NCBI GenBank assembly: GCA_006503475.1
Contig: RSEH01000022.1
Span: 62,001-126,000, forward strand
From: Stentor roeselii
Lineage: Eukaryota; Ciliophora; Heterotrichea; Heterotrichida; Stentoridae
Direction of reading: 5' to 3'
DNA: 64,000 nt
In this document: piece by piece, positions 1 through 64,000 of the stretch
How the letters are laid out: each line of letters starts with the position of its first letter
Numbering within the stretch: position 1 is the first letter of the stretch
The notes under the pieces: generated by a model
The model's input: the letters and a program-made list of their open reading frames with translations, nothing else
Told to the model about the DNA's origin: nothing
Database searches by the model: none
Program-made: the position numbers and the translations under genes

Positions 1-1
1 A

Positions 2-409
2 AGACTTGCTGATTCATTCAAAGCAGGTCACAAAGGCCCAGCTCCAAGTGAAGGTAAAAGTTTAGCTTATCAGCAATCAATGAAAATCTTAACTCTATCC
101 TTAGTATGCTTCGCGATTTACATAGTATTATTATTTTTCGAGATATATCATTATCCAGGTTCCCAAGTATCAAGTGTTGGAATGATCTTCGGTTACTTCG
201 GACTTTTTTGCTGTGCATTAGTAATTTGGGGAAAAGGTAAAAAAAATATTCGATGTGCCTTTAAAGCCCAAGAAGGAATTTTCATCGACTCTTATCATCG
301 ACACGAAGTATTTGAACTACTCAATTTAAAAAACAATGAGATAAAAGGAATGCAGTTTATTTTATCTCAAGGTGGAAGATGGATAGAATTGGAAGATTTG
401 GAAAGTTGA
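2..409 (+). CDS. 3' part of a small membrane protein gene (5' end outside window)
   Basis: The frame is open from base 2 to a TGA ending at 409, so the gene enters from the left edge; the first ATG inside (base 80) need not be the start. The visible protein has two hydrophobic segments, one from the ATG (LTLSLVCFAIYIVLLFF) and one about 30 residues later (GMIFGYFGLFCCALVIWG). They are followed by a polar tail of about 60 residues. This suggests an integral membrane protein with a cytosolic C-terminus. No family is recognised. It converges on the next gene with 21 nt between the stops. Confidence 0.6.
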   Translation, partial: RLADSFKAGHKGPAPSEGKSLAYQQSMKILTLSLVCFAIYIVLLFFEIYHYPGSQVSSVGMIFGYFGLFCCALVIWGKGKKNIRCAFKAQEGIFIDSYHRHEVFELLNLKNNEIKGMQFILSQGGRWIELEDLES

Positions 410-430
410 TTAATTTAAATCATGAAACTA

Positions 431-3400
431 TTAAAATTCAGCTTGTTTGCATTTTCCCAGCAGACTTCCAAGCATCCTGACAAATTCAAAAACATTAAAA
501 GTGACTTTTCCCTCTTCAAATGAAGTCTGTGCCCTGAAGTTCATAGTCCTTCTCATGGCTTTAAGTTTATCAACTCCAATAGAAAATCCCATAATCTTCA
601 CCTCAATAGGATCACGAGGTAGACAAAGATAATTTCTATCTTCCCTCAGCACAATTCTAACTTCAAAAGCTCCAGATTCGATTTCAGTAAAATAAAAACT
701 CGTATTTTTCTTGATACTTTCAGGAAGGTCTAAACTTGCTAAGATATTCTTTTTAATCAAGTAATCAACAGTGAACCTTCCCTGAGCTCTTTTAGATTTT
801 TTACTTGCGGTTAAGGCTTCAATGGTGTTTTGACCTCTGGCAATAGCAGCTGAAGCCTGTTGCAGAGTACTGAGCGTATTTTGATTAAACTGAAGACAAA
901 TCAACTTGATCTTATCCTCAATGTCCCCAAGCATGTTGTTCATCGTGTCCAAGTAAGCCTTATGCGACTCTCTTAATCTGTACTCGAACCTTGCTTCATG
1001 TTCAAGTCTTGAAATATTCTCCTCTGCTCTTTGATCAGGTGGCAGGTCTTGATTTCCAATTTCTTGCAATAATTCCACAAAAGCTTTCAACTTCTGCATT
1101 AAATAAGTCCCACTTTGGTTCTTTTCTTGAAGATTTTGAATAAACTTAAATGGAGAAATATTTGGTGGAATTGGAGGAATTTCGTATAAAATTTCAGTAA
1201 ACATTCGAAGTTCTTCATTTAAAAAAGCTTGCTGGAAGTTCTTGAATAAAGCTTCTTTTGGGAAATCTCTACGAACTGATGCGCATTCAACACATTTCAT
1301 ATGCCAACCGTTTTGAGTGTTTCCACAACTCCAGCAACGCCAGAGGGTTGGAACTGTTAAAGGTTTGTCGACTTCTTCTTCTGGAGGAGGTTTTTTGAGG
1401 AGGGAGTAAGTGAGAGGTGTTTTGCATTCTTTGCAACTTTGAAGAGCTCTTTCTCGTAGAAGCCATCTCATTGGAAGTTTTAGATTGATTTTCGCACTTT
1501 TGGTATCACCTGAAAGGATTTTGCGGAAAAGGTCGTGAATTTTACCTAAGGATTGAATAATTATGTAAACAGGGTCACCTTTTCCGAAGTTCTTTTTTAT
1601 TGTTTTTATGTTGTTTAGGAGTAGTAAGTGAAGATTGCATAAGTCTTCTAAGGTGATGGTTAAAGTGTAATCATCTGCTTCAAGTGAAGTAGTGAGCATA
1701 TCAGCTAAAGATAAATCTGTTAGGTTAAGATCAGGGACTTTTGTAAGTTCTTTTACTAGTTTTTCACGATATTTGCATTCTTTTTGATGATTTTTTGAGA
1801 TGAGTTTAGAATTAGTGCTTTTATCTGAGTCGTCAATTGAGATTTTTTTCCATTCTCCTAAGTTTTCAATGAAATCTGCCATCATATTAAATCCAGTTTT
1901 ATAAAGATTGACTAAGTTTTCAAAGTCAGGTCTTTCATTTGTTCCTGTTTTATCACCACCCATGGAACGTTCGAATTCAGCTAAAGAAGCTCTTTTAAGA
2001 CGAATGGGTTCTCTTAACATTTCAACTAAAGGTGCAAAGAAAAGCATGACAATCTTTGACTCAAGGATATGAACACCTTCTTGTGAATTGCACTGTTCTC
2101 GAAACCTCTCACGAAAGACACTTGGAAGGTCTTTATACATGAATTTTACCTCAGGACTTAATTTATGCTCGGAATTTACACGTTTTCTTACCTTCGGGTC
2201 ATTAGTTAAGATATTTTTTATCATTTTTTTCACTTTTTTCGTAGCTTTTTCATAATTTTTCTTTCGTTGCTCATGAATTTGCTTTAATTCAGGAGGTAAA
2301 TCTCCAAGATCTTCAAGTTGTTTAAAATTAAGAGCATCTCTAATTTTATGAACATTATCTTTCAACTGTTCCAACTTAAGCAACCTTGCTTCTTCTTTAT
2401 TTTCTTCTTGATTTTCAACATTTTGTCCTTCTTTTTTTTCCTCTTCATTTTCCTCCTGGTTATCTCTTTCAATTTCTTCATTTTCCGCAAAATGAGCTGC
2501 TTCAGCATCACTTTTCACAAACCCAAGACTGACTTTTCTGACGATTCCCATGATTTCAGCAGCCATGACAGCGAAAAACTGACGATTACAATTTTGACTT
2601 TGAAGAATATAAAAATAAATATAAGCTGAAATATCTCCTGCCTTCATCTTCATTGATCTTTGGAAGTCAGTGGTTCCAACAGAGATTTTAAGTACAAGTT
2701 TATATAAAAGCATAAGTCTTCTAAGTTTTTGTGGATTATTGCTCATATCGCCGTAGATGGCCTTGAAGATAGCTGAGACTTCTGTAGTAGGAAGGTGAGG
2801 ATTATGCTCTACCAGCTTTGCCATGTAACAAGGGTGAGTTTGCATGCAGGCTAAAAGGAACTCGTAAAGTTGGAAGTTTTTAGAGACTATTGGTGGAAGA
2901 GTTAATTTGAAATCTGGGTCGGGGATTGAAGGAATTCCTTCAATTTTGGCAACGATTAGACTTTCAATGTAACTTAAAAGATTTTCACGGTCTTCTTGAA
3001 CTTTACGGACCTGGTCGTATTTCATTAAAAGTCCTTCGAGTCGATAGACTATGTTTTGGTCTTCTGTGAGTAAAGTTTCCATGTGTTGCTCGACAGGCTC
3101 GTTTTTTAATAGACTCTGTAAAACGTATTGTTCTTCCTCGTCTACTTCTTTTGTTGCTAGGTCTCCTGAAAAGTTTGATGAAAGCCATTGAGTGATTTTT
3201 TGAAGCTCTGTGGGTTTTACCTCACTTTCACCGTAACTTAATTCTTTTTTACCTAGTCTTCCTGATGATGCTGCTCCCCATACGAATACGACCCCGTCTG
3301 ATGAGATTGCAGCTGAATGGTTACTCCCGGCAGCGACTTTTTCGAAGGGGGTGCTATGTGTGATTATGATTTGATGGCATTCTAAGTACTTCAGCCGAGC

Positions 3401-5965
3401 ATCTTCCTTCTTTTCCAAAGGTCCAAGTTTATTATGAGAATTACTTCCCCATCCATAAAGCTGTCCTCTATTAGTAACCACAAGAGAATGATCAATTCCA
3501 ACCGCAATCGACTTGACATCTTTAATACAATTGAGTTTAGTAAAGTAAAAAACTTCATTACTCCCAAGCAGTTCAATTCCCACACATTTATCAAATCCAG
3601 CTCCATAAACATTCCCTTTAGAAGTAAGTAAAAGAGTATGAAACTCTCCACAAGCAACTTCTTTCAACCTTTCTTCATCCCCAACAGATTCTCCATACTC
3701 CAAGTTAGGATAAAAGCTATGAATAGGCACTTCAACCGGCTGTATATGTTCATCAGAATTTCCCAGTCCTAACTTGCCAAACCATCCATTTCCCCAGACC
3801 CAAAGATGATAAGAGCAGTCAATAGCAACAGTATGAGAAACTCCACAACTAATTTTTTTTATATTCGGAAGTCCCATGATAATCCTCGGAATATACTGAT
3901 AAGGCGATGCTAAATTCATAACAGTCTCTCCAAGTCCCAGTCTTCCATTTTCAGAAGACCCACACATGTAAACTTCTCCATTTTCAGCAAGAAAAGCAGT
4001 ATGTTTGGCCCCACAGGAGACAGTTTTCATTTCAGTTCTCTTGAAATTTATTAGTTGAGAGGGTGTGTTGTTGTAACTACAATTCGGAGAAAAACCGGTT
4101 CCTAGCTGACCTTGGTCGTTGCTTCCCCAGACGATTACTTTTCCGTCTACTGTGACGCCCATGAAGGACTCTCCGTTGCTGTCGATGAATTTGAACTTGT
4201 CGCTTTTTAAGGCTTCGAGAAGGATTGGCTCTGGACTGAAGTTGTCTTTTATGCTTTTTACTTCTTTTATTCTCATTTCTTCCTTTTCAGGGATTAGGGA
4301 CTCTTTACGTGCATCGCTTTCGATTATTGTTGGAACTCCACATTGGCCTACTGCGTTTGAACCCCAGACGAGGATTTCACCGGCGTTTGTTAAACAGTAG
4401 GTGTTGAAGTAACTACAGCTTATTTGCAAGAGCTCTGTTGATTTTAAAGGCATGTTGTCTTTTTTCTTTTTTTTGTCTTTTCGAGCGACTTTTGGGATTT
4501 TTACCTCTTTTGGAAGAGGCTCTTCGGATACGTTTGTTGGGATTCCTAATTTACCGTCCAGGGCACAACCCCATGCAAAGACATGTCCCGACTTGGCCAA
4601 TGCGATTCCATGTTTATACCCACAAGCGATATCAATAATTTTGCATTCACCCATCAAAGACCCAATTCCAATTCTAGTCGGAACAAGCTGATTTTCTCCA
4701 AAAGACGTTGGAATTCCAAGTCTTCCATTTTTCGAGTTGCCCCAAGCCCAGACCTCTCCATTAGAGCTGAGGACTACTGAGTGGAAGTAAGAAAGACAGA
4801 GTTTTTCCATGAATCGCCCTTTGAAGAACTCCACTAGTTTCGGCTCGTTGTAGTTTGTCAGGTTCCCATGGCCCAAGCGGGCGTAAGTCCCGATTCCCCA
4901 CGTGTAGATCTCGCCTTTTATGATGCAACCTGAGTGAGAGTGGCCTGCTGCTACACTGTCTACCTTAGTGTTTAAATCAAATTTCACCTTTCGTGGGTAG
5001 AGCTCTAGGTTTGTGTCGCCGTGGCCGAGACGACCACCTTCACCAAGTCCCCAAGTAAACATTTCTCCATCTTTCGACAATGCAATCGAATGAGACCCTC
5101 CCCCAGCAATATCAATTAAATACTCAGCCTCAACAGCTACAATTTTAGGTGTATCTTGATGTTCTCGATTTCCAATTCCAAGTTGTCCATACGAGTTAGC
5201 TCCCCAAGCATAAAGTTTCCTTCCCTGAGAAATAGCCAAGCAATGAGCTCCTCCACAGGCGATTTTCGTGACAGAGACCCATTCGCCAATACTAACAAAT
5301 AAATTTTCCTGAGTCCTTCCAAGTCTTCCATTATCAGGATTTCCCCAAGTCATGACTCTTCCATCATCAAGTCGAGATCCGTGTATCTGATCACGAAATT
5401 CCTTACAAGATATTTTTCCTTTTCCAGCTTTAAGAAGAAGTTGAATGATAATTTCAATAGGATTTTCTTTTTTCATTTTTTCAAGTTTTTCAGGTTCTTT
5501 ATCATCAGAGTCATCTATCATGTGTTCAGGAAGAAATTTTTTGAAGAATTTTCTTACTTTTTTTTCATCGAGTTTCTTTGAACTGTACATTAATTCTTTA
5601 AATTTTTCACTTTTTTCGTCTTTTTCTTCTGGATTTTTTGAAGTGCTCCAAGCGTGGTAGTTTTTTATGAATTCTTTGAAGTAGAAGTTGATGTCAATGT
5701 CTGGGTGGTATATTAACTTTAGCTTTGGAAGAGAATCGTCTTTTACTAGAAGGGCTGTGTGGGACTCGCCACAAGCTACTTCTAAGGCTGTGTATTTTGA
5801 GCCTTTATCTAGCTTTTCGAATTTGTAAGGAATGTTTTGAACGAATCCGTTTAACTCTGGCACTCCGAGCTCGTTGTTCATTGAACCTCCCCAGACGTAG
5901 ACTTCTTTGTCTGAGGTGATTATTATGCTGTGGTTTAGACCACAGCCGATACGGTTTCCAATCAT
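431..5965 (-). CDS. RCC1-repeat / IQGAP-type RasGAP fusion protein
   Basis: About 1844 aa. The start is the first ATG of the frame (5965); the frame is open a little further upstream but without ATG. Residues about 1-1000 are RCC1 propeller repeats (VWG...GRLG...CG..H), interrupted near 110-210 by an acidic/lysine-rich insert. Residues about 1030-1310 resemble the IQGAP GAP-related domain (QTHPCYMAKL, then FMYKDLPSVFRERF). A zinc-finger-like stretch follows at about 1510-1560 (CKEC, CWSCG, CVEC). The last 120 residues match the IQGAP RasGAP_C domain (KNILASLDLPESI, GAFEVRI). IQGAP proteins scaffold actin and small GTPases and usually lack GAP activity; RCC1 propellers bind GTPases or membranes. 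A GTPase/cytoskeleton scaffold role is inferred. No intron of the local consensus was found. Confidence 0.8.
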   Translation of the reverse strand: MIGNRIGCGLNHSIIITSDKEVYVWGGSMNNELGVPELNGFVQNIPYKFEKLDKGSKYTALEVACGESHTALLVKDDSLPKLKLIYHPDIDINFYFKEFIKNYHAWSTSKNPEEKDEKSEKFKELMYSSKKLDEKKVRKFFKKFLPEHMIDDSDDKEPEKLEKMKKENPIEIIIQLLLKAGKGKISCKEFRDQIHGSRLDDGRVMTWGNPDNGRLGRTQENLFVSIGEWVSVTKIACGGAHCLAISQGRKLYAWGANSYGQLGIGNREHQDTPKIVAVEAEYLIDIAGGGSHSIALSKDGEMFTWGLGEGGRLGHGDTNLELYPRKVKFDLNTKVDSVAAGHSHSGCIIKGEIYTWGIGTYARLGHGNLTNYNEPKLVEFFKGRFMEKLCLSYFHSVVLSSNGEVWAWGNSKNGRLGIPTSFGENQLVPTRIGIGSLMGECKIIDIACGYKHGIALAKSGHVFAWGCALDGKLGIPTNVSEEPLPKEVKIPKVARKDKKKKKDNMPLKSTELLQISCSYFNTYCLTNAGEILVWGSNAVGQCGVPTIIESDARKESLIPEKEEMRIKEVKSIKDNFSPEPILLEALKSDKFKFIDSNGESFMGVTVDGKVIVWGSNDQGQLGTGFSPNCSYNNTPSQLINFKRTEMKTVSCGAKHTAFLAENGEVYMCGSSENGRLGLGETVMNLASPYQYIPRIIMGLPNIKKISCGVSHTVAIDCSYHLWVWGNGWFGKLGLGNSDEHIQPVEVPIHSFYPNLEYGESVGDEERLKEVACGEFHTLLLTSKGNVYGAGFDKCVGIELLGSNEVFYFTKLNCIKDVKSIAVGIDHSLVVTNRGQLYGWGSNSHNKLGPLEKKEDARLKYLECHQIIITHSTPFEKVAAGSNHSAAISSDGVVFVWGAASSGRLGKKELSYGESEVKPTELQKITQWLSSNFSGDLATKEVDEEEQYVLQSLLKNEPVEQHMETLLTEDQNIVYRLEGLLMKYDQVRKVQEDRENLLSYIESLIVAKIEGIPSIPDPDFKLTLPPIVSKNFQLYEFLLACMQTHPCYMAKLVEHNPHLPTTEVSAIFKAIYGDMSNNPQKLRRLMLLYKLVLKISVGTTDFQRSMKMKAGDISAYIYFYILQSQNCNRQFFAVMAAEIMGIVRKVSLGFVKSDAEAAHFAENEEIERDNQEENEEEKKEGQNVENQEENKEEARLLKLEQLKDNVHKIRDALNFKQLEDLGDLPPELKQIHEQRKKNYEKATKKVKKMIKNILTNDPKVRKRVNSEHKLSPEVKFMYKDLPSVFRERFREQCNSQEGVHILESKIVMLFFAPLVEMLREPIRLKRASLAEFERSMGGDKTGTNERPDFENLVNLYKTGFNMMADFIENLGEWKKISIDDSDKSTNSKLISKNHQKECKYREKLVKELTKVPDLNLTDLSLADMLTTSLEADDYTLTITLEDLCNLHLLLLNNIKTIKKNFGKGDPVYIIIQSLGKIHDLFRKILSGDTKSAKINLKLPMRWLLRERALQSCKECKTPLTYSLLKKPPPEEEVDKPLTVPTLWRCWSCGNTQNGWHMKCVECASVRRDFPKEALFKNFQQAFLNEELRMFTEILYEIPPIPPNISPFKFIQNLQEKNQSGTYLMQKLKAFVELLQEIGNQDLPPDQRAEENISRLEHEARFEYRLRESHKAYLDTMNNMLGDIEDKIKLICLQFNQNTLSTLQQASAAIARGQNTIEALTASKKSKRAQGRFTVDYLIKKNILASLDLPESIKKNTSFYFTEIESGAFEVRIVLREDRNYLCLPRDPIEVKIMGFSIGVDKLKAMRRTMNFRAQTSFEEGKVTFNVFEFVRMLGSLLGKCKQAEF

Positions 5966-6585
5966 TTTTATTAGGAGAGATGAAATTTTGAATTTTGGAT
6001 GATTGTTTGAATGTTTTATTTGGATATTTGATTTTTGGGTAGGCAGATTTTTTTTATTCAATTAATGAGTTATAAACTTTTATATTAGTTGGTTGATTGA
6101 AGGAGTATTGAAAGTGTATTGTTTTTAAGGAAATTTAGTTTAGGTTTAGGCGAATAGAAGATTATTTATGAAGATTGACTATAATTACTAAATTTGATTT
6201 CAACTAATATAAGGTAAACAAGTAACAAAAAAATTCATTATAAGACAAACATACAAATAATAAGCTTTATCTTCCTTATACTTAATATACTTAGGTTTAT
6301 TCATTAAAATGTCTTTATTATTGATTGATTATGTCTTAAATTAATTTGAGAATATATAAATTTGAAAAATTATATTAAGTAATCAAATTAACAAATGATT
6401 CAAATCATTTTCTATAAGTAAATGTTAAACAATCTGATAAAAGCTTGAATAATACTTATCGAATATAGGGGTAAATTCAAAAGCCTAAAAAAAAAACAAG
6501 CCAATAATCAAATTTTATCTTTTCTTAACTTTATTATTATTTATATATACAAGAATTAATCAAAGACTTATTTATCTATCTTATT
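5966..6585. other. AT-rich spacer, no gene seen
   Basis: About 620 bp between the RCC1-IQGAP start and the 3' end of the first chitin synthase gene. It contains short A/T runs and stops in all frames. The first 100 bp must hold the 5' leader of the RCC1-IQGAP gene. I see no repeat, RNA gene or ORF of note. Confidence 0.6.
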
Positions 6586-8652
6586 TCAATCATGAACCGT
6601 GATCAGGTAGCCGTTGTCTCGTTTCCCTTCTTTATTTCCCTGGTTATTTGAACTCTTCACAGAGGATTTATTAAATAAAAACAGAAAACCTCCAAAGACT
6701 TTAGCAAAAATCAAAAAAAATACAATCCAAGCTAAATAGTTGATAAATTTTTTCGCAGTTTCATCATTTTCTCCATTCGTCCAGTTGAAAAAAAAAGAAA
6801 AAGTCGCATTGGAAATAATCCATATCACTACCCAAGTAGCTCTCTGATCTTCATAACTAGCTTTTTCCTCACCAGAATCATCTTTATCTGGCCTATTTCC
6901 CCAGGTGAAATCGTTAATATTGCATATCGAGTAAATAAGAAAAATATTAACATAAGCTCCAGTAAGGCAAAAATACTGAAAAATTCCTTTTATTATAGGG
7001 ATAAAAGATGTTTTAAAGTTTCTCAAAGTCACGACCAAAACCATAAGGATCATCAATAAAAACATTAATGAAGATGTACTATTCATCCATTCTTCAGAAT
7101 CTTCAAATGAATTTTTTTTTAACATGAAATTCAGTATTAGAGCAAGCGTTGCGAAAGTATAAATTGCGTAAATACCTGCTAAAAAATTCAATAAGTGTTT
7201 TATTTCTTCAGGCTTCACTGAGAGAGAACAAATTAAAATTGCTATTAAAGTTGAGACATAAAACATCAAAATTGGAGTAGAAAATTTATCTAATTTGTTT
7301 AGATCATTATTTGATTCTCCTAAGTACCTTTTAAGCGCTACTGCCAAACAAAGGTAAAGTAGTCCAACTAAAACCCAGGTGAATAGAGCATTAATCATGT
7401 AGTACAAATTTAGAAAACAAAAGCCAATTTTTCTTAGTGTACTGTGATTTGAATCTAATACTTTTTTCCAATTCAGTATTGTATAAATGAGAGAAAACCA
7501 GGATCCATTGATCCACCTTCTTCTCTGTTTCACTAAATCAAATAGACTGTCAATAATATCAGTTTTTGCTTGTGCTTCTGGCACATATGCTAATTTATTT
7601 TGACGGCCTTTCTGACAAAAAAGCTCAAGACATAAAATCCTATCTTCTGCTAAATACATGTTTCTATTGAATAGAGATATTTTTCCATTAGTTTCAGTTT
7701 TAAAGTATGTATCAATTAAATTAATATCTGAAAAACATTCATATCGGTAAGCACTGTAGGCTCCAGGAAGGACTGAAACATATCCGAAAAGACTTTCGAA
7801 GGCCTTGTCAAACAGATGAGAAAACTTATACTCGATTAATTGGGCTTGCTGAATAAAGTTACTGCATTTGGTGTTTTCTGGAATGATTTCACCACAACAT
7901 CCTGCAATATCTTCATTATTCTCTAAACAATCGTATAGGTATTTTATACTTTTTTTAACTGGTTGAGTTCCCACATCTATGAATATTATAAATGTTGGTT
8001 TAATTTTTTTACAGAAACCTTTGAGGAACCATTTATGAGTATTTATTTTTTTTTTATTTTGATTCTTAATACAAAAAAGTACCGTAAAACTCTCATTCCT
8101 ACCAGGATATGGTAAATAATTCTGGCAAAATAAGTAAGCATTCTCTTCATTTGATCCCACATTCAACCTAACTAAATTTTTCAACTGATCTAAATCAAGT
8201 AAATATTTCCACTTTTCTAAAATTTCCCTATTATGATTTCGAATAGACTCTCTAATAGAATCCCCTTTGATCATATTATACTCTTTACAAAAAGATTCAA
8301 TCCCATCAATAATAAAAATAATCGCAATTTTTTTTTTACTCTCAACTAAATTCAAAATGCTTTGTTGAATACTTTCGAAGGTTTTTCTGAAAAGATCTTC
8401 TTTTTCATTATAAGCAGTGACAAGGATAGCAAGATCACAATGTTCTACTTCTAAGTAAGATTTAATTTTGGGGTATTTCTGATCATCCCACTTTAACTCT
8501 TCTTGAGTGAGAGTAATTATACCTGAATCAATCTTTTTTCTTTGGTCTGAATTGTGATTTGGGTTTTTTTCTTCTTCTTCTTCGTTTAAAGCATAAGCTT
8601 CGGGCTCAAGGATATGAAAACTCGGCTCTTGATGAGAGTTTCGGATTGACAT
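6586..8652 (-). CDS. Chitin synthase (fungal type, GT2), copy 1
   Basis: 688 aa, ATG at 8652, TGA stop. A membrane glycosyltransferase expected to polymerise UDP-GlcNAc into chitin. The catalytic half shows the fungal CHS signature in order: TAYNE near 79-83, FIDVGT at 224-229, GCCGEI at 251-256, the FESLFGYVSVLPGAYSAYR block at about 285-303, AEDRIL at 335-340 and QRRRWINGSWF at 376-386. About seven membrane segments follow, with a WGNRPDK loop before the last two; the fungal enzymes carry HDVSWGT there, and this copy has NDFTWG. There is no N-terminal membrane segment and no myosin domain. It is the shortest of four copies. The family call is firm; the product in the cell is inferred. Confidence 0.92.
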   Translation of the reverse strand: MSIRNSHQEPSFHILEPEAYALNEEEEEKNPNHNSDQRKKIDSGIITLTQEELKWDDQKYPKIKSYLEVEHCDLAILVTAYNEKEDLFRKTFESIQQSILNLVESKKKIAIIFIIDGIESFCKEYNMIKGDSIRESIRNHNREILEKWKYLLDLDQLKNLVRLNVGSNEENAYLFCQNYLPYPGRNESFTVLFCIKNQNKKKINTHKWFLKGFCKKIKPTFIIFIDVGTQPVKKSIKYLYDCLENNEDIAGCCGEIIPENTKCSNFIQQAQLIEYKFSHLFDKAFESLFGYVSVLPGAYSAYRYECFSDINLIDTYFKTETNGKISLFNRNMYLAEDRILCLELFCQKGRQNKLAYVPEAQAKTDIIDSLFDLVKQRRRWINGSWFSLIYTILNWKKVLDSNHSTLRKIGFCFLNLYYMINALFTWVLVGLLYLCLAVALKRYLGESNNDLNKLDKFSTPILMFYVSTLIAILICSLSVKPEEIKHLLNFLAGIYAIYTFATLALILNFMLKKNSFEDSEEWMNSTSSLMFLLMILMVLVVTLRNFKTSFIPIIKGIFQYFCLTGAYVNIFLIYSICNINDFTWGNRPDKDDSGEEKASYEDQRATWVVIWIISNATFSFFFNWTNGENDETAKKFINYLAWIVFFLIFAKVFGGFLFLFNKSSVKSSNNQGNKEGKRDNGYLITVHD

Positions 8653-9296
8653 TTTTTATAGAAATAAAAATATCTTATATTGTAAAGTGATGAAAAAGGG
8701 TTGAATTCTTTTCTTTGAGTAAAGTTTTAGGGTGTTTCATGAAGGTTTTATTTTATAATGACTTAAGATTATTTTTATGGGAAATTTTAGAAAATAGGGT
8801 TTAAGTTTTAGTTGAATTCAAAGTATTGAGGTTTTAAAATATCTGTGATGTTTCTTAATAATCTCTCAATCTTTCTTTGAGTTTTTTCGTTAAAAAATTA
8901 CCATATTAAACTAAAAGTGTCTATAATTTCAAATCAATATAATTATTATTTATATATTTTCTTATCAGCTGTCAAAAGTAATCAAAGAGATTCTCTTGCT
9001 ATCTAAAAACCTGATATTGTAACAAATGATTAATTTATGGGAATTTATGGAAATGTTAATAGGTATTAAGATTTAGCTTATTTCTAAGACTATTTTAATT
9101 TTTTTGTTATCGCTATTCTTTAAGTGTCTTAAATCAATAATTCCTATAAAAAAGACTTAGCATCTGAAAATATACAAGAATTTTATACCTTATTGAAATG
9201 ACTCTTCTCTCATACAATAAAATTCTTACGACTTATTCCTAAACAACTATATCAAATATTTAACTTTTTCGATAAGAGTTACTAACTAATCTAATT
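8653..9296. other. AT-rich spacer, no gene seen
   Basis: 644 bp between chitin synthase copies 1 and 2, which point the same way. It should hold the promoter and leader of copy 1 and the 3' UTR of copy 2. Stops occur in all frames. No repeat or RNA gene is apparent. Confidence 0.6.
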
Positions 9297-11549
9297 CTAT
9301 GAAATCGATATCATACTCTGATACCCTCTTGCCGTCAAATCTTGAGAATCAATGACTTTCTTAATATGGCCTCTTCTCCTTCTAAAAAAACAGCATTTTC
9401 TACGAAATAAAAACAAAAACCCTCCAAGTACCTTAACAAAAATCAACAAAAATATAATCAAAGTAAAATAATCAATAATATCTGTATCACTTCCCTTCCC
9501 ATTATCCCAAGTGAAATAAACTGCAAAGCACGAGTTTGAAAGTATCCAAAGAGCAACCCAGAAAACTCTCTGAGCTTCATAATCCTTATTCTGTTCATTA
9601 GCTTCATCCTTATCAGGGCGATTTCCCCAGCTGACGTCATGAATATTACAAATGGAGTAAATAAGGAAAATATTTGCATAAGCCCCAGTGAGACATAAGT
9701 ACTGAAAAATTCCAACAACGATAGGAACAAATGCAGACCTGAAGTGTCTCACAGTAACAGCTAAAACAAGCAAACAAGTAAAAAAAACAATCAAATAATA
9801 AGCAGCACTTTGCCATTCCTTTAAATTTTTCACAGTATCATCTTTCAAGAAAAGTATGAATAGTGAAAAAAGAGTTCCATAAGTATAAATCCCATAAATT
9901 CCTGCAAGAATATTTAAAAAGTTTTTGATTTTTTCAGGGTTTACTGAAATTGCACAGACCATCATCGCGATTAAAGTAGAAACGTAAAACATTATGAAAG
10001 GGGTTGAAAATCTATCTAGTTTATTTGGATTGTTGTCTTTATCTAATATCTCTGAAACTGTGATTGCCATGCAAAGATAAATAGTTCCTACGAATAGCCA
10101 GGTGAACAATGCATTGGCTGCATAATAAATGTTGAGAATGAAGAAAAGAAACTTTTGGCAGGAATTATGATCCGAATGATAAATTTTATTCCAGTTAATA
10201 ATCGTATAAATAAGCGAGAACCACGATCCATTAATCCATCGTCTTCTTTGTTTCATCAACCCAGACAATTCCGATGGCACATCAGTAGTCGCCTTGGCAT
10301 CAGGAAGATAAGTCAAAAGATTGGCTCGTCCTTTTTGGCACATAAGCTCAAGACATAAAATCCTATCTTCAGCAAGATACATATTCGCTGAAAATAAACT
10401 GATATCCTTATGATTATCAGCGAAAAAGTAAACATTCATTAAATCTTCTTGAAAACAACTGAAACGATAGGCGCTGAAGGCGCCAGGCAAAACAGAAACA
10501 TATCCAAATAAGCTTTCAAAAGACTTATCAAATAAATGAGAAAACTTGTACTCGATCACTTGAGCTTCTTGGATAAAATTCGAAATCACTGGATTTTCTG
10601 GAATTATTTCTCCGCAACACCCTGCGATGTTTGAATCATTTTTAAAACAGTCATAAAGGGTTTTTATACTGTTGGGTAAAGGGACTGTTCCGACGTCGAA
10701 AAAAATTATTGTTTCTGGCTGGAGGACTTTACAGAAACCTTTTAGGAACCATTTCTGGGTGTTAATTTTTTTTTTATTTTCGTGTTTTATGCAGAAAATT
10801 AGGGTGTAGTGATAAAGGTTTAGGGAATTTTCGATTTTTTTTCTGGGTTCGGTTTCATCTTGACAGATCTTTGTGTTGCAGAATAGGTAAGCATATTCTT
10901 TATTTGAATTTTTATTTTTAATGTTTTTCGGTTTTGATTGGAATTTGTTGAAATAACTTGCTAAAATTTTCAAGTCTTTTACATGGAAAAATGTTTCAAA
11001 GCCATCTTCGTCTAAGTCGTCTATTATTTCAAGATATTGATTTTCAGTGCTTTTTATGGAGGGTAAATTGTTCAAAGATGGGATAGTTGTTGTTTTTACA
11101 AATGGAACTATTCCATCAACTATAAAAATTACTGCGATGCTTATTTCTTCGGTTTTTAATAGCTGGGGTAAGTTTTGTTCTATCCCTTTCAGAGTTTTAT
11201 TGTACTCATTAAAAGTTTCATTATATGCAGTAACTAAAATAACCAAGTCATATTTTCCCTTATGTTCATCAAGCACTCTACCCTCTTCAATATATTCAAA
11301 GTAACTTTTATTCCCTTTAACCTTAGTGATTCCATTTTCATCTAAACAAACGATGTAAGAGTCCTTTTCGATTTCTTCATGAAATTCTTCAGAGCTATCT
11401 TCTCCTTCAGCCTCCTCTGAAGAAGGAGACGAATCTTTGAAGGAGGGCTCATGAAACTCCTCAAGATTAGAAGGATCTCGAAGATAATCGAAAATATTCT
11501 TGGAGTTAATTATTGTTTGATTACCTTTATCCTTTGAGTTCTTTAACAT
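9297..11549 (-). CDS. Chitin synthase (fungal type, GT2), copy 2
   Basis: 750 aa, ATG at 11549, TAG stop. It has the same architecture as its neighbours: an acidic, serine-rich N-terminus of about 95 residues, VTAYNE at 106-111, FFDVGT at 283-288, GCCGEI at 310-315, the SLFGYVSVLPGAFSAYR block, AEDRIL at 393-398, QRRRWINGSWF at 434-444, then about seven membrane segments with HDVSWGNRPDK before the last pair. Motifs proposed to bind UDP-GlcNAc and provide the catalytic base are all present, so the enzyme is predicted active. It ends in a cysteine/arginine-rich cytosolic tail. It probably arose by tandem duplication with copies 1 and 3. Confidence 0.93.
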   Translation of the reverse strand: MLKNSKDKGNQTIINSKNIFDYLRDPSNLEEFHEPSFKDSSPSSEEAEGEDSSEEFHEEIEKDSYIVCLDENGITKVKGNKSYFEYIEEGRVLDEHKGKYDLVILVTAYNETFNEYNKTLKGIEQNLPQLLKTEEISIAVIFIVDGIVPFVKTTTIPSLNNLPSIKSTENQYLEIIDDLDEDGFETFFHVKDLKILASYFNKFQSKPKNIKNKNSNKEYAYLFCNTKICQDETEPRKKIENSLNLYHYTLIFCIKHENKKKINTQKWFLKGFCKVLQPETIIFFDVGTVPLPNSIKTLYDCFKNDSNIAGCCGEIIPENPVISNFIQEAQVIEYKFSHLFDKSFESLFGYVSVLPGAFSAYRFSCFQEDLMNVYFFADNHKDISLFSANMYLAEDRILCLELMCQKGRANLLTYLPDAKATTDVPSELSGLMKQRRRWINGSWFSLIYTIINWNKIYHSDHNSCQKFLFFILNIYYAANALFTWLFVGTIYLCMAITVSEILDKDNNPNKLDRFSTPFIMFYVSTLIAMMVCAISVNPEKIKNFLNILAGIYGIYTYGTLFSLFILFLKDDTVKNLKEWQSAAYYLIVFFTCLLVLAVTVRHFRSAFVPIVVGIFQYLCLTGAYANIFLIYSICNIHDVSWGNRPDKDEANEQNKDYEAQRVFWVALWILSNSCFAVYFTWDNGKGSDTDIIDYFTLIIFLLIFVKVLGGFLFLFRRKCCFFRRRRGHIKKVIDSQDLTARGYQSMISIS

Positions 11550-12107
11550 ATTGTTTGTATCAGAAGATGTGGATAAAGAAAATTTTGTTGAGTTTATTAT
11601 ATATAAAGAGGAATCGTTTGGAACTCTTTTAATCAGTTAATCTTAAGGATGAATAATTCTAGGAATATAACATAGATAAAAATTAGGATTCAAGATATTA
11701 TTTAAAGGATAGTAAGATAATTTTATTTAAAAGAATGATTTACATTTAGATTACTTCGAATATATTTTGTGTTTTCGATTTATAGTCTATAAATTTAATA
11801 GTTTAAATAGGTCAAGTTGGAAAACAACAATAATTTTTAATTGATTCTATATTATTACTTTGGTATTAGAATATTTAAAAAATATTAAGGTCTTTAAAGA
11901 GGCCACCATATTTTTTTGGAATATAAAGACTAATTCATGAGTATTTCCTGTTGCTTTCATCGATACCAATATATATATTATTATTTGATCTTAGTATTCC
12001 TTATTTTACGTAAAGTTCATATTATAAAAATCAATTAATAATAATTGGATAAACAGGTTTATATTATTTGGCTACTCTTTAGATTACTTGCTTATTAACT
12101 AAACTAA
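11550..12107. other. AT-rich spacer, no gene seen
   Basis: 558 bp between chitin synthase copies 2 and 3. It is very AT-rich, with no ORF of note, no repeat and no RNA gene visible. It includes the promoter side of copy 2. Confidence 0.6.
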
Positions 12108-14435
12108 TTATGCCAAAGTCAGCCTGTTACTTTCGTTGTTGCTTTGCATAACTTTTCTATCACTATCTTTATTTCTCTTAAATGTATAAAACCATTTGTA
12201 ATAAAACAAAAACAAAAACCCTCCAAGTACCTTCGTGAAAATCAAGAAAAAGTTAATCCAAGCCAAATAGTTAATAAATTTATTCGCATTTTTATTATCT
12301 TCCCCATTAGTCCAATTAAAAAAAGCTGCATAAACACAATTAGAAATAATCCAAATAGCAACCCAAATGATTCTTTGACCTTCATAATCCGCTATTTGCT
12401 TTTCATCTGATTCATTCTTATCAGGACGGTTACCCCAGCTGACATCATGAATATTGCATATTGAGTAAATAAGAAAAATATTCGTATAAGCTCCAGAAAT
12501 GCAAAAGTACTGAAAAATTCCTTTAAAAATAGGACCCACAGCAGTTTTAAAGTACCTAAAAATCACTAAAAAAGCAACAAAAATGATTGAAATTGAAATC
12601 AAAAACGAAATCTGACTTCGCCATTCTTCTGGATTATAAACAATATTATCTTGAAACAAAAAATTCAAGATAAGATAAAAAGTTCCAAAAGTATAAACTC
12701 CATAAACGGCAGCAACAAAATTCAAAAAATGTGTGATTTTCTCAGGACTTACCGACAATGAACAAATAAAAAGCGCTATTAAAGTCGAGACATAAAACAT
12801 GACAATAGGAGTAGAAAACTTGTTAAGTTTATTCAAGTCATTATTAGACTCTCCAAGGTTTCTTTTCAATGCAATAGACATGCAAAGATAAAGCGATCCA
12901 ACAAGTACCCAAGTAAAAACAGCATTAACAGTGTAATAAATATTTAAAATAAGAAACCAAAACTTACGACAAGTGGTATGGTTAGAATTGTAAATATTTT
13001 TCCAACTGATGATGGTGAAAATAAGTGAAAACCATGACCCGTTAACCCATCTTCTTCTTTGTTTCATCAATTTAGGCAAGGTATCTGGAACGTCAGTCTC
13101 CGCCCGGGCATCTGGAAGGTAAGTTAAAAAATTATCCTTTTCTCTTTGGCACATCAGTTCAAGACACAAAATTCTGTCTTCAGCGAGGTACATGTTTGAT
13201 TGAAATAAACTTAAGTTTTTATTGGTTTCAGTGTGAAAATAAACATCAAGTAGGTTTTCAGTAAAGCAGTTGAAACGATAGGCACTGAATGCTCCCGGAA
13301 GGACTGAAACGTAACCGAATAAACTTTCGAATGACTTGTCGAAAAGATGAGAAAACTTGTACTCGATAACTTGAGCTTGTTGGATGAAATTGTTACATCT
13401 GGCTTTTTCTGGGATTATTTCACCACAACACCCTGCGATACTGTTGTTTTCTTTTAAACAGGTGTAAAGAGTAGCTAGGCTATTGGGGAGAGGTATTGTC
13501 CCGACATCGATGAAGATTATGTATTTTGGTTGGAGAACTTTACAAAATCCTTTAAGGAACCATTTGTGTGTGTTCAACTTTTTCTTGTTTTGGTCTTTGA
13601 TACAAAAAAGTAATGAATAATGGTCGGTGGTAAAACCTGTTGATTCATCTACAGCTTTTTTCCTGGGGTATTGAAAAGAACAGGTATTACAGAAAAGATA
13701 ACCATACTCTTTTTTAGATTCTTTCTCAAAACTAGATTTGGTTTGTTTTTTATATAATCTAAGATATTTCACCAATTCTTTCAGGTTTTCCCAGTCAAAA
13801 AAATCTGAAAATTTATTTTCACCTGCATACTGTTCCATGGACTCCAAAAGAATCTCATCTTCATTAGAATTTTCTATTTTCTCAATCTTTTTATTCATAA
13901 CTGTATGTGAAAAAGGGAATATCCCATCAATAATCACAACAACTAAAATTCTAATCATTTGTCCATCCATAGTTTCAGGAAGGTTTTCATGAATTCCGTT
14001 TAAAGTCTTTGAAAATTCTTGAAATTCTTCATTGTAAGCTGTTACTAAAATAATTAGTTCATATTTCGGGCTCTTGTCTTCCAAAAAGTTTTGATCTGGT
14101 TCGATGATGTATTCTGAGAAATTATTATCACCTATAACTTTTTTTATACCATCTTGGTTCAAGGAAATAATGTAAGAGTTCTTTAAAACAGGATGATTTT
14201 GATCAATTATATTAAAACTTTCATCGTTGTCTAGATTTTGACAATCATCTTGCAAGGATAATGATTCAAATTTTTCTTTGATTGAGAGATTTTGCAGGAT
14301 TGATGTCATATCGTTCGAATCAATAAAGGTTTGAACTCCTTTGTCATTTAAAGAAGAATTTTTGGGAAGACTAGTCATTATCTCTTGATCACTTCTTTCC
14401 TTTATTTTTGAATAGTTTGTTCTATAAAATGACAT
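12108..14435 (-). CDS. Chitin synthase (fungal type, GT2), copy 3
   Basis: 775 aa, ATG at 14435, TAA stop; the longest of the four copies. A polar N-terminus of about 120 residues precedes VTAYNE at 131-136. IDVGT ends at 313, GCCGEI is at 335-340, AEDRIL at 418-423 and QRRRWVNGSWF at 459-469. Multiple membrane segments follow, with HDVSWGNRPDK near the C-terminus. The catalytic block is nearly superimposable on copy 2. The N-termini differ strongly between copies, suggesting separate regulation or targeting (inference). It is expected in the plasma membrane or secretory vesicles. Confidence 0.93.
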   Translation of the reverse strand: MSFYRTNYSKIKERSDQEIMTSLPKNSSLNDKGVQTFIDSNDMTSILQNLSIKEKFESLSLQDDCQNLDNDESFNIIDQNHPVLKNSYIISLNQDGIKKVIGDNNFSEYIIEPDQNFLEDKSPKYELIILVTAYNEEFQEFSKTLNGIHENLPETMDGQMIRILVVVIIDGIFPFSHTVMNKKIEKIENSNEDEILLESMEQYAGENKFSDFFDWENLKELVKYLRLYKKQTKSSFEKESKKEYGYLFCNTCSFQYPRKKAVDESTGFTTDHYSLLFCIKDQNKKKLNTHKWFLKGFCKVLQPKYIIFIDVGTIPLPNSLATLYTCLKENNSIAGCCGEIIPEKARCNNFIQQAQVIEYKFSHLFDKSFESLFGYVSVLPGAFSAYRFNCFTENLLDVYFHTETNKNLSLFQSNMYLAEDRILCLELMCQREKDNFLTYLPDARAETDVPDTLPKLMKQRRRWVNGSWFSLIFTIISWKNIYNSNHTTCRKFWFLILNIYYTVNAVFTWVLVGSLYLCMSIALKRNLGESNNDLNKLNKFSTPIVMFYVSTLIALFICSLSVSPEKITHFLNFVAAVYGVYTFGTFYLILNFLFQDNIVYNPEEWRSQISFLISISIIFVAFLVIFRYFKTAVGPIFKGIFQYFCISGAYTNIFLIYSICNIHDVSWGNRPDKNESDEKQIADYEGQRIIWVAIWIISNCVYAAFFNWTNGEDNKNANKFINYLAWINFFLIFTKVLGGFLFLFYYKWFYTFKRNKDSDRKVMQSNNESNRLTLA

Positions 14436-15489
14436 TTTTATAGAACAATTTTAAGTGGATTAAATTATGGCTGAAAATTTTTATTTATTTGGTATTGTTG
14501 AAGTTAATCGATAATTTGATAAATTTTCAAGGGTCAAGATCTTTGAATTCTTATCAGTGATATAATTAAATAATTATATTGTGAAAGCTTAAATTTTTTG
14601 ATTATTTTTAAAGTAAAGACAATTATTTTTTCTATATTAGCGAGGATTCATATTGCTTAGTTATTTGGGAATGCATCATTTTAATTTTGGTTAAGTAAGC
14701 CTTATTCCGGAAAGGTATCATGCTAATTTTCAAAGTAAAGGAATAGAATAATTAAATTCATATTATTTGATTTAAGCTATTATCCCTTAATAAAGATAAT
14801 ATTTTAATTTGTGAAAATGTTCTCTGATATCTTGAATTAAACACTCAAAAAGATTTGAACTGGAGAGCCTATAGATTGATGTTCTCTAAAAAATGCTTAA
14901 TTCTGACCGATTTACTAAACAAGGTTTTTTGACAAACACCAAAAAAATTCATTTTTCAATATGTACTTAGGACCATCAAGTATAGTTCCAGCTCTAAGTA
15001 ATATCATATTAGAACAATATGATCCTTTACATCTAAAACAATTTGAGTAGACTTCTAAATATTTTTTAAGCCGCAATTATTACAGGTTAGATAATTGTTT
15101 TTAACTCTATTACTTAGCATCATTGACTGCAAATTCCTAGTACTGAACATATATATTATTCGATCCTTTTCATTATACTTTAATTAGTTACAGAATTAAA
15201 ATTGTGAATAAAAGTTAGCAAATAATTGAGTTTAAGTGGAATAATTATAGCATAATCCTTTCGGTAATTTCACTTACTAAACAAAATTGTTTATAAGTTT
15301 TCATATGAATGGTTTAGATAGAATTAATTTCTGATAAATTCAGAGAATCTTATAATAGTTAAATAGGATAGATAAAGATTAACATAAAAATCTTGAATTG
15401 ACCTTGTTGTTTAAGTTTTATATTTAACTGTAAATAGTCAATAAAAGAACCAGACTTAAATCATGAAATAAGATTAATGACTAGGGTCC
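14436..15489. other. Long AT-rich spacer, no gene seen
   Basis: 1054 bp upstream of chitin synthase copy 3 and downstream of the ADP-ribosyltransferase-like gene. It has no ORF longer than a few dozen codons, no tandem repeat and no recognisable RNA gene. It is markedly longer than the spacers in the 24-62 kb part of the window. Confidence 0.6.
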
Positions 15490-16803
15490 CTACTTAAAGG
15501 TAATAAAATCGATAGCATCTCTTGACTTACTCGTAACTAGAATATTTGGGCTATAGACTTCATATTTTTCTAATTTTTTCTGAGAATCTTTAACAACCAT
15601 AGTAAAAATCATCATCTTACAAGTAAAGCCCATATTCAAGACTAGTTTAAAAAACCGAGCTCCAGCATTTTCTCCATCTTCTTCCTCTGGTCTATTCATA
15701 TCAGAAATAATCCTAAAATTATCAGGCTGGTTTTTTTTATCTTGTCCACATATTGATTCCAAATAAGCCAAAGCAGTATCTGTTGAGTTTTTAAGTATGA
15801 ATTTCACATTTGTTGTATACGTGAATGAAATTTCGATAATACTTTTGTTTGACCAATTTTTTTCATGGATTTTATCATCAACCCAGAGAATGTTTTGTTC
15901 TCCAGTTCCTAACTCGATTTGTTTTAACCATATCTGAGTATATCGATATACCTTTTTTGTTTCTTTTTCTTCATCTTTTATTGAAACTTCTATTTTTTCA
16001 ACTTTTTGGACTAAAAACTGACTCATAGGAAGAAAAAGAACCTCCTGTTCAACTGGAAGTAATGAAAAATTTTCAATATCTCTACCTGTTTGTGAATATA
16101 TTTGAAAAACTGTATTTCGTTCTTTAAACACCTTTATAGTTTTAGAACTACTACTGAATTGGGTCCAACATATTATTCTTCCTGGTAAATAATTTTCAAA
16201 TTCTTGTGATGTTAACTGAACAAGTCTTTGGCAATGGCCCCAGTAAAGGGGAAGCATTGAAAGTGCTGAATAAAGATAACTACAGATTAATTTTATTTCT
16301 TGGGGATTATATATATGATGAATTTCATTTTTGGGGCATTCTTCAATACTATTCTCTTCATCGCTTGTGAAGTATGAGTAAATTTGAATCGCAATCATCC
16401 TGTTAATAAATTCAGATTTATCACCAGTATAAAATTTTATTGCAAGAGAGAGCACTCTTTCTAATTCCTCATCATTTTTTTCTTTAATTTTTATTCTTTG
16501 AGGTAATTCAAGTGAACCAGAAATTTCACTTAAGCCAAGATTTTGAACTATTTCCTCAAACTTTTCGAAGCTGATATTTTCTCTTTGCTTAACTAAAAGT
16601 AAATTTCTATCAGAAAGTAAAGGTTTATATTTTTCCGCAATGATCCACCTCATAGTTTTTAAAACTATTTCATTATCATGATCGTTTACCGATTTAAATT
16701 TTTTAATACCATCAACCATTCCACATGTAAAAGAATAATATTCATGTTTACTTCTTGCCCGAACAGAGTTATTTTCCATATCAATTGAAAGTGAATTTTT
16801 CAT
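15490..16803 (-). CDS. ADP-ribosyltransferase-like protein with receiver-like C-terminal domain
   Basis: 437 aa from an ATG at 16803. Residues about 120-265 resemble R-S-E type mono-ADP-ribosyltransferases (the vertebrate ecto-ART family): a candidate NAD-binding arginine at R193 (GHCQRL), a serine run at 217-220 (TQFSSSS) and the E-Q-E pair at 252-254 (VEQEVLFLP), in the usual order and spacing. Such enzymes move ADP-ribose from NAD to protein side chains. Residues about 304-392 look like a degenerate response-regulator fold (ILWVDD at 305-310, IISDMNR at 366-371), here without obvious kinase partners. No signal peptide is seen. An upstream frame (16800-17165) may be the true N-terminus. The ART call is fairly sure, the receiver-like call less so. 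Confidence 0.65.
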   Translation of the reverse strand: MKNSLSIDMENNSVRARSKHEYYSFTCGMVDGIKKFKSVNDHDNEIVLKTMRWIIAEKYKPLLSDRNLLLVKQRENISFEKFEEIVQNLGLSEISGSLELPQRIKIKEKNDEELERVLSLAIKFYTGDKSEFINRMIAIQIYSYFTSDEENSIEECPKNEIHHIYNPQEIKLICSYLYSALSMLPLYWGHCQRLVQLTSQEFENYLPGRIICWTQFSSSSKTIKVFKERNTVFQIYSQTGRDIENFSLLPVEQEVLFLPMSQFLVQKVEKIEVSIKDEEKETKKVYRYTQIWLKQIELGTGEQNILWVDDKIHEKNWSNKSIIEISFTYTTNVKFILKNSTDTALAYLESICGQDKKNQPDNFRIISDMNRPEEEDGENAGARFFKLVLNMGFTCKMMIFTMVVKDSQKKLEKYEVYSPNILVTSKSRDAIDFITFK

Positions 16804-17165
16804 TTTTTAATAGAAGTGTAATTAGAAGTATCTGATTTCATTGTATTATAATCTGCATAATTAGGTTTTATGCTTATTAGTTCAGTGCTTCTATTATGAT
16901 TTTTAGGTAAAGGGTCTTGAGATTTTTTGTTAAGTTCTTGATTTGAAGAGGGAATAGAATTTTTGACGATTTTTTCAGACTTTTGGGAATCAATTATCGG
17001 GTTACTGGAGTTTATGATAAGAGATTCTTTCAATTCTAATTCACTTTCTTTTTTTTCAATATTTTTTTCTAATATATCTTTGTTAGATGTATGAAAATTT
17101 GATTGAGTTTCTCCATTTGTTTCCAATTCATAATTTGTGTGAAAATCGTCTTCAATTTCTTCCAT
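16800..17165 (-). CDS. Polar N-terminal frame, probably belonging to the ART-like gene
   Basis: 121 aa, ATG at 17165, rich in Glu, Ser, Asn and Lys, with no recognisable domain. Its TGA overlaps the ATG of the ART-like frame (ATGA) directly after a run of six A. One more A in that run would join the two frames into one protein of about 559 aa. No GT...AG intron can join them. I favour one gene with a single-base deletion, either real or an assembly error in the homopolymer. Alternatives are ribosomal frameshifting or reinitiation. Confidence 0.4.
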   Translation of the reverse strand: MEEIEDDFHTNYELETNGETQSNFHTSNKDILEKNIEKKESELELKESLIINSSNPIIDSQKSEKIVKNSIPSSNQELNKKSQDPLPKNHNRSTELISIKPNYADYNTMKSDTSNYTSIKK

Positions 17166-18468
17166 TTATAATAGTTTTCAATATTTTTCTTACCTTTATA
17201 AAAAAATAGCCAACAGAAAACTATTTAACTCTTAGAATATCTATAAACAGTGAACTCAAACGTAAAATTAGATCTAAATTCATGTCCTCTACACAAAAGA
17301 AAATAATCAAGAGGTACATAATACTTAAAAGAAATAATTTAAAGTCACTTTTAAACTTTTGAATTATTCTTTATGTTGCCAAAAGGAAGGCCTCCAATTC
17401 AGAAATATTCCAGGATACTCTTGTCTAATATTTTATACTTGGGTTTTATTCTAAGAGCAAGGTAAAAATTTTTCAAATTTTAGACTTAGCTTAATGTGGA
17501 TTTGAAGGAAAGCTTTATAGCAATTTAGTTGTGTGGCCTGCTAATGAACTTATGGAAATTGATCGAATAAGCCTCTAATAATTAAAAGAATCCTTGAGTG
17601 ACTTCCGAGATATTTGGTCACTATTTTTGAGATGATGCTAAGTGTTTGCTTGATATCTTTCATATAGTAAATTTTTTATTCATTTCATCTTCTACTTATG
17701 CTTTAAGACAATTCAATTGAATTAGATACAGAATTATCTATTGTGTTAATTTTTCAGACCATTAAGAAAAGTAATCTTGGATATTATCACAGTGATTACT
17801 GTGATATCATGGCAGATCCATTTCATCTATTAGTAGATTTCTTCATCTTCTGAGGGCATATGCTTTGTAGAAGATTGTCTGTAATGATTAGTAGATACCA
17901 AAAAATCAATAGTTTTATAAGTTTTATTCATTTAGTACTTGTTTTCATCGAATATCTTTTTGCGATTGAAAAATCCCCTTTGATTTTCAAATCTTTGGAA
18001 AATTTTCATCATATTATGAGACTATTGAGATGATTTTCTCAAAAATAAATCAAATTGAATTAGAATAATAACTGATTCAATATAATGTTACTTGGAATAA
18101 GATATTGAATTCATTTTTAATCTTCGATTAAAAAATTCTCAGTTAAATTAACTAAGGGCTTTGATTAGTATCTGGTTTTAATTAAACTCTTAATATAGAA
18201 TTGGTAAAAAGTGTAATGAATAAAGTACTGTTACTGGTATAATGCAGAATAGATAAAGATTATTTTATTATTATGATTTTAATATTATAAACCTCATGAA
18301 TTTTTACTAGGCTGCATTTGATTATTTTTCTAGCTATTAAGCTATAAAAATGAAGGTTTTCTCATTAATCATTATTTTCAATTAGCAGCATAACAATTAG
18401 CTCATCCCTTATATAAAAATTATAATAAATATCTTTGATTTAAAACCAAATCGTAGCTACAATTGTAA
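17166..18468. other. Longest AT-rich spacer, no gene seen
   Basis: 1303 bp between the divergent ART-like gene and the decayed WD40 gene. Stops are frequent in all frames. I see no repeat unit, RNA gene or coding similarity. It probably contains the promoter of the ART-like gene. Confidence 0.6.
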
Positions 18469-20281
18469 ATGCCAAAGAGAACTCATAGATATCACTCAAC
18501 TCAAAGAACACCTCAATAAACCCTTCAATCATAAAATCAAACTTTCAAGTCAGAAGAAATTTATCATTTCTTAAAGCCCAAAGTTTAACTCAAAATCTCA
18601 ACAAAAATATTGAATCAAATTCTGTATTAAATAATCTCAAGCTTCAAATAATTAAAATCTTTTATCAAAAACTGAACTCTTCAGTCCTTCCCTTAAAAAA
18701 CAATTTAAACCCCAACGAGAAAACTTTTAAAAATCCAAAAATAAACGATGAGATAAAACATCTCTACAATAAACCCCAACTAAAAGAAATCACCAATTTC
18801 AAGTACTTAAAACAAACCTCTCACAAAGGAATCGACCTTTTTTTCAGATCAAAAATGTCAGGAATAACTACTCTACTAATCTCAGAAAAATTAAAAATCA
18901 TCATCTCAGGAGGTAACGACGGAAAAATCCGAATATGGGACTTTGAAACATTGACTCAAAAAGTTTACTTTTCAATTCATCTTGCATCAATACACTGCCT
19001 CGACATAAACAAATGCTCCAGTCTTTTCTTATCAGGCGCTATGGATAACAATATTTGTCTCTGGAACTTGAAGAAGAAAAAGTTGAAATCTTGCATTATC
19101 GTATATCCTGGAGATTGTAGATCATTAATGTTTTAGAAAACTTCTGAATTTTTTTTGAATGGATCTTCAAATTTCATTAAAATTTGGAGAACGGTTGATC
19201 AAGAGTTGATCAGACAAATAAAATTAAATTCATTGATTTTAAGAGTAAGTTTTATTAATGATGATGAAGATTTTATTTGCATTACTGATGATGGAGTGTT
19301 TCGGAAATTTCTTTTTGGTGAAAGGTTTTCTATTATTAAGGAGGAGTATAATGAAGAGATTTGTTGTAATACCATTAATGAAGAATTTCAAATGATTTTA
19401 ACAGGGCATTGCGATGGAAGAATAAAAATTATTGATATTCAACGATTTAAGGTTTTAAAGTCGTTTAAAGCTCATCCAACAACAGTAAATTCATTAGACT
19501 TTTGCATTAAAACTGCAAGATTCGCCTCAAGTTCTTATGATTGCACTATAAAAATATGGGAATACATGTCTTGTTCATTACTGGTAATGGTTAATCACTT
19601 TGAAAATCCGATTGAATCTGTTAAATTGATTGGGAATCAGCTTTATTCGGGTGGAGGTGATTGTTTAATTGAGTGTTATGATTATTCTTCTAAAATTATA
19701 AAACAAACTGATAATTGCAGTTTTAATTTCCTTTTGTTATCAGTTTCAATTAAATATAATTTTATTGTTTTCGGTTATAATAAATTTACTTAAACTGTCT
19801 TAATACAAACACTGAGATTTGTTCTAGGTCATTTGAAGGAAATGTTTTCAGCTTATCCTTTGAAAAATCAATAATTTTATGTGGAATAGGAAAAGGATTT
19901 ATTTATTTTCTCGATACTCCTTGTTTAAACATTAAGCGAAAGTTTTCATTTGTGCAAACTCCAGTTTTGTTTGTGAGAATAACAAGAAAATTTGATGTTT
20001 TAGCCTTTTCTACTGAAAATAAATTAATACTAAAAGATTTAAGGAAATCTGAAACTTTATCAATGTATTATCAGAATGTTTATCTTGGGAAGTTTTTTTT
20101 GAAGTGTTTTGCTTTTGTAGACAATGAAAGTAATTTGATTGTTTCTTATGATTTTAAAGGTTTTAGAAAAAATACGATGCTTTTTAGCTATCAGTTATTT
20201 TGGTGTAGGTCTTTGAATTTTATTATTGCTAAAAACTTGATTATTGTTTTCAATGTAATTGATATTCACGATAAGAGTTGA
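18469..20281 (+). pseudogene. Decayed WD40-repeat protein gene
   Basis: Three plus-strand segments together read as one WD40 protein: 18855-19136 has SGGNDGKIRIWD and SGAMDNNICLWN; 19155-19793 has ILTGHCDGRIKIID and ASSSYDCTIKIWE; 19795-20281 continues in another frame. A TAG at 19134-19136 breaks the frame inside a repeat, with the next repeat (FLNGSSNFIKIW) continuing in the same frame. A second break near 19785-19795 needs a frame change. A third probably lies near 18490-18520, because the likely ATG at 18469 is in a different frame from the open stretch that follows. No consensus mini-intron fits any of these points. I read it as a pseudogene; sequencing errors are possible but would need several in one gene. 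Confidence 0.7.
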
Positions 20282-21155
20282 TACAAGTTAACAATTTGAA
20301 GCAGTTGCATCAATTCAATCGTAAAAGAGACTTGATGTTGAATAAAGAAGATTCAATTTTATCATTTAATTTTTCTTAAATTTTATCATCATTAAGATAT
20401 AGGAATGGATTAATAAATTAATCTAATAGGTAATAAGTATAGAAATCATTATCTTCTAACGGGTTAAATCCTAGGACTTTGAAATATTTTTTAGTCTTTT
20501 CCAAATGTCTCACATATATCAGAGATATTTAATTAATGATTAAGATTTATGCACAACTTTATATCTTGTACAAATTTTAATATGTCATTCTTGGTCAGCT
20601 ATTATTTATAAAAATTATTTTTTTGTTAAATAATTAAAATAACATCTTTCAACTAACTCGTCAAGGTGATTATATCATATTTGAAAGATTTCAATATTGA
20701 TTTGCTAAAGGTAAACAATTAAATCTTAGTATAAAAGGTATTAAGCCAATAATTAAATATTCTTTCGTTATAAGATAAACATACTAATAAAATCTAAACT
20801 ACAGTTTAAACCTTTTATTTGAAATTCGTTTACCTCCTTTTTTTATAGGCCCACAAACAGATTATCAAAAACATTCTTCTATATATTTAAGATTGACTTA
20901 ATTGTTATTCATATGCTGAATCATAGATTAAGTACAGTTTATCCTTTAATACTTATATAAAATTAAGATTTTTAGTAAAATTATCACATTTTGAAAAAAT
21001 GTAGAATAATCATCTGTCAATTCCCACAACTAATCTCAATAAATATTCAGGAAAATCTTAAAGATATCCTAAACTTACCTATTATAGCCCCAACCCTTCT
21101 AATTTTTAGAAATTAACTCAAGAAATTTTAATGTAATAAGTAGATATATAAATAT
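20282..21155. other. AT-rich spacer, no gene seen
   Basis: 874 bp between the decayed WD40 gene and chitin synthase copy 4. It holds no ORF, repeat or RNA gene that I can support. Its right end must contain the promoter and leader of copy 4. Confidence 0.6.
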
Positions 21156-23354
21156 ATGGAAATTTGTATCGATTTCGTATATGATCGTCCAGAAAATGAT
21201 TGCGAATTCCAAGATAAAACTCAATTATCAAATTCAAATTCCAAAAAAAGCCATTTAAATATCGAAGAGTCGAAATTAATTATTGAAGAAAACAAAGATT
21301 CAGGAAATCAGGATGATCAATCAATAGCTATTTCTAAAAGCATCAGATTTCAAGCGAATCCTAATAAAAATTTGATCTTTTCAATCGTTGAGCTTACAAA
21401 TGAGGGTATTAGCTCAGTACCCCCAGACAAAACCTTTGAAGAGTTCATCAAAAAATATGATCTGATAATTTTAGTCACTTCTTATAATGAAGGAAGCGAA
21501 GAGTACAAGTCAACAATACAAGATGGAATCGATAATAATATTGAAGACTTATTGAAAAATGGATGTGAAAACATCTGTGTGATTGTCATTGTCGATGGCT
21601 TAATACCTTTTTTTGATGCCTCAAAAACCCATGATTTTGAAAACAATGATAAAAAAAAATGTAAAAAATGTAAAATTATTGAAGATAATAAAGCTGGCTG
21701 CATTCATGATACTTACTTCGACCAATACACAGATATCAACATGTTAAAAGTTCAAGTAGATTATATTAACAGCAACGGAAAATTAAGGCATCATGAAACA
21801 GAAGGTTTCACTCAAGCTTATAAAATTTTAGAGATTAAAAAAGGAAAATCCGGAAACCCTCGAGCTTATCTTTTCAGTCAAACAATTTCTTTAGATAATA
21901 AAATATCATACGATATGATATTCTGCATCAAAGAAGATAACAAACGAAAGATCAATACACATTCCTGGTTCTTAAAAGGATTTTGTAAAACTTTAAAACC
22001 GAACTTTATCATTTTTTTAGATGTTGGAACAAAACCCTTAAAGAAAAGTCTTGCTAGTTTATACAAATGTTTAAAAAACAATGAAAATATTGCTGGATGC
22101 TGTGGAGAAATTGTTCCTGTTATTAAAAATAAATGGAATTTTGTGGAACAGGCTCAGAAAGTTGAATATAAACTTTCTCATATATTTGATAAAGCTATGG
22201 AAAGCTTGTTTGGGTATGTCTCTGTCTTACCTGGAGCTTTTAGTGCATATCGCTTTAAGTGTCTAAATAGAGATGAGATTTTTGATGCTTATTTTTATAC
22301 TGAATATACTAAAAGGATTAGCATGTTTGATGCGAATATGTATCTTGCTGAAGATAGAATTTTGTGTCTTGGACTTGTTTGTTTAAGTGGTGAAAAGTTT
22401 ATTTTGAAGTATGTTTCGGAATCTCGTGCAGAAACTGATGTGCCAGATGAAGTTTATTCTTTGATGGTTCAGAGAAGAAGGTGGAATAATGGTGCATGGT
22501 TTTCATCGATATATACAATACTAAACTGGACTCGAATATGTAAATCAGGTCACAGTATTTTGAGAAAATCATGTTTCATAATCTTGATGATGTACTATGT
22601 ACTGGTTGCAATATTTTCTTGGGTCTTAGTAGGAGGATTTTACCTCTGTTTTTCAATCAGTCTAAAGAAGAATCTCGGCGAAGATAACAACGATTTAAAC
22701 AAACTTGAAAAGTTTTCAACTCCTATTATAATGTTTTATGTTTCCACTCTAATAGCACTCGGTATCTGTTCTCTTTCATCAAAGCCTCAAGAAATCAAAA
22801 GCTTTTTGAATTTAATCTCATTTATTTATGGACTTTTCACAGTAGCAACGATAGTTCTTACTTGTTTGTTCATATTTAAAAGTGGATTCAGCATTGAATC
22901 AGATAAACTAAGAGAAAGTACCTCAATTTTAATGCTCTCATTTTTACTATTATTAATAATTTTGAATATTTTTATGAACGGCTTCAAGACCTTAAAATCA
23001 GTCATGTCTGGGTTTATTCAGTTTCTATTCTTAAGTGGAACGTACGTCAATATTTTCTTAATTTATTCTATTTGCAATATTCATGATGTTTCTTGGGGCA
23101 ACAGGCCTGGAGGTGAAGCAACTGAAGATGAACAAAAGATTAGTTTTGAGAAACAGAGGATAACTTGGCTCACTGTTTGGATTATTTCGAATATATCTTT
23201 TGCTTATTTTTTAAATTGGTTATCAGGAAATGATGATGAAAACGCAAGAAAGTTCATTCTTTATTTTGGATGGTTAACATGTGGAATTATATTTGTAAAA
23301 GTTTTAGCTGGGATTATATATATTCTAGCTAAATGTGAATGCATAAAGCATTAA
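21156..23354 (+). CDS. Chitin synthase (fungal type, GT2), copy 4
   Basis: 732 aa, ATG at 21156, TAA stop. It is the only copy on the plus strand and is separated from the other three by the ART-like gene and the WD40 pseudogene. Signature motifs: VTSYNE at 107-112, FLDVGTKP at 287-294 (the form closest to fungal enzymes), GCCGEI at 314-319, SLFGYVSVLPGAFSAYR, AEDRIL at 398-403, QRRRWNNGAWF at 439-449, then about seven membrane segments with HDVSWGNRP. Between the two N-terminal GT2 strands there is a lysine/cysteine-rich insert (about 165-185) not seen in the others. It is more diverged than copies 2 and 3 and predicted active. Confidence 0.92.
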   Translation: MEICIDFVYDRPENDCEFQDKTQLSNSNSKKSHLNIEESKLIIEENKDSGNQDDQSIAISKSIRFQANPNKNLIFSIVELTNEGISSVPPDKTFEEFIKKYDLIILVTSYNEGSEEYKSTIQDGIDNNIEDLLKNGCENICVIVIVDGLIPFFDASKTHDFENNDKKKCKKCKIIEDNKAGCIHDTYFDQYTDINMLKVQVDYINSNGKLRHHETEGFTQAYKILEIKKGKSGNPRAYLFSQTISLDNKISYDMIFCIKEDNKRKINTHSWFLKGFCKTLKPNFIIFLDVGTKPLKKSLASLYKCLKNNENIAGCCGEIVPVIKNKWNFVEQAQKVEYKLSHIFDKAMESLFGYVSVLPGAFSAYRFKCLNRDEIFDAYFYTEYTKRISMFDANMYLAEDRILCLGLVCLSGEKFILKYVSESRAETDVPDEVYSLMVQRRRWNNGAWFSSIYTILNWTRICKSGHSILRKSCFIILMMYYVLVAIFSWVLVGGFYLCFSISLKKNLGEDNNDLNKLEKFSTPIIMFYVSTLIALGICSLSSKPQEIKSFLNLISFIYGLFTVATIVLTCLFIFKSGFSIESDKLRESTSILMLSFLLLLIILNIFMNGFKTLKSVMSGFIQFLFLSGTYVNIFLIYSICNIHDVSWGNRPGGEATEDEQKISFEKQRITWLTVWIISNISFAYFLNWLSGNDDENARKFILYFGWLTCGIIFVKVLAGIIYILAKCECIKH

Positions 23355-23793
23355 ACCACTCCATCAATTAATTAGTTTAGTTACTAATATCAAAAAATTC
23401 TCTTAAACAAAAGATTTACCTATCCATAAATTCTATAAATCATCTCCAAATATCCTAATTCCATCCAAAGTTAATCATAATTAAAATTCTTCATTTAACA
23501 ATTTTCACTTTTCCAAATCTTCTTTCAATTACACAAAAAACCTAACAAAAATCCCTTCTTCCAAATAATAAAACTAAAAATAACTTTCTTCCATTAACAC
23601 AAAAAACCTAATCAAAATCCCTTCTTCCAAATAATAAAAGTAAAAAAAACTTTTTTCCATTAACACAAAAACCTAATAAAAAATCCCTTCTTCCTACTAC
23701 AAAAATTAAAACAAACAATTCATAAAAAAAAAAAATCCTCATTTCCAAACCCCAGCCATCCTCAATTCAAAACAAAATAAACAAATTCAAAAA
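23355..23793. other. A/C-rich spacer with a short minisatellite
   Basis: 439 bp, almost free of G on the plus strand. It contains the 66-bp repeat annotated separately and the leader of the next plus-strand gene. No ORF is supported. Confidence 0.6.
23531..23696. repeat. 66-bp tandem repeat, about 2.5 copies
   Basis: The string ATCCCTTCTTCC begins at 23551, 23617 and 23683, an exact period of 66. Flanking ACACAAAAAACCTAA and AAATAATAAAA tracts repeat with it. The third copy is partial. It lies upstream of a gene start, outside coding sequence. Confidence 0.85.
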
Positions 23794-24795
23794 ATGAAAC
23801 CAAAGTCTTCATTCGATTCAAACTTCATATCAAGAGTAGAGCACCTAATGGAAAGTACCCGTCCCCCTTATCGTCACAACACGCCCTTATTAAACCCAAA
23901 GCCATCATCATCAATATCCGAGAATTCCTGCATATCTTCTCAGAGTTTCTACGAAAAGTACAGCAAAATATGGTCAAGCCGTTCATTTCCTCGATCATCT
24001 CTGTTGTACCTGAGTGTACTTCACAAGAAACTTCAAATAAAATATAAAAGTCAAGCCTTCCGAAAGTTAAGCCGAGCGCAAGACGACCCTTTATCAGTCA
24101 CGCGATGCATGAACTGTGGCCATGCAGCTTTGACGCTTCTCACAAGTTCGACTCAAGAAAGACTTTCTCCGAGGTTCATGTCAAAAATCAAGTCAATTCT
24201 GCCGAAAAGTAATAAAAATCAGAGAAAATCAGAAAAAAGTAACTCTTCAACTAAACGGAAAAGTAATGATTCGGTTGTTATTCATAGTGAAAAGGGACGA
24301 TTTGATGAGTTTTCTCCTGAACAAAAAATGAAAATCAATGATTTAAGTGAAATTGCACCCAATCCTTACTTTTTAAGCTCGCTTAGCTCGCCTGAACAAG
24401 TACGAGAAAGAAAAACAGCTCGAGATGAGATTTCATTTGAGATTAGTCGAGATTCTTTTGAAGTACGCAAAGAAATGACTAACCTACCCAAACAACTTGT
24501 CCCCAAACTGCGTCTCCGTCCACCATCCAGAAAAGACGCCAGAATCTTTCAAGACTTCGAAAGAAAATTCAAAAAATTATCTCAAAACCAAATCAGATGG
24601 GCTTTTCAGCTAATTTTAAAAACAACTCCTTCTGAAAAAACAAAACAAAAAGATCAAGTCTTTCAAGGTATAAAAAAAAACATCACAAACAGCAAAAAAA
24701 CCGCTTTTAAAATTCTTCACTCAAGACTCGAAAAGTTCCTATTCCGTCGAAAAATGCAAGGATTTTACGCGATTTCTGAAATTTTGTACAGATAA
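23794..24795 (+). CDS. Basic protein of unknown function
   Basis: 333 aa, ATG at 23794 in an A-rich context typical of starts here. It is strongly basic and serine-rich. Three short stretches share an aromatic/basic helical look (KYKSQAFRKLSRA, QIRWAFQLI, RKMQGFYAISEIL), loosely like AFxxL/W centrin-binding repeats, but the match is weak. A CMNCGHAAL stretch near residue 107 holds the only close cysteine pair. No family is recognised. The next gene follows 58 nt downstream on the same strand. Confidence 0.6.
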   Translation: MKPKSSFDSNFISRVEHLMESTRPPYRHNTPLLNPKPSSSISENSCISSQSFYEKYSKIWSSRSFPRSSLLYLSVLHKKLQIKYKSQAFRKLSRAQDDPLSVTRCMNCGHAALTLLTSSTQERLSPRFMSKIKSILPKSNKNQRKSEKSNSSTKRKSNDSVVIHSEKGRFDEFSPEQKMKINDLSEIAPNPYFLSSLSSPEQVRERKTARDEISFEISRDSFEVRKEMTNLPKQLVPKLRLRPPSRKDARIFQDFERKFKKLSQNQIRWAFQLILKTTPSEKTKQKDQVFQGIKKNITNSKKTAFKILHSRLEKFLFRRKMQGFYAISEILYR

Positions 24796-24853
24796 TTCAT
24801 TAAACCATCTAGATTAATCCTCCCAAAATCAAAAAATTCTCACTTCAATAAAA

Positions 24854-26032
24854 ATGGACCTACCAGGTTGCAACATCGACTTAAAAGTCCAAGAAAACTA
24901 TTCAGATCTTTTACGTCTTCGTCGAGAAATGCATGAAAATCCTGAACTTTTATACGATTTGCCTAAAACTCGCGAAATTATATTAAATTACTTATCAGGA
25001 CTAGACATTGAAGTGCTTCCAGTCGTTGGAGAGTCAGGCATCGTTGCTCAAATAACTGGAGAAGGTCCTTGTATATTGTTTCGTGCTGATATGGACGCGT
25101 TGAGTATCAGTGAAACCACTTCTTCACCTTTCAAGTCGAAGAATCAAGGAAGAATGCACGCTTGTGGGCATGATGGACATATGGCCATGCTCTTGGTCGC
25201 TGCTAAAGTCCTTGCTCAGGAAAGGGCTTTGCTGAGAGGATCTGTTAAATTTGTTTTTCAACCTGCGGAAGAAGGAGGGCATGGGTCGAAAGCTATGATT
25301 CAGGACTTGGATTATCCTGTTCTCAAGAATCCTGAGGTTCAGCAGGTCTTTGGAATACATATTACTAATGGAGTTGCTTTAGGGGATTTTGTTGCTTCTC
25401 CGAAATATGCTTCTTGTAATAGTGACTATTTTTTTATTGATGTGGTTGGGAAAGGAGGACATGCATCTGCACCTTACTTGACTAGGGATCCTATCATTGC
25501 AGGGACTCATCTAGTAATGGCCCTTCAAACAATAGTCTCACGAAACATCGAGCCCTACCGTCAAGCAGTTCTAAGTGTAACAATGCTAAACTCCGGAGAA
25601 GTATTCAACGCAATTCCCGATAAATGCACAATAAACGGTACAATCCGTACCTTCGAAAACGAGTCAAAAGACCTGATCGAAAAAAGAATCCTAGATCTCT
25701 GTGCAGGTATCGAAAGTGGATTCAACTGCCAAGTAAACTGCAAATTTACTCATTATTACAACCCAACAATAAACGACCCAGAAAGTGTTCAAAGAACAGT
25801 CGAAGCTTTTCGAAAAGTATGTCCAAACTCAAATCACGGAACAATATCTCCAATGATAGCTGAAGACTTTTTTTACTTCACAGATGAAAAACCAGGATGT
25901 TTCATGATGCTCGGCACTGGGACTGACCAGTTAAGCCAGCCTCTGCACAGCTCGAGTTTTGACTTTGATGAAAGAGGTTTGTTGATTGGAGCTTCTTATT
26001 GGGTGCAACTTGCGAAAGATATTCTTAAGTAA
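24854..26032 (+). CDS. M20-family amidohydrolase (IAA-amino acid / N-acyl amino acid hydrolase type)
   Basis: 392 aa, ATG at 24854. A zinc (or manganese) dependent hydrolase cleaving N-acyl or aminobenzoyl amino acids. Seen: the RREMHENPEL start, RADMDAL at 77-83, metal ligands C104 and H106 in HACGHDGH (102-109), the PAEE glutamates at 139-140, H169 in GIHI, the dimerisation-domain GKGGHASAPY motif, and a final histidine in LHSSSFDFDE near 364. Length and order match bacterial hippurate hydrolases and plant ILR1-like enzymes. There is no signal peptide, so it is probably cytosolic. The substrate is not known. Confidence 0.93.
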   Translation: MDLPGCNIDLKVQENYSDLLRLRREMHENPELLYDLPKTREIILNYLSGLDIEVLPVVGESGIVAQITGEGPCILFRADMDALSISETTSSPFKSKNQGRMHACGHDGHMAMLLVAAKVLAQERALLRGSVKFVFQPAEEGGHGSKAMIQDLDYPVLKNPEVQQVFGIHITNGVALGDFVASPKYASCNSDYFFIDVVGKGGHASAPYLTRDPIIAGTHLVMALQTIVSRNIEPYRQAVLSVTMLNSGEVFNAIPDKCTINGTIRTFENESKDLIEKRILDLCAGIESGFNCQVNCKFTHYYNPTINDPESVQRTVEAFRKVCPNSNHGTISPMIAEDFFYFTDEKPGCFMMLGTGTDQLSQPLHSSSFDFDERGLLIGASYWVQLAKDILK

Positions 26033-26142
26033 TAATAAATTTTGCAGGTTTTAAGGAAAAAGTTTTATGAAAAAAGTTGAAATCTTGTTATTTTAGATTA
26101 GTTGAATTTTTTTTAATCAATGTTTTCAAAATGATGAAAAAT

Positions 26143-27762
26143 TTAGTTTTCGAATAATTGAAATAACTTCGACTCGAACACAGAAACGAAAAAATCTTTA
26201 TCAGCTTTGATTGATTTTTTATCGATGATTTCCTTGTTGATTTGAAAGTCTAAGATGTTTTTACTGATGCAGAGATTTTGCAAGCTGTTGATAACCCACA
26301 GGTTAAATTTATGAACTTGTTTAATGATCCTGGTCGTGCATTTTTCCTGTTCTTCATTAGGGATAAAACAGAGGGTCCTTCTAAAGACTCTGAAATACTT
26401 CCTAACAAGTGACCTGAGATGAAAAGATTTCGGTTTGAAGATATTTTCACATTCTCCTCTCCTCTTAACTTCTTTATTATCCAGGTCAACAAGCCAAAAA
26501 TTAGATTTTTTCAATATTTTCAGTTTTTCATCAACAGTTCCAACAACAAAGCCACTCCAATTTTCAAGTTCCGCCTTGTTGCACCTGGTAAGAAGAGGAA
26601 CAAGAGGCAATCTCCACTTAAAAGGCTCTAATAAACAATTCAAAGCAAAGACTGAACTAGTCACAAGGTCTACATTTTTACTGAAAAGGACTACTCGCCG
26701 CTCTTGAATCACTGCAAGGTACACCTTGCTTAAGAGTTTTGAACCTAAAGCTGAAAAAAGAACTGGACAAAACCATTGATGGTCTAAACTGCTCAGGTTT
26801 TGAGGAAATTCGTATTCGATTGACTCGACTGAGTCAAGTGAGATCTGGATTGAAAGACTTTCTTCTGATAAGGAATGACTAAGGTAGGAGTAGTACTTGC
26901 TTAGAAGAGATAACTCTTCACATGTTACGATGTCTTCCAGGATTAACTTTGAAAAATCACCACTTTCCATGAAGGTTGAGGAAGAATCGCAACGAGTTGT
27001 TCGCTTTAAGTCAAGAAGCCTGTTTAATACACCGAAATGTAACTCAAAACATGGCCAGATGCTTAATAAACAGTAGCATACCGGAATCATGCAATTTATA
27101 TTATGCTCTGTTACCCCCAGGTCGTTAAAGAGCACAAAGCAAGCGTATATTTGCTCATCGTCTACTTTAAACTGAGTGACATAGCTGTTACCGTCTCTAT
27201 AATGAGACTGATAAATAATTTCACTGACTTGATTAACCAAACTATCCCTAAACCCAAGTTCATCAAAAAAAATCCCATACGGAAACGCAAATTCAATAAT
27301 TTTTTCCTTACTTTTCACCTCCAAATTTTTATCTTCAGGAAACGAAAACAAAATCTCTCCTCTAAGATCTTTTAAAACTTTTCCATTCCGTTGTACCAAA
27401 GACACAACATGAAAGCTCAAAAAAAAATTAGGTTCTTTAGAATAACAATCCGAGCAATTTTCATACAAAACTTCAGAATCAAATTCTTTAGTAAACATTT
27501 TCTTCAAAGACGACGACCTAGAAATCTGTGAATAAGAATTGCTAGAAAGATTCAAGTTTTCCTGAATATAAAAGCAAGAGTCTCTCGAATTAACCTGATA
27601 AAGTTCTTCTAAACAAGCTTCAAGTTGTGAAATACGTTCAATCTTTTTACAATTCTCATTTCGATAGAACTTCAAAGAGTCCTTCAGTGTTTTGATTTGT
27701 TTTCTCATTTTCTGATTTTCCTTCAAATACTCGAAATACAATGCTGAGGGAGGACTCGACAT
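26143..27762 (-). CDS. DENN-domain protein (putative Rab GEF)
   Basis: 539 aa, ATG at 27762. Residues 10-55 form a short coiled coil. From about 115 the protein reads as a DENN module: an upstream part (FFLSFHVVSLVQRNG, then FAFPYGIFF), and a core with the LAVIQERRVVLFSKN helix-strand and SVFALNCLLEPFKWRLPLVPLL, close to the 'LL.P..W...iPvLP' hallmark of cDENN. DENN proteins activate Rab GTPases by nucleotide exchange, so a role with endomembranes is likely; which Rab is unknown. It ends 110 nt from the convergent M20 gene and starts 28 nt downstream of the FAM21 stop, on the same strand. Confidence 0.8.
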   Translation of the reverse strand: MSSPPSALYFEYLKENQKMRKQIKTLKDSLKFYRNENCKKIERISQLEACLEELYQVNSRDSCFYIQENLNLSSNSYSQISRSSSLKKMFTKEFDSEVLYENCSDCYSKEPNFFLSFHVVSLVQRNGKVLKDLRGEILFSFPEDKNLEVKSKEKIIEFAFPYGIFFDELGFRDSLVNQVSEIIYQSHYRDGNSYVTQFKVDDEQIYACFVLFNDLGVTEHNINCMIPVCYCLLSIWPCFELHFGVLNRLLDLKRTTRCDSSSTFMESGDFSKLILEDIVTCEELSLLSKYYSYLSHSLSEESLSIQISLDSVESIEYEFPQNLSSLDHQWFCPVLFSALGSKLLSKVYLAVIQERRVVLFSKNVDLVTSSVFALNCLLEPFKWRLPLVPLLTRCNKAELENWSGFVVGTVDEKLKILKKSNFWLVDLDNKEVKRRGECENIFKPKSFHLRSLVRKYFRVFRRTLCFIPNEEQEKCTTRIIKQVHKFNLWVINSLQNLCISKNILDFQINKEIIDKKSIKADKDFFVSVFESKLFQLFEN

Positions 27763-27790
27763 TTATCAAATAAAACTAAAGACTTAATAA

Positions 27791-30430
27791 CTAATCCTCA
27801 TCGAATAGACTTCCACGATTTCTTCTTCCAGAAACTGATTCTTTCGCTGCGGGTTTGGAAGGTCTAAAGGAAAGTTCTTCGTCGTCGTCATCGAAGAGGC
27901 TTGGTCTTGGTTTTGTTTTCGTTTCTTCTACTTTAAGAGTTGTTTTCTCAGCACCTCGAAGGTCGCCTAGGCCGAGTCCTGAGTCTTTTTTTAAGATATT
28001 TGAAGGGGCAGTACTTTTTTTTTCTCCTAGTCTTGGAAGTGGAGGGTTTACTTGCTTTGGACTTGAAGCGGAAACTCCCATCAACGGGTCTTCTGAAAAT
28101 GATGGAAGAGACTGCTTTGGAGCTTCTGATGCCTTCGGCTTTAAGAATGGGTTTCCTGAAGAGCTCGCTCCGCTCGCTTTGAAAAATGTACCTTTTGGCT
28201 TCACCTCGGAATCTTCTGCGAAGTTGTCGAAGTCTTCTGTTAGGTCTTTTGTATTACGGTCACGCATTGGTCGTGATAAAGCTGCTTCGTTTGAAACCTC
28301 GGCGGGACGGTCAACTCTTGCAGGAGGTGGACCGCCTAGCACTGGCATCGGAATCGACTTCTGAATCTCTTTAATCGAAGGCCTTGATTCTTGCTTGGCT
28401 GGGGACTCGCTGATAGTCGGAAGTCGAAAACCTCCAGAAAGAGGATCATCAGACTGGACCGACGGCTTAGGCTTTTCACTAGTCTTGGCTGAAAACATGA
28501 ACGGATTCCCTTCTTTTGACTGTCCTGCATCTTTTTTAGGAGCAGGGTCAGTTTTAAACAAAAACGGATTTTCTACAGTTGTTTTTCCCAATTTTTTCTT
28601 CGCCAGGTCAGAATTTAACAGCAGGTCTGCCGTGTCTTTATCATCATCATCAATAAAGTTAAAAAGACCTTCCGCCCTTGTTTTTTTTGGCTCATTTTTC
28701 ACATTTTTCGATTTATCTTCTTCAGGAAGGTCGAAAAGACCTGAGAAGTTTTTTTTGTCTTTTGTGGGTTTGCTTGATGGTCTGAAAAGAGTATCGATTT
28801 CTTCGTCTTCCGTGATATTTGGAAGGAATTGGCCTGTTTTTTTTATTTCTTCTGTTTTTACTGCTGGCTTTGATGGGGGAGGCTGCTGAGAAGCCTGGGT
28901 TATCTTGGGAGGAGCTGGAGGGGCTGGAGGGGCTGAATGGCTTGGAGGAGCTGGAGGGGCCTGAGTCCGCGGTTGAACTGGAGGAGTCACTTGTGCTGGA
29001 CTGTAAGGATTTGGAACTGAGTTTTGGTAGTCATCACTTTGCTGATATGGATCAGACTCTGATTTTGGAGGGTCTGGACGTCGGATCATTCCTGCTCCTA
29101 GAATTCCTGCGAGTTGCTTTCTTTTATCTTCTAATGTCATCTCTTCTGGACGTTTTAATGGCTCTTCTGGAATTGATGTTTCATAGGATTGTAGCTCTGG
29201 AGTTGGCAGAGGGACGTTTTGTTGTGGGTTGCTTGGTGGTGCTGGTGGAGCTGGTGGAACTGGTTGAGTACGTTGACTTGGCGGAGCTGGAGGCCCTGAG
29301 TTTTGTTTCGGCGGAGGAGGGGGCGGGCCTGAGTTTTGTTTCGGAGGAGGCGGAGCTGTGTTCTGCTTGGGCGGAGGAGGAGGAGGTGGTAGTCCTAAGG
29401 CTTTAGATTCATCAGTTAGAACACCTCTCACTGACAGATCACCTTTAACATCTCCGTCAATAATTGCCTTACGATGTTCTAAAGTCGCTGCCAAACCTTT
29501 CTGGAAATTGTTGAATTCTCCTCCAGCTTGAACTGCAGGTGGTGGAGGAGGAGCGTTAGACTTAGGAGGGGGCGGGGGTGGAGGCGGCTTTGATTGAGGA
29601 GGGGGTGGAGGAGGAGGTGGAGCTTTCGACTGATTATTCGTTGGAGGTGGAATAGGCGGAGCCGTCTTCTGCATAGGTGGTGGGACAGGAGGGGCATAAG
29701 CCGGTCCCCCCACAGAGCCCATGGGACTTTCTTGTATTTTCGGTGCATCTTTCGCTTCAAACACAGTAGTAAAAGCTTCGTCATTATTCTCTAGCTTCTG
29801 CTCATCTTCATCAAATAGTCCAATCCAGGGATCGTGAAAGAAATAAGAAGTTCCAATGATATGGGGAAGCTTTTTTACTGTTCCTCGGAAGACCTGACTT
29901 CCAATTGAACTCAGAGAGACACCATCATCACTTGCTCCATCTTTCATTAGCTCTTCAACTTTAAGGCCTTTTAAAGCCATTTGGATGGCTTTTTGGTGCT
30001 TCGGAAGCAAGGTTTGTTCACGTTTTTCTTGTGATTGGACTTTTTCCATTCGAGCAGCTGATAAAGTCGTCGTCTGTCTTTTCTCTGCAGGGACAGAATT
30101 TTGCTGGTCAGGCTCAACCGGTTTAGAAGTTTCTGGAGTGACTTCAGGGATGATCTAAGTAAAAAATACATTAGCAACAAACTGAGAAGAAGCCAAGTTT
30201 GTCAGTTCATTGAAAGCACAGCTGAGTTGAACAGTGGTTCCAGTGGTGTACTTTGTGAGTTCTGATAAATCATTTTGGATTTTCAAGGACTTCTCAATAA
30301 TCCTTTCTGCAAATCCTTCAATAAGATTGAAAAGCTGATTAAAACTTACTTTTTCATCAGACTGGACGTCCCATCTGAGTTTTTCATCTTCGAGCAGCTT
30401 TTTCCAGATACTCATTTTTATATTCACCAT
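27791..30430 (-). CDS. WASHC2: WASH complex subunit FAM21 (WASHC2) homologue, two 15-nt introns
   Basis: About 869 aa after removing introns 30155-30169 and 30335-30349. An alternative ATG at 30415 sits in the more usual A-rich context. The N-terminal helical head matches FAM21 (RWDVQSDEK then LFNLIEGFAERIIEK, and NLASSQFVAN), followed by KGLKVEEL and LPHIIGTSYFF, equivalent to the conserved LPYLIGS region. The rest is a disordered tail with LFa-type acidic motifs (GLFDLPEED, GLFNFIDDDD, NPFLF, SLFDDDDEE, GSLFDED) that in other species bind retromer and capping protein. Unusually it carries long proline runs at about 120-400. It acts on endosomes with the WASH complex. Confidence 0.85.
30155..30169 (-). 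other. 15-nt intron in the FAM21 gene
   Basis: GTATTTTTTACTTAG on the minus strand. Unspliced it ends the N-terminal frame with TAG. Spliced, NLASSQFVAN runs into IIPEVTPE and on to the rest of FAM21. A at position 10. Confidence 0.93.
30335..30349 (-). other. 15-nt intron without stop in the FAM21 gene
   Basis: GTAAGTTTTAATCAG on the minus strand, in frame and stop-free, so invisible to simple ORF reading. Removing five residues makes the spacing from the conserved Trp to the LFNLIEGF helix equal to that in animal FAM21. It fits the local consensus, with A at position 10. Confidence 0.8.
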
Positions 30431-30638
30431 CAGGAGAACTTGAAGAAGAGTTTGTAATAATCAGTAAAGTTTTTTCTGAAAAGACTTAAATGATTTAAAA
30501 TGAGACCTGGTTAATTATTAAGTCTTTTGTTTAAAAAATATTGATTTTCCTGGCAATCAATAATTTTCCAGAGTTTTTTAACTTAAGAATGAAAATCTAA
30601 TAAATCTTTATTCGAAAACCCTTAGTAATTATCTCTAT

Positions 30639-31943
30639 TCAATCAAGAAAACTATTACTTGATTTGATACTAATTCGGCTCTTGGACCTGAAAAATCTTC
30701 TAAACTTTCCCAACTTCTTTAAAATATCATCAGCAATCTGACTAGAATCCTCAATTCTCATCATCATTTTCGAGTAACTTCTAAATTTCAAAGTCTCTTC
30801 AGTAAATGTTTTTTTTTTTAACCCCATCATCATTTCAGCTTGATACAAAGCAAGAGCGAATCCTTTGATTTTATCCTTGTTATACAAAAACTTCTCCTGA
30901 AAGGTATTAAAGATGATTTTTCCACATTCTCGATGTGCTAAAATCGCTCGATATGAGTGTTCTTCTTTAGGTGTAAGTTTCAAAAAGCTTCGAATTGTGA
31001 CGAAAGTAAGTGACAAGCTGATTCCTCCCCAAATAATAGCGAAGAAAACAACGACCCTTCCGAAGAGTGAGTAAGGAACACGGTCGCCGTAGCCGACAGT
31101 GGTCATGGTGACGAGGACAAGCCACATGGAATTTTCAATGCTGTCTAAATCTTGAAGGTGCAAAGGACGTTCAAAAAGGCGAATTCCGATACCAAAGACG
31201 ATAATTCCAGGGATTAACAAGAAGAAGACAATGATTATCACTGGATGAGTTGCTGCAATGCACCTGTAAGAAAAACTTACTGTGATTGGAATTCGATGTT
31301 CTTGACATATTCTTCTTGCCATTGGTTTTTCGTATTTTCCGTAAGCACAAATTGTGAGAATCAGGTAAAAAAGCCTGAAAAACATGATAAAATAAAGAAA
31401 TTCTTCGAGGTAGTAACATATTTCAAACCTTTCGTATAAAATATATTGAGGGACTCGTATTTTTGTACTTATTCCTGGGTAGGGGAAAATTAGGTTCAGG
31501 AAAATGACTAGCCAGGTATATCTTGTTTTTAGATACTCTTTTAAGTGTCTTTTACGCACGAAGGAAACTAGCTCTAGGTATGAGTACATCACTGGAGGAG
31601 GTAGCTCTTCAAAGGTGTATGGGTAGTATTGATCCCATCTGAAGTAGAAATGCTTGTATGCTAGTTCTAAGGCTATTGCGATAAATGAAAGCAGAAGGAC
31701 TGGAAATCTGTAGATAAATGTGTTCTCTTGGATTATTCTGCAATCGTCGTAGGAACGGTTAGGGTCGTAGCTGTGTTCGTATGAAATCGTTGCAGGAATC
31801 AAGGCTAAGCAAGAAGAAAGTGCTCCGAGAAACCTGAATCTTCTCCACAAAACATAAAACCGATTATACTTCCAAATCTTCCTTTTCCTCCTTCTCGTTG
31901 CAACACTCATACTACTGACATTGTCCAGAAGGCTAGTATTCAT
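30639..31943 (-). CDS. Potassium channel, six-TM, SK-like
   Basis: 434 aa, ATG at 31943. The selectivity filter TTVGYGD is at 281-287, preceded by the pore helix ENSMWLVLVTM and followed by a last membrane helix (VVVFFAIIWGGISLSLTF). Upstream hydrophobic segments lie near 35-52, 78-96, 143-156, 178-200 and 233-256. No arginine ladder typical of a voltage sensor is seen, and the pore helix resembles small-conductance Ca-activated channels. The basic C-terminus (about 320-434) could bind calmodulin, but no IQ motif is clear. In ciliates such channels shape membrane potential and ciliary reversal; that role here is inference. Confidence 0.88.
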   Translation of the reverse strand: MNTSLLDNVSSMSVATRRRKRKIWKYNRFYVLWRRFRFLGALSSCLALIPATISYEHSYDPNRSYDDCRIIQENTFIYRFPVLLLSFIAIALELAYKHFYFRWDQYYPYTFEELPPPVMYSYLELVSFVRKRHLKEYLKTRYTWLVIFLNLIFPYPGISTKIRVPQYILYERFEICYYLEEFLYFIMFFRLFYLILTICAYGKYEKPMARRICQEHRIPITVSFSYRCIAATHPVIIIVFFLLIPGIIVFGIGIRLFERPLHLQDLDSIENSMWLVLVTMTTVGYGDRVPYSLFGRVVVFFAIIWGGISLSLTFVTIRSFLKLTPKEEHSYRAILAHRECGKIIFNTFQEKFLYNKDKIKGFALALYQAEMMMGLKKKTFTEETLKFRSYSKMMMRIEDSSQIADDILKKLGKFRRFFRSKSRISIKSSNSFLD

Positions 31944-32087
31944 TTACTTATTATTTCTGAATATCCCATTAAAAAAAACTCAACAAACTTGTTTAAACAA
32001 AAATCACTTATTAAAAAAATATCTCAATTCTAACCCAAAAAATACTCTTAACATTAATGAAAATTTCAATAAATTATTATTAACATC

Positions 32088-32750
32088 TCATCGACAGCAC
32101 TTCCCCGTCGTTATCGGGTCCCTTCTAGTGCGACCAGGTCCTTCATTAACCTGTTTCCTAAGCGACTCAGAAGTGATTTCCAAGAAATTCGGCGAAATTT
32201 CAATATTCGAGTAAATTCGATTTGCCATGAAATCAAAAACTTCATTAACTCCAACATCATCCTTTGCTGAAGTCTCAAAATAATACAAGTTGAATTCTTG
32301 ACTTAATGCTCTTGCTTCGTTTTCAGGAATTAAACGTAAACTGGTCATGTCAGTTTTGTTTGCAATTAAAACTTTGACTGTGTTTTCAGGAGCTGACTTT
32401 GAAATTTCTTTCACCCAATTGGAGATTGTTGTGAATGAACTTTGACTTGTCACATCAAAAACAATAGCCACGCCGTGGGCCTTGCGGTAGTAGCCTCCTG
32501 TGATGTTTCTGAAACGTTCTTGACCTGCGGTGTCCCAAATTTGAACTCGAACTTTTCGATCCCCGATTTGCATGTCCTTTGCTTTGAAGTCGACTCCTAT
32601 TGTGCTCATGAATCTGTGCGAAAAACATCCATCCTGATTGAAAAATACGACATATCTTGAAATAAGACAAGTTTTACCTACTCCTGAATTGCCGATAGTT
32701 AGAATACGAAAGATGTAATCACTGATTGTCACTTACAATTTTTGTTCCAT
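32088..32750 (-). CDS. Rab-family small GTPase, two 15-nt introns
   Basis: 210 aa after splicing. The start is ATG at 32750 (MEQKF); the first intron (32722-32736) joins it to DYIFRIL. G1 is GNSGVGKT, switch I has STIGVDFK, G3 is WDTAGQERF, G4 is NKTD and G5 is ETSAKD. The C-terminus ends GKCCR, with the two cysteines expected to be geranylgeranylated. The second intron (32634-32648) removes VFFNQ and restores a continuous RYVDGCFSHRFMSTIG switch I region. It looks like a Rab1/8-type protein of the secretory or endosomal pathway; the subfamily is not certain. Confidence 0.93.
32634..32648 (-). other. 15-nt intron without stop in the Rab gene
   Basis: GTATTTTTCAATCAG, in frame and without a stop. 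Removing it deletes a five-residue insertion that no ordinary Rab has just before switch I. A at position 10. Confidence 0.9.
32722..32736 (-). other. 15-nt intron near the Rab start
   Basis: GTAAGTGACAATCAG. The 14-nt first exon encodes MEQK plus two bases of the next codon. Without splicing the ATG frame ends at TAA after five codons. Spliced, it gives MEQKFDYIFRIL, a standard Rab N-terminus. Confidence 0.95.
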
Positions 32751-32795
32751 TTATATTATTTTTTGGAATAGAACCTATCTGACCTCACTTATTTA

Positions 32796-33194
32796 TTATT
32801 CATCCTTCGATGCACTTTCTTCATCACCCGCTCTCCACTGCAGTAGTTCCCTACGAGTCAGCATCATTTCCAAGAAATCATTATAATCCCCAGCCGCTAT
32901 AATATATTCAAAGCAAGTCAAAGCACTTTGGTCCTGCTGATACAACGCCTTGCAATTCGCAAAGACTTCTTCCTCAACCGCTCCAGTTTCCTGAATAAAA
33001 TTCTGTAATTGCCTATCCAGAATTCTCGAGAACTGCTGAAAAACTTCAAAGCATTGAATACTTTGTTCTCCAGTCTCAAATATTTCAAGATTACTGTTAA
33101 GAAGAGTTTCAACTTCACAGATGAAATCAGGTTCAGTGAGTGCCTGTTCAAGTGAAATGAGTACTTGGATGGTGTTTTCGAGATTTGAACTCAT
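32796..33194 (-). CDS. BART-domain protein (ARL2BP / CFAP36-like)
   Basis: 132 aa, ATG at 33194. An all-helical protein. Residues about 40-115 follow the BART pattern: a helix with CFEVFQQFSRILDRQLQNFI, then GAVEEEVFANC, then a last helix with AAGDYNDFLEMML. BART proteins bind ARL2/ARL3 in the GTP state and are linked to cilia. It is expected in cytosol or cilium. It is encoded 45 nt upstream of the Rab start on the same strand. The fold call is reasonable; orthology is not settled. Confidence 0.65.
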   Translation of the reverse strand: MSSNLENTIQVLISLEQALTEPDFICEVETLLNSNLEIFETGEQSIQCFEVFQQFSRILDRQLQNFIQETGAVEEEVFANCKALYQQDQSALTCFEYIIAAGDYNDFLEMMLTRRELLQWRAGDEESASKDE

Positions 33195-33227
33195 TTCTAG
33201 AAATGAATATTTATTAATGGGACTTTT

Positions 33228-33806
33228 TTAATTATTTTCTAATTTTTCTTGACTTTCCTTTACAGTCGACATGAAGTTGATCATCACTGTCCAAAATAAA
33301 TGAGCTTGTTCGAAGTCAGGTTGAAATTCGCCTAAATAATAATCTTTAAAGTCATTACTTGAGTTTTCGTTGATATTTTGAAGTGCTCTGTCCATTTCTT
33401 CTGATTTCACCTTTATTGGAGTCCTGTTCATGACTTCACGTTTTAATGAACAGAGGTCTTCGGTCCTTGGGTATTCGACGTAGGAGTAATTTTTGCCTTG
33501 TTTTTGCATAAAGTCGTAATAACCCCAGATTTTAAACCTGAACTCTCCTGATTTGTGTCGATTGTACTTGTGGATCATGTGCTTTGCTGTGTGTGCGAAT
33601 AATTTTACGTATAGTGTTGAGACCACTTTGGCGTCTTTGTCTGGATCCGTGAAATCGAGAAGACTGTCTAAGGCTTCGGCGTATGAATAGACTAAAATGT
33701 GGTTTATTGATGGAAATCGTGTTGATAGTAACTTTTTTGGAGCTGGAGGAGCGTCGGCTAGTAGAAAAGCTGATTTTTTCGCGAAATCGAATTTTGGACT
33801 GACCAT
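33228..33806 (-). CDS. Conserved-looking protein of unknown function
   Basis: 192 aa, ATG at 33806 and a clean stop 33 nt before the next gene on the same strand. Predicted mostly helical, with several aromatic clusters (FRFKIWGYYDFM, AHLFWTVMINFM) and an early PPAPKK stretch. It has no membrane segment or signal peptide. I do not recognise a family. Codon use and start context match neighbouring real genes. Confidence 0.65.
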   Translation of the reverse strand: MVSPKFDFAKKSAFLLADAPPAPKKLLSTRFPSINHILVYSYAEALDSLLDFTDPDKDAKVVSTLYVKLFAHTAKHMIHKYNRHKSGEFRFKIWGYYDFMQKQGKNYSYVEYPRTEDLCSLKREVMNRTPIKVKSEEMDRALQNINENSSNDFKDYYLGEFQPDFEQAHLFWTVMINFMSTVKESQEKLENN

Positions 33807-33880
33807 TTATGGAGAATAACCTGCACAAGCCAAAAAAAAATCAGTTCCATTATCGACATTTGAAAACCCTCTAATTTAAA

Positions 33881-34920
33881 ATGGACAACTTTGTCGACTA
33901 CATGATAAGACCAAGGCGGTAACCTTCAGCCAGAATATACTACTCAACCCTTCAGCTCGGTCTTCCTAAGTTCACCTTAAAAGAATCAACCTACGTGCGA
34001 AAAGACTTCCAATTAAAAAACAAGCGAAACCTAACTCTTCGATGTTCAGCCTTTTCAAAAGAAGGTACAATATCAAGTCCCTGGATAATCTACTGTCACG
34101 GAAACTCAGGAAGTCGTTTAGACTCTTTAGACATTCTCGAGTCAGTCCTTCCTTTAAACATCTCAGTAGTTTCATTTGACTTCTCAGGTTCAGGCCAATC
34201 AGAGGGTGACTGGGTTTCAATGGGTTACTTCGAAAAAGACGACATTGAAGTGGTGGTCAATTATGTCAACCAGCATCTCAACTCGACTTCCATCGGCATC
34301 TGGGGAAGGTCCATGGGTGCTGTTTCTGCTTTGCTTTACTCTAGTTCGCATAGAACTATGGACTTTGTTATTGCTGAGTCTCCTTTTGCTAGTCTTAGAA
34401 CTTTGTGTGTGGAACTCGTTAATAGTCACACTGTAAAAAAAATTCAGAAAATTCCGAAAATTTTTGCTTCGATGCTTGTTACTAGACTTAAAAAAGCGGT
34501 TTTGAAAACTGCGAACTTTGATGTTGAGTAAAGTTAAGTAGTCATGTTGAGGTACTTTCCAAGATACAGTCTGTGAAATGCCCGGTTTTGCTTATTCATA
34601 GTCAAGATGATGAACTTATTCCGGTAAGTCATGCTAAAGCTCTTATGGATAAGGCGAGAAATAATGTGTCGTTTATACAAACTGTTGGATCACATAATGC
34701 GGCCAGGTCTCGCAGCCTACTAGAAAAAATCATAGTTTTTATCAGTGATCTTATAGAAGAGAAGCCATTCGAAGAAGAAGCAACAGAAGACATAATGCCA
34801 AGTCTGATAGGATTAGGCCATTTCTCAGTAAGAAACCAGGGTTTAAGACAAGACACAGAAAGGAAACTCGAAGTGAATAACTATTTTAAAATGGCTCAAA
34901 AAGCACTGAGTAAGAAGTAA
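33881..34920 (+). CDS. Alpha/beta hydrolase (ABHD17/plant hydrolase type), three mini-introns
   Basis: About 331 aa after removing 33919-33933, 34433-34447 and 34528-34541. The start is ATG at 33881 (MDNFVDYMIRPRR), the N-terminal signature of a eukaryotic serine hydrolase clan. Catalytic parts: oxyanion region CHGNSGSR, nucleophile elbow GRSMGAVSA, acid in HSQDDELIP, histidine in GSHNAA. Related ABHD17 enzymes remove palmitate from membrane proteins, but the N-terminal cysteine cluster of ABHD17 is absent, so the substrate is open. It ends 3 nt from the stop of the convergent nucleotidyltransferase gene. Confidence 0.9.
33919..33933 (+). other. 15-nt intron in the hydrolase gene
   Basis: GTAACCTTCAGCCAG. 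Unspliced, the ATG frame ends at TAA right after MDNFVDYMIRPRR. Spliced, it runs into IYYSTLQLGLPKFTL as in plant homologues. A at position 10. Confidence 0.95.
34433..34447 (+). other. 15-nt intron without stop in the hydrolase gene
   Basis: GTAAAAAAAATTCAG, in frame and stop-free, fits the consensus. Removing VKKIQ brings the LVNSHT to KIPK spacing within one residue of plant homologues. Keeping it leaves a four-residue insertion. Confidence 0.7.
34528..34541 (+). other. 14-nt intron in the hydrolase gene
   Basis: GTAAAGTTAAGTAG. The frame before ends at TAA and the frame after carries the conserved acid and histidine, so the removed length must be 2 modulo 3; 15 nt is impossible. The branch-type A is still five bases from the end. 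An 11-nt alternative (ending at 34538) also keeps frame. A one-base assembly error is possible. Confidence 0.75.
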
Positions 34921-34923
34921 TAT

Positions 34924-36045
34924 TTAATTTTTTCCTTTATAACACCTTAGATTCCCTCGAGATTCTATGGTCTCGTCAAGTCTTATTAAAAGGCTTAAAG
35001 GAGTTTTACCTAAAGATTTTGTTTGAGAACAAAGAAGACGATAGCTATGAGAAAATGCCTTTTTTACTGTTTCTATTGCAAAAGAACACCTGCCCAAATC
35101 AGTACCTGGCTTTTGTGGACATTCTACTGTCAGAAAATTACTTCTGTCTGTTAAGGTCCAACGTTTTGAGGATTTTCGGAAAATCGACCCTTCATCAAGG
35201 ATGCTTATGCCGTTTTGATCGTATTTGAAGTCTTCTCCGAAAAACTTCAGGAAAAAGACGAGATAATGGCTGAGGATATATCTGTGGAAATGTTGAGGGT
35301 TATTAAGCCTCGAAGGGTGTTGCTGTATCGATGCAATGACCATACAAAATAATAAAAACGATCCAATCCCCCCAGAGTAAGTATCATTCAAAGCCCGTTG
35401 TTTAAGAAAGTACTTAAAAACACACACCAAATACTTCGCTTCAGGGTATTTCGCAAGTAAAGCCTTAACAATTTCAGCTCCCTGCACTCCATTCTCAGTA
35501 TTAAAGCAAACATCAACATAAATCTCAGTAACCCTGTCCTTAAACTTCAGAATCGGAACAGTTGCAGAAGTAATCAAGTCCATTTCATCAGCCATTTCCA
35601 ATATTTCTCCTTTCGCTAATGTTTTAATGAGTTCTTCAGAAGGTGTATCATCGTAAGTGAGAACAACGATATCGACATCGCTATTTGGAAGCCATAAACC
35701 TGTTTCAAAAGAACCGAAAACGAAAACATCGGCTTGCGGCCATAAATTTTTAGTGATTTTTTTTATTCTTTGAACAAGGCCTTCTCTTTCTTTTCTTTCT
35801 GATTCTGTTGGTTGCATAAAGTCGAAAAAGTCGATTATTTCTTCGTGAAGCTTTAATAGTGGATCTTCGAATTTTAAAGTGGAAGGACTTACCCATGGTG
35901 ATGAGTTTTTGGATGGGAATTGGAGAGTTCTCTTGAATGGGATAAAATTTTCGGATTTTGAGTTTCTTTCGGGACTTCGTGATCGGCTTCTGTATTTAGA
36001 GTTGGACTTTGATGTAAATGACGAGTTATTAAAGTTTTTCGCCAT
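34924..36045 (-). CDS. Non-canonical poly(A) polymerase / TRF4-type nucleotidyltransferase
   Basis: 373 aa from ATG at 36045 (MAKNFNN); an upstream ATG at 36123 would overlap the divergent LSm gene. An RS-rich stretch (SKYRSRSRSPE) precedes the catalytic core. GS at about 111-112 with D123 and D125 (LPNSDVDIVV) and a third Asp at about 178 (EIYVDVCFN) form the polymerase beta-type triad. The PAP-associated domain follows (GGIGSFLL, NGISIL, GTDLGRCSF). TRF4/PAPD5 enzymes add short 3' tails to RNAs marked for decay or maturation, usually in the nucleus. The upstream gap to the LSm gene is only 17 nt. Confidence 0.92.
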   Translation of the reverse strand: MAKNFNNSSFTSKSNSKYRSRSRSPERNSKSENFIPFKRTLQFPSKNSSPWVSPSTLKFEDPLLKLHEEIIDFFDFMQPTESERKEREGLVQRIKKITKNLWPQADVFVFGSFETGLWLPNSDVDIVVLTYDDTPSEELIKTLAKGEILEMADEMDLITSATVPILKFKDRVTEIYVDVCFNTENGVQGAEIVKALLAKYPEAKYLVCVFKYFLKQRALNDTYSGGIGSFLLFCMVIASIQQHPSRLNNPQHFHRYILSHYLVFFLKFFGEDFKYDQNGISILDEGSIFRKSSKRWTLTDRSNFLTVECPQKPGTDLGRCSFAIETVKKAFSHSYRLLCSQTKSLGKTPLSLLIRLDETIESRGNLRCYKGKN

Positions 36046-36062
36046 GATGGGGGGGTTTATAA

Positions 36063-36311
36063 ATGGATTTTTCAGTGTACTTGGGAAACCTGGTCGAGAT
36101 CTGGACAGCATCCGAAAGAACATATCGCGGAATTCTTGCCTTTTTGGATCCCAGAACGTTAACAGTCACTTTAATGGACGCCTGTTCAGGGGGTGAGTCT
36201 TTTGACATGATATCCATCCGGGCGACTGATATTATAGGATACGAATTCATTCAAAGTGCTGTCAGGGAACCGACGAAGAAGCAGTATAAAAAGAAAATTT
36301 CTGCTAAATAA
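36063..36311 (+). CDS. Small LSm-domain protein (EDC3/LSM14-like)
   Basis: 82 aa, ATG at 36063. An Sm-like fold is suggested by the pattern YLGNLVEIWTAS, then YRGILAFLDPRTLTVTLMDA, then IRATDIIGYEFI, matching the divergent LSm domains of EDC3 and LSM14. A lysine-rich tail (KKQYKKKISAK) ends the protein. These domains recruit decapping factors in cytoplasmic mRNA decay. The C-terminal FDF or YjeF parts of EDC3/LSM14 are missing, so this is a free-standing domain. The divergent partner 17 nt away is also an RNA enzyme. Confidence 0.65.
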   Translation: MDFSVYLGNLVEIWTASERTYRGILAFLDPRTLTVTLMDACSGGESFDMISIRATDIIGYEFIQSAVREPTKKQYKKKISAK

Positions 36312-36333
36312 TTAGAAGTTTGAATTAACTAGG

Positions 36334-37767
36334 TTATAAGGTGTCATTAGAGAAAAAGTGATTTGCCAATATCAAACAACGAGTTCGAGTTACAATACTT
36401 GATGACGTCAAGTGAGAGACCAAAAGTGATTTACCTTCAAGTTTTTTGAACAGAGAGGAAAAGTCTTCAAATTCCAGACAGATGTACAGAAATTCAAGTA
36501 AAGGGTGAAGGATCAGTTCTTTCTCTGTTTCCAAAAGCGAGATCAGCACCTCATTGTGACCTAAAAACGAAAGCATATCTCTAAACTTCTCATGTTTACA
36601 AAGATTTCTAGATATCCAAACAGCTTCAGATTTAAGTTCATCATTATCACTCAAAAGGAATTCCAAAGCGACTTTAATCACATCATGTGATAGAAGAATA
36701 CAAAGATTTTCTTTAATACCGACACAGAAGTTGCTTAGAATCATAAGTGCTTCTTTTTGGCCATCAAATCCACCGAACCTAAAAAATCCTTCCAAAATAG
36801 AAAACAAGCCGTTTTTAATTAATTCCGAATGCAGGTCATTAGTAGTAATCACCAAATTTCCAATAATCCTCAAAGCCTTCACCCCGATTTTATCACAATT
36901 CTCAGTCAATTCAACAATCACCTTCAAATCCTTCTCATCTATCAAAACATTTTCTCTCTTCAAGGTACAAAAATAAATGACTTCTAAAGCGCAAGCTTTA
37001 CATTCCAAGTTCTTTTCTTGAATAACTTTCATCATTTCCCGAACAATCCAAATAAAAACCTGATCATCAAGCTGGCTTTTTCCTTTACAAAAATTCGAAA
37101 CGACCCAAGTTGCATTTTCACAGCATTCAGAAACATGAACAAAAGGAAGGACTTTGTTTAAAACTCCTTTTTCCAGACATAAAGACCTGCTTTCAAAGCT
37201 TTCACCAGCCAAATTCCCAAGAACCCAAATAGCGAGATTCGAAATTTCTTTACTTGCACTGAGCAGTTCAAGTAAAGTTTCAACGAGGCCAGAGTTGATA
37301 AATTCTAAACTTTCATAGAAAGAAGTGATGTTTATGAAGCAGTCTAAACATTCTTTGGTCATGTGAGGACTTTCTATTATTTGAAGCAATTTTAAATGAA
37401 CTTTTTGTTCTATCAACTCGGATATGTTTGGCATGGAATTACTGAGAAGTAAATTTAGTCCTTTTAGGAGAAGGATTAAGTGCTCGGGATCTGAACAACT
37501 CTGGAAAGTGGTGAAGTAGTCTTTAAATGAGGAGGAAATTGAAAAGAGACTTGGGTAGATTGGACAGAGCTCGTATGGCAATATGGAAAGATCGTATTTT
37601 AACTTGGATTTCATTCTACCGCTCTCTGTTTGGCTTGGCCTTTTTAGGTTTTGCTGAAGAGATCTGGACTTTTTACGAAGGGCTATTTGACGCTCGTTTG
37701 ATTGATGCTTGGAATCGGATGGAATTGCTTGGGATGTGCTAGTAAGATTTTTTTTTCTGTAAATCAT
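36334..37767 (-). CDS. Divergent importin alpha / armadillo-repeat protein
   Basis: 477 aa, ATG at 37767. The N-terminus carries a basic stretch (QIALRKKSRSLQQNLKRP) resembling the importin-beta-binding domain. Residues about 65-470 form armadillo repeats with the ladder asparagines and tryptophans of importin alpha in part: IWVLGNLAGES, ATWVVSNFCKG, ALRIIGNLV, ALMILSNFC, AVWISRNLCKH. Importin alpha carries NLS proteins into the nucleus. The short IBB and loss of some ladder tryptophans suggest a fast-evolving paralogue. Its stop is 22 nt from the convergent LSm gene. Confidence 0.72.
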   Translation of the reverse strand: MIYRKKNLTSTSQAIPSDSKHQSNERQIALRKKSRSLQQNLKRPSQTESGRMKSKLKYDLSILPYELCPIYPSLFSISSSFKDYFTTFQSCSDPEHLILLLKGLNLLLSNSMPNISELIEQKVHLKLLQIIESPHMTKECLDCFINITSFYESLEFINSGLVETLLELLSASKEISNLAIWVLGNLAGESFESRSLCLEKGVLNKVLPFVHVSECCENATWVVSNFCKGKSQLDDQVFIWIVREMMKVIQEKNLECKACALEVIYFCTLKRENVLIDEKDLKVIVELTENCDKIGVKALRIIGNLVITTNDLHSELIKNGLFSILEGFFRFGGFDGQKEALMILSNFCVGIKENLCILLSHDVIKVALEFLLSDNDELKSEAVWISRNLCKHEKFRDMLSFLGHNEVLISLLETEKELILHPLLEFLYICLEFEDFSSLFKKLEGKSLLVSHLTSSSIVTRTRCLILANHFFSNDTL

Positions 37768-37883
37768 TTATTGAGATCATGATTTAAAGCCAAAATGCCC
37801 ACACCTTAAAGAGAAAACAAAAATAAATCTAAAAACTTTCCTTAAAAACCTTAGAATTAATTATCCATTAAATCTTCTAATTT

Positions 37884-38630
37884 TCAATAATTTCCTGTTT
37901 TCGAAGGTTTGAAAGGATTTATCCTATTTTCCATAACAGAAGTTTGTCTCTTCCTAAATTCAAAATTCTGAGGTTGAAACCTCGAATTATCCTGTTTAAA
38001 GCCACTTTCATTCTCCAAAAAATCATCAGTTCTATTATTCAATCCAACTCTTTCACTATGAACAGTTTTTTGTGTAACAAAATGTTTTTCCCTTCTCTTA
38101 ATCAAATCATTACTCGGAGAAACAACAGTATCATAAACCAGTTCATGTTCATTTTTAACAATAGGCCTAGGAGAGTCTTGAATATCGACAGATTCTTCAA
38201 TTTTTTCTGAACTTTCAGCAATCCTCGAGTAAATCCAGGCCTGTTTTCAACTTACAATAAAAGAAATCACGAAGCAATCAGAGACAATGCTGAGAAATCC
38301 AGCGAATCCTTTGACATTTGTTTCACAATGATTAATGCAGAAAATTTTACAAACTCCACAAGATGAGCTGGTGGAAAAGAGGCAGATTGAAATGATTTTT
38401 AATGTGATTATTGCAACACAAAGGAAAATTCCCTGATTTTATAATACGAAGTTTGACTTTTTTCCTTTTGATCTCCTGCAGATAAAGTAAAGTAAGACTG
38501 ATAAACAGATGATTATTGATGAAACTGAACATTTTCCATACATTGAGGAGTAGTTTTTCCAGGATAAGACGTGAAATGGTACTTGCAACATTTGAAGTGA
38601 AATGAGTAGACCTAGCTCAATGATTTTCAT
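37884..38630 (-). CDS. Four-TM membrane protein, three exons
   Basis: 238 aa after removing introns 38433-38447 and 38241-38255; no single ORF shows it. Four hydrophobic segments: ELGLLISLQMLQ, SSIIICLSVLLYFIC, GIFLCVAIITLKIIS and FLSIVSDCFVISFIAWIY, with a cysteine-rich loop (SCGVCKIFCINHC) between the third and fourth. A polar, charged tail of about 110 residues follows, beginning near ESSEKIEESVDI. The layout is MARVEL/tetraspan-like but no family is certain. The start (ATG 38630) lies 54 nt from the divergent LRR gene. Confidence 0.8.
38241..38255 (-). other. 15-nt intron (second) in the four-TM gene
   Basis: GTAAGTTGAAAACAG, in-frame TGA. Splicing joins CFVISFI to AWIYSR and the polar tail. 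A at position 10. Confidence 0.93.
38433..38447 (-). other. 15-nt intron (first) in the four-TM gene
   Basis: GTATTATAAAATCAG, in-frame TAA. Splicing joins GKKSNF to the third membrane segment GIFLCVAII. A at position 10. Confidence 0.93.
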
Positions 38631-38684
38631 TTAGAAATTTATTATAGCTTATCTGGGAGAGTTAATAAACAGATTAAACATTAG

Positions 38685-41348
38685 ATGTCTAAAAGTTTGA
38701 GTTTACCATTGCTTCCCCCTTCAGTAAAGAGTAAGAATACGAGCTTGATACAGCCGGTAAACACTAGATCACTTGGGATGTCACCGAACTTGATGCCGAC
38801 GGGCACTATTTACAATTTCTACCTGAAACCTTCTCGAGAAGTAAAAAAGCGGGGTTCAATTGAATTCTACCCTGGTTCTGTAGGCCCCAGGGCAAAGTTA
38901 GACTTCAACCAAACCTACAAAAACCGTTTAAAAATCACAGACAGAAACAGTTTCGAAAAACTCGAATCCAGTCCATCAGCCGCATATTTAGAAGTAGTCG
39001 ACAAGAAGCACCTAAGGCCGATGGCTTTCGGAATCGTCAGAAACACTGGAAAAGAGTCAGAGTTCAACGCACAAGGACTAAGCATGGGTGACAACTACGC
39101 ACAAGCAATATCCGAAGGTATAAAACAATGCAAATCAATAGAAAAAGTAAACCTAAAAGACAACCGTCTCTCAGAAAAAGGTCTCACATCAATTCTCGGC
39201 AAGTTAGAAATAAACAAAATCAAATACCTCTGCCTTTCCGACAATCACATCAGTTTAAAAGTAGTTCAACAAATCTCTGAAATCCTTCTCGACCCAAAGT
39301 GCAACATTCGCCACCTAATCCTTGAAAGTACAAAAATAACAGACCAAGCAGGAGTTTTCATCTACGAAGCCCTCGCCCTTAACAACTCAGTCACTCGTCT
39401 CAGCCTTGCAAGAAACTCTTTGACAGAAGCTTCTTGTAAAACTTTAGGTTCAATGTTAAGTCTTAACCACGTATTAAAAAAACTTGATCTTCATTGGAAC
39501 CAGTTGAAAGCCTCAGGAATTTTAGAGATTTTCGAAGGACTTCAAAAGAACTGTAAATTGAAAGAACTTGACTTGTCGTGGAATTTGATGAGTCGTGGTC
39601 TTGATGAAGTCAGTACTCGTAGAATTGCTGAGATTTTAACGGGACTTGGAAAATTGAAACATTTGGATCTTAGCTCTAATTATCTTGGAGCTAATAGTTG
39701 TGCTGTTTTAGCTGAGGGGCTTAGGGATAATCATGTTTTGCTTGGAATTCATATGCTTGGAAATGATTGCAGGGTTGATAGTCGTGGATTTGTTCATGCT
39801 GATAAGTATGTAAGTAAAGTCGAACAAGGACATATCAAAAATAGAATCTTTGCTGATAAGAAACCAAAAAGTTTTCATTGTAATAACTGCTGGCTTTGTG
39901 AAGATTGGGTTGAAACTACCTTTGAGTGGACTGGAGAAGCTAGTGAACCTGTTTGTATTCATTTGGAATGTGATGAGTTTCAACCTGATCTTATGATTAG
40001 GAATCAGAATGGAAAGTATTCGGTTACTAGAGTTGTACCTGCTGGAAAAGTCAGGTTTTTCTTCTCGGTTAACTTGGTTATTGTTAAGGCTAAGGATTTT
40101 GGGGTTGTTAAACTTGGAATTCCTGTTGAAAAAGAAATTGTTTTTTGGAATGCTGTGAAAATTAATTTGTTTATCACGAATGTGAACCAAATGGAAGTAA
40201 CTGGCCCCTGCTACAACATGCGAGACCAGTTCAAGACTTTGCCTAGGATGCCAAAACTAATCTTTAAGCCTCCAAAAACCGACCTAGAAAAGATTCCATG
40301 GTCAATAAATATCTCTTTATTCAAAAGATACAAACTAGACGACCAAGAAACCCTAGACGAATGTTTCGAATTCGACTGGACACACTCAAGAATCCCAAAA
40401 ATGATAAAAAAAGAAAAAAACCTAGAAGACCTAAAAAAAACCCTTCAAAACTACTACCCAATAATCCGAGAATCCTACAAAACCTTATCATCATATTCAG
40501 GAGGCGACCTTCCCTGCATCGGGACGAACACAATGACAGACCTTTTAAGCACCTGCAAAGTTTTCGACCAAAACTACTCAATAACCGACTTCGGAGTGAA
40601 CTGGAACACAGTCCTCGTCCAAACCGTGAAAAACCAACAATTTAACCCAGGAAACGCTTTGATTCGTTACGAGTTCCTCGAAATCCTTGTTCGAATCGCA
40701 TTCGACAAATACTGCCGAACGAAATTAACATCAACTCTAACTGAAGCACTAAATTTTCTCTTCCAAAATCATCTGATCGACAAGTTCCAAGGCCTTCGTT
40801 CAGATGAATGGCGACTTTCAAAATACCGAGTCGAAATAACAGACGTTACTTTAAAAGCTCATAAAGCCCTCTTCGATGCACTTTATAAAAAGTTCTCAGG
40901 TCGCAAGTCAATGCCCGGGCAAAAGTCTTTCATGAGCATTGAAGAGTTTCGAGATATTTGCAATGGAGCTGGACTTGTCACTGATACTTTTTCCACGAGG
41001 GAGATCGATGTTTGTTTTTACCAGGCGATGATGACGCAGGTTGACGAGTTGTTCTGCAAGAGACACACAGAAATGAATTATGTTGAATTTTTAGAGGCGA
41101 TTACTCGAGTTTGTGACATGGCTTCGATTTTTAGGGTTGATTATGAAGGCATTTCTCACGGTGGACTGGAACTTTCACTTCAAGAAAAAATTGAAAATGG
41201 TTGTCGTTTGTTGTTGAACATCTGTCCTGTTAATGTTCAGGAGACTTTTACCTTCCCGACTGAAAAAACTTATGAAAAATTGATGTTTAAGCCGAAAGGG
41301 AGCTTGTTGAGGTCTACGACTTTGAATTTACTTGATGTTAGTTACTAA
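38685..41348 (+). CDS. Leucine-rich-repeat protein with cysteine motif and helical C-terminus
   Basis: 887 aa, ATG at 38685. Residues about 120-360 are RNI-type LRRs (IEKVNLKDNRLSEKGL, VTRLSLARNSLTEASC, LKELDLSWN, LKHLDLSSNYLGANS). Next comes a CNNCWLCEDW motif leading a beta-rich region, then a helical C-terminus where the stretch near 780-840 (SIEEFRDICNGAG, MNYVEFLEAITRV) resembles EF-hand-like helices without clear calcium loops. Such LRR plus 'CWLCEGW' proteins are familiar from ciliates and may be axonemal or cortical; this is inference. Its stop overlaps the convergent neighbour by 4 nt. Confidence 0.82.
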   Translation: MSKSLSLPLLPPSVKSKNTSLIQPVNTRSLGMSPNLMPTGTIYNFYLKPSREVKKRGSIEFYPGSVGPRAKLDFNQTYKNRLKITDRNSFEKLESSPSAAYLEVVDKKHLRPMAFGIVRNTGKESEFNAQGLSMGDNYAQAISEGIKQCKSIEKVNLKDNRLSEKGLTSILGKLEINKIKYLCLSDNHISLKVVQQISEILLDPKCNIRHLILESTKITDQAGVFIYEALALNNSVTRLSLARNSLTEASCKTLGSMLSLNHVLKKLDLHWNQLKASGILEIFEGLQKNCKLKELDLSWNLMSRGLDEVSTRRIAEILTGLGKLKHLDLSSNYLGANSCAVLAEGLRDNHVLLGIHMLGNDCRVDSRGFVHADKYVSKVEQGHIKNRIFADKKPKSFHCNNCWLCEDWVETTFEWTGEASEPVCIHLECDEFQPDLMIRNQNGKYSVTRVVPAGKVRFFFSVNLVIVKAKDFGVVKLGIPVEKEIVFWNAVKINLFITNVNQMEVTGPCYNMRDQFKTLPRMPKLIFKPPKTDLEKIPWSINISLFKRYKLDDQETLDECFEFDWTHSRIPKMIKKEKNLEDLKKTLQNYYPIIRESYKTLSSYSGGDLPCIGTNTMTDLLSTCKVFDQNYSITDFGVNWNTVLVQTVKNQQFNPGNALIRYEFLEILVRIAFDKYCRTKLTSTLTEALNFLFQNHLIDKFQGLRSDEWRLSKYRVEITDVTLKAHKALFDALYKKFSGRKSMPGQKSFMSIEEFRDICNGAGLVTDTFSTREIDVCFYQAMMTQVDELFCKRHTEMNYVEFLEAITRVCDMASIFRVDYEGISHGGLELSLQEKIENGCRLLLNICPVNVQETFTFPTEKTYEKLMFKPKGSLLRSTTLNLLDVSY

Positions 41349-41710
41349 ATAAAATCTTCTTCGTCGTCTTCGTCTTCTTCGTAGTCTTTTAGGTATTGGC
41401 TTGACATGTATCCGTCTAAATCGTGAATGCTTTTTATTCCCACAATATGAAGCAGGCCGTAGTAGTACATGTGAAGAGATATCGTCGAGTATACCAAAGA
41501 AACTATCAGCGCTGTACCGAATAAGGAACCTGAAGATTTACCCTCTAGTTTTAACACCCTCGTATGGAATGAACAAAATCTTTTGAATAAACGGTCTGAA
41601 CAGTATATCGTTGTAGGAACTAGAAACATGAAGCCTGTTAATAAACCGGAATAGAAAGGCCAGTTTGGATTTAAAACTGGTCTTTCTTTTTTAGACATAT
41701 TTAGGTCCAT
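41345..41710 (-). CDS. Small two-TM protein
   Basis: 121 aa, ATG at 41710, TAG stop overlapping the TAA of the LRR gene by four bases. Two hydrophobic segments are visible: FYSGLLTGFMFLVPTTIY and LFGTALIVSLVYSTISLHMYYYG. The C-terminus is highly acidic (DYEEDEDDEEDFI). The family is not recognised. The start is 15 nt from the divergent MIOS-like gene. Confidence 0.7.
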   Translation of the reverse strand: MDLNMSKKERPVLNPNWPFYSGLLTGFMFLVPTTIYCSDRLFKRFCSFHTRVLKLEGKSSGSLFGTALIVSLVYSTISLHMYYYGLLHIVGIKSIHDLDGYMSSQYLKDYEEDEDDEEDFI

Positions 41711-41725
41711 TATTCGTTGATTTTT

Positions 41726-43030
41726 ATGAGCTATTTTTCTGGAGTTCGTAATCGACTGTGGAGTAATGAAAGAGGTTCAAAAGGAGATACAGAAAAAATC
41801 ACCCCATCCGATTCCCTGCTAATCTCACGTCTAGAAGACGGTTACAGTTTCGTGACAACCGGAAACACATCAAAAAACATAGAAATCAGCAAAAAATACA
41901 AACTAGGTTTTATCTGGTCCTGGCTAAACAACAACGACAACTTCGAAGGTATTCTTCAAATCCTATCAGAAACGAAATCCCAAAGCAAAACCCGAAACAG
42001 TTACACATTTTACACAAGTCCAAACCGCAATTCAGTCCTTTCAATGCTAAACTGGCCAGAGCTGGACCGTTACAAGTCCTCATCGTTAAGAGACCGATCA
42101 AGTTACACCCCGATAAGAGCCTTGTTGATTTCTCTCTGCAACTTCGACCTTCCATCGTCACTCGAATATTTAAAAGAACTGAAACATCAGGAGCCAGTTC
42201 TTTATTCAGTCCTCAAGTCTTTTTCCTTTGACAACAAGTCATCGATTTCTAAGTTCTCGGGCCAGTTGAGTTACTCGTTTTCTTCATATGTCTCTGCCAT
42301 TTTTCTCTTCTTGTCAGGCAATGACTTGACGAAGATCACTGAAAAATTACCCTTCCCGGATAATGTTGCTTTCGCGTGTATTTTTCTTCCTGATCAGCAG
42401 TTGAAAAATGTTTTGAGAAAATTAGCTGAAACTTATCGAGTTGCTGGAGATTTGAATGGAGTTATTATATCTGGATTTGATACGTCTGGTGTTGAAACTA
42501 TGGAAAAGTTCTTTGAAAATACTGAAGATATTCAGACTGTCGCTTTAATTGCGATGACGTGCCGATCCCTGAATCTTCCTCGTTTTCAAGAGTGGATAAC
42601 AGCTTACAAATCCAGACTAAACCAGCTAGAGCTCTGGCCTTTCAGAGCGAAACTCGAAATGGACGAGCGTAAAGTATTTCGAATGCAGCAAGACCAATAC
42701 AAAACCAGCCGTTGTTGGATATGTCAGACCCCTTTAACAAGTCAAGTTCAAGAAACCGAAGGTTGGGTAGAAAAGGACATCGGTAAAAAATTCATAAACA
42801 TATGCGAGAACTGTCCAGGTTCCAACAACAACCTTTGCTGTTCCGTCTGTTTAAACCCGTACCAGGTGTTAACAGTTTCCCAATTCGACCAAGAGCGTTC
42901 AGAGGACTGGTTCGTTTGGTGCGAAAGTTGCAATCACGGGGGCCACGCCGAGCACCTCGCAGCATGGTTCCAAGATTTCAAGACCTGCCCAGTCGTGAGT
43001 TGTAGATGTCGATGCGATTTGATTGCTTAA
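41726..43030 (+). CDS. MIOS: MIOS-like GATOR2 subunit lacking the WD40 propeller
   Basis: 434 aa, ATG at 41726 (429 if candidate intron 42674-42688 is real). Residues about 40-320 follow the MIOS alpha-solenoid (DNVAFACIFLPDQQL, AGDLNGVIISGF, TEDIQTVALIAM). The C-terminus is the MIOS zinc/RING module: CWICQTPL, CENCPG, CCSVCLNP, WFVWCESCNHGGHAEH, CPVVSCRCRC. MIOS belongs to GATOR2, which relays amino-acid supply to TORC1 at the lysosome. The N-terminal propeller, about half of the animal protein, is absent, and the upstream DNA is another gene, so it is not simply missed in an intron. Confidence 0.88.
   Translation: MSYFSGVRNRLWSNERGSKGDTEKITPSDSLLISRLEDGYSFVTTGNTSKNIEISKKYKLGFIWSWLNNNDNFEGILQILSETKSQSKTRNSYTFYTSPNRNSVLSMLNWPELDRYKSSSLRDRSSYTPIRALLISLCNFDLPSSLEYLKELKHQEPVLYSVLKSFSFDNKSSISKFSGQLSYSFSSYVSAIFLFLSGNDLTKITEKLPFPDNVAFACIFLPDQQLKNVLRKLAETYRVAGDLNGVIISGFDTSGVETMEKFFENTEDIQTVALIAMTCRSLNLPRFQEWITAYKSRLNQLELWPFRAKLEMDERKVFRMQQDQYKTSRCWICQTPLTSQVQETEGWVEKDIGKKFINICENCPGSNNNLCCSVCLNPYQVLTVSQFDQERSEDWFVWCESCNHGGHAEHLAAWFQDFKTCPVVSCRCRCDLIA
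42674..42688 (+). other. Candidate 15-nt intron in the MIOS-like gene
   Basis: GTATTTCGAATGCAG fits the consensus exactly (A10, C13) and is in frame without a stop. It would remove VFRMQ just before the first zinc-binding CWIC. No conserved spacing decides the case. Confidence 0.45.
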
Positions 43031-43034
43031 GTCC

Positions 43035-43964
43035 TTAATTATTAAAACGTCCTATCAAATCGGTAAAGCTGAAATTTTTTAGAACTTTCCATTTTTCTTC
43101 ACATGATTCACTGTGACTGTTGTTGAAACAACAGTTAAAGTAAAAACGATTGCAGAGCTCTTTGCAGGTTTTTCCTTCAAATAAAGAAAAAATGTATAGC
43201 TTGAAGGATTCTCGGTATATCAAATCGCTGAATAACTCGAAAACGTAGCTGTTGTTGTAAGTCTTTGCTTCTTTCTCGTTTCCTTCACGTTTTGATTGAG
43301 CTTCTGTCATTGGACCACTGGCTGTGCAGGAGATTTGACTTAGAGTAGAGAAATTAGTTTTTAAATGCTTTTGGAAGAGACTTTCTGCTTTTGAAGATGT
43401 TGTTTTAGGATTTGCTAACTTTCTGATTGTTTTTTTCCATGATCGGATGAGTTTTGTTCGAAAGTATTCTTTTTTTGGACAGTCCCGGGTCTTTTTTTTT
43501 TCACCGTTTTTGCCTTTTTTCATGTTGCTGTTTGGGTTGTCGGTGAATAGAAGAAGAGGATTGTTTTTGCTACGGTTTTTGGATTTTAGCTTTTCGGTTA
43601 ATGGATAGATTTGATTGTTTTTTGTTTCTTCTATATCTCCTTGGTGAGGGTTTTCAGTGTTTCCGTGTGTTGGCTTTTCAGGGTCTTGGATAAAGTCTAG
43701 GTCTTCGAAACCCAGGTTGATGTGGTTTTGGAAAGTGTTTGGTGCTTGGTAGTCGTTGAATGAATATTGCTCTATATCATCTAAAAATATACCCTCAAAT
43801 AAATAACCTGACTGATTTTTTTTATTTTTTCCTTCTTCTTCATCGTTTTTCACTTTATCTTCAACAAAGTCTTTAGTGATGAAGTCTGAAATCGATTCAG
43901 AATCATCAAAAACCTCTGAGTAAATACCTGAGCATTCTCCATTCTCATAAGTAAGAGACGACAT
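43035..43964 (-). CDS. Unknown protein with basic middle and cysteine-bearing C-terminus
   Basis: 309 aa, ATG at 43964. The first third is acidic and disordered. A basic stretch (about 130-190) contains KSKNRSKNN and KKGKNGEKKK. The last 80 residues are ordered and helical, with cysteines in FEGKTCKELCNRFYFNCCF and SESCEEKWKVL. No family is recognised; the mix of basic linker and small C-terminal domain could suit a nuclear protein, but this is a guess. Only 4 nt separate its stop from that of the MIOS-like gene. Confidence 0.6.
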   Translation of the reverse strand: MSSLTYENGECSGIYSEVFDDSESISDFITKDFVEDKVKNDEEEGKNKKNQSGYLFEGIFLDDIEQYSFNDYQAPNTFQNHINLGFEDLDFIQDPEKPTHGNTENPHQGDIEETKNNQIYPLTEKLKSKNRSKNNPLLLFTDNPNSNMKKGKNGEKKKTRDCPKKEYFRTKLIRSWKKTIRKLANPKTTSSKAESLFQKHLKTNFSTLSQISCTASGPMTEAQSKREGNEKEAKTYNNSYVFELFSDLIYRESFKLYIFSLFEGKTCKELCNRFYFNCCFNNSHSESCEEKWKVLKNFSFTDLIGRFNN

Positions 43965-44034
43965 TTATAGAAATTTGAAGCTGTACCTTTAAACTATTAG
44001 AGAAAAACTCCAGAGTTTATTAATTCAAAAAAAG

Positions 44035-45705
44035 TTAAAATTTTGCCGCATCAAAAAGAAAGCCTAAAAACGGGCTTCCCATCAAAGGGTTGAAATGAAA
44101 ACCCGTTTTTTCTTCACTTTTCTTGATTTCAAGTTCTTGAATATTCAGCCTTGTAAAAGGCTTTCCATATAAAAACGATCCTTTTGCCTTAAACGCTAAA
44201 AAATACTCAACAGATTCCATCAAACTGACTTTCCTATTGAAAAAAATATCATTTTGGTCATCTTTAAGTTCACCTAAATACTCGTATTCAAAGATCACAG
44301 CAGAGTTATCACGAATAGAAATCCAAACAGGTGAAGAAGAAACTGCCTTTACTAGCGAATCTTTATATTTAAAAACACTTCCAGCGAAAACAATTCCAAG
44401 TAAAACCATGGCGGTTTTTAACTTGAAACAGAACCGAAATTCCTCCTCATTTTCAATTCGAAGTACTTTTGAACCTGGAGATTTATTCGAAAATTCAGCG
44501 AAAAGAAGGACTTTCCGAATTTTCCTTTCTTCAGTTGAAAAAAATAACATCTGAGAAATTTCTTGAATTAATTCATAAAGGTCTTGGGCTTTCAGTAATC
44601 TCGCAAATTTCAATCTTTTTAATAACCAAGGAGAAAGGATCAGGTTCCTTTCCTTTAAATTCTCAAAAAGCATTTCACAATAACTATGAAAAACCAAGAA
44701 AAACACACTAAAATCATTACTAATCCCTTCAGACCTTTCAGATATTTCCAAATGTTCATCAATACCTTCCCTTTTTCCAAAACACTCCAAGCAAAAAACA
44801 TCACAATCAAAAACCCTGAACCATTGCACAATTTTTTTATGAACCTTACAAAAAACCTGTGAAAAATTTCTAAGCCCTTCATTTTTTTCACAAACTTTGT
44901 AAAACTTCTCAAATAAAAATCCACAATTCGAGCAAGTTCCATTTTTTAAATGTTTTTCACAAGCCAAATGACCACAAGCGAGTTTAAAAACTTTTTCAGT
45001 AGTCGTGACTAAAGAATGTGGATCTCTCGATGCAAAGCACATCAAATGATTGATCCTCATTCTTTCAATATATTCCGAAGTCAATTCAAACTGTGAGTTG
45101 CAAATTTTACATCTTTGAACCTGAGAAATCGAGCAAGTGATGCAAATAAAATGATTACAACTTGTTTTTACTCCAGTTTTTCTACCGACTGACAAAAGGT
45201 CACAACATGAGCAGCATCGAAATGATTTGATTATTTTTTCACTGAGAAGGTTTTGGACGTGGATGTACTTTGCGTGAATTGGAAGATTGATGAATGAAGA
45301 CTTGTATTCGAATTTTGTTAGGAAAGAGGCTGATAGGGTTTTCAGTAAGTTTAAATAAAAATCGTGAAGTTCGGACTCGGTTGATACCTGGTGACTGTTG
45401 GTTGAGGGTAGTGTGCAGGATGAACATTTGAGAAAAGTACTTGAAAAGAGGATTGGGGCGTGAAAGGATTCACAGTCACTTATTTGCATTGGGTTTTGAA
45501 GTTTAAAGATTAGTGATGAGGAAGATTGTAAGTGATTTCGAGATGATGAACTGAAAATCCACTTTCTTGTTTCTGGAGGGATTAGATGCTTGATTTGTAA
45601 GTAGTTTGATTGGATGAAAGAGTTTAGAGATGATCGAGAAGGCTTTCGTGAAGGTCCTGATTGATTTAAAGGAATGAACTTGTCTATACCTTTAAGATCT
45701 TGCAT
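44035..45705 (-). CDS. RING-type zinc finger protein with possible PHR-like C-terminal domain
   Basis: 556 aa, ATG at 45705. Near 178-222 is a RING-like cluster (CCSCCDLL, CNHFICITC, CKIC), followed by a second zinc-binding stretch (LACGHLACEKH, CSNC) and a third (CKVH, CDVFCLEC), together like RING plus B-box. The final 150 residues form a beta-rich domain starting FCFKLKTAMVLLGIVFAG, reminiscent of PHR domains of ubiquitin ligases. An E3 ubiquitin ligase role is inferred from RING architecture; the PHR match is tentative. Confidence 0.62.
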   Translation of the reverse strand: MQDLKGIDKFIPLNQSGPSRKPSRSSLNSFIQSNYLQIKHLIPPETRKWIFSSSSRNHLQSSSSLIFKLQNPMQISDCESFHAPILFSSTFLKCSSCTLPSTNSHQVSTESELHDFYLNLLKTLSASFLTKFEYKSSFINLPIHAKYIHVQNLLSEKIIKSFRCCSCCDLLSVGRKTGVKTSCNHFICITCSISQVQRCKICNSQFELTSEYIERMRINHLMCFASRDPHSLVTTTEKVFKLACGHLACEKHLKNGTCSNCGFLFEKFYKVCEKNEGLRNFSQVFCKVHKKIVQWFRVFDCDVFCLECFGKREGIDEHLEISERSEGISNDFSVFFLVFHSYCEMLFENLKERNLILSPWLLKRLKFARLLKAQDLYELIQEISQMLFFSTEERKIRKVLLFAEFSNKSPGSKVLRIENEEEFRFCFKLKTAMVLLGIVFAGSVFKYKDSLVKAVSSSPVWISIRDNSAVIFEYEYLGELKDDQNDIFFNRKVSLMESVEYFLAFKAKGSFLYGKPFTRLNIQELEIKKSEEKTGFHFNPLMGSPFLGFLFDAAKF

Positions 45706-46017
45706 TTCTTTAGAATAAAATTAGAGATTTTTTTCCAGAAGATTTATATTTTCCGATTTTCTACAAACCCTCTGAAATTCTTTACTTTTCAAAGAAAAAC
45801 CAAGTCTCCTCCACTATAAAACTTTTAATACCTAAATAATTTTTAAAATTTCTAATTCCTCTCAAATTCCCATTTCAAACAATCCAAAATCCTCTCAAAA
45901 GAAATTTCCTACTCCCCATCAACAACCAACTAAAAAATCCTCAAAGCTAAAAAATTCTAAACTTTTCTAAACCTTCAACAATTTGAAAAATCCAGGTCTT
46001 GAACCATAGACCGATTC
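45706..46017. other. A/C-rich spacer, no gene seen
   Basis: 312 bp between the RING gene start and a small doubtful ORF. It is strikingly poor in G on the plus strand. There is no repeat or RNA gene that I can support. Confidence 0.55.
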
Positions 46018-46278
46018 TTATTCAAACCGATTCTCTGATCTTCTGACACTTTCCAAACGAAGGATTGATTTATTAATAACTCCTAAAACAAGGACAAAAG
46101 ATTGAAATAAAATACAAGCAAAATGAGCGATTTCTTTCATTTCGATCAGTGGCTGCAACAACAGCTGCTTCGATTTCAGAGGGGTTAATGACTGGGATGC
46201 TTTGAGAGCTGACAGAGTCTGAAGAGTCATTAGCCGGTACTCGAACATTGGGTGAAATATTTCGATTTCTTCTGTCAT
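46018..46278 (-). CDS. Possible small protein, 86 aa
   Basis: An open frame from an ATG at 46278 to TAA. It contains one hydrophobic stretch (IAHFACILFQSFVLVLGVI) and a basic end. It lies alone in an 800-bp gap between divergent genes, which is where a small gene could fit. No family is recognised and chance cannot be excluded. Confidence 0.3.
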   Translation of the reverse strand: MTEEIEIFHPMFEYRLMTLQTLSALKASQSLTPLKSKQLLLQPLIEMKEIAHFACILFQSFVLVLGVINKSILRLESVRRSENRFE

Positions 46279-46491
46279 TTTCAAGCTTTTTGAGGATCTC
46301 GTTTTTCTAGTTAGTGGTTACTGAAGGAAGTTTCATTGTTTTCGCTGTGTTCAAGTTCATAATGCAAGCTTGTTTATATTCTTATAATTATGTCTATTAT
46401 AGGAAATTATTTTGATAAGAAAGGAGAAAAAGAAGGGAATTTGGAGGGTTTATGGATAGCAGATGGTTTTTTTGGTAGATTGTGATTATAA

Positions 46492-47646
46492 ATGAATAAA
46501 GCTGTTTGGATTAGTCAATTGCAAATGTTCTGCAGTTTTGAAAAGGTAAAAAATACTAAATGTGGGAGTGGTCAGTGCTTGTTTTACTATCTTGATGATT
46601 GTCTAAAAAACATTCCAGAACAGATCAAAATAGTATCTGGAGCATTTTCAACAAACTTATCTACGAATTTAGAAAAATTCCTAGAACTTTTCAAACTTCA
46701 TGAATCCGAGAACAATCATGATTCAATTCAACAAAATGGTTTTACCGACGATCTCTTCAACTTAAAAATCAAAAAGACCTTCTCCTGCATCTCCACTTCT
46801 CAAACTTCAGAATATTTTTATTTCATCATCGAGAACTCCTCTTTATTTGATCCGAATAAAAACCTAAAACCTTATTTCACAGGATTTTTTTGTGAAAACT
46901 GCCAAAATTTCCATCAAGATTCTTTAAAAGTAGAGAAAATCCCAACTCATATTTTCATAATTCTCAACAGCAAGAATAACCCTCTGACCCTAGAAAATTT
47001 GAAAACTTTCCAAAACATTCCACTGACATTAACAAGTGATTACTTCCCCTTCCTAGAAAATCCTCAAAATCTCCATCTTTCAGGAATGATTCTCTCAAAT
47101 TCTGAGTCCAACTTTTCCATTCACTTAAACAAAAACCGTCTCTGGGACATTCCTTATTTAAATGCCCAAGACTGCTCTTTATTCGACTTGATTCACGACT
47201 TCACCCAAGGTGGTTTCTACCCAATTCAACTTCTTTACAGTAAAACTTCCCGAGGTTCATTTAAGATAAGTTCAAAGGCATGGCAATTAGCGACTTCAAA
47301 AGTGATTTTAACTAAAAAGCTCAGAACTTTTTCATGTGGAAAAATCAGAGAAGAAGATTGTCTCTGTTGTTCTTCAATCTCTTCCCTCGGCTGGAGATGT
47401 TCATGCGGAAAGACCAGTCACTTCTCATTCTGTAAATGCGGAAACTTCATCTCAAAATGTCCGAAATGCAAAAATTTCAACTTTTCCATAACCTGCAAAG
47501 AATGCGGCGATGAAGAGCACCTAAAGTCCTCTTCAACCTCCTCAGTTCCCACCTGTTCCATCTGCGGGTCACCCTGGGAAAGTTCTTTAAAAATCTGCAG
47601 AACTTGTCTAAACCCTGACCCTTCTATCTTCCTGATTAGCGATTAA
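46492..47646 (+). CDS. Zinc-ribbon protein with a degenerate USP-like domain
   Basis: 384 aa, ATG at 46492. The N-terminal 270 residues faintly follow a ubiquitin-specific protease fold: a CENC pair in the middle, PTHIFIILN (compare 'P.hLiI.L'), and an end near LHLSGMILS ... NRLWDIPY ... FYPIQLLYSK. I see neither the catalytic cysteine box nor the histidine, so if related it is a pseudoenzyme. The C-terminal 110 residues carry several CxxC ribbons (CLCC, CSCG, CKCG, CPKC, CKECG, CSICG, CRTC). It ends 12 nt before the next gene on the same strand. Confidence 0.5.
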   Translation: MNKAVWISQLQMFCSFEKVKNTKCGSGQCLFYYLDDCLKNIPEQIKIVSGAFSTNLSTNLEKFLELFKLHESENNHDSIQQNGFTDDLFNLKIKKTFSCISTSQTSEYFYFIIENSSLFDPNKNLKPYFTGFFCENCQNFHQDSLKVEKIPTHIFIILNSKNNPLTLENLKTFQNIPLTLTSDYFPFLENPQNLHLSGMILSNSESNFSIHLNKNRLWDIPYLNAQDCSLFDLIHDFTQGGFYPIQLLYSKTSRGSFKISSKAWQLATSKVILTKKLRTFSCGKIREEDCLCCSSISSLGWRCSCGKTSHFSFCKCGNFISKCPKCKNFNFSITCKECGDEEHLKSSSTSSVPTCSICGSPWESSLKICRTCLNPDPSIFLISD

Positions 47647-47658
47647 ACTAATAAATTA

Positions 47659-48816
47659 ATGCGGCTTAGCAAATCAAGCAATACCCAGAGTGTCGACCGA
47701 ATGATATGTCGAGTGGTACTTTTCATGTAGGACCTGTTTAAAGCTGAACACCCTTCGAACAAGCTAGCGACTTCTGAGTACTTCAGAGCACTTCAAAGCC
47801 ACAAAGCACTTTCTTCGCATCCTGAAGACCTGGTCTCCCCTGAAGTCGCTTACATGATTGATAAAGAAATAAGACTCCAGGCTCGGTACCAGCGGCAAAT
47901 GACTAGAAAAGACTCGAATGCAAATACTCAAGTCGCACAGAAGAAGAAGAACACTTATGATAACTGGGTTAAAAGGAAAAAGTTTGAAGAAAGATACAAA
48001 TATGCACTCATGATGAAAGCTTTGAAAAGTAAACATGAAAAAGAACTACTTGAACAACAGGAAAAAGATGAGAAAAATAGCGAAAATAATAAAAGAATAA
48101 AGGAGTGGGAACATCAGAAGATACTTGAAATCTTGAAAAATAAGAAAATCAAAAAATTTAGTAGAAGAGGGGTTGAAGAGCAAAAGGAACAGAAAAGGAA
48201 AGAAGCGGAAGATAATTATAAACAGTGGCTTAGGAAAAATATGATGAAATTGAAAGAGGAAAAAAGGAGGAAAAGAATGGAAAAACTTAAAAAGGAACAG
48301 GAAGAAAAGATGAAGGAGGAAAAAGCTCAACAACTGAAGATGAAAACTGAAGAAAACTTCAAAAAGTGGCTGAAAGAGAAGAAAAAAGTTAAAAAACAAA
48401 AGAAAAGTAGCAGTAAAGATAAGATCAAATTGAAAAAACCTATCATGCTGGCTTATTCCCCGAATAGGAAAATTGCAAAGGATAATGGAAGTTTTCATGA
48501 AATCAGCTCTGATTGTGAAGAATCTTCTCAGTCTGAAAAGGATTATGTCAGGAAAGTCAGTGCCAGGCCGAATCTTTTCAATAACTTCAACGATCTTTCT
48601 TCGAGTCATGAAAATCAGAAAGAAATTGACTACAGTGATGAGTTTGAAAGCGAGTCTGGAGGAAAAATAGTTCAAGAAAGCTTTCAAAATGATTCTGAAT
48701 ACGAAGATGACATATCAAGAGAACAGGAAGATTCAGGGGAATATGAAGAAGATAGTTATGAAGATAGTGACCAGTATGATGATGATTCGAAAGATAAGGC
48801 TAATAATAGTTATTAG
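47659..48816 (+). CDS. CCDC34: CCDC34-like coiled-coil protein, one 15-nt intron
   Basis: 380 aa from ATG at 47659 after removing intron 47716-47730. The N-terminus (MRLSKSSNTQSVDR...) leads to a long charged helix with repeated W-L-x-x-K units (YDNWVKRKKFEERYK, YKQWLRKNMMKLKEEK, FKKWLKEKKKVKK), the hallmark of CCDC34. The last 110 residues are acidic and disordered (SGEYEEDSYEDSDQYDD). CCDC34 is linked to cilia and flagella in animals. Without the intron the protein would appear to start only at 47854. Confidence 0.72.
47716..47730 (+). other. 15-nt intron in the CCDC34-like gene
   Basis: GTACTTTTCATGTAG, in-frame TAG. Splicing joins MICRV to DLFKAEHPSNK and adds about 60 residues to the N-terminus. 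A at position 10. Confidence 0.9.
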
Positions 48817-48941
48817 ATATTAATAAAGACTTTAAGATTCAATCTTATCTGAACTTCATATTCAAGTTAAGGCAATTTCAAAAATCTAAAATTTAATTCT
48901 TATTATCATTAAAGCAGAATTATTCTTATTCCCTACAAGTA

Positions 48942-49841
48942 TCAATTAAATGCTAAAGAAAACTTTTCTCTCATATATCTTTTTAGCATATCCCTAACTT
49001 TCTCATTCTTTGCAAGCATCAAAGGACTTTGTTTCTTGGCATTCAGCATGGAAGGATCAGGTCCATACCTTAAGAGTTCATAAACGATATCAGAATAGCC
49101 ATTCTTAGAAGCAATAAGCAAAGGAGTTCGATGACTCTAACTAAATAATACAATATCAAGAGCATCTACAAAAGCATTGCTTTGAAGTAATAACTTAGCA
49201 ATTTCCAGATACCCTCTCAATGCAGCCCAATGAAGAGCAGTCATTTTGATATGGTCAAAAACATGTGCGAGGTACTTATCATCACTGAGCATCTGCTCAA
49301 CCATCATCACATCTCCTTCCTTAACATACTGAAAAAAAATTCGCGATCGAGGTCTACCAAAAGGAGTTTGGGGAATCAGTTTATTGACAAAAACTAATTC
49401 ATCAGGTTTTAACTTTAAAGTATTAAGCTGTCGAATCGATGTCCTGAGACAATGTCTCATGCTTTTTTTCGTTTTCATAGTTCGCGGAATCATTTTTTCC
49501 ATGTCTTCCAACAGTTTCAAATGAAGCTGGGTGGACTTTGGAAGACTTGGAACTGATGAAGTTTCTTTTACTTTTAACACTGGTGGAGATGTCAGCTGAA
49601 AACTCGCTCTTGAAACTGGACCTGCATTTGTGAAGAACTTTTCGTTGTTTAATGAATTTGAGTTGAAGATGTTTATCAGGTTGTCGCTGGCACTTGTTAG
49701 AGTGGATGGTAGGGTTTTAGAAGTCTTGAGAGTGAAGGAATTTTTTATTCCCTTTCGAGTCGTTAAACTAGCTGTACTTATGTGAGGTGCTCGAATCTTC
49801 ACATCAAGAAATTTTTTAGCTCGACTAGTTAATCTACTCAT
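48942..49841 (-). CDS. Ankyrin-repeat protein, one 15-nt intron
   Basis: 294 aa after removing intron 49137-49151. ATG at 49841, TGA at 48942-48944. The first 150 residues are basic, Ser/Thr-rich and disordered. The C-terminal part has ankyrin repeats: RIFFQYVKEGDVMMVEQML, MTALHWAALRGYLEIAKLLLQ and, across the intron, HRTPLLIASKNGYSDIVYELLR, then KKQSPLMLAKNEKVRDML. It is likely a protein-binding adaptor. It begins 12 nt downstream of the coiled-coil gene's stop on the same strand. Confidence 0.88.
49137..49151 (-). other. 15-nt intron in the ankyrin gene
   Basis: GTATTATTTAGTTAG, in-frame TAG. Splicing joins VDALDI to SHRTPLLIAS, completing an ankyrin repeat. A at position 10. Confidence 0.95.
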
Positions 49842-49853
49842 AATTATTATTCA

Positions 49854-51002
49854 TTAATCCCGAACCATCTTAGTGAGTTCATCATACAAAACATCAATTC
49901 TGCTCCTTGTATTATTTTTCCCTCTAACCTGCCCCTTGGGAGTTTTGCTCTGCTTAAATCCTCTAGCAGATCCAAGCGACCTATCACTATCTGGAGTCTT
50001 CGAAGGTTTTCTCTGTTTTTTCACAATAACAAAAACTTGTTCTTCCACTTTTTCTACTTTTTCAAATAATTTTTTCTGTAAAGCGACATATTTCTTTAAA
50101 GACGCAGCCAAATAATTAATCTTCTGATCGTCCTTCAATTCATTTAAAGAATTAATTTTCTCATGAGCAACAAAGACTTGTTTTTCAAGTCCCTTGAATA
50201 AATTTTCAACATTCCAAGCAGCTTGAGAAGCTTCTTTGACCTCGAGTTCCCTTCTAACCTCCTGATCAGTCCAGGTCTTGTGCAAGTCTTCAATTTTCGC
50301 GAGTTTTATCTTAACAGCTGAGATTTCTTCAGTTAAAAAGACCTGCCCAGAGCAGTTGATTTTCGCTGCAAGTTCTTTATACCTTTCAGTTTGAAGACTA
50401 GTAGAATTTTCCAGTTTATTTAAAAAGTCTTTCTGGAGTTCTGAGGACTTTTCAGCAAGTTTCATCAGTTGGACTTCATGATCTTCTTTTAACTTCCCTT
50501 CAATGGAAAGAATGCTGTCGACTTTGGTTTCAATTGACTTCATAAATAAAACTTGCTTGGAATTAAGTAGTTCTAATCGTTGGTCGACCTCGTTTTTCAC
50601 TTGTGCTGATGTCATTGATATGAAATCGTGAAGGTCTTTTATTAGTTGAGAGTTGAAAGAAGATGATATTGTGTTTGATGCACTGGCATATGACCCTCGA
50701 TTGGCTGGAAAAGAACTGCAGGTCATTTGGTTTGTTTGAAGGTCCTCGTATCGGCTTGTTAAAAGTTTTATTTGTTGTTGGTGGTTCTCGTTTTGAGTCT
50801 TTATCAACCAGCTCAAACCTTGGATTTTCTCTTCTGCTGATGAAAGACTTGTTGAAAGCTTTTCTAGTTTTTCTTTTATGTCGAGGTAGGAAGATGTACT
50901 TTGGGTGAACTTCTCTAGTTTTAGCTCTAGTGAGGAAATGTAGGCTTGACGATCTGAGACTAAACGAGAGATTTCTTCCCGGTTTTTATTTTTGAATTCC
51001 AT
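49854..51002 (-). CDS. Coiled-coil protein of unknown function
   Basis: 382 aa, ATG at 51002. Long coiled coils span about 1-90 and 120-325 (for example ISRLVSDRQAYISSLELKLEKF), separated by a Ser/Asn-rich linker (SSFPANRGSYASASN). The C-terminal 55 residues are basic and proline/serine-rich (KQRKPSKTPDSDRSLGS, KQSKTPKGQVRGKN), suggesting a microtubule- or basal-body-linked protein; this is inference. It sits 12 nt upstream of the ankyrin gene in the same direction. Confidence 0.7.
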   Translation of the reverse strand: MEFKNKNREEISRLVSDRQAYISSLELKLEKFTQSTSSYLDIKEKLEKLSTSLSSAEEKIQGLSWLIKTQNENHQQQIKLLTSRYEDLQTNQMTCSSFPANRGSYASASNTISSSFNSQLIKDLHDFISMTSAQVKNEVDQRLELLNSKQVLFMKSIETKVDSILSIEGKLKEDHEVQLMKLAEKSSELQKDFLNKLENSTSLQTERYKELAAKINCSGQVFLTEEISAVKIKLAKIEDLHKTWTDQEVRRELEVKEASQAAWNVENLFKGLEKQVFVAHEKINSLNELKDDQKINYLAASLKKYVALQKKLFEKVEKVEEQVFVIVKKQRKPSKTPDSDRSLGSARGFKQSKTPKGQVRGKNNTRSRIDVLYDELTKMVRD

Positions 51003-51457
51003 TTAATTTCTAAGAGGATTTGGAGTTGAAGTAGAGGGTTTGATTTGGGAGATGGTTGGGAGAATTAAAGGGGTTTTGAGTTGGATTAGTGAAGGTTTTT
51101 ATGGAGCTGGTATGTTATAGCGTGTTTTTATGAATATAATTTAATTTATCATTATTGGTTGAATAATAGGGAAAAGAATGATTTAAGTTGATTTAATATA
51201 TTAGATAGTCAACAATATGTAGTAGTTATTATTTTACATAATAAATATCAAGTGGTAGTGGCTAAAAGTTTCTATCATTTTTATCAAGTTCGAAAACTGA
51301 TAAAACTGCCCAAATTATTTATCCTAACCATCTATAATAAGTTCCTCACTTTATTAAACATTAATTTATTTTCTAATATCAAAGACTTACCTCAAATTCA
51401 TTCTTAAAATCATCAAATACTAAATTCCTATCATTTATTTATACTTTCTAACCTGTG
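51003..51457. other. AT-rich spacer, no gene seen
   Basis: 455 bp between the coiled-coil gene start and the end of a small gene. No ORF, repeat or RNA gene that I can support. It should contain the promoter serving the coiled-coil gene and perhaps the ankyrin gene. Confidence 0.55.
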
Positions 51458-51757
51458 TTATAGTTGAAGTTGATAATCTTTAATAGCATCTGAATTGAAA
51501 GAGAAAAAAGGAGTACTTGGTTTAGGTCGATCATTAATTCTTGAATCTTCATGAAACCTTTCAGAATAAGGAATCAGCGGTAATTGTGTAAAAAGACTTT
51601 TCGGTGGGATGATCTTTCTTCTACAGACTCTTTTTTTTCTATGAATGCAGGGCGAAATCGGAGGAAGTTTAACAGAGACGCTTTTAAGCTTCACGAAAGG
51701 ATCAGAACTCATCAAGTGCTTACTACCTCTGAATGTGAAATTTTGATTGAAGTCCAT
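51458..51757 (-). CDS. Small basic protein of unknown function
   Basis: 99 aa, ATG at 51757 in an A/T-rich context, TAA stop. It is basic and proline-rich (KLPPISPCIHRKKRVCRRKI), with no hydrophobic segment. Size, intact frame and position between two spacers support a real small gene, but no homologue is recognised. Confidence 0.5.
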   Translation of the reverse strand: MDFNQNFTFRGSKHLMSSDPFVKLKSVSVKLPPISPCIHRKKRVCRRKIIPPKSLFTQLPLIPYSERFHEDSRINDRPKPSTPFFSFNSDAIKDYQLQL

Positions 51758-51933
51758 ATTTATCGATAATGTTTATTCGTTAATTTATATTTCTCAAGAC
51801 TTTTGTTATTAACTCAACTTTTCATTGTAATCACTTTATTAACTAATCAATGTAGTGAATGATAATCTTGAAATTCTTTTCTGTTGATAAAGAAATGGGG
51901 TGAAGTCTTTTAATCGAATTAAGTAAATAATTA

Positions 51934-54270
51934 TTAATCCCAATCTCTATACAATATATAAACCCTCTGTTTTTTTATCAGCTGGAGAACTTCTTCAATG
52001 CTGGTCTTGCAAGCAGTGAAATATCTCCAAACCCATCTCAAGACCTGCTCCTCAGAGTTTCCAAAGTCCTGAGCATAAGTCTGAAAAACTTTAGGCAGCA
52101 CAAGTTCATCAATAGCAAGATTCAAGCAAACCTCCCTATTACAAAACTCTTCAGTTTTTTCATCAAGCATTTCCTCACTCCTTCCAAAAAAGTCAATAAT
52201 AGTCTGTAAAGGTGAAGGAAAGTCTCTACAAACAAGTAAAATTCTCGGATCATTATAATTAGGTAGCATATTCCTGATATCTCCATTATAAAAGACACGA
52301 GTATAGCTTCCAGGAGGTTTTCTATTCCCTCTAAGAACTCCATGTTTCATTTCAAACAAAGTAAAATTGCTATATGCAATATTATAATAAAACCCATCAG
52401 CAGGATTTGAAAACCATCCACTTTTGGTATCCTCCAACTCAATATTCTGATGAACGTTCATAATCTGATAAATCGCTAAAAAAAACTCAATTTTTTCCAA
52501 TCTCGTCAATCCTCGAATTTCAACCCTCTGAGTCTCAACAAGAGCTTTCAAAAAATCTCTATATTCCGAGCTAGCCCTGACCATTTCCGCATTAAAATGC
52601 TGAAAAACAAGTAACTCATTCAACATTTTAATAAGATTTTTCGCAACAACACTAGGAACCCTGACTTCTTTATTCCAAAGATAAATCATATTCCTAGCGA
52701 CATCACTTCTATCTTCACGAAATTGAAAAATAAGTTCAGCACTAAAAACAGTATTTTTATCAATACTTGTAATAAGTCCTTGTTCAAGCATTTCTTGCAC
52801 TGAGTTCTTCGCCTGGTCGACAGTGAACTTGAACTTCGTTTGTAAAAAGTTGAGCAACTCGCTGCCGACGAAGACCCTTCGATAGACTTTTCCGAACCAT
52901 CCCACTTTCTTATCCTGTAAATTCATTTCATTTCTGGCAAGACTTGCAATGTCTCCAACCGGCATGACTCCAGATGTCATATTATTCGTGCCTCTCTTTT
53001 TATACCTGGGGTCATTATCAAAAAGTGGCATGATTGTATCAACACAATTATGAGCTTTGATGAAACTTGTGATCGTGTCTCTTATCACAGGGTTATTCGC
53101 CAAGTCCCAAACAGTCGGGCGACGTGCTGGGTCTTTGTTAAGCATTTGAGAAATAAGTAACTTTGTATTAGAGTCCACGTATTCTGGAAGAGGTGCATAG
53201 TCCTTGTTGGCTATCACGTCGAATAACTTTTGAACGTCAGTTGCTTCGAAAGGACGACGAAAAGTTGCAATTTCGTACATCACACAGCCGAGAGACCAGA
53301 TGTCAGTTTTAGGACCGTAGCTCTCACCTTTGATAATTTCAGGAGCCATGTTGTAAGGAGTCCCTGCAACACTTTGAGCCATTTCCATGGAACTGTTGAG
53401 ACTTTTTGCAATTCCTAGGTCTCCTACTTTTATGATGTTTTCACTGGATAGGAAAAGGTTTTGAGTTTTTAAGTCTCTGTGTAATATGTGCTTGCTGTGC
53501 ATGACCATCAAAGCGATTAAAATTTGACTTAGCCAACCGATTAGTTGGTCGTTTGTGATTCTTTTTCCTTGATTTCTTAACTCTTGGAGCTTGTCTGCCA
53601 AGGCACCTCCTGGAGCGTATTCCATTGCGATGATGAGGTAATAGTCTTCAACGATTTGCTCGTAAAAGTGAATTATTGTTGGGGCTACGAGGACTTTCAT
53701 TAAAATTGCTTCGTTTTCTGCATTCCTTCTTTCTTTTTCATTTAAAAATTGAAGGTTTATTCTTTTTAGTGCTCTTAGCTCTCCTGTTATTTTGTGCTTT
53801 ACTAAGTCGACTGTTGCGTAAGCTCCTCTACCGAGATGTTGGATTTTTTCGTATGTTTTCGTACCGCTGTCGTTTTGAAGGTTTCGAGGCTGGGTTTTTA
53901 TTTGACTGACGACACCTTTCACGGCTCCTGGGCGTATCGGCTTCATCAAGAAGTCCAGGGCACCTAAATCAATTGATGCATAGATCTTGTCCATTTCGTT
54001 GTGAGCTGAAACCATCACAACTGGCTTGTCTTTTAAGTTCGGAGACTCTTTCAACTTCGTTAAAAGCTCTAAACCGTCCATACCGGGAAGAACTAAATCG
54101 AGCAGAACTAGGTCAAATGTGTCGCCTTTTTCGTTTAGGATTGTCCAGGCTTCGTGTCCGTCATTTACTACTGTGACTTCATATTCGAGCATTGATAGGA
54201 TGTCCATGATAACTAATCTTTGGAAAGGCTCGTCTTCTACTACTAGTATATGGATTGGCTTTTCTTCCAT
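51934..54270 (-). CDS. Receiver domain - NEK-like kinase - DEP - DUF547 protein
   Basis: 778 aa, ATG at 54270. Residues 5-125 are a canonical response-regulator receiver: acidic pocket E12-D13-E14, phospho-acceptor D58 (LLDLVLPGMDG), switch S88, K110. Residues about 140-395 are a Ser/Thr kinase nearest the NEK group: GRGAYATV at 147-154, K169, HRD at 264-266, DLG at 284-286, APE at 309-311. About 455-545 is a DEP domain (VGWFGKVYRRVFVGSELLNFL). The remainder matches DUF547 (SNFTLFEMKHGVLRG, NDPRI). All catalytic residues are present. It may couple a histidine phosphorelay directly to a NEK kinase, with DEP aiding membrane contact; this coupling is inferred. Confidence 0.9.
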   Translation of the reverse strand: MEEKPIHILVVEDEPFQRLVIMDILSMLEYEVTVVNDGHEAWTILNEKGDTFDLVLLDLVLPGMDGLELLTKLKESPNLKDKPVVMVSAHNEMDKIYASIDLGALDFLMKPIRPGAVKGVVSQIKTQPRNLQNDSGTKTYEKIQHLGRGAYATVDLVKHKITGELRALKRINLQFLNEKERRNAENEAILMKVLVAPTIIHFYEQIVEDYYLIIAMEYAPGGALADKLQELRNQGKRITNDQLIGWLSQILIALMVMHSKHILHRDLKTQNLFLSSENIIKVGDLGIAKSLNSSMEMAQSVAGTPYNMAPEIIKGESYGPKTDIWSLGCVMYEIATFRRPFEATDVQKLFDVIANKDYAPLPEYVDSNTKLLISQMLNKDPARRPTVWDLANNPVIRDTITSFIKAHNCVDTIMPLFDNDPRYKKRGTNNMTSGVMPVGDIASLARNEMNLQDKKVGWFGKVYRRVFVGSELLNFLQTKFKFTVDQAKNSVQEMLEQGLITSIDKNTVFSAELIFQFREDRSDVARNMIYLWNKEVRVPSVVAKNLIKMLNELLVFQHFNAEMVRASSEYRDFLKALVETQRVEIRGLTRLEKIEFFLAIYQIMNVHQNIELEDTKSGWFSNPADGFYYNIAYSNFTLFEMKHGVLRGNRKPPGSYTRVFYNGDIRNMLPNYNDPRILLVCRDFPSPLQTIIDFFGRSEEMLDEKTEEFCNREVCLNLAIDELVLPKVFQTYAQDFGNSEEQVLRWVWRYFTACKTSIEEVLQLIKKQRVYILYRDWD

Positions 54271-54771
54271 TTATCTGAGTAAATTTCATTCTAATTTAAA
54301 TCCTTGATTCAGATTTAGATAATTAAACTAAAGAATTTTTAATTTCAGTACTACTTAATTTTTTCAGTGTCTTTACAAGTAAATATTTAACTTTTAGTAG
54401 CAGAATAATCCAAAGGATTGAAGATAAAGTATAATCCTTAATCAAAAACCTTAATATGATAAAAATAAACCCAAATCTCAAGAACTTCATAATAAATGTC
54501 TTAGATCATTAGACTCTGATGACTAATTATTTTCATAAGCTTTATAAGATATTTGCCTAGATCCAACACTTCTAAATATTAATTTTTCCGTAAAAATAAT
54601 ATACATATTACTAAAACTTAAATAATAATCACACTATCTCAACCCTTGAATTTAAATTCCAACCAATACTTATACAACACAAAGCATCAGCTGTTTCTAA
54701 ACATAAAGAATTTTTTTTTGCCTTTATTATAATTTTATTACCTGAAAACCTTTGCAAATATTTCTTGAAAT
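54271..54771. other. AT-rich divergent promoter region
   Basis: 501 bp between two divergent starts. It contains A/T runs only, with no ORF or repeat. By position it must hold both promoters. Confidence 0.55.
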
Positions 54772-56076
54772 ATGGAAAGCAATGAAGATGAGCATATGCA
54801 AGTAAAATTCAAAAGACCGAACTTAAAATCGATTTCAAGGTCGAATAACCCAACTCCTCCTAAGAAACATCATAAGAAAGATCAATGCTATCTTTCAAAG
54901 CCTTATCATTCAAGCAAGCATTCAAAAGTAGAGGAGATTCACTTATTTTCACCAGAGAAAGTACTTCAATGTTTAATTTTCCCTACAACCAACTCCCTTT
55001 CCAAATCTCCCCTCGAAACATCCTCATCCTTAGTCCTTCCCTCTCAAACCACTCGAAAAGACTCCTCAGTTCTACTAACAGAACTAGCAGAAGTTCCAAA
55101 ATCCAGCATGCGAAGTCTAAACGTATCCTGGGCCGATTTCAGTCAAATCAGTCCAAGCACTGACCCAAGGCCGTGCAACATAAGACCAAATTCTCTAAAC
55201 GTTTCAATTCTCGACACATCGAAACCACATCGTTTTCCAGCTGAAAAGACAAACAATTTAAAACTAACAATCGAAATCGAAAATCGCATAATTCAAGAGC
55301 AAAACGAGTCACAACCATCAAGTCCAATGCGAGGACAAAGCACAATAAGAGAAAATCTTGGCTTTTCAATGTTACAAGAATGCAAATGTGAAGTCATCAG
55401 TTTCTACGAAGCTTTCAACCATTTCAACCTTTTAGAACTTTCCAGTCTCGGAAGTAAATCGCTTTGGAAGACTGGTTTTTTCATGAAACTCTGCAGATGT
55501 ATTAAAAGATCTGAAGAGCTTGATGAGCAGTCTGAAGAACTCTGTGAAAAAATAGTGAGATTCGCTTATTCTCGCTTTGATTTGACTAACACTTTTCATA
55601 AAAATCTTTTGATTTCGGCTTGTGTTCGAATTTTTCGAGTTACTGAAATACCTGAAGACCCTGAAGTGATTTTAAATGATTTGATGAAAAGAATTCTTTG
55701 GGACTCGGATATTTTGTTGCTTGGGTTTTTTAATGTTTTGTTTTTAGATGCTTATTTCTCGAATGTGCTGGAAAATATTGATAGGGTTACTAGGGAACAG
55801 GGAATTGACCCTTTGAAAGTCATTTTGAAAATTACTAAAGTCAATTTGCAGTTTCTTAGAATGAAAAAAATGAACTTTTTAATTGAAAGGAGCCAGAAAT
55901 GCTTTGAACTCATTTTTTTTGTGTTTGCTGGACTTTGCTTGTATTTTGTTGAATTATTTCAACGGATGAACTGGAAAAATGCTTTTAAGGTTTTGGTTGA
56001 GAATTCTAGCGAGAATCTTCAGGATATTCTTGGAATTGCAAGGAAGGAATATTTAAATCAAGTCACACAAATTTAA
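54772..56076 (+). CDS. Unknown protein with helical C-terminal domain
   Basis: 434 aa, ATG at 54772. The N-terminal 190 residues are disordered, rich in Ser, Pro and Lys. The C-terminal 230 residues are helical with many hydrophobics (NTFHKNLLISACVRIFRVTE, ILWDSDILLLGFFNVLFLDA, FELIFFVFAGLCLYFVELFQ). The last of these could be a membrane helix or a buried helix. It somewhat resembles an all-helical repeat domain, but no family is recognised. Confidence 0.6.
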   Translation: MESNEDEHMQVKFKRPNLKSISRSNNPTPPKKHHKKDQCYLSKPYHSSKHSKVEEIHLFSPEKVLQCLIFPTTNSLSKSPLETSSSLVLPSQTTRKDSSVLLTELAEVPKSSMRSLNVSWADFSQISPSTDPRPCNIRPNSLNVSILDTSKPHRFPAEKTNNLKLTIEIENRIIQEQNESQPSSPMRGQSTIRENLGFSMLQECKCEVISFYEAFNHFNLLELSSLGSKSLWKTGFFMKLCRCIKRSEELDEQSEELCEKIVRFAYSRFDLTNTFHKNLLISACVRIFRVTEIPEDPEVILNDLMKRILWDSDILLLGFFNVLFLDAYFSNVLENIDRVTREQGIDPLKVILKITKVNLQFLRMKKMNFLIERSQKCFELIFFVFAGLCLYFVELFQRMNWKNAFKVLVENSSENLQDILGIARKEYLNQVTQI

Positions 56077-56096
56077 GTTAGGAGGGATTTAATTAA

Positions 56097-56345
56097 AAGT
56101 TAGAAATGTTAGATGGGTAGATTTTAAATATTGGTGAATAGGATATGATTTATTAATAAGTTTAGGAATGTTGAATGTCTAGATTTTAAATACTGGTGAA
56201 TTGGGACATTACTTATTAAAAATTTTGGGAATGTTGAATGTCTAGATTTAAATATTGGTGAATTGGGACATGACTTATTAAAAAGTTTAGGAATGTTGAA
56301 TGTCCAGATTTTAAAATATTTGTGAATTTTGACATTACTTTAATA
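56097..56345. repeat. 62-63-bp tandem repeat, about 4 copies
   Basis: The core (G)GAATGTTGAATGTCTAG recurs with starts near 56103, 56165, 56228 and 56290, so the period is 62-63. Each unit continues with a TTTAAATAYTGGTGAATTGGG block and ends in a TTATTAA-rich stretch. Copies 2 and 3 are most alike; copy 1 and copy 4 are more diverged. It fills most of the gap between two convergent genes. Confidence 0.9.
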
Positions 56346-56386
56346 AATAAAAGTTTTTCTTTAAATATTTGAAATGAATTAATATA

Positions 56387-58720
56387 TCACATAAATGATT
56401 TTATAAACAATTGAATTGTCTTGAGCAAACAAACTATCAAATATTTAAGACTTACTTCATTACTATTAAAAGTATTCAAACTTTCAAGTTTGTTTCTCAG
56501 TTTAACAATTTCTTCATTGAGCTCTTTGATCTCCAACTTTAGTTTATTGTTTTTCGACTTAAACTTAGAAGACTCTCCTTGAATAAAGTAAACAGTTGAT
56601 TTTTCTAATGATAAATTCGTGGTCAGGACTAAAATTTCATCTTCTTTTGAACTAATTTCTTTTCTCAATTCTGCTATTTTCCCTTCGCAATCATTTAAAC
56701 GGCATTCAAGTTGTCCAACATAATTAGATAGATTTTCTTTTTCTGTTTTTAAAGAAATTACCAAAGAATTTGCTTTTTGGTCTGAAATATTTTCGTAAAT
56801 CGACTTTTCTGAAGTTATTTTCGAGATCTGAGACAAATTACAAGAGTTTTCAGTGAGTTTTGGCCTGTTTATTCCGTATTCCCTGATGATTTTTTCCTTT
56901 ACCTCGATAAGACTTTTCAGGTTCAAAATATGATTTTCAAGATTTTTTATCTTTTCTTCTGATTCTTCTTCTGAGTTTTGGTTGCTTCTTGATTTGAAAT
57001 GCAAAAACTCTTGATTTTCCCTTTCTCTACAAATTTTAGCGATTTCTGCATCTTTTTTGATGATGAGAGCTTTTGCATATTTTAGCTCATTTTCATAAAA
57101 TTCCTGATTTTGAGTATCTTTTTCTTTCGAGAGTTTTGCAATTTCAGCTTCTTTTTTAATAATCAAATTTTTTGCATATTTTAGTTCGTTTTGAAGTGAG
57201 AGACTATCTTTATCAACGATGATTCTGTTTTTATTTTGAAGGTCTTCAATTTTAGTGATGTAGTCTTGCTGAAGTTTTTTCCAGTTTTCATAAGAATCAG
57301 CACATTTTTCATGATTTTTTTCCAGATTCAAAAATTTTTTTGAAGTTGATTCAAGTTCGTTGGCTAAAGCATTGTTTTCCTTTATCAGAAAAATATTTTT
57401 ATCATTTGTTTCTTTTATTTGAAAGATTAAGTCCTTAACTTTCTCTTTTCCTTCACTGCAGATTTTTTCAATTTCTTCATTTTTCAAGTTTTTTTGGGAA
57501 ATTTCGCTTTTAAGATTGAGAATTTCTAGTTGTAGATTATTTAAAGTGCCCAATAACTCACTTTTAGCTTGTTCTTCACGAACTAAAAGGCTTTCAAGTT
57601 TACTTTTTTCTATAGAAATGTTGTCAATTTGGTTTTGAAGCAATACAGCTTTTGTTTCACTTTGCAAGAGAAGGTCTTTTAAATGGAAAACAGGAAAAAC
57701 TTCAACACTTTTTTCATGACACAAGCGAAATCGAGGGATTTTTGTGTTTTTTTTTAATACCTGAGGCTGTGGACAGGGAGTAGTCGCTCTATTACTTCCT
57801 TTCCCAAAAGATGCAGATTTTTTATGTTTTTCCTTAATTTTTTCTTTTGATTCCTTCATCTGAAGTTCTTTAAACTGACCACTAAGTACATCAAAAGCTT
57901 TGCACTTTTCCCAGAACTTTTCCTGTACTTCCTGATAATTTTCTTGAATAATCTTAAAATTTTTTTCCAGAATTGAATTTTTTTCTATTAATTCTTCATT
58001 TTCCTTTTCACTGAAAAGTTTTTCCTGTGTGAATCTTGTGACAATCATCAAATCTTCATCAGTTTGATTTTTCCAGTCATCCAGGAGTTCTTTTTCCTTT
58101 AAAACCTCCTCAAGTTTCAACTTAATCAATGCGATTTCTTTTCCAGATTCATTTTTTACCATATTAAGTTCATTTCTAAGGTCCATTGAAAGTTTATTCA
58201 ATTCACTTATTTTATTTTCTTTAAAAATGTAATCTTTCGACATTTTTGATAGTTCTTCAATCATCTTTTTATTTTCTTTTCTTGATTTTTTTAACTCGGT
58301 TTCAAGAATTTGCTGTTTTTTCGGGTCGATTGATTGAAATGTTTGAAGTTTGTATTTCAGGTCTTGAATCAACATGTTGGCTTCGTTGATTCTGCTTTTT
58401 AGGTCTTTTAACTCGAAAGAGTCTTGAGGTGAGACTTCGCTGATTCCTGGTTTAAAGACAAGAAGCCAGATTTTGTTGTTAAGATTTGTAAAAATTTCCC
58501 AAAGTTTCGACTTTGCATCGGTTTTTTGTTTGTTTTCAAATAATTCAAAAATGTCTGTCTGGGTCTCTGCTAAGATTTCAGAAAACTTTGAAAAACCTTC
58601 AATGCTTTTTTCGTTGTTTTCTATTTGGCTTCGGGGTTTGAGTTTTGCAAGTCTTGAATCGTGACTTTGTTGTCTGGTTTTAGGAAGGATAGGACTTTTG
58701 AGTTTTTCAAATGATTTCAT
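56387..58720 (-). CDS. Long coiled-coil protein
   Basis: 777 aa, ATG at 58720. Almost entirely coiled coil from about residue 100 to 750, rich in Glu, Lys, Leu and Asn. A short non-coiled basic segment (about 300-330, KKSASFGKGSNRATTPCP) interrupts it. Near 505-575 two neighbouring blocks of about 32 residues are near copies (NELKYAKNLIIKKEAEIAKL and NELKYAKALIIKKDAEIAKI), a recent internal duplication. It is likely structural, for example cortical or centrosomal; no specific family is claimed. Confidence 0.75.
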   Translation of the reverse strand: MKSFEKLKSPILPKTRQQSHDSRLAKLKPRSQIENNEKSIEGFSKFSEILAETQTDIFELFENKQKTDAKSKLWEIFTNLNNKIWLLVFKPGISEVSPQDSFELKDLKSRINEANMLIQDLKYKLQTFQSIDPKKQQILETELKKSRKENKKMIEELSKMSKDYIFKENKISELNKLSMDLRNELNMVKNESGKEIALIKLKLEEVLKEKELLDDWKNQTDEDLMIVTRFTQEKLFSEKENEELIEKNSILEKNFKIIQENYQEVQEKFWEKCKAFDVLSGQFKELQMKESKEKIKEKHKKSASFGKGSNRATTPCPQPQVLKKNTKIPRFRLCHEKSVEVFPVFHLKDLLLQSETKAVLLQNQIDNISIEKSKLESLLVREEQAKSELLGTLNNLQLEILNLKSEISQKNLKNEEIEKICSEGKEKVKDLIFQIKETNDKNIFLIKENNALANELESTSKKFLNLEKNHEKCADSYENWKKLQQDYITKIEDLQNKNRIIVDKDSLSLQNELKYAKNLIIKKEAEIAKLSKEKDTQNQEFYENELKYAKALIIKKDAEIAKICRERENQEFLHFKSRSNQNSEEESEEKIKNLENHILNLKSLIEVKEKIIREYGINRPKLTENSCNLSQISKITSEKSIYENISDQKANSLVISLKTEKENLSNYVGQLECRLNDCEGKIAELRKEISSKEDEILVLTTNLSLEKSTVYFIQGESSKFKSKNNKLKLEIKELNEEIVKLRNKLESLNTFNSNEVSLKYLIVCLLKTIQLFIKSFM

Positions 58721-58768
58721 ATTTAAATAACTATTCTAACCCAAATCATATAATATAAAATAACTAAC

Positions 58769-59800
58769 TTAAGCATTTGAAACACTTCTTCCCACCTTCT
58801 TCACATCTCCTAAAGTTTCCTTAACCATTTTCAAAGTTTTTTTAGCCTCATTATTCTGTTTGATAATCAAGCCATTAACAATATTTCTATTCCTCATAAT
58901 AAGTCTATTCGAGTCAACTTCCCGATGTTTAATTTGTTCATTCCTATCCCTCTGAATCCTTTTAAGTAAAGCAGCTAAAGCCAACTGTTGTTGCTGTCTA
59001 AGTTTTTTTTCCTTAGCTTCAATAATTCTCTTAACAATAGCTTCATTTTGTTCATCCTCAACACTTTCAAGCTGATCAGCTTTGGCTTTAATCTTTTCCG
59101 CTTCTTCATAAGCCTTTTGTTTAGCAAGAGTCAGTTGTTTTTGCCTAAGTCCAAGTAGTTCTTTTGAATGTTTTACTTTTTTTTGCGCTTCAGTTGTGAC
59201 TTTTTCCATCATTTCTTGATACTCAGAGATATGTTTTTCTTTCAATTTTTCTAAACTTTTATAAGCAGTGGCTTCATATTCAGCCATGTAACTGTCCCAT
59301 GCCTTGTTGAAGTCTTCTAGTTGGTTAAACTGAGCTTCTTCTAAACTGACTAGTTCTTTTTCTTGTGTTTCTCTTGTTTGTTGCAGTTGTCGCTCGGTTT
59401 CTTTCTTTTTTAACTCGTCGAATTTTAGTTTGGCTTTTTTTGCTTCTTGGTAGTTTCCTTCTTCTTGACACTTTAACCGGTAATCTTCGAGTAACTGTAG
59501 AAAGTCAAGGACTTTATTTTCGGCTTGGACTGCATCTGACTTCTCGTCTTCTTCTGGAGATTCAAGCTCTTTTTCCACGTCGGATAACATCTGTAAAAAT
59601 TCGTTGAAGCCGATTTTGCCGTCATGGTTTGGGTCGATATCATCAAGTAAAGTCTTAGCTTTTGAAGGGTCTTTTCCGAGTTGCTCAAAAACTTGCTCCA
59701 TGTCTTGAATGTCAATAGCTCCACTTTTGTCTTTGTCAAAAATATCAAAAAGGGTTTTAAAATTTTCAATTTCTTCAGTTGAATATCCTAACTCGGCCAT
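58769..59800 (-). CDS. EF-hand protein with long coiled coil
   Basis: 343 aa, ATG at 59800. Two EF-hands at the N-terminus with complete calcium loops (DKDKSGAIDIQD near 22-33 and DPNHDGKIGFNE near 57-68), like one lobe of calmodulin or centrin. The rest, from about 90, is a continuous Lys/Glu/Gln-rich coiled coil ending in a basic tail. It is probably a calcium-responsive cytoskeletal protein. It lies 17 nt downstream of the AK8 stop-to-start junction, same strand, and 48 nt from the next coiled-coil gene. Confidence 0.88.
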   Translation of the reverse strand: MAELGYSTEEIENFKTLFDIFDKDKSGAIDIQDMEQVFEQLGKDPSKAKTLLDDIDPNHDGKIGFNEFLQMLSDVEKELESPEEDEKSDAVQAENKVLDFLQLLEDYRLKCQEEGNYQEAKKAKLKFDELKKKETERQLQQTRETQEKELVSLEEAQFNQLEDFNKAWDSYMAEYEATAYKSLEKLKEKHISEYQEMMEKVTTEAQKKVKHSKELLGLRQKQLTLAKQKAYEEAEKIKAKADQLESVEDEQNEAIVKRIIEAKEKKLRQQQQLALAALLKRIQRDRNEQIKHREVDSNRLIMRNRNIVNGLIIKQNNEAKKTLKMVKETLGDVKKVGRSVSNA

Positions 59801-59817
59801 TTATGATCTAAGTTATT

Positions 59818-61200
59818 CTAAGGACCTTCGTCGTGTTTTATTGATTTTTCAATGGCTTCACTTGCCATGTCGCAGATAGTAGAGAGGGGCTGATCACTTT
59901 TGACTGAAATTGAGATTCCTGAATATTCGCTGTGGATCTTGATTAGGCTTTCTTTGTAGCTTGAGAGACGTTTTTTTACTACTTCGTGAGTGTCTTCGTT
60001 TAACTGGATTAGTCTTGATCTGATGTCTTCGTCTTCTGGAAGGTGTAAAATACTGTAAAATTCACCTGTTGTTGGATCAAGTCGACGCTTTTCAGTCCTT
60101 TCGTAGACTAGGTTATCAGGACAGTCTAAAAAGATAACATGAGTCGGTAACACTTTAAATTCCCGCATGTATTGAAGCTGGTCTACAGTTTTAGGATAGC
60201 CATCTAACACCCAACCATTAATCCTACAATCAGGCTCTTGAAGTCTATTCATCACAAGCTGAGCAATCAAGTAGTCCGGAACACGTTCACCCGTATTAAT
60301 TGTGGCAGCAGCATTTCTTCCAGCTTCCGTCTTTTTATTAATCTGGTCTCTCAACAACTGATTAGTAGAAATAAAGGTCAAGCCATACTTTTCATGTAGG
60401 CTCTTAGCCAATGAAGTCCTTCCACTTCCAGGCGGTCCAAGTACAATAACACAAGGTGGTTTCTGAGGTCCCTTAGACCTTCCCTTGGCCAAATAAATCT
60501 TAAAAATCCGATTAGAAAGTTCAGGTATATCTTCACTAGATTCAACTTCATGAACCTGAAATCCATAAGCCGCCCTGACACCATTCATATGATACTCAAA
60601 CTCCTGCCAGGCCCTACTAATAACCGGCTTCTGATTCTCAGGCCGATGACTAGAAAGTTCGCTGATTTTTTCAGTTGCTCCTAAATCAAACTCATTCCGA
60701 CTGGGCCTGATGAACACGACCCTATCAGGTATAACTCCCGCTCGTTGCAAGGCAAGACATTGCACCCTAGTCCTAGGAAAGCCTTCTAAAATATAACTAG
60801 CTTCTTTTTTCTCAAGCCCTTCAATCAAAGGCATCATAATCTCTAAAATAACTGAATCTGGAATGAAACTTCCTGTGTTCCAAGCGAATTGAATGGCTTC
60901 GAAATGCTTTCCTGATTTTTTCACTTCTGATTTCAAATGATCCTGAAGAAAGACTTTCTCGATGTTGAATCGAGAACTCAACTCACGAGCGACTTGTCGA
61001 CGTTTATGCCCGATGCCGCCTACTAAGAATAAACGTCTTCGAGGCTTCGCCTCGAGCTTGTGGATCAGGTAGTCCAGGGGGTGGGGAGGACGGTCGATCA
61101 GCAGTTCTTTCAGTAGGGAGTCGAAGAGGTCGTAGATTTTGTACTCTTCTAAAAATTTTTCGACGGAATCTTGGAATTCTTGCTTCTTTGCTAGGTCCAT
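59818..61200 (-). CDS. AK8: Adenylate kinase 8 (two adenylate-kinase domains)
   Basis: 460 aa, ATG at 61200. The N-terminus has a DPY30/RII-like helix pair (YKIYDLFDSLLKELLID then PHPLDYLI). The first kinase domain has a broken P-loop (GGIGHKR at 61-67, no GKS/T) but keeps EGFPRT. The second has a near-normal P-loop (LGPPGSGRT at 254-262, with Arg in place of the usual Lys), DGYPKT, and a LID segment (KRRLDPTTGEFY). This is the layout of AK8, which in animals and algae supplies and balances ATP/ADP/AMP in cilia. Whether either domain is active is uncertain because both P-loops deviate. Confidence 0.9.
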   Translation of the reverse strand: MDLAKKQEFQDSVEKFLEEYKIYDLFDSLLKELLIDRPPHPLDYLIHKLEAKPRRRLFLVGGIGHKRRQVARELSSRFNIEKVFLQDHLKSEVKKSGKHFEAIQFAWNTGSFIPDSVILEIMMPLIEGLEKKEASYILEGFPRTRVQCLALQRAGVIPDRVVFIRPSRNEFDLGATEKISELSSHRPENQKPVISRAWQEFEYHMNGVRAAYGFQVHEVESSEDIPELSNRIFKIYLAKGRSKGPQKPPCVIVLGPPGSGRTSLAKSLHEKYGLTFISTNQLLRDQINKKTEAGRNAAATINTGERVPDYLIAQLVMNRLQEPDCRINGWVLDGYPKTVDQLQYMREFKVLPTHVIFLDCPDNLVYERTEKRRLDPTTGEFYSILHLPEDEDIRSRLIQLNEDTHEVVKKRLSSYKESLIKIHSEYSGISISVKSDQPLSTICDMASEAIEKSIKHDEGP

Positions 61201-61336
61201 AACTGTTATTATATTAGAAAGGTTTATTTGGAACTTTTGGGAATGGGGGATTTTGGAAGATTAGGGAAGTTTTTGAGGAATTTTTTTGGAGTTTTGGGTT
61301 TGGATTATAGGTTTTGTTTAATAGATTATTATAAAC

Positions 61337-64000
61337 ATGCTCAGTATGCAAGTGCAAGTCAACCTTATTCACAAGACTATGAAAGTACATTTAGAGCTGG
61401 GTAATCCTGTTGTTTGTAGTGATCATCATTGTAAAAGTTTAACGAAAATTAATAAAGAGATTTTGGAAAGATCTACAAATGAAAAACTTGATCTTCAACA
61501 ATTTTTGGATGGTATTATTTTTCAAAGGATTTCAATACCTAATACTCATATTTTAGAGTACTTGAGTATGGTTTCCGTGAATCTTAATGATGAGGCTCAG
61601 AAAAATATTCATAAAGATAGACCTGATGTTCAGATGTTTTTATCAGCTATTTCGAAGTTGGTTGATGATTATTCATTTTCTTCTTTATTTCTGTGTGATT
61701 CTATGTTTCCGAATGAAGGTCCAAGATCGAGCTTGAAAGGGATTCAATACTCAGCCTTTAAATTAATCTACTTTCTCGAGTTAACAGAAAACTATAAATT
61801 CATAGAAAATTTAATATCAAAAAACATCAACGAAAATCAAGAATTCTTCACAAACCTCAGCCAAACAATATGCAATTATTTAGAAGCTCACTTAGGAGAA
61901 ATAACAATAGTCGATGAAAATTGTTGCCTATACATCCGAATCTTAACAAAACTCATAGAGTTAAAAACAATAAACCCTCATGATATCTCCAACAACTTAG
62001 AAGTCCTAAACTGGTCAACCTTCGCCATAGAGTTCAACAGTTTATTCGGAAGTCTTCTCGGAGTCAAAACTTTACCTAAAAGCGAAAACTTGCTTTTAGA
62101 GACACATATGTTCCCAAGAGACCCAATCCGAGACTTCATCTGCAAAGTTAACCAAAAAGAGGTAAAAGAAGCGAAAAGGCTGTTAAATTCTAAACATTTT
62201 TATTATATAACTGACTCAGTTAAAACTATTAAAACATTACTACGCGCTTTTCCTGAACAAACTTTGAAATTCCTGAAAAATCTTGTCAACCTTCATTTTG
62301 AGAAGTCAAAAATAAGCTTTGATGAACGAATAAATCCATCATTTCCGCAGTTTAGCGATAGTTTTTCAGTAAATTTACTGAGTGTTTTCTTGGAACTTTC
62401 TGCACCTTTTCTTGATATGAACAGTGATAAACCTCAAAAAATTCGTCCAGATCATTTAAAGCTTGACAAATCTTTTGAGAAACTTTTAGGCACTTCTATA
62501 ATTCGTGGAAAAACTACTGTTTTTGAGGAAAAAGTGTTGGAAGGGACGATTAGCATTTATTTTTACTGCAATTTGTTTATGTTAAGGTTCGGTTGGACTA
62601 CTATAAAGAAATTAACGAGATTTTTAAAAATCCAAATGAAAAAACAAATACAAAGTCCTATATATCTCAATAAAAATGAATACAATAACAAAATATTAGA
62701 ATCTTACTACACAATTATTTTTGAAGAAACTAGAAATAAAAAGATTTTTAACTTTTACATATTTTTCTGTGAATTGCTTTTGAATTGGAACAAATTCGAA
62801 GGAAGTCTTCCTCTTACCCAGCCAAACATCGCACTTTATTACATTCCTGAGTACATCTTGAAAGACTTGGCAGGGTTCATCATATATTTAACTTATTATG
62901 ATCACTTCTCTATTTTTACAGTACATGTCGATGGTCCCATCGACAAGTTACTCACCTTTACAACAGTCCTGATATCAAGTAGAGACCTATTTCCAAATCT
63001 AAAAGTAATCAACAAATTCGTCAGAATCTTCATAATTTTATTCAAGAAAAAAGTCCTACTTGACTATTCCGACATCTTTAAAACAAACCAAACAGCGAGA
63101 AAATACTTGCTGGTCTCTTTACTCATTTACTACTCCCAGGTGGAAAAGTATCATTTTTACGGAGTTTCCCGTTCAAAACTAGAATTTCGTAAAAATATCT
63201 GCACTTTACTAAAAAATCTCAGCAGGGTTCAGTTTTTCACGAATCAGTTCAAAAAACTTCAGCATTCCGAAGAATTCAGCAAGTTTTTGAATTATCTTTT
63301 TGATGAGATCACAACTTGCTTCGAAGAAGGTCTGAATTACATAAAAAAGTACAAAGACTTCCAAGATAAAAACAAGGTTCAAAATGAATACATCGACCAA
63401 TTAAACGAAGCGAAAAGTCTTACAAGTTTTTTTTGGACTCACATAAATAAAAGTCTTTCAGTTATTCTAATGTTCAGTAGAATGAAACTAGAAATCATGA
63501 TTTCTGAAATCTTTGGGAAAAGATTAGCAGCTTTTATTAATAATTTTTTGAAAACTTTCAATGGCCCAAATTTTCACAAGATTAAAATAGATGACCCTGC
63601 AAGTGTGAACTTTAAACCTAAAAAAACATTAGAAAGAATCTTAGAAATTTATGTTTCATTTATTGACAATCAAGACTTTATCAACCATATCATTGGAGAC
63701 TCTCGGTCTTTTGACATCAAGATCTTCGAAAAGACTTTTAAGATATTGTCTAAAAAGTTGATGGTCAGCACAGTTCTTCATGACCAGTTCTTGAAACTAA
63801 TAAAAAAGTTGCAGATGTCTTCAAGTAAAAGATTAGTCCTCATCGAAAATGCTCCTAAAAACTTCTTCTGTGGTCTTTCAGAAGAAATCATGACTCATCC
63901 AGTCGAACTGCCTTCAGGTGTTATCATCGACAGATCTTCCTTAGACCGTCATTTACTAACCAGCAACTTCGACCCTTACACCAAAGTAGAACTTTCAGAA
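61337..64000 (+). CDS. UFD2: UFD2/UBE4-type U-box ubiquitin ligase (3' end outside window)
   Basis: The frame is open from ATG at 61337 to the right edge, 888 aa visible with no stop, and was followed by eye throughout. The body matches the UFD2 core: FNSLFGSLLGVKTLPKS, TYYIPEYILKDL-type segment YYIPEYILKDLAGFIIYL, and LERILEIYVSF. The visible C-terminus enters a U-box (FFCGLSEEIMTHPVELPSG, IIDRSSLDRHLLTS, DPYTKVELSE). UFD2 extends ubiquitin chains (E4) on proteins passed on by Cdc48/p97 for degradation. Only a short part of the U-box should be missing. It starts 136 nt from the divergent AK8 gene. Confidence 0.9.
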   Translation, partial: MLSMQVQVNLIHKTMKVHLELGNPVVCSDHHCKSLTKINKEILERSTNEKLDLQQFLDGIIFQRISIPNTHILEYLSMVSVNLNDEAQKNIHKDRPDVQMFLSAISKLVDDYSFSSLFLCDSMFPNEGPRSSLKGIQYSAFKLIYFLELTENYKFIENLISKNINENQEFFTNLSQTICNYLEAHLGEITIVDENCCLYIRILTKLIELKTINPHDISNNLEVLNWSTFAIEFNSLFGSLLGVKTLPKSENLLLETHMFPRDPIRDFICKVNQKEVKEAKRLLNSKHFYYITDSVKTIKTLLRAFPEQTLKFLKNLVNLHFEKSKISFDERINPSFPQFSDSFSVNLLSVFLELSAPFLDMNSDKPQKIRPDHLKLDKSFEKLLGTSIIRGKTTVFEEKVLEGTISIYFYCNLFMLRFGWTTIKKLTRFLKIQMKKQIQSPIYLNKNEYNNKILESYYTIIFEETRNKKIFNFYIFFCELLLNWNKFEGSLPLTQPNIALYYIPEYILKDLAGFIIYLTYYDHFSIFTVHVDGPIDKLLTFTTVLISSRDLFPNLKVINKFVRIFIILFKKKVLLDYSDIFKTNQTARKYLLVSLLIYYSQVEKYHFYGVSRSKLEFRKNICTLLKNLSRVQFFTNQFKKLQHSEEFSKFLNYLFDEITTCFEEGLNYIKKYKDFQDKNKVQNEYIDQLNEAKSLTSFFWTHINKSLSVILMFSRMKLEIMISEIFGKRLAAFINNFLKTFNGPNFHKIKIDDPASVNFKPKKTLERILEIYVSFIDNQDFINHIIGDSRSFDIKIFEKTFKILSKKLMVSTVLHDQFLKLIKKLQMSSSKRLVLIENAPKNFFCGLSEEIMTHPVELPSGVIIDRSSLDRHLLTSNFDPYTKVELSE

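Follow-up and report, generated by a model that had tools for sequence, protein, structure and literature searches.

Alternating A+C-rich and G+T-rich blocks along Stentor roeselii DNA and their possible origin at fixed germline sites

The plus strand of Stentor roeselii DNA alternates between A+C-rich and G+T-rich blocks, across genes and spacers, about every half kilobase, and this raises the question of what process could write such a pattern. We analysed a 64-kb stretch (contig RSEH01000022.1, positions 62,001 to 126,000; hereafter the window), in which a two-state HMM (A+C vs. G+T) gained 488 nats over a single state, as compared to only 8.1 and 4.3 nats in two 3-mer shuffles. The original prediction had located the pattern at 23355-64000; it is present there, but it is not confined to that part, being found across the entire window and in every other interior stretch read. 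It was seen again in two further 100-kb stretches (C40:1-100000 and C59:1-100000) and in 19 open frames from 17 additional contigs. Flips every few hundred bases had been proposed, with nine hand counts of A+C per 60-base line, all of them exact on recount. The flips are real and the HMM-fitted mean block lengths were 358 and 330 bp, but the half-waves are longer, nearer 500-600 bp, with a wavelength of about 1.1-1.6 kb. Hereafter, S denotes a GT-to-AC flip and U an AC-to-GT flip, both on the plus strand. The A+C block expected at about 24.48-24.9 kb was found between the S flip at 24462 and the U flip at 25043; the G+T block expected at about 25.9-26.45 kb was found as well, though weaker, from 25916 to about 26.4 kb, and the minus-strand genes at 431-5965 and 9297-11549 flip likewise. 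Nucleosome-linked mutation, one of the causes put forward, is unlikely, since spectral power shows no clear excess at 140-200 bp.

Autocorrelation was determined at 65,813 synonymous sites in 119 ORFs of at least 150 aa, taken from the window and the two 100-kb stretches, and was compared to 50 within-gene synonymous shuffles (sd about 0.001). For synonymous third bases it was 0.076 at <30 bp, crossed zero near 350 bp and was -0.030 at 500-600 bp and -0.004 at 800-1000 bp, with anticorrelation spanning 400-800 bp. The shuffled codons gave 0.010 at <30 bp and 0.004 at 500-600 bp; the signal is real and shuffling destroys it. No such correlation wave was observed in E. coli and phage G, used as control genomes. 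The same course was followed within plus genes, within minus genes and between genes on opposite strands. In this last class the curve was alike beyond 30 bp (0.039 at 30-60 bp, 0.081 at 60-100 bp and -0.036 at 600-700 bp), the <30 bp bin giving -0.044 from 304 pairs only. C/T sites were coupled to A/G sites (YxR 0.036-0.039 at <100 bp and -0.035 at 500-600 bp). The wave is independent of gene direction and protein. That it is a property of the DNA strand, carried largely by synonymous choice, had been claimed before and is borne out by the opposite-strand curves together with the shuffles.

Flips were called at z of at least 3.5 in synonymous sites over 264 kb, a procedure by which stretches poor in such sites cannot be called. 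It yielded 111 S and 113 U, against means of 9.3 and 9.0, respectively, in 20 shuffles; those in the window are listed in Table 1. When flips were located by 2-fold codons and skew was measured at independent 4-fold codons, the GC-skew jump within ±100 bp was 0.67 ± 0.08 at 107 S and 0.20 ± 0.07 at 111 U. The wave is a sawtooth, with sharp S and gradual U flips. The skewness of the keto step was -0.24 to -0.30 (±0.07-0.09) at the 100-200 bp scale, -0.04 ± 0.03 at 50 bp and -0.06 ± 0.08 at 400 bp, and it turned positive at the 300-400 bp scale in the window taken alone. At 30-100 bp the S profile fits a simulated ramp of about 60 bp half-width, and the innermost 30 bp are flatter than simulated (ratio 0.08 vs. 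0.26). The centre is near neutral: in the two 30-bp bins adjoining S the keto residual was 0.04 and -0.02, the GC skew 0.05 and -0.20 (se 0.11) and the TA skew 0.03 and 0.05, values to which locating error contributes. Skew is strong at 30-300 bp from S and about zero by 500-600 bp. On the strand entering S, 4-fold C goes down to 0.08-0.10 (0.17 at 600 bp) and A, within 75-300 bp, to 0.24-0.25 (0.29 at 600 bp); T climbs to 0.50 and G stays near 0.17-0.21. Some individual intervals, such as 54280-56371 with its sharp-looking U, depart from the mean shape. Among the codon boxes, GGN has more A and less T in keto surroundings and GAR is nearly static; the CGN box likewise deviates from a pure mutational rule. 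The difference between sharp S and gradual U is the most informative feature of the pattern; it was absent from the original prediction, as were the spacer preference of S and break resection as a cause.

Table 1. Flips called in the window (positions on the plus strand).
Flip	Position	Interval	z	Remark
S	3387	3327..3447	7.8	within ORF 431-5965 (-)
S	4551	4491..4611	4.3	
S	5028	4968..5088	4.5	
S	8035	7975..8095	3.6	weak
S	11179	11119..11239	5.5	within chitin-synthase-like ORF (-)
S	12177	12117..12237	4.2	
S	13672	13612..13732	3.9	
S	22515	22455..22575	4.8	
S	24462	24402..24522	4.0	opens the A+C block predicted earlier
S	25513	25453..25573	7.4	within M20 peptidase gene (domain match)
S	27199	27139..27259	5.6	within DENN gene (domain match)
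S	28293	28233..28353	4.5	
S	29265	29205..29325	3.9	
S	31843	31783..31903	5.9	
S	33757	33697..33817	4.3	
S	35302	35242..35362	4.2	
S	36065	36005..36125	3.9	
S	38882	38822..38942	6.1	close to LRR gene start (domain match)
S	40187	40127..40247	8.3	strongest in the window; within LRR gene
S	41781	41721..41841	5.7	
S	42601	42541..42661	4.8	
S	43762	43702..43822	6.3	
S	45635	45575..45695	5.0	
S	46605	46545..46665	3.7	
S	49794	49734..49854	4.1	
S	52045	51985..52105	4.0	
S	54942	54882..55002	5.0	
S	56023	55963..56083	3.9	
S	58716	58656..58776	5.5	
S	60136	60076..60196	6.2	
S	61747	61687..61807	8.1	
U (gradual), part 1	1235, 2654, 4016, 5537, 8357, 9898, 10590, 12997		at least 3.5	
U (gradual), part 2	22112, 25043, 25916, 27801, 28742, 30912, 32289, 33360		at least 3.5	
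U (gradual), part 3	35731, 37244, 39417, 40881, 42179, 43062, 45163, 47599		at least 3.5	
U (gradual), part 4	50514, 52766, 53395, 55453, 58244, 59156, 60851, 62171		at least 3.5	

S flips prefer AT-rich DNA, and they prefer spacers whether the flanking genes are tandem, convergent or divergent. The blocks had been said to ignore both gene direction and gene ends; the former holds, as the opposite-strand curves are alike, but the latter does not, S being commoner in spacers longer than 60 bp. The mean step had an identical sign in tandem, convergent and divergent spacers (0.27 ± 0.05, 0.38 ± 0.11 and 0.21 ± 0.08, respectively). Since S occurs in spacers of all orientations with one step sign, which does not follow gene direction, gene transcription is rejected as the cause, and the earlier exclusion of transcription-coupled bias stands. 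No significant enrichment of tandem repeats was found at S (9 of 29 within 200 bp; null 0.27 ± 0.09). The sd of 300-bp means was 0.127 in internal non-coding DNA (134 windows), as compared to 0.139 overall (879 windows) and a binomial value of 0.058, and the non-coding wave is close to an additive per-base bias without clear motif. Next to telomeres the pattern is weak (sd 0.079; 75 windows in 15 stretches of 1.6 kb). Subtelomeric skews have been reported in Halteria, Nyctotherus and Oxytricha nanochromosomes, with deamination as a possible cause in Halteria (PMC7858049, PMC2633312), and resemble the Stentor pattern as strand-biased composition in macronuclear DNA. However, they lie at the ends (in Nyctotherus a purine skew over about the first 130 nt), whereas in Stentor the ends are nearly flat and the waves interior: no telomere-adjacent amino/keto bias was found in the first 300 bp of 16 telomeric ends (mean +0.047 amino, 10 of 16 amino, P 0.09).

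Our tentative preference is that the blocks are caused by recurrent germline breaks, with 5'-to-3' resection exposing C and A on 3' tails. The germline DNA would be broken repeatedly at each S, the simplest case being meiotic breaks of the Spo11 type in open AT-rich DNA, and 5'-to-3' resection would then extend some 600 bp to either side of the break. C (to T), and A to a lesser degree, would be lost from the 3' tails so exposed before these are copied back, and the strand running 5' to 3' into S would turn G+T-rich on both sides. The plus strand would then read G+T | A+C, with a sharp step at S and an effect waning with distance, and neighbouring S zones would meet at the gradual U flips. We infer from the pattern that S are candidate break sites, the germline (micronucleus) the probable venue and single-strand deamination the probable chemistry; the blocks could, with the same reserve, be the accumulated imprint of strand-specific mutation around fixed S sites. 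In Tetrahymena, mitotic germline mutation has been reported to be extremely low (PMC5585995), and therefore a rare mutagenic process could dominate.

The composition itself is consistent with resected breaks: at 4-fold sites C and A are altered on one side of S and G and T on the other, in the orientation of 3' tails. In the flanks of human meiotic hotspots the forward strand reportedly carries C>N and A>N changes and the reverse strand G>N and T>N, with single-stranded DNA on the forward strand at left and on the reverse at right, and the asymmetry is described as absent in the central ±100 bp (PMC7615360). Resected breaks in yeast are reported to give mostly 5'C-3'G switch clusters (PMC6786661). 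The signs at S match those of human meiotic hotspots: in the human and yeast cases, as here, C and A are lost on the 3' tail strand, mirrored on the other side, and in hotspots too the centre is near neutral and the range is hundreds of bases. The difference is that hotspots show rare new mutations, whereas in Stentor the asymmetry is fixed in the composition of all interior DNA read, and its sites recur every 1.3-1.6 kb. Profile searches of the genome gave one match to TP6A_N (Spo11/topo VI A) and two to the Rad51 family, at family level only. The GC rise expected from biased gene conversion, which is not universal, was absent, 4-fold GC being lowest near S (about 0.26-0.32 vs. 0.31-0.36 at 500-600 bp). 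This counts against the break reading, as do the codon boxes and single intervals that deviate, the positive step skewness in the window alone, the lack of significant tandem-repeat enrichment at S and the third tubulin pair described below. The tubulin copies L053/L054, also described below, count for it.

The signs at S fit yeast-type origins equally. As the main rival explanation, which we consider rather unlikely, S may be dense replication origins in open AT-rich DNA, the asymmetry arising locally from initiation (through melting, first error-prone synthesis and breaks) with about 600 bp reach and the yeast-like sign (leading strand A+C-rich). The leading strand is reported to be A+C-rich in S. 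cerevisiae, K. lactis and C. albicans, which gives GT|AC at origins as at S (PMC3459929), and at human constitutive origins a local mutational footprint has been reported that measures about 4 kb and has breaks in its middle (PMC9645720). The AT-richness of S and its preference for spacers of all orientations also suit origins. The replication skew sawtooth of yeast and human shares the sharp jump, the gradual return and the presence of GC and TA skew in coding and non-coding DNA, but its wavelength is tens of kb or more as compared to about 1.1-1.6 kb. Moreover, at yeast origins the GC skew reportedly jumps by 9% and takes about 20 kb to fade (PMC3459929), whereas here the jump is about 0.7 over 0.6 kb, without sign of long forks. 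If long forks reversed every 500-600 bp, nearly every S would have to fire nearly every cycle. Outward forks with the yeast sign would also leave telomere ends keto-rich on the inward-read strand, and the observed ends are nearly flat, the mean being slightly amino. Closely spaced replication starts, as first suggested, are therefore still live in a local form, but as ordinary long forks they are strained by the short reversals and the size of the jump. A GC-skew jump of 74%, fading within about 3 kb, has been reported at Candida albicans centromeres and argued to be non-fork (PMC3459929); it is likewise a very large local step of short range, but it sits at centromeres, whereas the Stentor jumps occur at very many sites along chromosome arms.

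A further explanation, which we regard as improbable, is that S are junctions of excised germline-limited sequences (IESs), so that the wave runs through the germline sequence, its sharp step being a scar left by the removal of a few hundred bases, or that excision-related breaks also occur in the germline there. We know of no IESs in Stentor roeselii, and a search of its genome with a PiggyBac-domain profile, run without positive control, gave no matches. The heterotrich Blepharisma has 10,778 + 29,021 IESs per 41-Mb somatic genome, about one per kb and slightly depleted in genes (PMC9942856, PMC9942806), and the density and spacer preference of S are similar. However, in simulations the S transition spans about ±60 bp rather than being exact, and IES excision is somatic, so no heritable mutation is expected.

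It is more doubtful still that germline non-coding transcription (e.g., bidirectional meiotic) starts at U and ends at S, with deamination of the displaced non-template strand. Starts diverging from U and ends converging on S would give the observed sign, and development-specific 24-nt small RNAs of Blepharisma are reported to map to coding, IES and other regions (PMC9942856). However, sharp ends and diffuse starts would be needed every 1.3-1.6 kb, and the starts would fall in coding, GC-richer DNA.

We give slightly less weight again to selection on codons, mRNA or DNA structure, rather than mutation, as the origin of the blocks. The GGN, CGN and GAR boxes, which break the pure mutational rule, speak for it, but the wave is about equally strong in internal non-coding DNA, where the bias is nearly additive and motif-free, and its plus-strand course is identical across genes of both directions. 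Against selection are also two tubulin copies (L053/L054) that are identical in 190 of 190 residues and opposite in third-base composition: they have 52 third-base differences, 40 of which are transitions, divided by strand direction 37 to 9 with 6 neutral. A third tubulin pair (L044/L053) gave only 45 vs. 34. Finally, chance or protein-composition fluctuation is refuted by the flat shuffles and controls and by the excess of S over shuffles, and has practically no probability left.

If the sample is typical, S sites genome-wide are of the order of 28,000-35,000. Returning to germline breaks and initiation, we suggest, with somewhat greater reserve, that the somatic sequence may preserve, at the level of single bases, a fossil map of these events at tens of thousands of fixed sites, at which strand-specific mutation, dominant over an otherwise very low rate, would set synonymous codon choice across the genome, and whose positions and resection lengths could be read from the sequence alone. 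Synonymous codon choice in Stentor roeselii depends strongly on the distance to hidden sites, beyond tRNAs and expression, and work on codon usage, dN/dS and gene finding in such ciliates could be misled. If S are breaks or origins, one assembly would suffice to chart, across the genome, a germline process for which micronuclear assays are very difficult, and, if true, a local DNA transaction would here have overwritten base composition to an extreme degree.

The alternation of A+C-rich (amino) and G+T-rich (keto) blocks along the plus strand, which the original prediction drew from hand counts of A+C per 60-base line, proved to be real. The counts were exact on recount in nine cases out of nine, and a two-state HMM gained 488 nats, the gain being 8.1 in one 3-mer shuffle and 4.3 in another. 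Overall, about 0.33 Mb of the 44.4-Mb assembly (522 contigs) was analysed, including three stretches that come from long contigs and were not randomly drawn (the window, which is C145:62001-126000, together with C40:1-100000 and C59:1-100000). ORFs were picked mechanically, longest first and ignoring introns, and the synonymous set came from 119 ORFs no shorter than 150 aa and consisted of 65,813 sites, each scored as keto or amino on the plus strand, with centring by codon box and by strand of the gene. The autocorrelation of these sites was 0.076 at less than 30 bp, reached zero near 350 bp, was -0.02 to -0.03 at 400-700 bp and returned to -0.004 at 800-1000 bp. Synonymous shuffles within genes gave only 0.010 declining to 0.004 and did not reproduce the blocks. 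C/T sites set against A/G sites gave a correlation curve of the same shape, and E. coli (50 kb) and phage G (50 kb) were flat under the same analysis. The wave was also found at 19 additional loci on 17 other contigs (8 from a kinase search and 11 from a tubulin search), analysed through their longest open frames, with values of 0.090 below 60 bp and -0.039 at 450-600 bp. No clear excess at nucleosome length was seen in the power spectrum.

The three stretches contain 128 ORFs that reach 120 aa, of which 73 stop at TAA, 34 at TAG and 20 at TGA, one being open; stops inside kinase matches were TAG or TAA and never TGA among the matches listed. This usage is compatible with a heterotrich that uses the standard code, such as Stentor. 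Features of the window located during the analysis are collected in the table.

Features located in the window
Feature	Position	Strand	Remarks
Chitin-synthase-like genes	6588-14435 and 21155-23351	- and +, respectively	four within 17 kb; Pfam search on two
Minisatellite in spacer	23520-23716		66-bp unit, 3 copies; A+C-rich, one strand type
Minisatellite in spacer	56095-56340		62-bp unit, 3.9 copies; G+T-rich, one strand type
ORF	51937-54270	-	bacterial-type response-regulator receiver, Ser/Thr kinase, DEP domain and DUF547

Protein composition as a cause was ruled out by two sets of related genes. The four chitin-synthase-like paralogues (6588-23351), which are 43-56% identical, disagree in their block patterns, the smoothed r of the six pairs being -0.28, 0.33, 0.28, -0.15, 0.56 and -0.08. 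A trio of genes related to them was observed on another contig (C91). The tubulin loci L044 and L054 are identical at 190 of 190 residues and at only 49.5% of third bases; their third bases differ at 92 places, with keto in L044 facing amino in L054 at 61 of these and the opposite arrangement at 21. Between L053 and L054 there are 52 third-base differences, 40 of which are transitions, with 37 vs. 9 in one direction, and between L044 and L053 there are 87 (45 vs. 34 by direction). The L044/L054 and L053/L054 patterns are what strand-coordinated transitions would leave. L053 (at the end of C201) and L054 (at the start of C305), which we take to be beta-like, are tubulin 5' parts truncated by the contig ends and 98.9% alike at the protein level over 190 codons; possibly, the assembly broke here in a repeated gene.

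A bias coupled to gene transcription was ruled out as well, in agreement with what had been claimed from the constant direction of transcription inside genes. Opposite-strand gene pairs gave a correlation much like that of same-strand pairs beyond 30 bp, and the left-to-right flank step had the same sign in tandem (0.27 ± 0.05, n=44), convergent (0.38 ± 0.11, n=14) and divergent spacers (0.21 ± 0.08, n=17), spacers being gaps of more than 60 and up to 1500 bp from one ORF of 150 aa or longer to the next, with longer gaps excluded. Gaps no longer than 60 bp (15 tandem, 12 convergent and 5 divergent), some of which are probably introns, gave no significant step.

The wave has the shape of a sawtooth. 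We distinguished GT-to-AC flips (S) and AC-to-GT flips (U), two classes that reverse complementing leaves unchanged. The distribution of keto steps was skewed by -0.24 to -0.30 at the 100-200 bp scale (bootstrap sd 0.07-0.09), which indicates that S is on average sharper than U; skewness was absent at the 50-bp and 400-bp scales, and within the window taken by itself its sign was positive at 300-400 bp. When 2-fold codons alone served to locate the flips and 4-fold codons to measure them, the GC-skew jump over ±100 bp was 0.67 ± 0.08 at S (107) and 0.20 ± 0.07 at U (111), and an earlier detection (93 S and 100 U) gave the same contrast. In comparison with simulations run through the same detector, S was best fitted by a ramp of about 60 bp half-width, with the innermost 30 bp flatter, and U was still rising at 220-300 bp. 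With all synonymous sites, 111 S were called at z 3.5 and 71 at z 4.5, whereas 20 shuffles averaged 9.3 and 1.6, respectively. The median S spacing was 1609 bp in this list, in which stretches poor in synonymous sites are uncallable, and 1280 bp in a list of 164 S that includes non-coding DNA; on the basis of these spacings, the genome would hold about 28,000-35,000 S sites, if the sample is typical. Block lengths from zero crossings were set aside, since that method merges weak blocks.

In a flip list detected partly from non-coding sites, S coincides with the lowest GC (about 0.33) and coding fraction (0.67-0.70), and U with the highest (about 0.39 and about 0.92, respectively). Many S lie inside ORFs, as at 3387, 25513 and 40187. 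A motif search yielded AT-rich words at S, slightly GC-rich words at U and nothing more.

At 4-fold sites on the strand running into S, C fell from 0.17 to 0.08-0.10, T rose up to 0.50 and G stayed at 0.17-0.21; A, which started from 0.29, was down to 0.24-0.25 at 75-300 bp. The keto strand of non-coding blocks contained A 0.297, C 0.065, G 0.228 and T 0.410. These shifts indicate that loss of C is the main component and loss of A a lesser one. Dinucleotide asymmetries in non-coding blocks were nearly additive, and words fitted an additive per-base bias fairly well. Exceptions among codon boxes (264 kb) were GGN, in which GGA rises and GGT drops in G+T-rich surroundings, CGN, in which T is lost in keto surroundings, and GAR (Glu), which hardly shifts; C preceded by G also shifted less. 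No clean deaminase context emerged, and the APOBEC2 Pfam family had no match in the genome, which leaves room for other deaminases.

The cause to which we tentatively give most credit, short of an even chance, is break resection. Where 3' single-stranded tails are repeatedly exposed to either side of a break, C and A should be lost in a strand-coordinated manner, in mirror image about a point and with an effect that fades within hundreds of bases. On our present reading of the part available, human meiotic hotspots have matching signs and a neutral centre (PMC7615360), and resected yeast breaks are described as showing mostly 5'C-3'G switches (PMC6786661, in part). One match to TP6A_N and two to the Rad51 family occur in the genome. 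Against resection, 4-fold GC near S is low and not raised, tandem repeats, looked for as break scars, are not significantly enriched at S, and some single intervals deviate from the mean sawtooth shape.

The chief rival, local mutagenesis at replication origins, is less probable, at something like a one-in-several prospect. Its sign is right, the yeast leading strand being A+C-rich, but in the passages available of the same source the jump at yeast origins amounts to 9% and takes about 20 kb to fade, and a fork origin of the much larger, 3-kb skew of Candida centromeres is denied on grounds of scale (PMC3459929). That argument holds here more strongly, so that only a local initiation footprint is a plausible origin version; such footprints have a precedent, as far as the part available goes, in human constitutive origins (PMC9645720). 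That S marks IES junctions is doubtful: IESs in Blepharisma are put at about one per kb and slightly depleted in genes (PMC9942856, in part), but the transition at S spans about ±60 bp, and an excision made in the soma would not be expected to pass to the next generation. Germline transcription is improbable, selection marginally more so, and chance is negligible; the remaining probability goes to causes not thought of.

Macronuclear chromosome-end processing is unsupported, as 16 telomere-adjacent stretches gave only a weak amino excess in the first 200 bp. Contig ends carry the telomere repeat (CCCTAACA)n, which Blepharisma also has according to the available part of PMC9942806. Telomere-adjacent DNA is nearly flat for the wave and about 25% GC: over 1.6 kb at the ends of 15 contigs (C5, C9, C11, C13, C26, C31, C36, C40, C48, C56, C57, C59, C64, C69 and C70), the wave was almost absent and mean GC was 23-29% per 100-bp bin.

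Skew sawtooths in general are already known. The ciliate skews described in the parts available of PMC7858049 and PMC2633312 are subtelomeric, two other ciliate genome papers have GC skew, in their available portions, solely as a plot track in a legend, and the Stentor intron paper mentions neither skew nor asymmetry nor strand bias. A partial survey of the literature, mainly titles and abstract openings, gave no kilobase-scale strand wave in any ciliate. To our knowledge, a sawtooth of about 1.1-1.6 kb wavelength and of this amplitude, running through all interior DNA sampled, is new.
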